Virus record (IMG/VR): IMGVR_UViG_3300022841_000039
Location: 1 to 33,090 of that record
Length of the DNA: 33,090 nucleotides
Reading direction: 5' to 3' (one strand)
DNA from: a virus
The stretch's first letter is position 1. Each line of letters begins with the position of its first letter. The notes under the pieces were generated by a model that was given only the letters and a program-made list of their open reading frames with translations, was not told the origin of the DNA and ran no database searches. Shown one piece after another: positions 1-33,090 of this stretch. The translations under genes were made by a program, and so were the position numbers.

Positions 1-70
1 ATTTGCTTTTCTTTAAGTCTACCCATCCGCCGAATATAGTTGATGTTGCTGTGACTATGGCTGACCACAT
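1..70 (-). CDS. Partial small protein at left edge, possibly membrane-associated
   Basis: An ATG at 70 overlaps the TAA of the upstream DUF5675 gene (TAATG), the same coupling used by many genes of this operon. The frame stays open for 23 codons to the window edge and begins MWSAIVTATSTIFGGW, a short hydrophobic stretch, followed by the basic VDLKKSK. The position after the tail genes would suit a lysis or holin-type gene, but the fragment is too short to decide. The 3' end lies outside the window. Confidence 0.55.
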   Translation of the reverse strand, partial: MWSAIVTATSTIFGGWVDLKKSK

Positions 71-447
71 TATGAATAAATCCTCATCAAATATTTAACA
101 TTTAACTCACTGTAGAATTGTAACATTCTTTCGCACGCTGTACGAGAAGCAACCGCAATTCCGTTACTATTTAAGCGTAAACATGGTGCGATGCAACCTA
201 GTAGTTGACTGACATTGTTAGCAGGATGAAATTCTATACTTGTGCGGGAATCAACGCCTAAAACATTAAAATAGGTGTGTCTGCCTGTTATATCACGCAT
301 AAAGAAGTAATCACCCTCTGGAATGCAAGATATATTGACCCTATTGTTATTCCACGGTAATTCAAGCGATGCCATTACTTGTCCATCGGGCAAGGTTAAC
401 TCGCCCGATGTGTGTGTTTTGTTGTATGTGCGTTTAATTGTTAACAT
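70..447 (-). CDS. DUF5675 family protein
   Basis: This 125-residue protein shows the features I associate with DUF5675: an N-terminal strand (MLTIKRTYNKTHTSGEL), then LPWNNNRVNISCIPEGDY, and later IEFHPANNVSQLLGCIAPC. DUF5675 proteins are found in phages and in secretion-system loci; their biochemical role is not established. The start overlaps the stop of the preceding membrane-protein gene (TAATG at 447), so the two are translationally coupled at the end of the tail operon. The family call is from pattern memory. Confidence 0.7.
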   Translation of the reverse strand: MLTIKRTYNKTHTSGELTLPDGQVMASLELPWNNNRVNISCIPEGDYFFMRDITGRHTYFNVLGVDSRTSIEFHPANNVSQLLGCIAPCLRLNSNGIAVASRTACERMLQFYSELNVKYLMRIYS

Positions 448-1067
448 TACTTTTTAAATCTTGGTCTAAAGGATGGAATCGATCTGTCTTTGAATGGAGC
501 CACATTGAAAGTATAGCCCTCTTTTCTTACTCGGTTATACCATATGTGGTTAGGGTTAAAATAATCAAAATAAAACTCATAGCCATAGTCAAAAGCCAAA
601 CCAAACACTTTTCTGCGCTTAAAATATCTTTTTTTACCGTCCTTTCCAATCCAAATTGCAGTTTTTTCAACCTCTCCATCATCTATTTTTATTATTTTTA
701 TATCGTCAAAATGTATAGATGTGCCAAACCAATCTGTGAGGCGTAAATTCCAGCACACATTCCTTTGAGAACACCATTTATAACCATACCACCACTTTTT
801 AAATATAGATAAATCAGACCAGATAACGCCTAAGTAGTCTGGATACCATCCTTGTATTGTTTTACCGTCTACGTTTTTCCAATACTTACGTATATTTTCT
901 GGGTCGCATCCAGTACCATTCCAGCCATCTTCACGGCAACCAAAAATATAATCTAACCCCCACGGCAACCTATCTAACTCTTTTATTGTTGCGTAAATTG
1001 TAGGTATAAATAAAATGATTGGTGCGAAAATAAACATAGCTAATCTAAATATAGTTTTAATTATCAC
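447..1067 (-). CDS. Tail-region membrane protein, function unknown
   Basis: This 206-residue protein starts at a GTG overlapping the TGA of the 714-residue tail protein (GTGA), with AGAGGATC upstream. Residues about 5-27 form one hydrophobic helix (LAMFIFAPIILFIPTIYATI). The remainder is rich in Trp, Tyr and Cys, with a RNVCWNLRLTDW segment near the middle and a basic C-terminus. Similar single-helix, Trp-rich proteins occur beside tail genes in other phages and may belong to a DUF family (I think of DUF7338), but that name is a guess. It could act in lysis, superinfection exclusion or late host-envelope interaction; nothing in the sequence decides. Confidence 0.6.
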   Translation of the reverse strand: MIIKTIFRLAMFIFAPIILFIPTIYATIKELDRLPWGLDYIFGCREDGWNGTGCDPENIRKYWKNVDGKTIQGWYPDYLGVIWSDLSIFKKWWYGYKWCSQRNVCWNLRLTDWFGTSIHFDDIKIIKIDDGEVEKTAIWIGKDGKKRYFKRRKVFGLAFDYGYEFYFDYFNPNHIWYNRVRKEGYTFNVAPFKDRSIPSFRPRFKK

Positions 1068-3208
1068 AATATTGATCCTCTTATGTCTCCTGTTGTTATA
1101 TAAGTTATGGTAAACCCGTCGCGGTCTATCGCAGCACCACCTGCTGATCCACTTGTTGAATCACCTAAGCCACCGCCGTCCTCGCCTGTTGCTTCTTGAG
1201 GCTCAAATCCGTCAGTAGATGAAGCAAAACCACCTGATCCGCCTGATGTATTTGTCCCATCTTGTGCTTGTGTTACAATACCAGCAGAGCCATTGTTATT
1301 TGTTCCAGTACCAGCAACCCCATTCAAATATCCAGCACCACCACCGCCAGCAGCTTGCACTCCAACGCTTGATGTATCTTCACCACCCGCACCACCGCCG
1401 CCAATTATACCAGAGTTAACCAACCTTATATTAGCCGCTAATTTTAATCCTAAACCACCCGCAGTTGAAGATCCGCCAGTACTAGCACCAGTTCCACCAA
1501 GACCAAGAATTAAACCCCTGACATCTAGTTTTATTGGGTTTGCCAATGTACCAGGGAATGATCCGGTGTTAACGGCCTCGGTTAGTGATGTCGATCCTGT
1601 TACGCAAGATGAATCAAACACAAATACAATATCATACGTATCCAAAACATCTGGATAAACACTGTCATATTCTGCGCGAAGGTTTATATTTTCAATGTTA
1701 CCGGCTAAAACAACTAATCTTTGGTTCGGATCATCGCTGTCTAAATCTTCCGGCAATTCTATGCCGTAGCCATGTTCTATCGCTGTGTACTTATATGCCT
1801 TGCTTTCACCCGCGCTAATTACTTGCACCGGCATATCGTACCTATTGCCTGTTGTCTCATCTAGCACTAAATCGCTATTAATGAATAGCGGATCGCCAGT
1901 CCATAAAGCGCCATCTTTTGCATCAAGTGAAAAGCTAACTTCTCTCGGTGTATCTTGGAATCTTCTCCCCCACTTAGCAGCCAGTCTAATCGCAGCGGCT
2001 CTATTTGAGTTGTTTATCCATCTGCTATTTATCACTTTGTATGCTTGTATGCCGCCATACTTAGCTATGCTAGTTGGGGTTATTCTTATATAACCTTGTT
2101 TATAGTTCCTAATTTCGTCTAGTTTTTCTGTAGGGTCTTTTTGTCCAAAGTTTACGATTACAGTTGAAACCCTCATTGCCGTTTTATCTTTTACTGAAAC
2201 ACTACCAGATAAAAAGTTCGCCTCTGGCGTATATACATCTGAACTGTCTGGAGGTGGTTTAACTGCGGTCATTATTATTTTATTGACTCGCTCATCCCAA
2301 AATAAATAGTGCGGCGCTGACTCTCCGAGTTCTTTAAGTAAGTCTGAGACACCTATAGGCTCAGTGATTAAAGTCTCGTATAGCCCTGGGAAATACAAAT
2401 CACTTTCACTATCCCACTGAGACTTATCAATCTGAGCCGCAGGAACACCCGCATATTCAGTTAGCAAGTCGTATGCAATATCAGCCAATGAATCACTATA
2501 TTGCAGGCATAATTGAAACTCATCGTTTTGTGAGTGTTCAATCGCTAAAGTCGTATACTGGCTACGTACAATAGTAAAATTATCGCCGGATCGAGTAAAT
2601 GAAACAACCTCGTCGCCCATTCTACCAAAGCCGCTTGCAGGATAACCACTAGCACCAACACCAGCGGGAGTTAATGTGATACTGGTAGTTGTATCTATAA
2701 TATCAGCAGAAAGTTTGCCTGCTGACTTCTGAGGCGCTTTTGCTCTATCGTTTGATGCTAGTTTTAATGTATCTTTAGCAGTTAAAGAGACGCCTTTTTC
2801 AGTCATAGAAAATGATTCTATGACGTAATCTCTGCGCTGAAAGTTATCAGTAGAATAAATATTATTTTCTATGTAACCGCTATATATTGAAAGCCTGCCG
2901 CCTTGATACCCTGCGTTTTTTGCTCGCCAATTAGCCCAGAACCGAACTGGCGCTGATGCTGTTCCGTATATTGTGTAGTCTTGATGCTCATTCATTGATA
3001 CTGATGCGGTTGCTCTAACGCCTAACCCGCCGCCTAAGTCTATTCGCGCCGGTGACATTGTTTGCCCGGTCATTGTCGGAATTGCAGAAAGTCCAACAGG
3101 CAAAGTATATCTGTTTTCACAGAAACGATATGTGTTTGAGTTAACTTCTACCTCACAATACCAAAAGTGTTCCTTTGTGTATTGCCCTCTAAGTGTATCA
3201 AAAGCCAT
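1064..3208 (-). CDS. Tail-tip / host-specificity protein with glycine-rich C-terminus
   Basis: This 714-residue protein is the longest in the window and is coupled to the preceding gene by TAATG. Residues 1-540 look like a tail-hub or tip protein: alternating beta segments, and a segment about 250-330 with LADIAYDLLTEYAGVPAAQID and FWDERVNKIIM, as in gpJ-like proteins. From about residue 560 the sequence becomes glycine-rich (GLGGTGASTGG, GGGGAGG, AGGGGAGYLNG), like the glycine-rich adhesin domains in some phage receptor-binding proteins. Its place near the end of the tail module fits a baseplate/tip protein that contacts the host. The family is not certain. Confidence 0.65.
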   Translation of the reverse strand: MAFDTLRGQYTKEHFWYCEVEVNSNTYRFCENRYTLPVGLSAIPTMTGQTMSPARIDLGGGLGVRATASVSMNEHQDYTIYGTASAPVRFWANWRAKNAGYQGGRLSIYSGYIENNIYSTDNFQRRDYVIESFSMTEKGVSLTAKDTLKLASNDRAKAPQKSAGKLSADIIDTTTSITLTPAGVGASGYPASGFGRMGDEVVSFTRSGDNFTIVRSQYTTLAIEHSQNDEFQLCLQYSDSLADIAYDLLTEYAGVPAAQIDKSQWDSESDLYFPGLYETLITEPIGVSDLLKELGESAPHYLFWDERVNKIIMTAVKPPPDSSDVYTPEANFLSGSVSVKDKTAMRVSTVIVNFGQKDPTEKLDEIRNYKQGYIRITPTSIAKYGGIQAYKVINSRWINNSNRAAAIRLAAKWGRRFQDTPREVSFSLDAKDGALWTGDPLFINSDLVLDETTGNRYDMPVQVISAGESKAYKYTAIEHGYGIELPEDLDSDDPNQRLVVLAGNIENINLRAEYDSVYPDVLDTYDIVFVFDSSCVTGSTSLTEAVNTGSFPGTLANPIKLDVRGLILGLGGTGASTGGSSTAGGLGLKLAANIRLVNSGIIGGGGAGGEDTSSVGVQAAGGGGAGYLNGVAGTGTNNNGSAGIVTQAQDGTNTSGGSGGFASSTDGFEPQEATGEDGGGLGDSTSGSAGGAAIDRDGFTITYITTGDIRGSIL

Positions 3209-3993
3209 TAACCATGTCCTTGCAAGTCAAACCCAACGCTCATATACGTTCTTCTGCCGCTAAGTGATGGCTTTATATCTTCATTAACAGAAACATAGCC
3301 AACATCATTAGGATATAATAAGAGATTCCACGCAAAAAAGAAAGGCAAAGACTTGGCATTTTGCATAAACGCAAAAAAATCACCACGAACAAAATCACTC
3401 GGAAGATTATCCCAAGAAACAGAAGTTTCGAACCCTCTTGATTTAATTTCACGACCCACCCATTGACCTGTTTCTGTTGTTGAATTTGAATACTCTGTTA
3501 CTGCTGACAATGGCAGAGGTGAGTGACCGCTGAAGAATGGTCTTGGCATTTGCATTGAAATGCCCGCTGAAACAACACCAACGTAGCCGTCCACCGTGCC
3601 GGTGAATGTAATTATTAACTCTTTAACGCTAACAGTAGTAGCACTATGCAGCATTATTGCCGTATCAGTTGTGGGAGTAGTCGCACCGAATGATACTAGT
3701 GTGCCGCCTGTAGTCGCCTTGTACGATGCTAATACTGAATATTTATCACCTAAGTTGTGAGCGCCTAAGCATACAGTGTCTATGCTTACATTAACCGGCA
3801 ATACATAGGTAATCGTTTGTGTTTCCGTAAAAGTAAACCGCTCGAATGTGTTTGGCAGTAAAGTATATGACGGATTTACTCCGCCGCTTGAAGTAGCAGC
3901 AGATCCAGTTAATAAATTATTGTGTAGTATTCTCGCATGATTTAATGCGAAAGGCGCTGATGCGTTATCCTGTACAGGTATCAATAAACCCAT
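3208..3993 (-). CDS. Tail-tip associated protein, possibly Dit-like
   Basis: This 261-residue protein starts at an ATG that overlaps the end of the 135-residue gene by 13 nt. An N-terminal APFALNHARILHNNLLTG segment is followed by a beta-sandwich-like region (about 50-150, DTVCLGAHNLGDKYSV), reminiscent of galactose-binding folds. The C-terminus (WDNLPSDFVRGDFFAFMQ, RRTYMSVGFDLQGHG) resembles proteins that precede tail-hub proteins in many siphophages. I infer a distal-tail or adaptor role from position and secondary-structure pattern. No catalytic motif is visible. Confidence 0.5.
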   Translation of the reverse strand: MGLLIPVQDNASAPFALNHARILHNNLLTGSAATSSGGVNPSYTLLPNTFERFTFTETQTITYVLPVNVSIDTVCLGAHNLGDKYSVLASYKATTGGTLVSFGATTPTTDTAIMLHSATTVSVKELIITFTGTVDGYVGVVSAGISMQMPRPFFSGHSPLPLSAVTEYSNSTTETGQWVGREIKSRGFETSVSWDNLPSDFVRGDFFAFMQNAKSLPFFFAWNLLLYPNDVGYVSVNEDIKPSLSGRRTYMSVGFDLQGHG

Positions 3994-4388
3994 GACTTAC
4001 CAGCCCAAGTTTGAATCTTGCCGGTTAAATCACTAACAGGTTCTGTGCCTATAATATCTCCTTCGTCGTCAAAGACGTTAGTGTCTATCCAGTAATTTAA
4101 CAATACAGACTGGTCAACGGTTTCATTTTCAACTGCTAAAACATCCCAATCTAAATCAAACCCGTATTGGTTGCCGTCCTCGTCAAATAAATCATTGTTA
4201 GTCACTGCATTTAATGTTGCTGCATCAATATCAGCATTAATCAAACGTAATTCTTTACCAAGATAAACACCTGTATCGACTAAACGACTATCAGCAAAAA
4301 CACCTTTATGTTTTGCAATAGTTTTTTGCAAGGCTTCCGGCATAGCTTCAAATGTTGTGCCTTCTGGTATTGCGATTATAAACATCAT
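3981..4388 (-). CDS. Small tail-region protein, unknown
   Basis: This 135-residue acidic protein is unrecognised. The start overlaps the TGA of the 659-residue fibre gene (ATGA); a second ATG lies directly after the first, so the start is uncertain by one codon. The C-terminus has repeated acidic segments (DLFDEDGNQYGFDLDWDVLA, VFDDEGDIIGTE). It lies between a fibre-like and a tip-like gene and overlaps both, so a tail assembly or chaperone role is plausible but not shown. Confidence 0.55.
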   Translation of the reverse strand: MMFIIAIPEGTTFEAMPEALQKTIAKHKGVFADSRLVDTGVYLGKELRLINADIDAATLNAVTNNDLFDEDGNQYGFDLDWDVLAVENETVDQSVLLNYWIDTNVFDDEGDIIGTEPVSDLTGKIQTWAGKSWVY

Positions 4389-6364
4389 AGTGCTTTTACC
4401 TCGTCTGCTGTTAGTGCGTAATTGTAAACTCTAAAGCTTTTAACGTTGCCGTATAAACTACCCGCCATTGAAAAGGTGGTTGCAGTGCCGCTAGGTGGTA
4501 ACTTTACAGCAGTGCCTTGACTAATATTATCGACATAGAGTTCAAAACTAGCAAGACCACTACTGTTAGTGTATCTTTTTGCTGCTAAACCACCAACTTC
4601 TACATTGTAAGATACTGAATTCACGCCTTCTCTAAGTCGAGCCTCTCCTGTGCCGTTATCCATTAATCGTAAGTATCGACTTGTAACTCCTTCAATATTG
4701 TATAGTTGCTGATTGTTCCCAGATGAAACCGCAAAATTTCCAATTAAACTTGCCACGCTAGTTATTGAAAACTTACTATTAAAGTTTGGTAAAAGTCCTA
4801 TGGGTAAATCTAAAGAATCAGCCGCCCTAGTAACCGCCGATCCTTCTGTTCTTATATAGCTAGTGGCAAATGGTAGGGCTTCGAATTGTGCGCCCCATAT
4901 CAAATAATCGGCGGCTGTTGAGCCATAAAGCACAATTGTGCTAGATGTAGCTATCGCTATGAAACTAATTGAACACCTAAACCAACCGTTTGATATATAT
5001 TTAATGTTTGCATTAAGAGTTGATGCCCCTATAGAGGTAACGAGTCCTGTAATCGTGTTAAATCTAGCTTCTGCGGTTGCGCCATTTAATTTTATTTGAA
5101 CAGTTTCAGGATTGTTATTTTTTAAATAAACTGACGCGGTGTATGTAGATCCTATTACTGTTGCGGCTGCTTTAAAAACCCCAGATGTAGCACCAGTAGT
5201 TACAAACCTATCAGCTGAAAATGTACCATCTAATGCCAGTCCTGAATTTTCTGTAATCGTTGGTGAACCGTTAGGATTCCAGCCTCCTATCTCCTCTGAA
5301 TCAGTAAATAAATTAGTACTCGCCCCCTCTGCCAAATACCCCAAACAATCACCTGTTGCCGCATCGTATTCAATGCGTGGGCTTGCGGTGAATGATTGTG
5401 TTACTGCTGTTGCTAGTGTTTTGACGTATGGTAAAGGTTTAATACCTAAAGTAGCTTGCGCTCCATGTAAATATAAAAACTTCCCTGTTCCGACATAAGC
5501 GGAAAAAGTGTCTAAATAAAATCTGAATTTTAATGCTGTTGATGCTGCTATAATTGAAATAGAGCATCTATACCAACCATCACCAACGTACTCTATAAAA
5601 CCGTTTGTTGGAGTGCCTATACTTGATAATATTGTTCCGTTTAATAAATCAAACATATATCCGTCTGCGCTATCAACATCATAAACCCCAATTTTATTTA
5701 AATTTCCGGCTTTTGCGTAAACACTTAAATTATAAATAGAACCTGAAACAACCGTTTGATTTGATAGTGTTAATGTGTGCACTCTATTTGCAGTATTATC
5801 AATTATTTTATCGGCTGTTTTGGTTTTATCGGGTGCGGCAATTGAATTAGCTAAAACAGTAACTTCGTCTTTAACCCAAGCCGCATTATCAAACTGCTCG
5901 CTATACAAAGATAAATTCTCAACATCACCAACAAAATCATTTTTTAACACATAATCGTATTGGTTAAACTGGTTTTTATTCCGACCAATATAACTCCCTG
6001 AACTTGCGCGGCTGTAATCAAAATCAACGTTGTAAAGTTGCTGACAGAAGTCTAAATTAACAACATCGCCACCTGTACGCAATGCAGCGCCAGAATTTAA
6101 GGGATTGTTTGCAACAGGCAATGGTGTAGAGCTAGGCGCTACCGTACTTCTAGCAGTTGGCAATCCAGTAGTTGCTGGGGTTAAACTTGTCCGCGCGGTA
6201 GGGGTTGCTGTGGTGCTAGGCGCTACTGCTGGGTTAGCTGTCGGGTTTGCCGTAGTACTAGGCGTTACCGATGTTCTTGCTGTAGGGTTTGCCGTTGTGC
6301 CAGCGCCCTCGGCTGGTAGTGCTGACGGTGCATCTGTTCCCGCTGGGGGTAATGGCGTTGACAT
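4385..6364 (-). CDS. Fibre-like tail protein: Thr/Pro/Ala repeats, two sugar-binding-like domains, LamG-like C-terminus
   Basis: This 659-residue protein has four visible parts. Residues about 5-95 are a low-complexity repeat of TANPTA / TSVTPSTT type. Residues about 140-310 and 345-510 look like two copies of a carbohydrate-binding-like module (LSLYSEQFDNAAWV...SIYNLSVYAKAG and LFTDSEEIGGW...STYTASVYLKNN). The last about 150 residues resemble a LamG/concanavalin jellyroll, ending SFRVYNYALTADEVKAL. It follows the tape measure gene directly. A receptor-binding or virion surface fibre role is inferred; no enzymatic motif was noticed. Confidence 0.65.
   Translation of the reverse strand: MSTPLPPAGTDAPSALPAEGAGTTANPTARTSVTPSTTANPTANPAVAPSTTATPTARTSLTPATTGLPTARSTVAPSSTPLPVANNPLNSGAALRTGGDVVNLDFCQQLYNVDFDYSRASSGSYIGRNKNQFNQYDYVLKNDFVGDVENLSLYSEQFDNAAWVKDEVTVLANSIAAPDKTKTADKIIDNTANRVHTLTLSNQTVVSGSIYNLSVYAKAGNLNKIGVYDVDSADGYMFDLLNGTILSSIGTPTNGFIEYVGDGWYRCSISIIAASTALKFRFYLDTFSAYVGTGKFLYLHGAQATLGIKPLPYVKTLATAVTQSFTASPRIEYDAATGDCLGYLAEGASTNLFTDSEEIGGWNPNGSPTITENSGLALDGTFSADRFVTTGATSGVFKAAATVIGSTYTASVYLKNNNPETVQIKLNGATAEARFNTITGLVTSIGASTLNANIKYISNGWFRCSISFIAIATSSTIVLYGSTAADYLIWGAQFEALPFATSYIRTEGSAVTRAADSLDLPIGLLPNFNSKFSITSVASLIGNFAVSSGNNQQLYNIEGVTSRYLRLMDNGTGEARLREGVNSVSYNVEVGGLAAKRYTNSSGLASFELYVDNISQGTAVKLPPSGTATTFSMAGSLYGNVKSFRVYNYALTADEVKAL
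6095..6340 (-). repeat. Degenerate codon repeat encoding Thr/Pro/Ala stalk
   Basis: About 80 codons at the 5' end of the fibre gene repeat short units reading TANPTA, TARTSVTPSTT and TARSTVAPSS. The DNA copies have diverged at third positions, so the protein pattern is better kept than the DNA pattern. This fits a flexible extended linker. Confidence 0.7.
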
Positions 6365-6407
6365 TGTGAAACCTCTTAATATTTATTGTTTGATTATATG
6401 CTAAAAA

Positions 6408-8417
6408 CTAGCCGCCTGCAAAGTTTACGGTGTAGCCATCGCCTAACGCTTGGTTTAGCGTATCAACTAATTGACCTCCACTAATTAAACTGTTCGCGTC
6501 TATTCCTGCAATTGATATATTTCTATCTTGACCGCCTCCACCTGCACCGCCTCCAGTTGTTCTAGTCGCTGGCAATCCGCCGCTAAATGTATTTGATCCA
6601 CCACCAGCACCGCCGAACTTTTGCTTTGCTATGCCTTGAATTTGAACAGCACTAGCGGCGCCCTGTGCGACCGCTAAAGGTATATTAAGCGGATAGGGTA
6701 CGCTTGACATAGTTTTTGATACAGCAGCGTAGCCGTCAACGATAGCCTGACCAATTGCAGCCGCCTTGCCGATCTCAAATAACTTACGGCTCTCGGTATT
6801 CATTAGCGTGGATAACGCGCCAAATGTAGCTGATGCATTCCCTAGAGTGGTTTGTTTTTTATTCTCTTCTTCTTTCTTTTTTCGATCTGTTTCTTTTTTG
6901 TTTATTTCACCAATATCAGCGGCTAACTTTTCAGCTTTCTTCTTTTTTAGTTCGTCATATTCGTCGCGTTTTAGTCCGTCTTTTATTAAGGACTCTTCTA
7001 GCATAATTAGTTCTGTTTCTATTTTTTCTTTTAATAGCTCAGACTCTGTTTTAAACTCATTCCTAATTCTTTCTAGGTTTGAGCCGCGTGCGCTTTCTTG
7101 AGCTTTTAAGTCAGCCTTGACCTTTGCTGTTTTTGCAGCTTCCTCTCTTTCAGTTTCAGATAGTGATATTTGCGCTGCTTCTGCTTTTTCTATTTCGGTT
7201 ATTAAAACAGCAATGTGTTCTGGTAATACGCCAGATGCGCCATCGCTTAACTCGAACGCTAAGGCCATTCTTCTAGCTGCGTTTGCGCCACCCTCAGTTT
7301 CAGCCCTAACCACTGCTAACTGTTGAGCTAAAACTTGCGACATTTCAATGGCTTTTGTTATTGATTTGGCTTCACCTTCCGAATTTAGCTGACCATTTAA
7401 ATCTGCCATTGCCATTCGTAAAAGATTTGTTATGTCAGTCCCTCGCCTAACTCCATCAAATAGAGGGATTAAGGAATCGCCCAGATCAATTAACTTTCTA
7501 TTTGACTGGCCAGTCTGTTCTCCAAGAGACGATAAAGCATTTTCAAGCGCTCCAACCCCTAAAGCGTTTTTGTTATTTGCAAAAAAACTTAATGCTTGGG
7601 CTAATTCAACGGCTTGCGGTCTTGTTAGGTCTAACTTTCTACCTAGACCAGAAATAGCCATTTCTGTGTCCATTATTTTTTTAGCGGTTACACTTCCAAG
7701 CGAGCCAGCTAATGAACCTGCTTTTTCTGCAAATTGCTCAACAGATAAACCAGATTCGAATAAAACATCATTAAAGGATTTAAAGTCACCCTGACTTAAA
7801 TTTATTATGGATTTAGATATATCATTTGTAGCTATCTTAATCATATCACCAGCTTCAAATATATTTGAAGCTAATTCAAACTTGGCTAACGAGTCAGACC
7901 TTGCAGCTAATTTATTTAATGATTCTGTGAAACTTAAGACGCCTCCTGAGGAAAGTTCAAAGTTTTTTGATAAGCTTACCGTAACCTCCTCTAATTGCTC
8001 AATTGCGCTTTTTGAGTTAGCAAGTCCAGGAAGCAAGCTTATTCCTATTGCCGCCCCAATGCCTACAATTGAGCCAATCAATGGCGCACCAAGCACAATA
8101 CCCAAATCAGCCCCTTGTTGACTTAAGGCCATCATAGGGTTAACGCCGCCTTGTATCTGTCCTACCATTTGTTGCAACTGGATTGAAGCCATACCAGCAG
8201 AGCGACCCATACCAGCCATTGATTTTGCTGATTTTTGTGATTGCTTAGATTGTCTAGTTAGCGCCTTTCCAGTTCCAGACAGTGCTGCATCTGTCTTTTT
8301 AAACTCATTCTGTATCTTTTTAGCAGAGGTTGTAATTGCTTGCTCTGATTTAATTACACCGGACGCATCAACATCAGCTTTAAGTTCAACAAAGACCCCA
8401 TCAATTCTTTCAGCCAT
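6408..8417 (-). CDS. Tail tape measure protein
   Basis: This 669-residue protein has the usual tape-measure pattern: an N-terminal domain (MAERIDGVFVELKADVDASG), a Gln/Ser/Lys-rich helical stretch, a hydrophobic segment at about 103-131 (GIVLGAPLIGSIVGIGAAIG), long charged coiled coil at about 420-530, and a Gly-rich C-terminus. It sets tail length; at about 0.15 nm per residue, 669 residues would predict a tail near 100 nm. It lies just downstream of the frameshifted chaperone genes, the canonical order. AAGGA sits 9 nt before the ATG, and the ATG immediately follows the stop of the T reading frame. Confidence 0.9.
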   Translation of the reverse strand: MAERIDGVFVELKADVDASGVIKSEQAITTSAKKIQNEFKKTDAALSGTGKALTRQSKQSQKSAKSMAGMGRSAGMASIQLQQMVGQIQGGVNPMMALSQQGADLGIVLGAPLIGSIVGIGAAIGISLLPGLANSKSAIEQLEEVTVSLSKNFELSSGGVLSFTESLNKLAARSDSLAKFELASNIFEAGDMIKIATNDISKSIINLSQGDFKSFNDVLFESGLSVEQFAEKAGSLAGSLGSVTAKKIMDTEMAISGLGRKLDLTRPQAVELAQALSFFANNKNALGVGALENALSSLGEQTGQSNRKLIDLGDSLIPLFDGVRRGTDITNLLRMAMADLNGQLNSEGEAKSITKAIEMSQVLAQQLAVVRAETEGGANAARRMALAFELSDGASGVLPEHIAVLITEIEKAEAAQISLSETEREEAAKTAKVKADLKAQESARGSNLERIRNEFKTESELLKEKIETELIMLEESLIKDGLKRDEYDELKKKKAEKLAADIGEINKKETDRKKKEEENKKQTTLGNASATFGALSTLMNTESRKLFEIGKAAAIGQAIVDGYAAVSKTMSSVPYPLNIPLAVAQGAASAVQIQGIAKQKFGGAGGGSNTFSGGLPATRTTGGGAGGGGQDRNISIAGIDANSLISGGQLVDTLNQALGDGYTVNFAGG

Positions 8418-8618
8418 TTAAATAAATCCTTCGCCTGTTGAGCGGTCTATTAAATCATCCCAAAATTCAACGCGGATTCCGTTGTGCAATTCAGGTGGTG
8501 TATTAAATTTCATTATCTCGCCAATTTCACGAGGGGACATCAACCAATATTCACTCGGTTGTATGCCCCACTCGGAAACCGCTAACGCATAAAGCGTATG
8601 ATACGGATATTCTGTTAT
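8418..8618 (-). CDS. Tail assembly chaperone T domain, made as a G-T fusion by -1 frameshift
   Basis: No start codon of its own is evident. Reading minus one from the A6 run at the end of G gives 66 codons without a stop (ITEYPYHTLYALAVSEWG, then IQPSEYWLMSPREIGEIM), ending in TAA one base before the tape measure ATG. The SEWG...PSEYW...REIGE pattern is typical of phage tail chaperone T domains. In lambda and many siphophages the G-T fusion is made at low frequency and helps the tape measure recruit tail tube subunits. The fusion here would be 183 residues. Filling exactly the gap between G and the tape measure supports it strongly. Confidence 0.83.
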   Translation of the reverse strand: MTEYPYHTLYALAVSEWGIQPSEYWLMSPREIGEIMKFNTPPELHNGIRVEFWDDLIDRSTGEGFI

Positions 8619-8968
8619 TTTTTCGCCGGTTTCGGCTTGGGCTTTTTTGTTGGTGTGTCCTCTGCGCTACTAGGGAACATAGCGGACAAAGCAGTTTTAG
8701 CCGAATTTATTAGACCGACTGGATCAGCATTAATAAGTTCAGCCCAAACATCCTCCGCATCAACATCAACACCAGCAGAATTTAACAGTAACGCATAAAA
8801 AGAGGATAACAAACTAGTAGGCGGGATTGACTCTTGTTCAACTAATAATTGAAGTTTAAGCAAATTAACGCCTTTTAGTTCTATTCGGTTTATCAAGTCC
8901 ATTGATAAAGCTATATCGTACTTCTCACCCTTGAACCCGATTGTAATTTCTTTTTGTATGCCTGCCAT
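8615..8968 (-). CDS. Tail assembly chaperone G
   Basis: This 117-residue protein has a beta-rich N-terminus (EITIGFKGEKYDIALSMDLI), a helical middle and a charged Pro/Lys tail (TPTKKPKPKPAKK) ending at the slippery A6 run. It sits between the tail tube and tape measure genes, where lambda gpG-type chaperones are found. They bind the tape measure protein and keep it soluble during tail assembly. Identification rests on position, length and the associated frameshift more than on sequence identity. Confidence 0.8.
   Translation of the reverse strand: MAGIQKEITIGFKGEKYDIALSMDLINRIELKGVNLLKLQLLVEQESIPPTSLLSSFYALLLNSAGVDVDAEDVWAELINADPVGLINSAKTALSAMFPSSAEDTPTKKPKPKPAKK
8618..8624 (-). promoter_or_regulatory. 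Programmed -1 frameshift slippery site (G AAA AAA)
   Basis: On the minus strand the last sense codons of G are GCG AAA AAA, directly before TAA. The heptamer G AAA AAA allows the tRNA pair to slip back one base; the shifted frame continues for 66 codons into the T domain. A short 4-bp hairpin lies about 20 nt downstream, but I see no strong stimulatory structure. Confidence 0.8.
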
Positions 8969-8971
8969 AAA

Positions 8972-9370
8972 TTAAGTACCCGCTACAAATGTTACTTCGC
9001 CACTTGAAGCCAGTGAAGCCTCAAAAGTGTACTTTTCGTTATAATCACCAGTGTCGGAGAACGAACCGAAACCAAAATCACCTGTTACAGTTGAGCCGTC
9101 CGGGTAAGTCAATACACAAGCATAGACTTGGCTGGTGTTGCTAACTGTAGACATTAGCAAGTTAAGGTTTTCGACAACGCCTGAGAATGACAGCTCAATC
9201 GACTTTTGACCAGGTTCAGCCAAAACAGTAGCCCAACCATCAGACTTGTCGCTTGTTACATCAATCATTTCGTTATTAACCGATAAGCCTTTAGTAGTAA
9301 TAGCAATATTACCGACTCCGCCGATTGTTAGTGTTACTTTTCTTCCTGCAAAACCTACGCCAACAGCCAT
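8972..9370 (-). CDS. Major tail tube protein
   Basis: This 132-residue beta-rich protein (GRKVTLTIGGVGNIAITTKG, EMIDVTSDKSDGW, GDYNEKYTFEASLASSGEV) matches the phage tail tube pattern: an early VT or DVTS strand followed by a conserved hydrophobic core and a C-terminal YTFEASLASSG segment. It forms the tube through which DNA passes. GAGGAT precedes the ATG. It lies between the tail completion (DUF3168) gene and the chaperone gene, as expected. Confidence 0.88.
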   Translation of the reverse strand: MAVGVGFAGRKVTLTIGGVGNIAITTKGLSVNNEMIDVTSDKSDGWATVLAEPGQKSIELSFSGVVENLNLLMSTVSNTSQVYACVLTYPDGSTVTGDFGFGSFSDTGDYNEKYTFEASLASSGEVTFVAGT

Positions 9371-9391
9371 AGTAATATCCTCGTTATGTAT

Positions 9392-9811
9392 TTAAGTGGT
9401 TTGTAAAATTATTCTATACCGTTGGATTCCGTGCATTGTTATGCCGTCCGGATCTAAAAGTATATTCGAGTATTCTTGATGTAGCTCAACGGTCGTATAA
9501 CCTGTCATGGGTATGTCAACGTGATGAAGCGCATCGTAAATAGCTTTTTGTAAATTGCCAACGTATAATAAATCCCGCTTATCTGACCAAGTGTGTATAT
9601 TGATAACACCCTCAAAGCCTAGATCTGCGTCATTATCATCGCCATTTAATAATATGTCTGATACCACAATATAAGGGTATCCGTTAAAGTCTTGCGGCGT
9701 ATGAGTAAACACAGCGGGTAATCCGCCAAATGTTGATAGTAATGCGCTTACATTACCATCGGCTCTAAGTGTCGTAATGATACTTGTCGCCACTTGTACT
9801 TGCTCACTCAT
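9392..9811 (-). CDS. Tail completion / head-tail joining protein, DUF3168 family
   Basis: This 139-residue protein shows DUF3168 features: an N-terminal helix (QVATSIITTLRADGNVSALL), FTHTPQDFNGYPYIVVSD, an INIHTWSDKRD strand followed by a helix (GNLQKAIYDALHH), and a C-terminal GIQRYRIILQ. Members terminate the tail at the head-proximal end or join head to tail. The ATG overlaps the TGA of the HK97-gp10-like gene (ATGA), so expression is coupled. Confidence 0.87.
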   Translation of the reverse strand: MSEQVQVATSIITTLRADGNVSALLSTFGGLPAVFTHTPQDFNGYPYIVVSDILLNGDDNDADLGFEGVINIHTWSDKRDLLYVGNLQKAIYDALHHVDIPMTGYTTVELHQEYSNILLDPDGITMHGIQRYRIILQTT

Positions 9812-10245
9812 ATAGCCAACCTATCAATCGCATTATTAACCGACCTGATTATATTGCGCTTAACTGCCCCGCGGTTAGATTCCAAAGAGGGTTGTAACCA
9901 CGGATGCGTAAATTCTAAATATGTTGCATATGGCGCTTTTGCTGTAGCACCCACTCGATAAATACTGTCAGCCATCTTCTCAACTTGTATCGCATTCACT
10001 AGGTTTCCTGTGTCTGTGTTAGGTGCTTGACCTATGGCAGCGGCGACGTGAGAATATGGGTTGCCATTTTGGCTGTACCTTACAACTGTCGCGCCTGGTG
10101 AAACCTCTTGAATGCTTTTCCTTGCGTAACCTTGAATTTCTAAGGCTGCACCGAATACGCCCTCATCAACAGCCTCATCAAATGAGTCGCCTAGCAATCT
10201 CATTTTTTGCTTAAACTTATTTACACCAGTAACCTTAACACTCAC
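9808..10245 (-). CDS. HK97 gp10-like head-tail/minor tail protein
   Basis: This 145-residue protein matches the HK97-gp10 family: N-terminal VTGVNKFKQKMRLLGDSFDEA, central IGQAPNTDTGNL, then YRVGATAKAPYATYLEFTHPW. These proteins sit at the head-tail interface during morphogenesis. The start overlaps the stop of the SPP1 gp16-like gene by 4 nt, and the stop overlaps the DUF3168 gene. The tight coupling and order (gp6, gp16, gp10, DUF3168) are standard for HK97-type phages. Confidence 0.87.
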   Translation of the reverse strand: MSVKVTGVNKFKQKMRLLGDSFDEAVDEGVFGAALEIQGYARKSIQEVSPGATVVRYSQNGNPYSHVAAAIGQAPNTDTGNLVNAIQVEKMADSIYRVGATAKAPYATYLEFTHPWLQPSLESNRGAVKRNIIRSVNNAIDRLAI

Positions 10246-10580
10246 GAGTTCACCCCGCGCTTGGCTGTAATAGTCAAAAACCTATCAGCCTCATCAATAT
10301 TATCAATATGCTTAATATTATAATCATCACCACGGTATACAATTTGCATACTTTCCGTTATGTCAGCGCGATACCTAATAGTAAATTTACTTACAGCTAC
10401 CGCGCCTAGTTGGTCGTATCTCATTAGCTCTGAGCCGGTCATATTCTTAATCTTTGACCAAACGTCAGCAAGTTTAACAAATGACTGTGATTGACCACCT
10501 GTTGCCGTTGCTGTTACCACTAAGCTGTTAATCGTTATCTTACGATTAAGGCTTGCGGGAGTTATATCGCAGCATTTCAT
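10242..10580 (-). CDS. Head-tail joining protein (SPP1 gp16-like)
   Basis: This 112-residue protein has the Phage_H_T_join pattern: LNRKITI near the start, GGQSQSFVKLADVWSKI, FTIRYRADIT in the middle, VYRGDDYNIKHIDNI and a C-terminal FLTITAKRG. Family members cap the connector below the portal and bind the tail. It is directly coupled with the gp6-like connector upstream and the gp10-like gene downstream. Confidence 0.87.
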   Translation of the reverse strand: MKCCDITPASLNRKITINSLVVTATATGGQSQSFVKLADVWSKIKNMTGSELMRYDQLGAVAVSKFTIRYRADITESMQIVYRGDDYNIKHIDNIDEADRFLTITAKRGVNS

Positions 10581-11167
10581 TAAATTACAAACCCGCCATT
10601 AACAGCGAACGGAATTAACAAACCCATAGCGCCTGACATTTTAAGCGCATCCGATCCATTACAACCGCGATGTAATACTATATGTGCGGCAACCATCAAC
10701 ACAGCTTGTTTAATTGGCTCTGGTATATCGTTAACCGAATAGCCGAACCCTGCAAGATAATCAACTTCAATCGCGTTCAATGTTAAGTCGTTATCTAGGT
10801 ACACATTATTAAATCTAATAAATGCTTGTTTCTCACTAAACAGAACGTAGTCTGTCGTTGCTACACCTAAAACCCTGACCTCAGTGATTGATTGAATATT
10901 AGCCATAGGTAAATCAATATCAAGCTTGTATATGCTGCTAGGTCTAGATAAGTGATTGTAATTCGTTTTATAGTCGGAAGGCCAATCAACCAATTTAAGT
11001 TGATATTGCCTAGTGATTAAATCTTGCTTTAAATAACTAATGACAAGTTGAGTCGCGCTGATAAGTGAACCCTGTAGAGTAGGGTCGTCAATATCAAGCC
11101 TAGCCCAATCGGATAGCTCTAAAGTTGATACAGGCGCAATTAATCCATCATTAGTAGTAAAGCTCAT
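10580..11167 (-). CDS. Head-tail connector, phage gp6-like
   Basis: This 195-residue protein resembles the gp6-like connectors: an N-terminal SDWARLDIDDPTLQGSLISA helix, SYLKQDLITRQYQLKL, QSITEVRVLG, a VDYLAGFGY strand-turn, and PEPIKQAVLMVAAHIVLHR. Family members form a ring under the portal in the HK97 head. It is the first of four overlapping connector genes. The upstream 60-residue gene ends at the base where this ATG begins. Confidence 0.87.
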   Translation of the reverse strand: MSFTTNDGLIAPVSTLELSDWARLDIDDPTLQGSLISATQLVISYLKQDLITRQYQLKLVDWPSDYKTNYNHLSRPSSIYKLDIDLPMANIQSITEVRVLGVATTDYVLFSEKQAFIRFNNVYLDNDLTLNAIEVDYLAGFGYSVNDIPEPIKQAVLMVAAHIVLHRGCNGSDALKMSGAMGLLIPFAVNGGFVI

Positions 11168-11349
11168 TATGCTTTTTTCTCATTTGGCTTATAGGTCTGC
11201 TTTTTTACTTTCTCAACTGGCTTTTTTATTTCAATATTACCAATCAAGCCGCGTTCCAGTAATTGAACAACCTCTGTAGAATCAGCTAGTTTAATCATAT
11301 CGCCAATTCTGCCAAACGTAGAGTTCATTAATATTTTATAAGTTTTCAT
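11167..11349 (-). CDS. Small Lys-rich protein, unknown
   Basis: I chose the ATG at 11349 because GAGGGA lies just upstream; an earlier in-frame ATG at 11361 has no ribosome site. The 60-residue product has a folded-looking N-terminal half (MKTYKILMNSTFGRIGDMIK, VVQLLERGLI) and a Lys-rich tail (KKPVEKVKKQTYKPNEKKA). It lies first in the connector group, where many phages keep a small head or connector-associated protein. No function is assigned. Confidence 0.6.
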   Translation of the reverse strand: MKTYKILMNSTFGRIGDMIKLADSTEVVQLLERGLIGNIEIKKPVEKVKKQTYKPNEKKA

Positions 11350-11379
11350 GATTTCCCTCATTTAATTACCTTATTATAA

Positions 11380-11417
11380 ACTGGTAAGACCACATACGCA
11401 AATAAAGTATGCTAGGC
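11380..11417 (+). promoter_or_regulatory. Promoter with ACTGGTAAGACCAC box (head-cassette promoter)
   Basis: ACTGGTAAGACCAC at 11380-11393 lies about 50 nt upstream of the signal-peptide gene. It is aligned like the boxes ahead of other plus-strand genes (15198, 28119, 30814, 31330). The -10 is less clear here: CTAGGC at 18 bp, or TATGCT at 14 bp. The box has a TGGT-N3-ACCA inverted core like GntR-family operators. Confidence 0.55.
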
Positions 11418-11445
11418 TTATATTTCAATCAACCAGGGGAACAAA

Positions 11446-11799
11446 ATGAGACATACAACAAAAGTAATTATTAAATCAGCAATACTCGCATCATTTATTG
11501 TTACTTTGTTTGCAATAGGCACAACAAAGGTATTTGCATCTGAAACAGACCAGTGCAAAGATTGGCACAAAATCGGGACAGTAATAATGAATATGCGCCA
11601 ATTAAACGCACCAATTTCAGACTTGATGCAGATAGCAAAAAATAATCCAGACTTTGAAGCTATAATGAGAGTTATTACAATTGAAGCATATGACCGTCCA
11701 AGATACTCAACTAAGGAGATGCAAGATAATTCAATTAAAGAGTTTGCAAACGAGGTTTATTTAATTTGTTATAAAGCTAATACAGAAAAGGAGGTTTAA
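11446..11799 (+). CDS. Small exported protein of head-module cassette
   Basis: This 117-residue protein starts after AGGGGA with good spacing. Residues about 1-31 form a Sec signal peptide: basic MRHTTKVIIK, a hydrophobic core AILASFIVTLFAIG, and a probable cleavage after VFA. The mature part has two cysteines (QCKDWHKIG and YLICYKA), likely to pair in the periplasm, and an MRQLNAPISDLMQIAK...YDRPRYSTKEMQ pattern seen in other small phage proteins of unknown role. It is the first gene of a plus-strand cassette inserted between capsid and connector genes on the other strand. An envelope-directed role such as superinfection exclusion is speculative. Confidence 0.7.
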   Translation: MRHTTKVIIKSAILASFIVTLFAIGTTKVFASETDQCKDWHKIGTVIMNMRQLNAPISDLMQIAKNNPDFEAIMRVITIEAYDRPRYSTKEMQDNSIKEFANEVYLICYKANTEKEV

Positions 11800-11802
11800 G
11801 TT

Positions 11803-11889
11803 ATCATTAGCAATAAAAAAGCCGCGATAATATGCGCGGTTGTGTCTGTTTTTTATACTTCTATTGGGTTGGTTGTTTTTTATTTTTAA
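11803..11889 (+). CDS. Possible 28-residue membrane miniprotein with non-ATG start
   Basis: AGGAGG at 11789-11794, inside the end of the previous gene, is the best ribosome site of the cassette. An open frame starts 8 nt later at ATC (11803), with ATT next. It encodes (I/M)ISNKKAAIICAVVS then VFYTSIGLVVFYF, a lysine pair followed by one hydrophobic helix. No ATG, GTG or TTG start is available at usable spacing. It may use a rare AUC/AUU start or be a gene that lost its ATG. The same DNA holds a weak hairpin (CCGCG/CGCGG) followed by a T run, so an attenuator is the alternative. Confidence 0.35.
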   Translation: MISNKKAAIICAVVSVFYTSIGLVVFYF

Positions 11890-11901
11890 TGGGGTTTGGA
11901 T

Positions 11902-12228
11902 ATGAAGTTAATAATTAAGAGTTACAAAGTAGTAGAGAATGAAAAAGTTCTATTAAGGTTTCCATCTGTTGAACCAGGAGACTTTATTCTGTTTCATGGT
12001 AATAACATGGATAATACAATTATATTCGACTCACACGCTATTGAGGTTGATAATGATGATGCCGAAAATCCCGAGAGAGTACTTGTGTTTAGGCTTAAAG
12101 GTAACGTTATAGCGACTTTCAGAAGCTCAAAAGAGATGGCGTTATTTAATAGCGCAATGGATCGCTTCCAAACTGCTTTTATTGCGGCGCGTCAAGCTTT
12201 TGAAACATCTTTAGCGGGGGTTTGGTAA
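11902..12228 (+). CDS. Cassette hypothetical protein
   Basis: I chose the ATG at 11902, which has GGGG 7 nt upstream; a TTG two codons earlier is possible. The 108-residue product is unrecognised. It has a beta-rich N-terminal half (IIKSYKVVENEKVLLRFPS, GDFILFHGN) and a helical C-terminus (SAMDRFQTAFIAARQAFETS). There is no signal peptide or membrane segment, so it is probably cytoplasmic. Its stop overlaps the next start (TAATG). Confidence 0.6.
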   Translation: MKLIIKSYKVVENEKVLLRFPSVEPGDFILFHGNNMDNTIIFDSHAIEVDNDDAENPERVLVFRLKGNVIATFRSSKEMALFNSAMDRFQTAFIAARQAFETSLAGVW

Positions 12229-12641
12229 TGACAGTATCACAAAAAGAAGTAAATGAAACTTTAAAGTATATTAAAGAAAAATACCCTAGATCAAATGATA
12301 ACGGGCTGCAAAGTCATATACTGGCTAGGTCAGATTCTCCTTTGGCTTATATGAATGACGCTCGATTTTTGGATGATGTCCAGCGCTCTCAAAAATGGGT
12401 TAGATGGGCTAAGGGTTTTGGATTGCGAAAAACAATAAACAAAACACGAACAAGTTATACAATAAAGCACTACATTGAAGAAAGTGAGATTTCAAAAGGG
12501 TACGTTCCAAACATGGCTGCAATAGTTGCGTTTATTATTGAGGGTGTGAATATAACATCAAATGGAAACCCTTACACAAACCTAAGCATGAAATGCTTTG
12601 TTAAATATAAACGGGAGGATTTGTTATGGGCTATAACGTAG
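12228..12641 (+). CDS. Cassette hypothetical protein
   Basis: This 137-residue basic protein starts at 12228 within TAATG, with GGGGG 7 nt upstream; the TTG two codons earlier is less likely. Visible pieces are an N-terminal helix (KEVNETLKYIKEKYPRS), a basic WVRWAKGFGLRKTINKTRTS segment, a helical KHYIEESEISKGYVPN and a hydrophobic AAIVAFIIEGV. The basic stretch could bind nucleic acid, but no known domain is recognised. It overlaps the next gene by 16 nt. Confidence 0.6.
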   Translation: MTVSQKEVNETLKYIKEKYPRSNDNGLQSHILARSDSPLAYMNDARFLDDVQRSQKWVRWAKGFGLRKTINKTRTSYTIKHYIEESEISKGYVPNMAAIVAFIIEGVNITSNGNPYTNLSMKCFVKYKREDLLWAIT

Positions 12642-12829
12642 TGGTTATGGACGCTAAGAATAAAAACCATATTGGCTATTGTGATGGGATGTATTCAAAA
12701 TCAGTTGTTAATGACATTGTTAAAAAATACATGCTGAAATACAGGAAAGTAAAGTTTGAGGTGGTAAAAGTTAAAGAGTGGAGTAAAGATAGTAAACTTA
12801 TTTCAGATATTAAGGATGAATTAAAATGA
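12626..12829 (+). CDS. Small basic cassette protein
   Basis: This 67-residue protein follows GGGAGG and overlaps both neighbours. It starts with a strand (MGYNVVVMDAKNKNHIGYC), then a helix (SVVNDIVKKYMLKYRKVKFE), giving a compact alpha/beta look, and is rich in lysine. No family was recognised. Coupling by overlap to the P-loop gene downstream suggests they act together. Confidence 0.55.
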   Translation: MGYNVVVMDAKNKNHIGYCDGMYSKSVVNDIVKKYMLKYRKVKFEVVKVKEWSKDSKLISDIKDELK

Positions 12830-13227
12830 TTAAAGAAATAGAGCCAAAGCAGTTTTTAAGGCTGGTTAAAAACAAGTTTAAGCGGGGCGATTTCACTCCA
12901 ATTGTGCTTTTCGGTGAGACTTGTTCGGGTAAAACTACTTTGTGTAATGCTGCTAATAAAGCTTGCGGAAAAATAACTTACGAAAGTTACTCGCTTTATG
13001 CTTTAAATACTAAGCGCATGGAAAAGAATAAAAAGCACCTAATGCGTGAAATTTGCGATTTGGCTTCAATGTGTAAAATTCAAGTTTTCTCATCCCCTAA
13101 AACAGAAGTCGCTATTGCATTTGGTAAAGCGTTTGGATTGCCAGTTTACCAACTTAATGATATTAGGGCTTGTAGGGGAATAATGGAATTTGGAGAAGAC
13201 AACTTCCTAGATAGTTTAGTTGCGTAA
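12826..13227 (+). CDS. Small P-loop NTPase-like protein
   Basis: This 133-residue protein has a Walker A motif at residues 30-37 (GETCSGKT) after the strand FTPIVLF. A second hydrophobic strand (KIQVFSS, about 86-92) may serve the Walker B or base-strand role, but no clear acidic Walker B residue follows it. The C-terminus (EFGEDNFLDSL) is acidic. It is far shorter than typical AAA proteins, closer to small nucleotide kinases. It is the last gene of the cassette, just before a terminator. Substrate and role are unknown. Confidence 0.65.
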   Translation: MIKEIEPKQFLRLVKNKFKRGDFTPIVLFGETCSGKTTLCNAANKACGKITYESYSLYALNTKRMEKNKKHLMREICDLASMCKIQVFSSPKTEVAIAFGKAFGLPVYQLNDIRACRGIMEFGEDNFLDSLVA

Positions 13228-13234
13228 AACCCAT

Positions 13235-13263
13235 AAAAAAGCCGCTGATTAAAGCGGCTTTTT
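13235..13263. terminator. Bidirectional rho-independent terminator
   Basis: GCCGCT (13241-13246) and AGCGGC (13253-13258) pair around a 6-nt loop, flanked by A6 on one side and T5 on the other; A/T pairing extends the stem. It lies between the convergent ends of the plus-strand cassette (13227) and the capsid gene (13282) and can stop transcription from both sides. Confidence 0.9.
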
Positions 13264-13281
13264 ACTATCTTCTATTTACTA

Positions 13282-14496
13282 TTAAGTGGCAACAGTAAAC
13301 AAACCTTTACAGAATGCTTTAGGCAATGGAATTGCTAGTGTGTAGCGTTCTTCCGCTAAGATTGCAACGCCGTTTTTGACGAAGTAATCAGAGTGTGACT
13401 CACTAACTCTAACTGATACGCTTTCTCTATCATAGATTACCGCACCCATATTCCAATCACCGATAAGGAACTGTGTTGCTGGCATTGCATTAGTTACAAT
13501 GACAGGGATACGCCATACAGAATCAGCAGCGCGAACTGTAGGCATAGACACCATCAAATAATGGCCGTCTGTTGCTTTTGCTGTCTCAAGGATTTCCCAA
13601 TCAACAGGGTTAAGCACTAAACCAGTCATATTGTAGTAATCAGACTGTTGTTCAATACGAATTGCCTTGCGGATGTGGTCGATCATAGCACTAGGTATAT
13701 CACCAGCGGATGTACCTGCTGGAAGTTGCCCAGCGTCATTCAAATCAGCATCAACTAGTAATCCGGTCAAGTTTGCACCAGTACCAGAGCCAAGCAACAA
13801 TTGTGCATCAGATGCCAAATCAAGGCCATAAGTCAAACGGTTGTCAATCATGTTTTGCAACATAGGCGCATCTGCTAATACCTGGCGAGACGCTGGAATC
13901 CAATGTGCAATTGTACGAACTGGGTAAGTAACTAGCTCGTAAGTGATGTTTGACTCAGCTTTAGCGGCAAATTCAGCGCTTTGCGGCGCGGCACTATTGG
14001 TAAATACGTTTTCGCGCATAATTTCAACAGCGTTTGATGCAGTTGGCACGGCTGGGATTAGGTCACGGATGCGTAAAGGTCTGTTTGGATCTTGAAATAC
14101 GCGAGAGTCACGGTCTGGACTAATAAGTGCGCCTGCACTAGCTGCGGCTGATGTGATGTCTTTGCGTTCAAAAGAAACAGCAACGTTGTTACCGCGACCA
14201 TTTGACTTCATATCTGTAAATGCAGTTGATGCAGTAAACAACTCGCCCATTGATTTACGTATCTCTGATCCGCTTTCCATTTTCTTTGACTTCTGCTCTA
14301 GCTCGATTAATTTCGCATCAACAGCGCCAAACAATGTTTTAAGCTCACCAAAGTTTGCTTCATGCTTTTCGAAAGCCGCTTTAGTTTCTGCGCTAACATC
14401 GCCATTCGCTTTTATTTCTTCTTGCATTTTTACCTGTGCATTTTTAATTTCAGTTGATGCAGTGTTCAACTGGTCTGCTAACTCTTTAAGTTCCAT
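13282..14496 (-). CDS. HK97-type major capsid protein
   Basis: This 404-residue protein has an N-terminal helical, charged scaffold-like delta domain (about 1-85, rich in Glu/Lys/Ala), then the HK97 fold pattern: GALISPDRDSRVFQDPNRPL, RIRDLIPAVPTASNAVEIMR, AHWIPASRQVLADAPMLQ, LASDAQLLLGSGTGANLTG and a C-terminal YTLAIPLPKAF. The upstream protease would be expected to remove the delta domain near residue 85-105. GAGGG precedes the ATG. The gene ends next to a bidirectional terminator, so connector gene expression must rely on readthrough or a promoter not identified here. Confidence 0.93.
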   Translation of the reverse strand: MELKELADQLNTASTEIKNAQVKMQEEIKANGDVSAETKAAFEKHEANFGELKTLFGAVDAKLIELEQKSKKMESGSEIRKSMGELFTASTAFTDMKSNGRGNNVAVSFERKDITSAAASAGALISPDRDSRVFQDPNRPLRIRDLIPAVPTASNAVEIMRENVFTNSAAPQSAEFAAKAESNITYELVTYPVRTIAHWIPASRQVLADAPMLQNMIDNRLTYGLDLASDAQLLLGSGTGANLTGLLVDADLNDAGQLPAGTSAGDIPSAMIDHIRKAIRIEQQSDYYNMTGLVLNPVDWEILETAKATDGHYLMVSMPTVRAADSVWRIPVIVTNAMPATQFLIGDWNMGAVIYDRESVSVRVSESHSDYFVKNGVAILAEERYTLAIPLPKAFCKGLFTVAT

Positions 14497-14536
14497 TTTG
14501 GAAACCCTCTTGTAATTGATTAATGTTTAGTTGGCC

Positions 14537-15160
14537 TTACAGCCCAAAGTTTTTGACCGCTAATAATATCGCGGTTTCTTCATCTCGCGGCTGCGTAATA
14601 ATTTGAGTGTTTTTAAACGGCTCAACTTTTAACAGTGCTTTTAATTCATCTAGTAATTCGGTTAATTCTTTTAATTGGTTCGGAGTACAGTCGCCAGTCT
14701 TAAGTCTATCAGTAATTGATTTGACGCTTGTGATAAAAGCTTTCTCATTCATTGGGAAGGTAACAGGGCTAAACTCATAAAGTTTGACCTCGTTGATCAT
14801 CCTGTTGCCTTTGTCATTGTAAGAACTTTTACCCTGTGGAATGCTAAAACCGATACTCATTTGGTCAATAACTTTATCTGCCATCAACTCTAAAACTTCA
14901 TCACCTAACCTGGTCTTGCTGATTTTGCCTTCAACATATAAGCCTTTTGAGTCTGGCTTCATAATTAACGGCTTGCCAATTGGAGTGGTATGGTCAAATA
15001 ATATCTTTACGCGGTCGGCTCTTTCTTGGATTGTCTTATTAAAAGCCTTACTGGTAATTATATCGCCGCCCAAGTCCTCGTCAAACGTTGAGGCATAGCC
15101 TGCGAATGTACGCTCTGACACGCTAGTTTCGGCTTTAAAATCTACCGGCTTAAAATCCAT
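14537..15160 (-). CDS. HK97-type prohead protease
   Basis: I chose the ATG at 15160 (AAGGTG upstream); a GTG three codons earlier is an alternative. The 207-residue protein has the U35/HK97 protease pattern: RTFAGYASTFDEDLGGDII, the His-containing VKILFDHTTPIGKP, LMADKVIDQMSIGFSI with the likely catalytic Ser, and YEFSPVTFPMNEKAFITSVK. It matures the capsid by removing the delta domain. The C-terminus has a helical linker (LKELTELLDELKALLK). Gene order protease then capsid is standard. Confidence 0.92.
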   Translation of the reverse strand: MDFKPVDFKAETSVSERTFAGYASTFDEDLGGDIITSKAFNKTIQERADRVKILFDHTTPIGKPLIMKPDSKGLYVEGKISKTRLGDEVLELMADKVIDQMSIGFSIPQGKSSYNDKGNRMINEVKLYEFSPVTFPMNEKAFITSVKSITDRLKTGDCTPNQLKELTELLDELKALLKVEPFKNTQIITQPRDEETAILLAVKNFGL

Positions 15161-15197
15161 TGTTGACACCTTAATTTATTTATTACTAGTATTTTAA

Positions 15198-15236
15198 ACT
15201 GGTATGACCACATAGTCAAATTTAGTGTGTTATTGT
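15198..15236 (+). promoter_or_regulatory. Promoter with ACTGGTATGACCAC box
   Basis: ACTGGTATGACCAC at 15198-15211 is followed 19 bp later by TATTGT (15231-15236), just upstream of the small plus-strand gene at 15259. Relative to the box at 11380 only one base of the 14 differs. It also lies upstream of the divergent protease gene. Confidence 0.65.
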
Positions 15237-15258
15237 GTGTTTTTAATTAGGGGATAGT

Positions 15259-15498
15259 ATGACAATCACAGAGAAAACATTTACACGAGAGTTAATGCTT
15301 GCGGCTAACAATTATGTAAACAGTCAAGGTAAGCCGCCGATATTTAAGATTGTTTATGTATCCGATGCTTTTTTTGGGTATTTGTGCGATTCGTTTGATA
15401 TTATTGGGAGTGTTATGAACAGAGCTAAATATCAAGGCTATGAAATTATTAATGTTGGCTTTGATGATGTGCCGCCGTTTGTTATTTACTTAGGCTAA
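15259..15498 (+). CDS. Small single-gene insertion in head module, unknown
   Basis: This 79-residue protein follows AGGGGA with good spacing. It has a helical N-terminus (EKTFTRELMLAANNYVNSQG), then KPPIFKIVYVSDAFFGYLCD, and ends FDDVPPFVIYLG. No domain was recognised. It runs opposite to its neighbours, between the protease start and the end of the gpF-like gene, and overlaps the latter by 9 nt tail to tail. It has its own box-type promoter, so it can be expressed independently of the late operon. Confidence 0.7.
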   Translation: MTITEKTFTRELMLAANNYVNSQGKPPIFKIVYVSDAFFGYLCDSFDIIGSVMNRAKYQGYEIINVGFDDVPPFVIYLG

Positions 15499-16266
15499 TG
15501 AGTATCCAACAACACAGCGACAGTTAATTATCTCTTTAGCACTACCGTTGGGGTCGCCTGGGTGCAATAATATATCAGTGCCCACAGAGAATGATTCGCC
15601 TTTATTTACTTTCTGTCCGTTGGATGCTAAATGCGTTAACCTTGTGCGCTCGGTTAACGCGCTTATCCACTCCTTCTTTATTCCACTTCTAACCGTACTA
15701 ACGGCTTTCTCTGCGCTTGCATTAGCCGAACTATGTGATTCTGTACGTGCAATCATTCGACCTCGTAGGCGTGATAGATTACCACCTTGCTCAGCTATTC
15801 TTTGTTGTATCAGTATTCCAGTTTCGCGCTCTGCCAACCCTTCGGTAACTGAGTCCTCCAATGCTATCCTAATTATTTCTAGTGCTTGGATACTGGTTGT
15901 GTTTGAGATTTGCGTAACCCTTAAGCCTGCCACCCATCGCAACCATAGAGCCATCTGGGTATCAAAATAAGGCGTCATAGGAACATCGCGCTTTATATTC
16001 ATTTGGGCTAATGAATCTAGCATACGCTGACCGAATATATTGTAAGATACACTGTAAAGCTTGGTTAGTAATTTATGTAACCGAGTCTGATGTATTTCCA
16101 TAACCGCAGGCATATCACCATCATCGGTGCGTGCAATTGCTTTCATTGCCCTAAGTATCTCACGGCTAAATGCGCTCTCGCTTTTGTTGGCAAGATCGAT
16201 AATACCAGCCTCTACAATTTGCTGCTCTTGTATCGGTGTATAACCCGTAATTAGTTTACGAGCCAT
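15490..16266 (-). CDS. Minor head protein, Mu gpF / SPP1 gp7-like
   Basis: This 258-residue protein has the Mu-F-like C-terminal signature: IARTESHSSANASAEKAV (about 170-187), KKEWISALTERTRLTHLASNG with HPGDPNGSAKEIINCRCVVG at the end. The N-terminal 130 residues are helical. Members bind the portal vertex and affect head morphogenesis or DNA ejection. The start overlaps the portal stop by 11 nt, the common portal-gpF arrangement. Confidence 0.9.
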   Translation of the reverse strand: MARKLITGYTPIQEQQIVEAGIIDLANKSESAFSREILRAMKAIARTDDGDMPAVMEIHQTRLHKLLTKLYSVSYNIFGQRMLDSLAQMNIKRDVPMTPYFDTQMALWLRWVAGLRVTQISNTTSIQALEIIRIALEDSVTEGLAERETGILIQQRIAEQGGNLSRLRGRMIARTESHSSANASAEKAVSTVRSGIKKEWISALTERTRLTHLASNGQKVNKGESFSVGTDILLHPGDPNGSAKEIINCRCVVGYSLA

Positions 16267-17554
16267 ATGTAATTTTACTCATCATCTTTTTAACTGCGGT
16301 ATCAACGGCCTCATCTTCGCTTGCTACGGTTTCATCAACTAACGGATCTTGCTGCACTACTGGCAATTGATCGCCGTCAAATCCTAGCTCTAATCGCTCA
16401 TTTATAGACGCGGCTTCAAATCCAATTGCTTTCAACTTAATAGCGTTATCCAGTTTTTCGCCGTAATTTTCTTGTAATGCTCTGATGTTTGATAAGTCGT
16501 ATTCAATGCAAAATTCTGCACCAAACTCAGAGGCTAATTGCTTGTTTAATTGCGCTTTGATTAGGTCTAATTGTGGAATTATAGTATTAGTCCACAATTG
16601 TTTTAGCATGGTTTCTGCATTCGATAGGTTTACATTCTCAGTTAATCCCAAGTCACTTAATGACATGCCAAACGCTGCGGTAATCTCACCCCATATTTTA
16701 TTCTTACTATTTGCAAAATCCATTTCAACAGCAGAGGTGTTTAGTATGTTTACTTTGCCGCTTGTTACTAATGGCTTACGTGCATTGTCATTGCCACCGT
16801 TACGATCAATAATAGCCTCTTGAATTGCTTTAGCATCTTCCGCAGATGTCTCTGATGGCACTTCAACGTGCAAGTCTGTAACGCCTCTGTTCTCAAACGA
16901 TCGCTTTTGCCACTCTCCAGCCTCGCGGTCAATATCTGTCGCTCTACCGGCTGACATTAAAACAGGCATACCAAAGTAACGGCTATTCGGGTTAGGGTTT
17001 TTTAGCTGAATCATATCATCGGCTAAAATAACAAATTTCTTCGCGCTATACTCTTGATATTCAAAGTGGTCAACTAAGCGCTCTTTGCCTGGCTTAATTT
17101 TCATAAACTGACTAGGCAATACCCACAATTGAGTTGGCAGGTTTCTTGCACCCGCTTTAATCTCGGATATAAATGCGCTGCCTGATAAGTCCATCATTTG
17201 ACTAATTGAATATGTCAATTCAAGCATCGATAGTTCTGGATTGGGGTTATCTAGCAATAATTGAAGCGGCGAGTTTGGCGCTAACTCTTTTGTTCCGTCG
17301 GCTTTTATTATATTAGCCTTCCACGGAACAGATGAAATTAATTTTGCTCTCTTCTCAACGCAAGCATAAACAACAGCAGATGCATTATACCCCTCGTTTA
17401 TTGCTACCTCAGTGTTCCAATTGTGATCGTGCTTTGCGAATAACCTCCACGTAGCAGATGCCTCTGGCAGTGATACCGACTTTATGACCGCCGCGACTTG
17501 TCGGCCTACATTCGTTTTAGGATGCTCAATTAGTTTCTTATCGAAAGGCCACAT
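16256..17554 (-). CDS. Portal protein, HK97 family
   Basis: This 432-residue protein matches the HK97-type portal: NEGYNASAVVYACVEKRAKLISSVPWK near the start, LLDNPNPELSMLELTYSIS, SGSAFISEIKAGA, LWVLPSQFMKIKPG, then RATDIDREAGEWQKRSFENRG and SLSDLGLTENVNLSNAETMLKQLW. It forms the dodecameric ring through which DNA is packaged. It follows the large terminase and precedes the gpF-like gene, the standard packaging order. The ribosome site (AAGAG) is weak. Confidence 0.93.
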   Translation of the reverse strand: MWPFDKKLIEHPKTNVGRQVAAVIKSVSLPEASATWRLFAKHDHNWNTEVAINEGYNASAVVYACVEKRAKLISSVPWKANIIKADGTKELAPNSPLQLLLDNPNPELSMLELTYSISQMMDLSGSAFISEIKAGARNLPTQLWVLPSQFMKIKPGKERLVDHFEYQEYSAKKFVILADDMIQLKNPNPNSRYFGMPVLMSAGRATDIDREAGEWQKRSFENRGVTDLHVEVPSETSAEDAKAIQEAIIDRNGGNDNARKPLVTSGKVNILNTSAVEMDFANSKNKIWGEITAAFGMSLSDLGLTENVNLSNAETMLKQLWTNTIIPQLDLIKAQLNKQLASEFGAEFCIEYDLSNIRALQENYGEKLDNAIKLKAIGFEAASINERLELGFDGDQLPVVQQDPLVDETVASEDEAVDTAVKKMMSKITYGS

Positions 17555-17593
17555 TTTTAATACTCTTATTTAATTAGTTCAATTATATACTGA

Positions 17594-18820
17594 TTAGCAA
17601 GCAAAAACAAAACTCTTGTTTCTTGTGTGATGCTCGCACGCATAACGAAGTGAATCAATGAAGTGGTTAAAATCATCGACCGGTTTATTTAGTTGCTTAT
17701 TATTCTTATCTACAGCCCAGCAATAGTTGTCAAATTCGACCATAAATTCGACTAAGTGAGCGTTTACCACGATGTCAAACTCAAGTAGAAAATCTAATCC
17801 GGTACTAATTGACCCCGCACCTTTCATTGCACCTCTAACAATTACACCCTTTGTCTTTAGGTAGTCAATTGACTTAGGCTCTGAGCTATCCGCTGTTGTC
17901 ATGTGTCTATGTGCTAACAGCTTTTTAATGTTGACGGCTATGTCAGAGTTACTTAAACCCTTTTCATAAAACCCATCATAAACGTATATTTTTTTATTCT
18001 TAACATCAATGTATGTTTGATTGAATGCGCTAGGGTCGTTAGTATAGCCGAAGTCCAATCCTTGAACGTATTCAAGCCCTTCTATTTCTTCTTGCCTGAT
18101 TAGCCTAGTAGACACATTGTTAAATACCAGTCCGTCAGCAGTACCCCAATTACCAAGCGCATAAATAGTATAATAACGCGGGTTTGTTTTCTTCTTGTTT
18201 TCCATTACCATTTTGTATGATGAATCAATAAAATAGTTATCTAGGTAAGTGGTTTTAAGCGTAAATACGTCTTTTATAGGGTCGTCAAAAAACACACGCT
18301 TAGTCCAATGTTGTTCGCTGATTGGGTTAAACGTCATTATTATCTGTTTAATGTATTTAGTTTGCCCACGTAATCGTAAATCAAGCTGCTCAAAATCCTC
18401 TTGTGTTAGCTCGGTAGCCTCTTCTATCCATATTGAGCTTACGCCCTCAATTGACTTCATCTTCTCGACATCATCAAGGCCGCTAAACATAAACTGTGAG
18501 CTATTCTTTTTGTATACAATAGTCTTATCGGTAAGGTTTACATTAAACTCTTCGTTTAAACCCCATACTGAGATGATATTGCGTATAAGCGTAAAGACCG
18601 AGCGTTTTATAGTTCGGTCAACTTTTCGGATAATTAGGAAATTATGCTTTTGGTCGCTTTCTTTGAGTATTCTGTAAAGCATTTTACGTGCGACTATGTG
18701 CGATTTGCCGCTGCCGGCTCCGCCCCACGCTACCTGGTAGCGCGACTGGTCTTGAAATAAAGGCACAAACGCGGGAGATTTATCCTGTACGTGACGCCTA
18801 AATTTGGCAAGATCTACCAC
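17594..18820 (-). CDS. terL: Terminase large subunit (Terminase_3 / PBSX type)
   Basis: This 408-residue protein begins at a GTG overlapping the small-subunit stop. Walker A is at 33-40 (GGAGSGKS), Walker B at 131-135 (WIEEA), the coupling motif at about 163-169 (TFNPISE), and the first nuclease acidic residue is in GLDFGYTNDPSAF (D256). The ATPase drives DNA into the prohead and the nuclease cuts the concatemer. Motifs and length fit PBSX/Terminase_3-type proteins. The packaging mode cannot be read from this alone. Confidence 0.94.
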   Translation of the reverse strand: MVDLAKFRRHVQDKSPAFVPLFQDQSRYQVAWGGAGSGKSHIVARKMLYRILKESDQKHNFLIIRKVDRTIKRSVFTLIRNIISVWGLNEEFNVNLTDKTIVYKKNSSQFMFSGLDDVEKMKSIEGVSSIWIEEATELTQEDFEQLDLRLRGQTKYIKQIIMTFNPISEQHWTKRVFFDDPIKDVFTLKTTYLDNYFIDSSYKMVMENKKKTNPRYYTIYALGNWGTADGLVFNNVSTRLIRQEEIEGLEYVQGLDFGYTNDPSAFNQTYIDVKNKKIYVYDGFYEKGLSNSDIAVNIKKLLAHRHMTTADSSEPKSIDYLKTKGVIVRGAMKGAGSISTGLDFLLEFDIVVNAHLVEFMVEFDNYCWAVDKNNKQLNKPVDDFNHFIDSLRYACEHHTRNKSFVFAC

Positions 18821-19218
18821 TCATCCTCGCCGCTATCAGTAACCTTTTCGGTAACTTCAAGTTGTTGTTTATCAACAATACCAAGATACCTGGCCATTAA
18901 TGTCGAGTTTGTTTGGTTGGCGGCTGCATATTCAAAGTTATGTGCAAATATATAATTACGCATATACCCGACTGCATTAACCATATCCTCGTCTTTGCTT
19001 ACTTGATAGCGTTTGAATGTAGTCGCTCCAATACCAAGAAAGTTGTATAAAGCCTCAAATGTCATTGCTCTAGGTTTTAGTACTTCTGAGTATTCGATTT
19101 GACCATTAACGACATGCGGCTTATTTTCAATTATGCAGCCGCGTTCGTGATGATGCTCTAAAAACTTATGAAACTCGGCAAGAATCGAGCCAGAGTTGTA
19201 CACTGCATGAACACCCAT
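18814..19218 (-). CDS. terS: Terminase small subunit / DNA-packaging protein (gp3-like)
   Basis: This 134-residue protein precedes and overlaps the large subunit. It has a helix-turn-helix-like part (PRAMTFEALYNFLGIGATTF) and a helical C-terminal part (AVGYMRNYIFAHNFEYAAAN, STLMARYLGIVDKQQLE), like the gp3-type DNA packaging proteins. The acidic tail GEDEW ends in the overlap. It should recognise the packaging site, likely nearby. GGAGT lies 5 nt before the ATG. Subfamily is less certain than role. Confidence 0.82.
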   Translation of the reverse strand: MGVHAVYNSGSILAEFHKFLEHHHERGCIIENKPHVVNGQIEYSEVLKPRAMTFEALYNFLGIGATTFKRYQVSKDEDMVNAVGYMRNYIFAHNFEYAAANQTNSTLMARYLGIVDKQQLEVTEKVTDSGEDEW

Positions 19219-19488
19219 TTAACACTCCGATACTAGCAATTGAACTTTTGAGCATTCTGTCCTAGTCGTTGTTGCATAGTTAAACTCAACAACCGCGCGA
19301 CCAACAGTGACACCCGTGATTAATGCGCTAATTATATTGCCGTCAATAACAGTCGAGCCAACGGTAATTAAGCCGCTTGAGCTTGCAACTGTTGCGCTGA
19401 TTAATGCTTGCCCGGTAGTAAAGCTAGACACATCGATACTGTATCTCTCCACTTTTCCCACATTAAGCGGCTCTTGAAACGTAATCAT
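19219..19488 (-). CDS. Small beta-rich structural protein, possibly fibre adaptor
   Basis: This 89-residue protein has a repeating strand pattern (VERYSIDVSSFTTGQALIS, ATVASSSGLITVG, IISALITGVTVGRAVVEF) like the short phage proteins labelled fibre-tail adaptor or Ig-like. The start overlaps the previous gene (ATGA) and the stop touches the small terminase start. It most likely joins the neighbouring fibre-like proteins to the virion; that role is inferred. Confidence 0.55.
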   Translation of the reverse strand: MITFQEPLNVGKVERYSIDVSSFTTGQALISATVASSSGLITVGSTVIDGNIISALITGVTVGRAVVEFNYATTTRTECSKVQLLVSEC

Positions 19489-19838
19489 GCAGGGAATGTA
19501 ACTGTAAGTGATGAGATTGAGCTTGTGCCGCCTGATACGTAATCAAGTGTTGCACCGCTTACGATAACGTCAGCACCAGAGCCAGCCAAGCCGACAGTAA
19601 GCGTATATACTGATCCGCCTGCTGTTAATGTTGCGCCATCTACCGTGCCACTTGCTGCAATGGTTGCATCTGCAATAGCATTACCAGTAATAACACCGGT
19701 AGATGGAGCACCGAAACCCGCTAATGTATGAGTGACTACTGTAGTGCCACCATCTAAAATAACCAATGACGCTGTAGTAAAGTCAGCAGAAAAGTCTGCT
19801 GCTCTTGCATTTCTTGCCGCTGTGTTTGCTGTTGACAT
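19485..19838 (-). CDS. Small Ala/Gly/Thr-rich structural protein, unknown
   Basis: This 117-residue protein starts MSTANTAARNARAADF and continues as low-charge beta sequence (VILDGGTTVVTHTLAGF, TLTAGGSVYTLTVGLAGSG). Composition is that of virion surface proteins. It lies between the repeat fibre and the adaptor-like gene, so it may belong to the same fibre assembly. No family was recognised. Confidence 0.55.
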   Translation of the reverse strand: MSTANTAARNARAADFSADFTTASLVILDGGTTVVTHTLAGFGAPSTGVITGNAIADATIAASGTVDGATLTAGGSVYTLTVGLAGSGADVIVSGATLDYVSGGTSSISSLTVTFPA

Positions 19839-19866
19839 TTTATATTTTCCTGTGTCGTGCGCTAGT

Positions 19867-21252
19867 CTATAGCTGCTGATTTGTGTTTAAAGTACGTATT
19901 TTAATCTGTGTGTTTTGGCTGTATGTAATTACTTGAGTGCCAGACCTGTAATAATACACTTGTATGCCGTTGTTAGCAATAACGCTGAATGTCGGTGCTG
20001 TTACGTCAACTGTAATCTCTGCGGTTAGTGTAGGTCTTGTCGCGCTGTTTAGTACGCTAAATACAGGCGCATCAATACTAAAATCAATTGTAGATAATAG
20101 CGGGTTTATTAATGATGTGTTTACACTAAATATTGGCGCATCAACTAAAACAGCTATTGATGCAGATGCATTGCCAGGCTCAGTTGCAGTACTTGCAATG
20201 CTAAATATTGGCTTGTTAATATCAAAAGCAGTATTAACTGTAAATATTGGCACGATACTTGACGAGGCAATACTAAATATAGGTTTAGATACTGACAGTG
20301 CAATTGCAGAATTAACAATTAATACTTGATTATCTGCGGCAACACTAAAAACTGGTTTAGATATTGATGCCGCAATAGCCGATGTTATTACTAATTGCCC
20401 GTTATCTGCGCTTACTGCAAATACTGGCTTGCTTATATCAACAGCTAACGCCGATGTAAATGTTGGCACGGTTGTTGATGCGGCTGTTGCAAATACTGGT
20501 TTAGCTACATTAAAAGCTAAATCAGATGTAAATGTTGGTACTACTTTAGATGCTGTCGTTGCAAATATTGGCTTTGCAATTGTATAAGCGATATCCGCGC
20601 TTATTGTTACTGGGGCGACAAAGCTAGAAGATACCGAGAATACTGGTTTGGTTATTGTTTGGGCTATTGATGCAGATATTGAGCCGCCTGCACTATAAAA
20701 TACCCACTGGCTATCATCAGTTGGGAAATTAACAAGAGTGCCAGAAGTACCCCCTTCATCATCAGGGAGTATCGAGCCCGTACCACCAGAGGATGAGGGG
20801 TTGTAAAACTCAGTCTTTCCAGATGTATTCCCAACTTCAAAGGCATACAAATCTAAGTCCCCAAAGAAGCTCGTTGCTATTGCTCCAATAGTTCCTATTT
20901 GAAAAGTATCTGAATTTGTAAGCGTTACAGCAGAACCCCCATCAACAGTAACAGTATATTGGTTTGTTGCGGTATTTGTCCTTTCTAGCCTTAATTTAAA
21001 TCTAGTTCCAATAGAAGGTCTAGTAACAGAAACGGTGTTATTAGAGTATGATGAAAAGCGTATATTTAAAGTAGATGAGTTGGAGAACTCGATTAAATCT
21101 CCATAGCCCCCAGTTCTCCCTAGCAATCTATAGTTAGAGCCAGTAAAGGCGACATCTATCTCTAGATAATCGCCGTTTGCAGACCCTATATTTTGACTAG
21201 GCAGAGTTACGTAATTATTACCACCCGCGGTAAATTCTAAATAATATGCCAT
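19867..21252 (-). CDS. LamG-like fibre with ten 24-residue repeats
   Basis: This 461-residue protein starts with a jellyroll-like domain (about 1-175: YLEIDVAFTGSNYRLLGR, RFKLRLERTNTATNQYTVTV, FFGDLDLYAFEVGN) resembling LamG/concanavalin folds. A linker is followed by ten tandem repeats with KP(V/I)F or APxF at residues 202, 227, 251, 275, 299, 323, 347, 372, 395 and 419. A short C-terminal domain ends it. The repeat likely forms a beta stalk displaying the jellyroll. It is encoded upstream of terminase, not with the tail fibres, so it may be a head fibre or receptor-binding protein. GGTGAG precedes the ATG. Confidence 0.7.
   Translation of the reverse strand: MAYYLEFTAGGNNYVTLPSQNIGSANGDYLEIDVAFTGSNYRLLGRTGGYGDLIEFSNSSTLNIRFSSYSNNTVSVTRPSIGTRFKLRLERTNTATNQYTVTVDGGSAVTLTNSDTFQIGTIGAIATSFFGDLDLYAFEVGNTSGKTEFYNPSSSGGTGSILPDDEGGTSGTLVNFPTDDSQWVFYSAGGSISASIAQTITKPVFSVSSSFVAPVTISADIAYTIAKPIFATTASKVVPTFTSDLAFNVAKPVFATAASTTVPTFTSALAVDISKPVFAVSADNGQLVITSAIAASISKPVFSVAADNQVLIVNSAIALSVSKPIFSIASSSIVPIFTVNTAFDINKPIFSIASTATEPGNASASIAVLVDAPIFSVNTSLINPLLSTIDFSIDAPVFSVLNSATRPTLTAEITVDVTAPTFSVIANNGIQVYYYRSGTQVITYSQNTQIKIRTLNTNQQL
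19969..20682 (-). repeat. Ten tandem protein-coding repeats of about 72 bp
   Basis: The repeat unit is 24 residues (23-25), with consensus SxIAxxISKPVFSVxAxxxxPxxT. Spacing of the PxF core is 25, 24, 24, 24, 24, 24, 25, 23, 24 residues. The first seven carry KP(V/I)F and the last three APxF. The DNA has diverged more than the protein, so the repeat is old or under selection for the protein pattern. Confidence 0.85.
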
Positions 21253-21254
21253 TA

Positions 21255-21854
21255 CTAGCTCACCAAATTATACGCATCATCAACATACATATCAGGAAAG
21301 TTAGGGCATTGAACGCGATAAGTACCTGCTAGTTCTACATCACGAAACCCTGCTACTCTGACATACTCAAAAGCGCTATCAGCGAACGTAATTTTACGGT
21401 AGATTTGCGGATTGTGTTTCTCGCAATCGGCTGTAGTTGTTATTGTGCAAAATCCTTGCTCAACGGTTACAGATTTGCGGTTGATTGTGCCTTTAGCTAA
21501 ATCAAAATCATTTTTAGTTATAGACTTGTAAGGCTTGCGCGTAGTATTGGCATAACCTACACAGGCATCACGGCAATCAGAGGTTAACGCACCTATAGCG
21601 ACCAGGTATCCAATTAACTGTTGTTGCCCTCGTCCAACAGGATGCGAGTTCATCAGATTAAAATCACTAACACCGGCTTGAATTGCAAACACTAATCCTT
21701 TCGCTTTCTCATCAGCACTGTTAAGTAATATGTTAAGCGAGTTATACACAGTTAGGAAGTTAATAACCATGTCAGGACTAAGCATACGCTCCAATGGCTC
21801 AGTGTGATTTCTAGCATCTGCTAGTGTTGCAAAGTCTTTAAGGGGAGTAGTCAT
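21255..21854 (-). CDS. Structural-region protein, unknown
   Basis: I chose the ATG at 21854 with AAGG upstream; a TTG three codons earlier is possible. The 199-residue product has a helical N-terminal half (SPDMVINFLTVYNSLNILLN, GRGQQQLIGYLVAIGALT) and a beta-rich half with cysteines (SVTVEQGFCTITTTADCEKH, GTYRVQCPNFPDMYVDDAYN). No family was recognised. It is the first gene after a terminator and so probably starts the late transcript. Confidence 0.6.
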   Translation of the reverse strand: MTTPLKDFATLADARNHTEPLERMLSPDMVINFLTVYNSLNILLNSADEKAKGLVFAIQAGVSDFNLMNSHPVGRGQQQLIGYLVAIGALTSDCRDACVGYANTTRKPYKSITKNDFDLAKGTINRKSVTVEQGFCTITTTADCEKHNPQIYRKITFADSAFEYVRVAGFRDVELAGTYRVQCPNFPDMYVDDAYNLVS

Positions 21855-21898
21855 TGTTGGCAACCTTAGTTTATTTCCTACATTTTAAACCATTAGGC

Positions 21899-21935
21899 AA
21901 AAAAAAGCCATAACACAATAAATATGTTATGGCTT
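21899..21935 (-). terminator. Rho-independent terminator
   Basis: An 11-bp stem, AAGCCATAACA / TGTTATGGCTT (21905-21915 and 21925-21935) with a 9-nt loop, is followed on the minus strand by a run of T (complement of the A run at 21899-21906). It separates the small-gene operon from the late operon. A TAAAAT at 21887-21882 on the minus strand could be part of a new late promoter. Confidence 0.85.
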
Positions 21936-21940
21936 CGGCT

Positions 21941-22226
21941 AAATCCTATCAGTCGGGGAATGGACGTCGATAGGATTTTGGCTTAAAAGGCAGGTTAAGC
22001 CAGGGAGTAAAACTAAGCATAAAAAACTGGAGCGTCCGCAAAGATTAACTCCAGTATTTTATTAAAACAAAAACTAAACAACAAAATGGAAGTTCAGTAA
22101 TGACACTATACACAAAAGCGCCTCTACCTTTATTCCGTAAAGAAGATGAAAAGTAGAGGTAACACTATTTTCTTACAACAACACAGTAAACTAAGTAAAG
22201 TTATTAGATGCTCTAACATCTAACAA
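21941..22226 (-). other. Hairpin-rich intergenic region, candidate structured RNA
   Basis: The stretch 21855-22252 has no convincing gene. It holds inverted repeats at 21941-21950/21969-21978 (10 bp), 21979-21986/21995-22002 (8 bp), 22026-22032/22049-22055 (7 bp), 22121-22131/22149-22159 (11 bp, one G-U) and 22201-22210/22217-22226 (10 bp, one G-U), followed by the terminator at 21899. A GTGTATAGT-type -10 occurs on the minus strand near 22105-22113. It could encode one or two small RNAs, or be a multi-terminator block. An 18-codon plus-strand frame (22100-22156) with GGAAG upstream also lies here. Confidence 0.5.
22021..22055 (-). terminator. Probable terminator hairpin
   Basis: ACTGGAG / CTCCAGT (22049-22055 with 22026-22032) pairs around a 16-nt loop and is followed on the minus strand by T5-T6. 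The long loop makes it weaker than the terminator at 21899. Confidence 0.55.
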
Positions 22227-22252
22227 TTAGCTTACAATGTTAAGTGGTTATC

Positions 22253-22432
22253 TTATTCCTCTTCGCCGTCATCGTCAAGGCATTTATTGCAATATAATTC
22301 TGGGTATCCGTATTCGTCTTGTGAGTCGCATTCCATCGGTTCGTCACAGTCTGGGCATATTGGACCTTCATCATAGAATGGGCTGCGTGGGTCGTTATCG
22401 AATTGGCGTATGTTGTCTGGGTAGTTGTTCAT
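22253..22432 (-). CDS. Zinc-ribbon miniprotein
   Basis: This 59-residue gene starts at ATG 22432 with AAAGGGAT upstream and ends in TAA. It has two CxxC pairs, CPDC (26-29) and CNKC (48-51), typical of a zinc ribbon, with an acidic C-terminus (DDDGEEE) and many Asp/Pro residues. Such proteins may bind nucleic acid or partner proteins; the acidic charge points rather to protein binding. It follows the metallophosphoesterase gene after a 17-bp hairpin. Confidence 0.72.
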   Translation of the reverse strand: MNNYPDNIRQFDNDPRSPFYDEGPICPDCDEPMECDSQDEYGYPELYCNKCLDDDGEEE

Positions 22433-22451
22433 AATATTATCCCTTTAATTA

Positions 22452-22488
22452 AGTAAACCCAATACTACATCGTAATACTGGGTTTACT
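22452..22488. terminator. Long perfect-length hairpin, possible terminator or processing site
   Basis: A 17-bp stem (22452-22468 with 22472-22488) with a 3-nt loop lies between the metallophosphoesterase stop and the zinc-ribbon gene. On the minus strand two pairs are G-U. There is no proper T run, so termination is uncertain; transcript processing or attenuation are alternatives. Confidence 0.55.
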
Positions 22489-22500
22489 GCTCCGACCAGT
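22486..22500 (-). promoter_or_regulatory. ACTGGTCGGAGCAGT operator-like palindrome
   Basis: This 15-bp sequence, reading on the minus strand, is one base short of a perfect palindrome and resembles the FadR-type TGGTC-N-GACCA core. The identical 15 bp occurs in opposite orientation at 25472-25486. It starts at the last base of the metallophosphoesterase stop codon. Confidence 0.45.
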
Positions 22501-23660
22501 TAATCATCACCCCTAACATTCTCTTGAACTCTCAACGGCAAATACCCGTGTTTCTTATCGAATATTAATCCTTGTATTCCTCTCATTGCACCGTAACCTG
22601 CACCATGCGCCCAAGTACATTTTGGAGGTATAATGCCAACAGTCTCGACAACGCAGCCTGGATGTTCTTTAAATTGCACCCAACTGTTATGATGGACATG
22701 CCCAGTAATCCAGTGGCGATATTCAGAACCACCCCATAGCATTGGCGCATCGGCTGCCATTTTTCCAGGTAGGCTTGGTATCTTACATGTGTGCCCGTGT
22801 GCAAAACCTAGCAATACTTTATCGCGGTGAACATATTGAAAAGGATTGTCGCCTTTTTGCACAGTTACACGCGGATTATCTAGGTATAACTGTTCCATAA
22901 AGCCGCCTAATGCTCGTCCTAATACGTCGTCATGATTACCTGGTACGTTAACAAATTCAACCTTCTTGTATTTCTTTAGGCACAAGTCAGTAAACAGCCT
23001 CATCAGCACCATACCAGCATCAATCCATTTACCATGATAACTGGCTAAATCCTGTTTGTTGCCGCCTCTGGTTGTATATCCGGCGGCATTATCAGCATGA
23101 AACAAGTCGCCAGTGTTTAGCAATACGACTTCCTCAGTGTCAGGCAATGCAGATAACAATCGTCTAAACACTTTGCCGTAAACTCTATCCGCTATTTCCA
23201 TATTCCACTCATCGCCCGTAATAGCTGACCAAACTTGCAAGCCAATGTGAGGGTCACCAATTGGTATGACGGTAAATCTGTTTTTACTTTGGGGTTTATT
23301 TAAATATGGGATTAGCGGGGCTGGTGGTATTTCATGTATTAATGCATCAAGCATTCGTCTTGCTGTTTCGTACTGGTCAGCCAGTGCTACGTTAGTTTTA
23401 ACCCATTCCATTACAGTGCCAGTCGAGCCGTCCTCCTTGTTCATCAGTCTGTGCAATGTCGAGTAGCCTTTGACTATCTGGTCATCAGGGTTTTTGTGTC
23501 GGCGCTCGTTATCGGGGTCGTAACCAGTTGCCTTAAGCTTTGATATGTGATTATAAACTGCTCGCTCTGACATATCGTGCTTAGTTGCAATAGCTTTCCT
23601 GGTTAGTCCATTCGATAGCTCTTCGCGTAACTGCTCATGTGTAATCTTTGGTGCGCTCAT
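22500..23660 (-). CDS. HTH-metallophosphoesterase fusion
   Basis: This 386-residue protein (start at the second ATG, GGA 6 nt upstream; the ATG at 23666 is possible) has an N-terminal winged or homeodomain-like HTH (about residues 5-45 counted from the upstream ATG: LRKA/TRKAIATKHDMSERAVYNHI) followed by a calcineurin-like phosphoesterase domain. Counted the same way, metal-binding motifs are GDPHIG (137-142), GDLFHAD (186-192), GNHDD (243-247), HGH (290-292) and GHVHH (322-326). All conserved metal ligands are present, so it should be active as a phosphoesterase or nuclease. Proteins of this architecture are common in phages; the substrate is not established. It lies in the non-structural minus-strand operon. 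Confidence 0.87.
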   Translation of the reverse strand: MSAPKITHEQLREELSNGLTRKAIATKHDMSERAVYNHISKLKATGYDPDNERRHKNPDDQIVKGYSTLHRLMNKEDGSTGTVMEWVKTNVALADQYETARRMLDALIHEIPPAPLIPYLNKPQSKNRFTVIPIGDPHIGLQVWSAITGDEWNMEIADRVYGKVFRRLLSALPDTEEVVLLNTGDLFHADNAAGYTTRGGNKQDLASYHGKWIDAGMVLMRLFTDLCLKKYKKVEFVNVPGNHDDVLGRALGGFMEQLYLDNPRVTVQKGDNPFQYVHRDKVLLGFAHGHTCKIPSLPGKMAADAPMLWGGSEYRHWITGHVHHNSWVQFKEHPGCVVETVGIIPPKCTWAHGAGYGAMRGIQGLIFDKKHGYLPLRVQENVRGDD

Positions 23661-23710
23661 AATCATTCCATCTTATGTAAGGACTTGACTGTAAACTAAA
23701 TAAGTATTAT

Positions 23711-23869
23711 TTACAAACCTTTAAACTCCCATATACGTACATTACGCGCTATTTTACCAACCTGTTCGTAACCCTTAAAGCTACCAAACTTTGAGTATGT
23801 GTCGCTTACAGTTGCGCGTTTAACTTTGAATTTGTCTGCTAGTTGTTGTGTTGTGAGTTGTTTATTCAT
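23711..23869 (-). CDS. 52-residue helix-turn-helix protein
   Basis: ATG at 23869 overlaps the end of the preceding gene, with AAAGG upstream. The peptide begins MNKQLTTQQLADKFKVKRAT and goes on VSDTYSKFGSFKGYEQVG, a helix-turn-helix pattern (QLADKFKVKRATVSDTYSKF). It is probably a DNA-binding regulator or accessory initiator. It may control its own operon or the divergent early promoter. No known family name is assigned. Confidence 0.7.
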   Translation of the reverse strand: MNKQLTTQQLADKFKVKRATVSDTYSKFGSFKGYEQVGKIARNVRIWEFKGL

Positions 23870-24047
23870 TAGTATTAACCTTTAGTTTTTCAACTACATC
23901 AAGTACTGTATCAGCGTGTAATTGATGTTTTTTTACATAATATTTATATCCGCAATCTAAGCATTCATACCCTACAACTGACATACCAAAATATGTTGGT
24001 ATTCCTGTATGTGCTTTTCTGTGAAATAGTTTTTTGATAAAATTCAT
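23862..24047 (-). CDS. Small zinc-finger-like protein
   Basis: This 61-residue protein is coupled to the upstream gene through TAATG. It has CLDC (about 30-33) and a later HQLH, a possible mixed zinc site, in YECLDCGYKYYVKKHQLHAD. The N-terminus is basic (NFIKKLFHRKAHTG). A zinc-bound miniprotein is plausible; role unknown. Confidence 0.6.
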   Translation of the reverse strand: MNFIKKLFHRKAHTGIPTYFGMSVVGYECLDCGYKYYVKKHQLHADTVLDVVEKLKVNTNE

Positions 24048-24706
24048 TAGCCTTTACCCTCTAGTTGTTTGGTGTTCTTTATTTTGAAATGTAAACAAAA
24101 GTTATGTAAAAAAGGAATTAAGCTATTTGAATATATTTTTATATTGTTGTGTGTCCATAGGTAATCGCTAATATCTTCGTTTGATATATTGAAAGCCTCC
24201 GCTTTTGCATTAGCTAACTGCTCTTGCATATTATCGTGCGCCCATTTATTAGCGTCTGACTCAATTTTTAAATCAGCGTATTTCTCTGACCATGCGTCTA
24301 GCTGCTCACGTAAACTTAGTTTTTCTAACTCCAGTGACCACGCAACTCTACGCCACGAGTCTTTATCTGCTTTTAAGCCCTCAATCTCTTTCTTTGCACT
24401 AGCTAACTGCTTCTCCAAGGAATCAATAGTATCTTCAAACTTAATATATTTATCTTCTGAGTTGTTATATTGTTCTTTTAAATCTAACTCTAAACTTTCA
24501 ATCTTTTTCAACTGGTCTATCTGTTTTTGTATGTCTGCGAGTGATTGCACGTTAGAGTGATTAGCGTAACTATAATCCCAATCACTATCATCAGTATCCA
24601 TAAATCCACTTTTACCAGACTTTAAATAAAATCCGCTGTAGTCAACATGAGTAGCCCATTCTGGCTTACCCGCAATAATACTTTCTAGCGTTTGTAGTTC
24701 AGACAT
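24047..24706 (-). CDS. Coiled-coil protein, unknown
   Basis: I chose the ATG at 24706 because its start (MSELQTL) matches the start of the upstream gene (MSELQML); an ATG just before it (24709) is possible. The 219-residue product has a globular N-terminus (PEWATHVDYSGFYLKSGKSG), a long coiled coil (about 55-165, with runs such as LKKIESLELDLKEQY and LEKQLASAKKEIEGLKAD), and a short C-terminal domain. No enzymatic motif was seen. Confidence 0.65.
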   Translation of the reverse strand: MSELQTLESIIAGKPEWATHVDYSGFYLKSGKSGFMDTDDSDWDYSYANHSNVQSLADIQKQIDQLKKIESLELDLKEQYNNSEDKYIKFEDTIDSLEKQLASAKKEIEGLKADKDSWRRVAWSLELEKLSLREQLDAWSEKYADLKIESDANKWAHDNMQEQLANAKAEAFNISNEDISDYLWTHNNIKIYSNSLIPFLHNFCLHFKIKNTKQLEGKG

Positions 24707-24974
24707 CATCAGCACTCCCTAATTGTTGCAGGTATTTTTGTACAACGTTTATTCGCATTAAATATTCGTTTAATGATTCAAGGGTTATATTTAAACTTGA
24801 AATAGGAACTGCTTTAATTCCATCAATGTTTTTTGCATGATTTACAGCATAATCTTTAGTGTAAATTTCTGCTTTAAGCCATGATTCAGTGTAACCACAA
24901 TTATTATGAGCGTAATATTTACCGTACTTTTTTAATACATACGGTTCTTCTAATAGCATTTGTAGTTCAGACAT
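24699..24974 (-). CDS. Small hypothetical protein with shared N-terminus
   Basis: This 91-residue protein starts MSELQML and overlaps the next gene. The nucleotides at its start repeat those at the start of the downstream coiled-coil gene, so the 5' ends are related by duplication or recombination. The rest (KKYGKYYAHNNCGYTESWLK, LNEYLMRINVVQKYLQQLG) is unrecognised. Confidence 0.6.
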   Translation of the reverse strand: MSELQMLLEEPYVLKKYGKYYAHNNCGYTESWLKAEIYTKDYAVNHAKNIDGIKAVPISSLNITLESLNEYLMRINVVQKYLQQLGSADDV

Positions 24975-25405
24975 TAGCCCTCACTCCCTATGCAATAGCC
25001 TTCTGCAATCAATAATTCATAATCTGCTTTATAATGTGTATCCCTGTCTATTACTGACCCATATTGCTCATAGCTCAACGGCTTAACTTTGGATTTTGTG
25101 TAGCCAGCATGGTATAAAAACTCGGCAGCTCTCCTATTTTTATTACGTTGGTTTGCTGGCATATTGCCCACCATTTCATCAATCGCTTTTTGCTTTGCGG
25201 TTTCTGCCGGGTTTGGGATTGGTTTAAGGTATTTTATATTACATAAAATAAGCCCTGTACTTTCATTAAGCACAAGACATACTTGAATACCGTCAATTGC
25301 ACACACTTTTGCTCTTTTATTATCGTGCAAAACAATCTGCCCCACAATCGGCAACCTTTCACCATTCCAATTATTTTCCTGAGCTTCTAAATCTATTCCG
25401 TACAT
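24974..25405 (-). CDS. First gene of minus-strand operon, unknown
   Basis: The ATG at 25405 has AGGGGAT 8 nt upstream and is preferred over in-frame codons up to 25438, which would overlap a candidate promoter. The 143-residue protein has a beta-rich N-terminal part (RLPIVGQIVLHDNKRAKVCA, STGLILCNIKYLKPIPNP), followed by ETAKQKAIDEMVGNMPANQR and RAAEFLYHAGYTKSKVK. The central 'NPAETAKQKAIDEM' resembles a segment in several phage proteins of unknown role. Location at the head of the operon hints at early or middle expression. Confidence 0.65.
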   Translation of the reverse strand: MYGIDLEAQENNWNGERLPIVGQIVLHDNKRAKVCAIDGIQVCLVLNESTGLILCNIKYLKPIPNPAETAKQKAIDEMVGNMPANQRNKNRRAAEFLYHAGYTKSKVKPLSYEQYGSVIDRDTHYKADYELLIAEGYCIGSEG

Positions 25406-25433
25406 ATCATATCCCCTAATTAATCGAACCCTA

Positions 25434-25461
25434 AGCATAACAAAAAACCCATGTTATGCAA
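25434..25461 (-). promoter_or_regulatory. Candidate minus-strand promoter with internal hairpin
   Basis: TTGCAT (25461-25456) and TATGCT (25439-25434) are spaced 16 bp apart, 28 nt before the first gene of the operon. The same DNA holds an 8-bp inverted repeat GCATAACA / TGTTATGC (25435-25459). The match to consensus is modest. Confidence 0.4.
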
Positions 25462-25471
25462 CGTCTATTTG

Positions 25472-25486
25472 ACTGGTCGGAGCAGT
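25472..25486 (+). promoter_or_regulatory. ACTGGTCGGAGCAGT operator-like palindrome
   Basis: Identical to the 15 bp at 22486-22500 but on the other strand, so the pair brackets the minus-strand operon. It lies just upstream of the candidate promoter at 25434-25461. The left half (ACTGGT) is that of the plus-strand promoter boxes. Confidence 0.5.
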
Positions 25487-25751
25487 GGTAAAACTTGATC
25501 GTCTGCAACCTGGCAAAGCAACCATTTCAGCATAAAAACACACATTATGTTAAATACGCCGTAAATGGGCTTGAGCGCAATCCTCACGATACTTGTTTTT
25601 ACCCTTTACGTTTTGTCGAATACGCGAATATAGTTTGTGTGTGTTCTTGTTTGGTAAGTTGTAATTGATTTAATGCTGCCTATTGCAGTTGTGAGTTTAA
25701 GTAATCAATGAAAGAACCATTAAATAACTAGTTCTATGGCTACATACGTGG

Positions 25752-26009
25752 AAATAGGGTAGTTTATGGAAACACTACCCCAGACCGGAGACCACGCCAG
25801 TAAAGAGATTAATAAATAAATAGGGATATATGGTTACTTACTTACTTACTTTAATTATCTCTATTAATATGTATATACGTGTGAGGATGGAGGTATGTAT
25901 GCCCACCCCATAAAATTGCCATAACTACCCTATTTGCCATAAACCGCATGGATAAAGGGCGCAAGTCTAAGGTAGTACTTCCATAAACACTTAAAAACTA
26001 CCCTATTTC
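25752..26009. repeat. Iteron-like repeats, candidate replication origin or regulator-binding cluster
   Basis: The stretch 25406-26157 has no convincing gene. CCATAAACTACCCTATTT occurs inverted at 25752-25769, and as CCATAACTACCCTATTT at 25919-25935. ACTACCCTATTT recurs at 25997-26008, with a CCATAAAC copy just before it (25981-25988) and another at 25937-25944. A degenerate copy AAATAGGGATATATGG lies at 25818-25833. GGGTAGT/ACTACCC (25757-25763, 25774-25780) is an inverted repeat. Between copies there is an AT-rich stretch with four TTAC units (25834-25849). This layout next to replication genes suits an origin, but could be a transcription control region. Confidence 0.55.
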
Positions 26010-26097
26010 GTGTTTAAAATGAAGAATATTACCCTAAGATTATTGTGTTATCTGATTACTTAATCGTAAGTATTTGTCTTTTTATGTCATATGATGA

Positions 26098-26126
26098 TTG
26101 ACAAGTTGTTGGCAGTGTTTTACATT
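26098..26126 (+). promoter_or_regulatory. Early sigma70-type promoter
   Basis: TTGACA (26098-26103) is followed 17 bp later by TACATT (26121-26126), 32 nt upstream of the first gene of the plus-strand early operon. The -35 is perfect and the -10 matches 4 of 6. It lacks the ACTGGT box found at the other plus-strand promoters. Confidence 0.7.
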
Positions 26127-26157
26127 TAGTTACCGAATTATAGATTGAGTGAAAATT

Positions 26158-26337
26158 ATGAAGTTTGCAATTGATGAAGAAAGAGAGACGCTTTGGATTG
26201 ACCTAGAAGGTAAATTGTATCCTTTTGGGTCTTGTGGGTTTAAACCGGCTGATTTTTTAGGTGAAGACATGAGCAGTTATGGGGCTTGCCCTTGTCGTTT
26301 AAAAGAAGAAGATTTTAAGGAGATAGTTAATGACTAA
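26158..26337 (+). CDS. Small early protein, unknown
   Basis: I chose the ATG at 26158 with GAGTG upstream; a GTG three codons earlier is possible. The 59-residue product (MKFAIDEERETLWIDLEGK) has three cysteines (GSCGFK, ACPCR) that could form a metal site or be incidental. It overlaps the Cro-like gene by 8 nt and is the first early gene. No family was recognised. Confidence 0.6.
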   Translation: MKFAIDEERETLWIDLEGKLYPFGSCGFKPADFLGEDMSSYGACPCRLKEEDFKEIVND

Positions 26338-26560
26338 CACAGAAAAAACCCAACTAAGAAACTTACGCCAACTGTCAAAATACTTTGATTACAACCGCAG
26401 TGCGATGGCAGAAAGTCTAGGCGTTGAGTCACACGTAGTATATCAGTGGTTTAGCCGTGGAAGAATTAGCAAAACTGGTGCAGTGTTAGCAGAAAAAGCG
26501 ACAAGTGGAAAAGTTACCGCCGCGCAGTTGCGTCCTGATATTGCGGAATTTGAGGAGTAG
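26330..26560 (+). CDS. YdaS/Cro-like helix-turn-helix regulator
   Basis: This 76-residue protein has a helix-turn-helix pattern (AESLGVESHVVYQWFSRGRI) and the YdaS/Cro-type continuation (SKTGAVLAEKATSGKVTAAQLRPDI). AAGGAG lies 7 nt before the ATG. It probably represses its own early promoter or the divergent one. No opposing CI-type repressor gene is visible in the window. Confidence 0.82.
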   Translation: MTNTEKTQLRNLRQLSKYFDYNRSAMAESLGVESHVVYQWFSRGRISKTGAVLAEKATSGKVTAAQLRPDIAEFEE

Positions 26561-26565
26561 GGGGA

Positions 26566-28119
26566 ATGGATCATAACGTCGTAAACATCAACGCCACAGT
26601 TGAAATATACGCCAATGATAATAACACATCATTAGCTTACGCTTGTGCCGTATTCAAATCACCAAAAATAACACATGCGGAAATGTGGGATAATCCGATA
26701 AGTGCGGAAGATGACATTCCAGGTAAGTTTGCTACGTTAGTATCTCGCGACCGTAAAGACTTACTTAGCCGGTTTACTATTGCGGTTACTGATGTTGTAC
26801 AGTTTCCACAATCTACGGCTTTCTTACATGGTTTAGGTGTTGTCAGTGCAGCACTCAATAAAGCATTTCGCATACAATATCACCACGGTACTATACCGCT
26901 AAATCTTTACGTTATTACAGCGCAAAGACCATCAACCGGAAAGTCTGGTATGAATAACTTTTTTCTAAAACCGGTACGCTCTGCATATAAAGCTGAGGCA
27001 GATAGAACCGCGCCGATTAGGAACAAGTTAATAAGTGAAGTATTACAATTAGAAAAGGACATCGAGAAAGAAACTGACACAAGACAGATTCAGCAGTATT
27101 GCGATCAACTTGTCGAGGCTAAAGAAAAGCTATCAAAAGTACCAAATTGGCGCAGTCATATGTCAGACGTAACAATTGAAGCGGCTGAAATGTGCGCTGC
27201 GAGTCAAGGCGGTATGTTTAACATTATATCTGCGGAGGCTAATGCGGTGTCGGTTGTTACAGGTGGTGTGTATGGTGACAGTAAATCATCTAAAAATTTA
27301 GGTCTTATATTGTCGGCGTGGGATGGCGAACATGTTAGTTCTGCCCGGGTAACTCGTGAAGGTATTGATTGCGAGGTACGTGCCAGTATTGCGGTATTAG
27401 CTCAGAATGATGCGGTTAAGGTTATATTAGATGCAGGCGCAACCGGTACAGGTATTACAGAACGGTTTTTGTTGCTATCAGAACCGACAATGTTAGGCAG
27501 TAGAGGCGACCCTATTTACGATAAGGTTGCATTCCCTAAGTTACTCGCAGAATACGAGGCGCTAATCAATAATATAATTGCAGAGGATAATATTGTAATT
27601 GATTTTAGTCGCGAGTCTGAAAAGTATTTACGGCTTAAAAAGCGCAGTATTGAACCGAAAATGGCTGATGATGGCGAGTACTCAAACGACTTGATTGGTG
27701 GTTTTATCGGTAAAGCTGACAAACATATAAGGAAGATTGCGGCAACATTACATTGCTGTGAGGAATGGCGCGATACTGGCAGTAAGTCAAAGATAGTCGG
27801 CATAGAAACAACTATGAGAGCATCTGCATTATTTATGGAGTTAGCGGCAAGGTTTTTACATGCAGTCGATTGTCATGGTTATAGCGGCGAAAACTCAGAG
27901 GTTGAAAAGTTAGTCACTTACTTTACCGATAAAGCAGAAAAGGGAAAGCTTAAGATAACAATACCAACATTGGTAAGTAATCTATCTGGATCAAGACCAT
28001 TTAAAGGAACACCAAAGATAACATCAAGAATTAAAGATAAGATATTGCCAATCCTGGCGCAGCGCAATTATGTTGTTGTTGTTGATAATACTGTTTATAT
28101 AAATCCGAGGTTGAAGTAA
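26566..28119 (+). CDS. DUF3987 family protein (replication helicase/primase-associated)
   Basis: This 517-residue protein has the DUF3987 pattern: LSRFTIAVTDVVQFPQSTAF, IPLNLYVITAQRPSTGKSGM (a P-loop-like GKS), YGDSKSSKNLGLILSAWDG, RVTREGIDCEVRASIAVLAQ, GTGITERFLLLSEPTMLGSR, and a C-terminal winged-helix-like region. DUF3987 proteins often accompany primase-like zinc proteins in phage and plasmid replication modules and are thought to act as helicases or ATPases. It follows the Cro-like gene and precedes the CHC2 gene, consistent with replication. Confidence 0.8.
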   Translation: MDHNVVNINATVEIYANDNNTSLAYACAVFKSPKITHAEMWDNPISAEDDIPGKFATLVSRDRKDLLSRFTIAVTDVVQFPQSTAFLHGLGVVSAALNKAFRIQYHHGTIPLNLYVITAQRPSTGKSGMNNFFLKPVRSAYKAEADRTAPIRNKLISEVLQLEKDIEKETDTRQIQQYCDQLVEAKEKLSKVPNWRSHMSDVTIEAAEMCAASQGGMFNIISAEANAVSVVTGGVYGDSKSSKNLGLILSAWDGEHVSSARVTREGIDCEVRASIAVLAQNDAVKVILDAGATGTGITERFLLLSEPTMLGSRGDPIYDKVAFPKLLAEYEALINNIIAEDNIVIDFSRESEKYLRLKKRSIEPKMADDGEYSNDLIGGFIGKADKHIRKIAATLHCCEEWRDTGSKSKIVGIETTMRASALFMELAARFLHAVDCHGYSGENSEVEKLVTYFTDKAEKGKLKITIPTLVSNLSGSRPFKGTPKITSRIKDKILPILAQRNYVVVVDNTVYINPRLK

Positions 28120-28157
28120 CTGGTCGGATATGTACAGCACAAAAAATAGAATACAAT
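28119..28157 (+). promoter_or_regulatory. Promoter with ACTGGT half-box
   Basis: ACTGGTCGGATATG (28119-28132) overlaps the stop of the DUF3987 gene and shares its first ten bases (ACTGGTCGGA) with the two 15-bp palindromes. TACAAT (28152-28157) follows after 19 bp. The next gene starts at 28183 with AAGGGGAAG. Only the left half of the box is kept. Confidence 0.55.
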
Positions 28158-28182
28158 CGGTTTAAATTTAAAGGGGAAGAAT

Positions 28183-28995
28183 ATGAAAATCGACACAGAC
28201 GCACTACTCGCAAAACTAAACATAGTTGACGTAATCAATAACACTGGATTCCAACTAAAGAAAGAGGGCAAAAAATACGTTATGTGCTGCCCTTTCCACG
28301 CCGAAAAGTCACCATCATTTAAAGTTAACGAAGCTAAGCAGTTTTATTATTGTTTTGGTTGCGGTGTATCCGGTAATGCAATCGGTTTTGTAATGGACTT
28401 TCAGAAAATAGAATTTAGGGAGGCATGTGAAATGCTAGGCGCAAACGTAGCAGCAACACCGAGTGAGCAAGTTAAACAGAATATGAATAGAGTTATTAGC
28501 ACGTTACCTGGTTATGATAAGCGCGACCAGGATTTGTGTCTCTACTTACTACAGAATCACAGTGTAACAACAATAAACGGCGTAGACTTATATGATGTTG
28601 GTTTACATTTTTACGCGCCGGTTGTCGATTTACAGGACTCAATAGTCAACCTATACGACATAGTAAGCGGTGATTTTATTGCCGGTGGTGTATCTCATTT
28701 AGCATACACACCTATGATTAGAGATTTATTAATAGATACATATTTAATAATCACAGAATACGACGACGCAATAAAGATATTTAACAAGTATCAAAACGTC
28801 AATATTCTAGTTAGCCACTCGTCATACAATACAAAGTTACTAGCCGAATGTGATATGCCTATTTCGCGTATTCCTGTGTTGACTCAGGATGATACGTTGG
28901 CCTATTCGTTAATGGATAAGGGCGTGTGGTCTGAGTATAGGAAGTTGACTGGTAAATTGAGTAAGCGGATGAGCGGGGAGGATTTTTATGATTGA
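28183..28995 (+). CDS. CHC2 zinc-finger primase-like protein
   Basis: This 270-residue protein has a DnaG-type CHC2 zinc finger: C36, H39, C57, C60 (CCPFHAEKSPSFKVN, FYYCFGCGVSGNAIGFVMDF). The C-terminal half has only a weak TOPRIM look: YLIITEYDDAIKIF at about 187-200 (E192, D194, D195) lacks the usual EGxxD glycine, and no DxD is evident. It may bind single-stranded DNA and start primers with partners, or be a recognition subunit that lost catalysis. It overlaps the helicase gene by 8 nt. Confidence 0.82.
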   Translation: MKIDTDALLAKLNIVDVINNTGFQLKKEGKKYVMCCPFHAEKSPSFKVNEAKQFYYCFGCGVSGNAIGFVMDFQKIEFREACEMLGANVAATPSEQVKQNMNRVISTLPGYDKRDQDLCLYLLQNHSVTTINGVDLYDVGLHFYAPVVDLQDSIVNLYDIVSGDFIAGGVSHLAYTPMIRDLLIDTYLIITEYDDAIKIFNKYQNVNILVSHSSYNTKLLAECDMPISRIPVLTQDDTLAYSLMDKGVWSEYRKLTGKLSKRMSGEDFYD

Positions 28996-30814
28996 CTTAG
29001 GAAAATTCAAACTACGCGAAGAATACCAATTACCAATACATAACGCGACACTTGACCACCTACGCACAAAAGATGCTAAACCCGCGTTTATTGATGCATC
29101 GGTCGGCGCTGGTAAAACTTTAAATATCGCGGCTATTGCTAAACACTCACAAGAAAAGGGAGGTCGTGTTTTAATCTTAGCCAGGCAAGGTGAGCTAGTT
29201 AAACAGAATAGTGAAATGGCGTGGAAGTGCGGATTAAAAAACAGTATTTACTCGGCATCATGCGGCAGTAAATCAACGTTTTATCCTGTTGTTTTTGGTA
29301 CTGAGGGGACTATTGCGGGCGCATTAGATGGTGATTTTGCGACAACTAAGTATGATTTATTGCTAATTGATGAATGTCACATGGTGCATCACCAAGATAC
29401 AACGCTATCAATTAAAGGTAAAAATGAAGGTGAGCCAACCCAATACACAAAAATAATAACGCACTTACTAAAACTAAACCCTAAACTAAGAATCATTGGC
29501 TACACTGGCTCACCGTACCGAGGAAAAGAAACCATCATAGGCGAGTTTTGGCAGAAGAAACTATATGAAGTGCCAACAATGTACTTAGTTAGTCTTGGTT
29601 ATTTAGTTCCGCCTGTGTTCGGCTTTGGCGATGATGCGCACAAATATGATTTAGCAGAATGGACACCTAGAGATGCTGACAAAGGCGCGAGTGATTACGG
29701 CGCTAAAGAACTACAAGCAATGCAACGTAAGATTACAAAGGATAAACAGCTTACTCAGATTATTATGGAAGAGGTTGTAGGAATATGCCAAGCCCGTAGC
29801 GGTGGTGTAATGATTACTTGTGCCGGTAAAAAGCACTGTGAACAGGTTGCTGAGTTTTTACCAGAAGATAGTTGGGCAATTATTGTTGACTCGACAAGCA
29901 CAAAAGCCCGGTCTCAATCATTAGCTGATGTACGCACGGGTAAAATTAAATACATATTGCAAATTGGATGCTTAACGACTGGTATAAATATACCACCGCT
30001 ATCAACATCAGTCATTCTACGACGCATTGGGTCACTTACATTGCTTACACAGCTTATCGGCCGTATATTGCGCACGCTAGAAGATGAAGATTTAGAGCGT
30101 GGATTTACTAAGATTGATGGCTTGGTCCTTGATTATACAGATACTTTCGAATCATTCGGCGACATATACGACGACCCTATGCTAGACAATGCAAGAGCCG
30201 CAAAAGGTAAATTTATTAGTGAGACGCAAGATTGCCCGACATGCAACTCAGTAAACAGTATTCATGCGGTCAGGTGCATCGGTGCAGCGGCTAATTCAGA
30301 CGGGCGGTGCGATTACTTCTTTAAGGGTTCGATGTGCTTACGTTGCGATACAATGAACGCTCCGACCGCTCGCACTTGCCGCAACTGTGATGCAATTATG
30401 ATTGACCCGGCAAAAGCGTTAAAGAATAAAGCATATACGGATGCAGATTGGAAGGAAGTTATATTTGGCAGTATGAGTATGAAGCCAACGGCAAACAAAG
30501 ACGGTGTTTGTGTCGAGTACAGTTTGAACAGTATTTACACGGTTAACGGAAAGGAAATGCAGGAAGTTGCTAGAGAGTATTTAAAACCATTTAGCACCGC
30601 ACCGCATGAACGCCAGAAGTGGCAGTCATTTGTCAGCACGCATATTAACGGGCGCGGGTTCCAGGCTATAATGCGCAAAAACACGACAATTAATGACATC
30701 ATAAAGAATAAAGCGATGTTTTGTATGCCGTCGCATATTACGCATCGAGTTAATGATAAAGGTTTTTCGATAATTAATCGTAGACGGTTTTTATCGGGTC
30801 GTGAAGAGGGGTGA
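28988..30814 (+). CDS. SF2 DEAD/DEAH-type helicase with zinc clusters
   Basis: This 608-residue protein has helicase motif I (SVGAGKT, residues 38-44), motif II DECH (128-131), GYTGSPYRG as motif III, and LIGRILRT as motif VI. Eight or so cysteines in the region of about 416-470 (CPTCNSV, GRCDYFF, MCLRCDT, TCRNCDA) form zinc ribbons absent from most helicases of this length. A basic C-terminal domain follows. Such helicases assist phage replication or recombination. GGGGAGG lies before the ATG, inside the end of the primase-like gene. Confidence 0.88.
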   Translation: MIDLGKFKLREEYQLPIHNATLDHLRTKDAKPAFIDASVGAGKTLNIAAIAKHSQEKGGRVLILARQGELVKQNSEMAWKCGLKNSIYSASCGSKSTFYPVVFGTEGTIAGALDGDFATTKYDLLLIDECHMVHHQDTTLSIKGKNEGEPTQYTKIITHLLKLNPKLRIIGYTGSPYRGKETIIGEFWQKKLYEVPTMYLVSLGYLVPPVFGFGDDAHKYDLAEWTPRDADKGASDYGAKELQAMQRKITKDKQLTQIIMEEVVGICQARSGGVMITCAGKKHCEQVAEFLPEDSWAIIVDSTSTKARSQSLADVRTGKIKYILQIGCLTTGINIPPLSTSVILRRIGSLTLLTQLIGRILRTLEDEDLERGFTKIDGLVLDYTDTFESFGDIYDDPMLDNARAAKGKFISETQDCPTCNSVNSIHAVRCIGAAANSDGRCDYFFKGSMCLRCDTMNAPTARTCRNCDAIMIDPAKALKNKAYTDADWKEVIFGSMSMKPTANKDGVCVEYSLNSIYTVNGKEMQEVAREYLKPFSTAPHERQKWQSFVSTHINGRGFQAIMRKNTTINDIIKNKAMFCMPSHITHRVNDKGFSIINRRRFLSGREEG

Positions 30815-30851
30815 CTGGTAAGACCACTATATTAATATTTTTGTGTATAGT
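30814..30851 (+). promoter_or_regulatory. Promoter with ACTGGTAAGACCAC box
   Basis: ACTGGTAAGACCAC at 30814-30827 begins at the last base of the helicase stop and is followed after 18 bp by TATAGT (30846-30851), preceded by GTG. It would drive the resolvase gene. The box is identical to those at 11380 and 31330. Confidence 0.7.
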
Positions 30852-30864
30852 TAATGCTAATTAA

Positions 30865-30890
30865 TATACACATCAATTTTGATATGTATA
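30865..30890. promoter_or_regulatory. Near-perfect 26-bp palindrome in resolvase leader
   Basis: Arms 30865-30876 and 30879-30890 match at 11 of 12 positions (TATACACATCAA / TTGATATGTATA) with a 2-bp centre. It lies between the TATAGT and the ribosome site AAGGGGA, so it could be an operator or a leader hairpin. Confidence 0.5.
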
Positions 30891-30906
30891 GATTTAAGGG
30901 GAATTT

Positions 30907-31356
30907 ATGATAACAGCAATAGACCCAGACCTACGCAAAAGTGGCGTTTGTACTTTAAATTCTGGCGGAGGTATTATTTTTTTAAGGTCATTAAGTATTA
31001 TTGACTTAATAGAATACGCTGATGAAAATCAAACAGACACATTCGTAATCGAGGACGTAAATAAAATCAAAGCAATGTACAACAGGGGCGCAAAGACTAG
31101 CAACACAACTATTGCGCAAAACGTCGGTATGTGTAAAGGCGCTGGCACTATAATTACCGATATTGTTACTCACTATGCAATTAATCCACCAATACTCGCC
31201 CCAGTCGGTTTAGGTAAAACAGTAAAGAATAATACAAAGCTGTTTAAAGAATTGAGCGGATGGACAAAATCAAGCAATGAAGATATGCGGGATGCTTGGG
31301 CAATTGCGCGGTGGTATTTTATGCAAACAACTGGTAAGACCACATCAACTAAATAA
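30907..31356 (+). CDS. RuvC-like (RNase H fold) Holliday junction resolvase
   Basis: This 149-residue protein has the RuvC-type N-terminus (AIDPDLRKSGVC, D6), a middle acidic pair on a strand (TFVIEDV, about 47-49), and a C-terminal acidic helix (NEDMRDAWAIARW, D126 and D129). These fit the metal-dependent nuclease fold of phage junction resolvases. It likely resolves branched DNA before packaging. The final codons contain the ACTGGTAAGACCAC box of the next promoter. Confidence 0.77.
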   Translation: MITAIDPDLRKSGVCTLNSGGGIIFLRSLSIIDLIEYADENQTDTFVIEDVNKIKAMYNRGAKTSNTTIAQNVGMCKGAGTIITDIVTHYAINPPILAPVGLGKTVKNNTKLFKELSGWTKSSNEDMRDAWAIARWYFMQTTGKTTSTK

Positions 31357-31367
31357 GTGTGTATAGT
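31330..31367 (+). promoter_or_regulatory. Promoter with ACTGGTAAGACCAC box
   Basis: ACTGGTAAGACCAC (31330-31343) lies inside the end of the resolvase gene. TATAGT (31362-31367) follows after 18 bp, preceded by GTGTG, and a small gene starts at 31395. Confidence 0.7.
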
Positions 31368-31394
31368 GGTTTTAAATTCATAAAGGGGAAGAAG

Positions 31395-31586
31395 ATGAAA
31401 ATTACAAAGTTAAAAGGTTTAGAGGGTTACAAAATATCATCGGGTGATTTTTCTATATGGTTTGATAGCGTTGACATAGATAATGAGTTGGAATTAACTA
31501 CTTTATACAGAAATGGCGGACTTGTTTGTAATTTATGGCATAAGACAGCAATAGAATTCAATAATTTATGGGAAGATATAAAATGA
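31395..31586 (+). CDS. Small early protein, unknown
   Basis: The ATG at 31395 follows AAGGGGAAG; earlier in-frame codons up to 31359 would overlap the promoter. The 63-residue product (MKITKLKGLEGYKISSGDF, LTTLYRNGGLVCNLWHKTAI) is unrecognised. It overlaps the exonuclease start (ATGA). Confidence 0.62.
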   Translation: MKITKLKGLEGYKISSGDFSIWFDSVDIDNELELTTLYRNGGLVCNLWHKTAIEFNNLWEDIK

Positions 31587-32416
31587 ACATACAACAACTA
31601 ACACAAGAAGAATACCGCGCAGTTGATGCTCTAAGTAATTCAGAGTTACAGCTAATTGCACGCAGCCCAAGCGAAATAGAGTGGTCCAGAAACGCACCAG
31701 TTGATAATACTAAAACAGCCGCCTTTGACTTTGGTACAGCTTTACATGCTGCACTGCTTGAGCCTGAGACGTTTAACGATAGCGTGTTAGTTTATACTGA
31801 TACAAAATCTCGTGAGACTGTTAAGTTTAAAGCGTTTTACGATGCACACATGAGCGAAGGTAAGCTAATTTTACTTGAAGATGAATACAGTAAGATCCGT
31901 TTCCAGGTTGATAGTGCATATGCTCACCCGACGTTTGCTAAAATAATGCGTGATGCGGCATACTTAGAAAAGTCAATATTCACAAAGTTAGACGGAGTAA
32001 ATGTAAAGATTCGACCCGACTTAATTGCTGAAGGTGGACTATTATGCGATGTCAAAACAACAGCAAGCATTGACGATTGGCGCAACTCAGCTAAGTGGAA
32101 GAACCCGCTATTTACACACGGATACGGACATACAGCGGCGTTTTATATGGATGTTTTAAGTGAGGCATCTGATATGCAGGTTGACTCATACACATTCCTA
32201 GTTGTACAAAAAACAATATCACTAGGTAAGTACCCGGTCGCAGTAATTACAATTACCCGCGAAGAATGCGAGCGTTACGGTTTCTTTGATGAAGTTTATG
32301 CAAACCTAGCGCGTTATAAGCAATGTAAAGCGGATGATAATTGGATTGGTTATGAGTCGTTTCCGGCGTTTCCAGTGTTTGAGAGTGAGCAAGTCGTTAT
32401 TAGTGAGGTGAATTAG
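31583..32416 (+). CDS. RecE-like PD-(D/E)XK exonuclease
   Basis: I chose the ATG at 31583 with GGGAAG 7 nt upstream; an earlier in-frame ATG (31568) lies inside the upstream gene. The 277-residue protein has ALSNSELQLIARSPSEIEW at the start, FGTALHAALLEPETF, and the nuclease core with IRPDLIAEGGLLCDVKTTAS (about 145-158, D...DVK), as in RecE/PDDEXK-type exonucleases. It likely makes 3' tails for annealing-based recombination. The following conserved gene and SSB fit this. Confidence 0.86.
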   Translation: MNIQQLTQEEYRAVDALSNSELQLIARSPSEIEWSRNAPVDNTKTAAFDFGTALHAALLEPETFNDSVLVYTDTKSRETVKFKAFYDAHMSEGKLILLEDEYSKIRFQVDSAYAHPTFAKIMRDAAYLEKSIFTKLDGVNVKIRPDLIAEGGLLCDVKTTASIDDWRNSAKWKNPLFTHGYGHTAAFYMDVLSEASDMQVDSYTFLVVQKTISLGKYPVAVITITREECERYGFFDEVYANLARYKQCKADDNWIGYESFPAFPVFESEQVVISEVN

Positions 32417-32417
32417 T

Positions 32418-33041
32418 ATGAACTTCGACATAACAAACTCAATACAAGCTAAATCAGACCAGTTAAACGCTGATGATTTAGTCACAGCGCCACGAACTAT
32501 TAAAATTAGTGACATTACACAGGGTAATGCAGAAAACCCCGTGATAGTCCATTACGAAGGCGATAACGGTAGGCCGTTTAAACCGTGTAAAACAGTGCTG
32601 AGAATAATTGGCGCGGGTTGGGGAAATATGACGGGCGAGTGGGTTGGTAAATCGTTAGTATTATATTGCGACCCAACTGTTGTTTATGGTGGTAAAGAAG
32701 TTGGCGGTATCCGCATCCAAGCAATGTCTAACATATCTAAGCGACTAAAGATTAGTTTGTCAAAGACGCGCGGCAAGAAAGTTGAGCATCTTATTGATAT
32801 ACTTGCGCCGGTTAAATTGCAGGCATACCCCGGCGAAAACTTTACGACGAATTTCCCTAAGTGGGAAATTGCAATTAACAATAAAAAGATGTCAGCAGAA
32901 CAGATAATTAACGGCTGTAATGCTAAAGCTAATTTGTCCGACGAACAAAAACAACAAATCCGTGACATCGAAAAAGGTGATGCAGATTTAATGATTGACG
33001 AAAGTGTAAATGATTTTTTTAATGATAAGGAAGAGAAGTAA
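32418..33041 (+). CDS. Conserved phage protein next to recombination exonuclease
   Basis: This 207-residue protein has the pattern seen in many phages: PVIVHYEGDNGRPFKPCKT, RIIGAGWGNMTGEWVGKSL, LYCDPTVVYGGKEVGGIRIQ. Its acidic C-terminus ends in FFNDKEEK. In other phages similar proteins sit between exonuclease and SSB-type genes. The role is not established; an accessory or annealing function in recombination is an inference from context. Confidence 0.72.
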   Translation: MNFDITNSIQAKSDQLNADDLVTAPRTIKISDITQGNAENPVIVHYEGDNGRPFKPCKTVLRIIGAGWGNMTGEWVGKSLVLYCDPTVVYGGKEVGGIRIQAMSNISKRLKISLSKTRGKKVEHLIDILAPVKLQAYPGENFTTNFPKWEIAINNKKMSAEQIINGCNAKANLSDEQKQQIRDIEKGDADLMIDESVNDFFNDKEEK

Positions 33042-33090
33042 TGAACGTACTAACAATAACCGGCAACCTTGGCAAAGACTCCGAAGTAAA
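33041..33090 (+). CDS. ssb: Single-stranded DNA-binding protein, partial (5' end)
   Basis: The frame starts in TAATG with AAGGAAGAG upstream and encodes MNVLTITGNLGKDSEVK before the window ends. This N-terminus matches the OB-fold start of bacterial and phage SSB (x-V-x-x-x-GNLGxD). The position after RecE-like and conserved phage genes agrees. Only 16 residues are visible. Confidence 0.75.
   Translation, partial: MNVLTITGNLGKDSEV

Follow-up and report, generated by a model that had tools for sequence, protein, structure and literature searches.

A short DNA element that recurs along a marine phage genome is likely to be an operator of the host regulator FadR, which probably activates the phage promoters that carry it. 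The window analysed is the 33,090-nucleotide stretch at positions 1-33,090 of IMG/VR virus record IMGVR_UViG_3300022841_000039. The element has the sequence of a FadR site and occupies the position from which FadR activates fabA, and therefore host lipid metabolism probably helps control some of the phage genes. The binding, the activation, the repression and the metabolic response are all inferred, and the host of the window phage is unknown.

The box set of the window

A preliminary description, made from the sequence alone, had listed five plus-strand boxes beginning with ACTGGT at 11380, 15198, 28119, 30814 and 31330, four of them nearly unchanged and each followed by a -10-like hexamer. 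All five positions are exact, and the four boxes, at 11380, 15198, 30814 and 31330, match ACTGGTNNGACCAC exactly. The hexamers are likewise present at all five sites, 18-19 bp past the 14-mer, and the one called weaker, at 11380, is TAGGCT, 19 bp after the box. A ribosome-binding site (RBS) and then an ORF lie downstream of each of these hexamers.

Other parts of that description required amendment. The 28119 box is not a degraded copy but another variant of the same element (ACTGGTCGGATATG), kept in the relative G003 and present in the Alteromonas phage XX1924. The list was also incomplete: two boxes, 22500-22487 (minus strand) and 25472-25485, both ACTGGTCGGAGCAG, had been missed. The restriction to plus-strand genes failed in part, as one box promoter (22500-22487) points left. 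The reading of the box as a GntR-type operator (FadR or PdhR) overlapping the -35 position is supported, and the evidence narrows the regulator to host FadR, in the absence of binding or transcription-start data.

No further ACTGGTNNGACCAC occurs on either strand of the record when at most one mismatch is allowed, and the backward-read control of the search gives 0 matches. At up to three mismatches there are 26 matches in the window versus 14.5 ± 4.3 expected; therefore the signal resides in the exact copies. All seven boxes are conserved in G003. The sites, their spacing and their conservation are thus shown; the features are collected in Table 1.

Table 1. Boxes, promoter elements and associated genes in the window (scores from the E. 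coli FadR matrix)
Feature	Position	Strand	Remarks
FadR-like box ACTGGTAAGACCAC	11380..11393	+	between divergent genes; exact match; 14.0 bits
-10-like TAGGCT	11413..11418	+	TAGGAT in G003
ORF, 117 aa, phrog_2315 (unknown function)	11446..11799	+	first of plus-strand insertion 11446-13227
Possible opposing late promoter TTGCGT-17-TATAAT	11373..11401	-	box within spacer; ahead of ORF 11167-11361
FadR-like box ACTGGTATGACCAC	15198..15211	+	exact match; 14.0 bits
-10-like TATTGT	15231..15236	+	19 bp after 15198 box; identical in G003
ORF, 79 aa	15259..15498	+	87% identical in G003
Opposing promoter TTGACT-17-TAAAAT (10/12)	15191..15219	-	box within spacer; ahead of prohead protease gene 14537-15169
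FadR-like box ACTGGTCGGAGCAG	22487..22500	-	overlaps stop of ORF 22500-23666; 16.5 bits, best of window; conserved in G003
-10-like TAGTAT	22462..22467	-	19 bp after 22500 box; ahead of minus-strand ORF 22253-22432
FadR-like near-palindrome ACTGGTCGGAGCAG	25472..25485		early intergenic region; 15.4 bits; conserved in G003
Sigma-70-like early promoter TTGACA-17-TACATT	26098..26126	+	ordinary, without box; ahead of ORF 26149-26337
YdaS/Cro-like HTH protein	26330..26560	+	rejected as box-binding regulator
FadR-like box ACTGGTCGGATATG	28119..28132	+	between helicase and primase genes; 14.3 bits; conserved in G003
-10-like TACAAT	28152..28157	+	19 bp after 28119 box
Primase-like ORF, 270 aa	28183..28995	+	behind 28119 promoter
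FadR-like box ACTGGTAAGACCAC	30814..30827	+	overlaps stop of helicase 28988-30814; exact match; 13.3 bits
-10-like TATAGT	30846..30851	+	18 bp after 30814 box
Holliday-junction resolvase-like ORF, 149 aa	30907..31356	+	
FadR-like box ACTGGTAAGACCAC	31330..31343	+	within end of resolvase gene; exact match; 14.0 bits
-10-like TATAGT	31362..31367	+	18 bp after 31330 box; next RBS-ATG at 31395
ORF, 63 aa	31395..31586	+	first behind 31330 promoter; followed by exonuclease VIII-like ORF 31568-32416

One of the boxes, and possibly a second, also faces a promoter on the opposite strand. The 15198 box sits between the prohead protease gene (minus strand) and ORF 15259-15498 (plus strand), for which no family match was found, and the same opposing-promoter arrangement exists in G003. 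At 11380 the opposing promoter fell below the threshold of the promoter scan and is kept only as possible; its TATAAT is retained in G003, where the counterpart of the box is palindromic. The box at 25472..25485 has no -10 element at the activator spacing. No RNA element was found with Rfam.

Comparison with FadR sites and the host fabA promoter

The FadR matrix rests solely on seven E. coli FadR sites from the literature, with sequences taken from PMC4259882. The seven boxes are its top seven matches in the 33-kb window, at 13.3-16.5 bits, the next match scoring 11.5, and so they satisfy the published 17-bp FadR consensus, aaCTGGTCnGACC(T/A)Gtt (PMC9329746). The seven matches of at least 13 bits compare with a simulated mean of 0.57 and a maximum of 2. 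It counts against the match that a control matrix made from the reversed sites gives two matches in the window. Moreover, the final bases of the commonest phage box are ACCAC instead of ACCAG, and T frequently replaces G before ACCA; therefore the half-sites are imperfect as FadR operators. The base preceding TGGT is predominantly C, in agreement with the FadR consensus, and seldom T (of 202 strand matches, 95 have AC and 9 have any base plus T). On this sequence match, the boxes are probably FadR operators, with binding and release by acyl-CoA inferred.

The layout resembles that of a FadR-activated promoter. FadR activates from upstream of -35 (PMC9329746); at E. coli fabA its site includes position -40 (PMC3462791), and Shewanella FadR activates fabA as well (PMC4273635). 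The fad genes are repressed by FadR through promoter overlap (PMC9329746). The fabA-type layout, with the operator near -40, a -10 element and no conserved -35, is present in the window: six of the seven sites have the -10 at a distance of 18-19 bp. In most Alteromonadaceae genomes read, fabA has ACTG(C/T)TC(A/G)GAGTTGTT, 19-20 bp before the -10. The phages carry ACTGGTC(G/A)GAGTTGTT, whose spacing peaks sharply, 41 matches having the same gap, against 2 and 9 at the others. A point against the FadR reading is that the phage spacing, mostly 18-19 bp, is 1-2 bp shorter than that of host fabA. Boxes with a -10 element precede an RBS and an ORF in 54 of 56 cases, the median distance from the -10 to the start being 29 bp. 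The correspondence between the phage sites and the FadR/fabA sites is thus shown.

In the proposed mechanism, the operator at six of the seven sites would be centred at about -38 and would replace the normal -35, as FadR does at activated host fabA. FadR would activate small phage units: accessory insertions in the head module and, inside the early operon, the genes for primase, resolvase and recombination. The operator at 15198 additionally falls in the -35/-10 spacer of an opposing late promoter, which bound FadR would block; the case at 11380 is less clear. Long-chain acyl-CoA would release FadR and reverse both the activation and the blocking. It remains possible that FadR represses the box promoters rather than activating them.

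Distribution in phages and candidate regulators

The box recurs in many IMG/VR contigs. These contigs were selected by the motif, and their box counts are not independent. Relatives were obtained through terminase and primase tblastn together with the motif; a helicase search of IMG/VR gave no relatives, and a near-identity search of a phage collection with 22 kb gave no match. Among cultured Alteromonas phages fetched regardless of motif, XX1924 has eight FadR-matrix matches and PB15 six (simulated means 0.40 and 0.35). In both, the divergent position in the head module that corresponds to 15198 retains a FadR-like site, in a different FadR-compatible sequence. The spread among phages is therefore shown, and it has limits. 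No box was found in six terminase relatives, no FadR-matrix match in PHS3, AL or ValSw3-3 (also fetched regardless of motif), and no ACTGGT box in 1N2-2 or CGphi29, which have a similar primase and regulator module. It counts against the FadR reading that the box-free PHS3, AL and Vibrio phages infect other probable FadR hosts.

No gene family is common to all ten long box-bearing records (the maximum is six), and the absence of a shared phage regulator among these is a direct result. A phage GntR regulator was rejected because the GntR domain is above the cut-off in only one of 31 records. FadR is present in likely hosts: FadR_C occurs in 95 of 99 Alteromonadaceae genomes, and a Colwellia FadR aligns with that of E. 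coli over residues 1-229 (E = 9.9e-95). A CRISPR spacer in one FadR-encoding Alteromonadaceae genome contains ACTGGTCGGAGCAGTTA, and two more spacers of this genome resemble box-bearing phages. It counts against FadR that the exact phage-form box with a -10 element occurs in host chromosomes at control level (5 of 297 genomes; two matches in a GTDB scan). A looser host pattern, found in 16 of 148 genomes, has no clear link to fad genes and was not counted as evidence for FadR.

Alternative readings and known systems

The boxes might instead be the target of a regulator encoded by the phage itself, with the Cro/YdaS-like protein of 26330-26560 as the likeliest candidate; the likeness to FadR sites would then have arisen by convergence. 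The gene heads the early operon and is found in six of the ten long box-bearing records, the closest relatives included. This reading is considered unlikely, and the protein was rejected, because the gene is missing even by HMM from the other four (G010, G011, G013 and G014, which are possibly incomplete records). The box-free 1N2-2 and CGphi29, which share the primase and HTH module of the window, also speak against it, and convergence leaves unexplained why the E. coli FadR matrix ranks the boxes first and why variants match host fabA. Use of the boxes by another host GntR-family regulator, PdhR-like or unknown, appears very improbable. The central TGGT-N3-ACCA core does occur across the family, and an illustrative PdhR-like matrix also places 11379, 31329, 15197 and 30813 on top. 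PdhR operators have the flanks TTGGT-N3-ACCAA. The boxes do not fit these flanks, the base in question being C in the box sites and rarely T overall; moreover, a TTGGT-type matrix fails to pick up the GAGTTGT, GAGCAGT and GATATGT variants, which score high with the FadR matrix.

A different role for FadR itself, in which it binds but solely represses, is also doubtful. The box-driven genes would then be induced by fatty acids, or the sites would be decoys that titrate FadR off host promoters during phage DNA replication. In favour of this are the repression of fad genes by promoter overlap (PMC9329746), the 15198 box inside an opposing promoter, and the many sites per phage (16 strand matches in G001) versus no perfect palindromes in 35 host genomes. 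However, the spacing and position fit activated fabA and not the repressed fad promoters, whose sites lie over -10/+1, and the -35 region is otherwise not conserved between box variants. The remaining possibility, that no regulator is involved and the box is a variant sigma-70 -35 element spread by promoter exchange among phages, is extremely improbable. In its favour, three letters of ACCACA agree with TTGACA, and the spacing is 17 bp. The constraint, however, is strongest at ACTGGT, which lies upstream of the -35 hexamer; the hexamer itself varies between variants, and palindromic forms of the box exist.

The preferred reading, activation by host FadR, may be extended to a bolder one that is conceivable at present. 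Marine phages of a large, mosaic group would use host FadR for a genome-wide regulon, in which it turns on the accessory and replication promoters and turns off the divergent late ones; a rise in acyl-CoA or the titration of FadR by replicating phage DNA would flip the switch. If so, the timing of infection would depend on lipid state or genome copy number, and host fatty-acid control would be disturbed.

Phage use of host regulators is already known, mainly from cyanophages and phosphate as far as metabolic regulators are concerned, while a FadR regulon in phages appears to be new; a search of the open-access literature found no paper linking FadR to phage promoters. Such a regulon, if real, would make infection by many marine phages dependent on membrane-lipid and fatty-acid state. 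It would also offer wiring that can easily be tested in the cultured XX1924 and PB15 on Alteromonas, and a sequence mark for such promoters in uncultured viruses.

Among the closest known systems is FadR-activated fabA of E. coli and Shewanella (PMC3462791, PMC4273635, PMC4537474), which likewise has the operator at about -40, no good -35 and a -10 some 18-20 bp past the 14-mer core; a single mismatch in 14 bases separates certain phage variants from a host fabA site. In contrast to fabA, the phage sites serve phage genes at several promoters per genome, with a stronger ACTGGT half-site, often GACCAC as the second half, and a spacing usually 1-2 bp shorter. Like the FadR-repressed fad operators of E. 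coli (PMC9329746), they follow the 17-bp consensus, occur in palindromic form (in G001, G003 and G012) and, at 15198, sit within an opposing promoter, but at the box-driven phage promoters the site is near -38 and not over -10/+1.

T4 MotA middle promoters and mycobacteriophage stoperators are similarly short repeated elements, fixed near -30/-35 or scattered over the genome. These are bound by phage-encoded proteins, whereas no shared phage protein was found for the present boxes. The cyanophage pho boxes for host PhoBR (PMC10976474; Zeng and Chisholm 2012, cited there) likewise equip marine phage genes with binding sites for a regulator of the host that responds to metabolic state. The regulator, the signal and the hosts differ, and the present sites, for which no binding has been shown, make up a set that extends over the whole genome, at promoters that are divergent or lie inside operons.

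Architecture of the box promoters

The complete 33,090-bp IMG/VR virus record that forms the window belongs to a tailed phage, in which the minus strand encodes the tail, head and packaging functions and the plus strand carries the replication genes. The closest terminases are those of Pseudoalteromonas phages PHS3 and AL, Aeromonas phage 62AhydR11PP, Alteromonas phage XX1924, and Vibrio phages.

The preliminary description had proposed five plus-strand promoters sharing a box, with a -10-like hexamer 18–19 bp downstream in four and a weaker one at 11380. This holds, since in all five the hexamer lies 18–19 bp past the 14-mer and is followed by an RBS and an ORF. The restriction to the plus strand holds only in part, because the minus-strand box has the same layout (-10-like hexamer, RBS, ORF). 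ACTGGTNNGACCAC has no exact copy in the window besides the four tabulated below. All seven sites are kept in the related phage G003. With the first base of the -10 set as -12, the operator centre lies at approximately -38; the box's second half overlies the -35 hexamer position, which varies from one variant to another.

Coordinates of the boxes and neighbouring features in the window
Feature	Position	Strand	Description
Box	11380	plus	ACTGGTNNGACCAC; opposing TTGCGT-17-TATAAT
Box	15198	plus	ACTGGTNNGACCAC; within 17-bp spacer of opposing TTGACT-17-TAAAAT
Box	22500-22487	minus	ACTGGTCGGAGCAG
Box	25472-25485		ACTGGTCGGAGCAG, a FadR-like near-palindrome; no -10 at activator spacing
Box	28119	plus	ACTGGTCGGATATG
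Box	30814	plus	ACTGGTNNGACCAC
Box	31330	plus	ACTGGTNNGACCAC
388-aa protein	22500-23666	minus	related to phage DNA-repair exonucleases (phrog_704)
Early intergenic region	25486-26148		long, without clear genes
57-aa ORF	25495-25668	plus	91% identical in G003
Sigma-70-like promoter	26098-26126		inside the early intergenic region

The opposing promoter at 15198 was detected by a promoter scan, and the weaker one at 11380 is under the scan threshold. The G003 counterparts of these two boxes are both near-perfect palindromes, ACTGGTAAGACCAG(A).

The 388-aa protein has an HTH_11 match at its N-terminus and a weak metallophosphatase match, and is merely 35% identical in G003, whereas many neighbouring proteins are far closer. 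The 57-aa ORF lies inside the early intergenic region.

Matches to FadR sites and spread among phages

A matrix from seven published E. coli sites of FadR, a GntR-family fatty-acid regulator (PMC4259882), ranked exactly the seven sites on top (7 matches versus a mean of 0.57 in simulated sequences). This backs the FadR part of the earlier suggestion of a FadR/PdhR operator core; the published FadR consensus is aaCTGGTCnGACC(T/A)Gtt (PMC9329746). XX1924 and PB15, two cultured Alteromonas phages retrieved by terminase and primase similarity and not by motif, have 8 and 6 matches, respectively. In PHS3, AL, ValSw3-3, 62AhydR11PP, Vibrio 1.085.O and VpaS_PGA, no matches rise above the level of shuffled sequence. 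By gene-map comparison, PB15 9467 and XX1924 13198, each with one matrix site, correspond to 15198, and PB15 6805 to 11380; their sequences differ from those in the window, yet are FadR-compatible. The boxes meet the sequence and geometry tests for FadR promoters, although there are no binding or expression data.

Scanning IMG/VR for the window's box together with TATADT returned five contigs, of which three have promoter-like context. Broadening the pattern returned 64 stretches, and many of these carry multiple boxes and an RBS-ATG. ACTGGTNNNACCA(C/G) reaches up to 16 strand matches in whole records versus 0.03 expected, but was not found in seven comparison phages, one of which, XX1924, carries other box variants instead. 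Because the contigs were picked by motif, these counts show repetition inside genomes, not frequency among phages. A second variant, ACTGGTCNGAGTTGT, occurs in 49 stretches (41 matches at one spacing, 9 and 2 at the others). The feature is optional, as box-less phages of related hosts exist.

Some other records are of note. In G016 (73,523 bp; L134-L137) the box sites recur as two slightly differing sets separated by about 39 kb, and the record appears to be two joined related phage genomes or a concatemer. In genome G046 (L236 and L253, near 1501-1515), perfect FadR palindromes beside -10-like sequence precede two genes without Pfam match, whose products of 356 and 372 aa resemble each other at the N-terminus. 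In a short Alkalimonas MAG contig (L115), possibly mobile-element DNA, a phage-form box promoter faces an NYN-domain gene (696-1631 and 1734-1772), beside a small HTH ORF and an apparently HipA-like ORF.

Host or phage regulator

With respect to a phage-encoded regulator, none of the gene families spans the ten long box-bearing records, the most widespread being present in six of them, and a GntR domain exceeds the cut-off in one of 31 records. A Cro/YdaS-like protein is an unlikely candidate, being missing from four box-bearing records, which may themselves be incomplete; 1N2-2 and CGphi29 have a related primase and adjoining HTH gene, yet no ACTGGT box. On the host side, FadR_C is present in 95 of 99 Alteromonadaceae genomes, and Colwellia FadR aligns with E. 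coli FadR over residues 1-229 with a near-identical HTH. The FadR-encoding Alteromonadaceae genome G094 (L237; C1 near 1526651) has a type I-F-like CRISPR array of 89 repeats, in which one spacer contains the phage FadR-like box ACTGGTCGGAGCAGTTA and two others resemble the box-bearing phages G016 and L187; in the shuffled-spacer control, 0/750 reached 24 identities. These matches link box-bearing phages to FadR-bearing hosts, though not the window's phage in particular. Searches of host chromosomes showed that the exact phage form is no chromosomal type of promoter. This is consistent with a variant that evolved in phages, but a different regulator also stays possible.

The simplest reading is that host FadR, in its active state at low long-chain acyl-CoA, activates the box promoters as at fabA, a proposal resting on geometry without binding or transcription-start data. 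It may also repress the late promoter that opposes the 15198 box, which is suggested by position only, again without binding data. FadR binding, transcription starts and metabolic response at the boxes are all inferred, and none is shown here.

Comparison with known systems

No earlier report of phage FadR promoters was found in the open-access literature searched. In most Alteromonadaceae genomes read, fabA has ACTG(C/T)TC(A/G)GAGTTGTT 19–20 bp ahead of a -10-like sequence. The FadR site of E. coli fabA overlaps -40 (PMC3462791), and in Shewanella, FadR both binds fabA and activates it (PMC4273635; PMC4537474). Such fabA-type FadR promoters, and likewise the cyanophage pho boxes (PMC10976474), are good comparisons for how the phage boxes may work.
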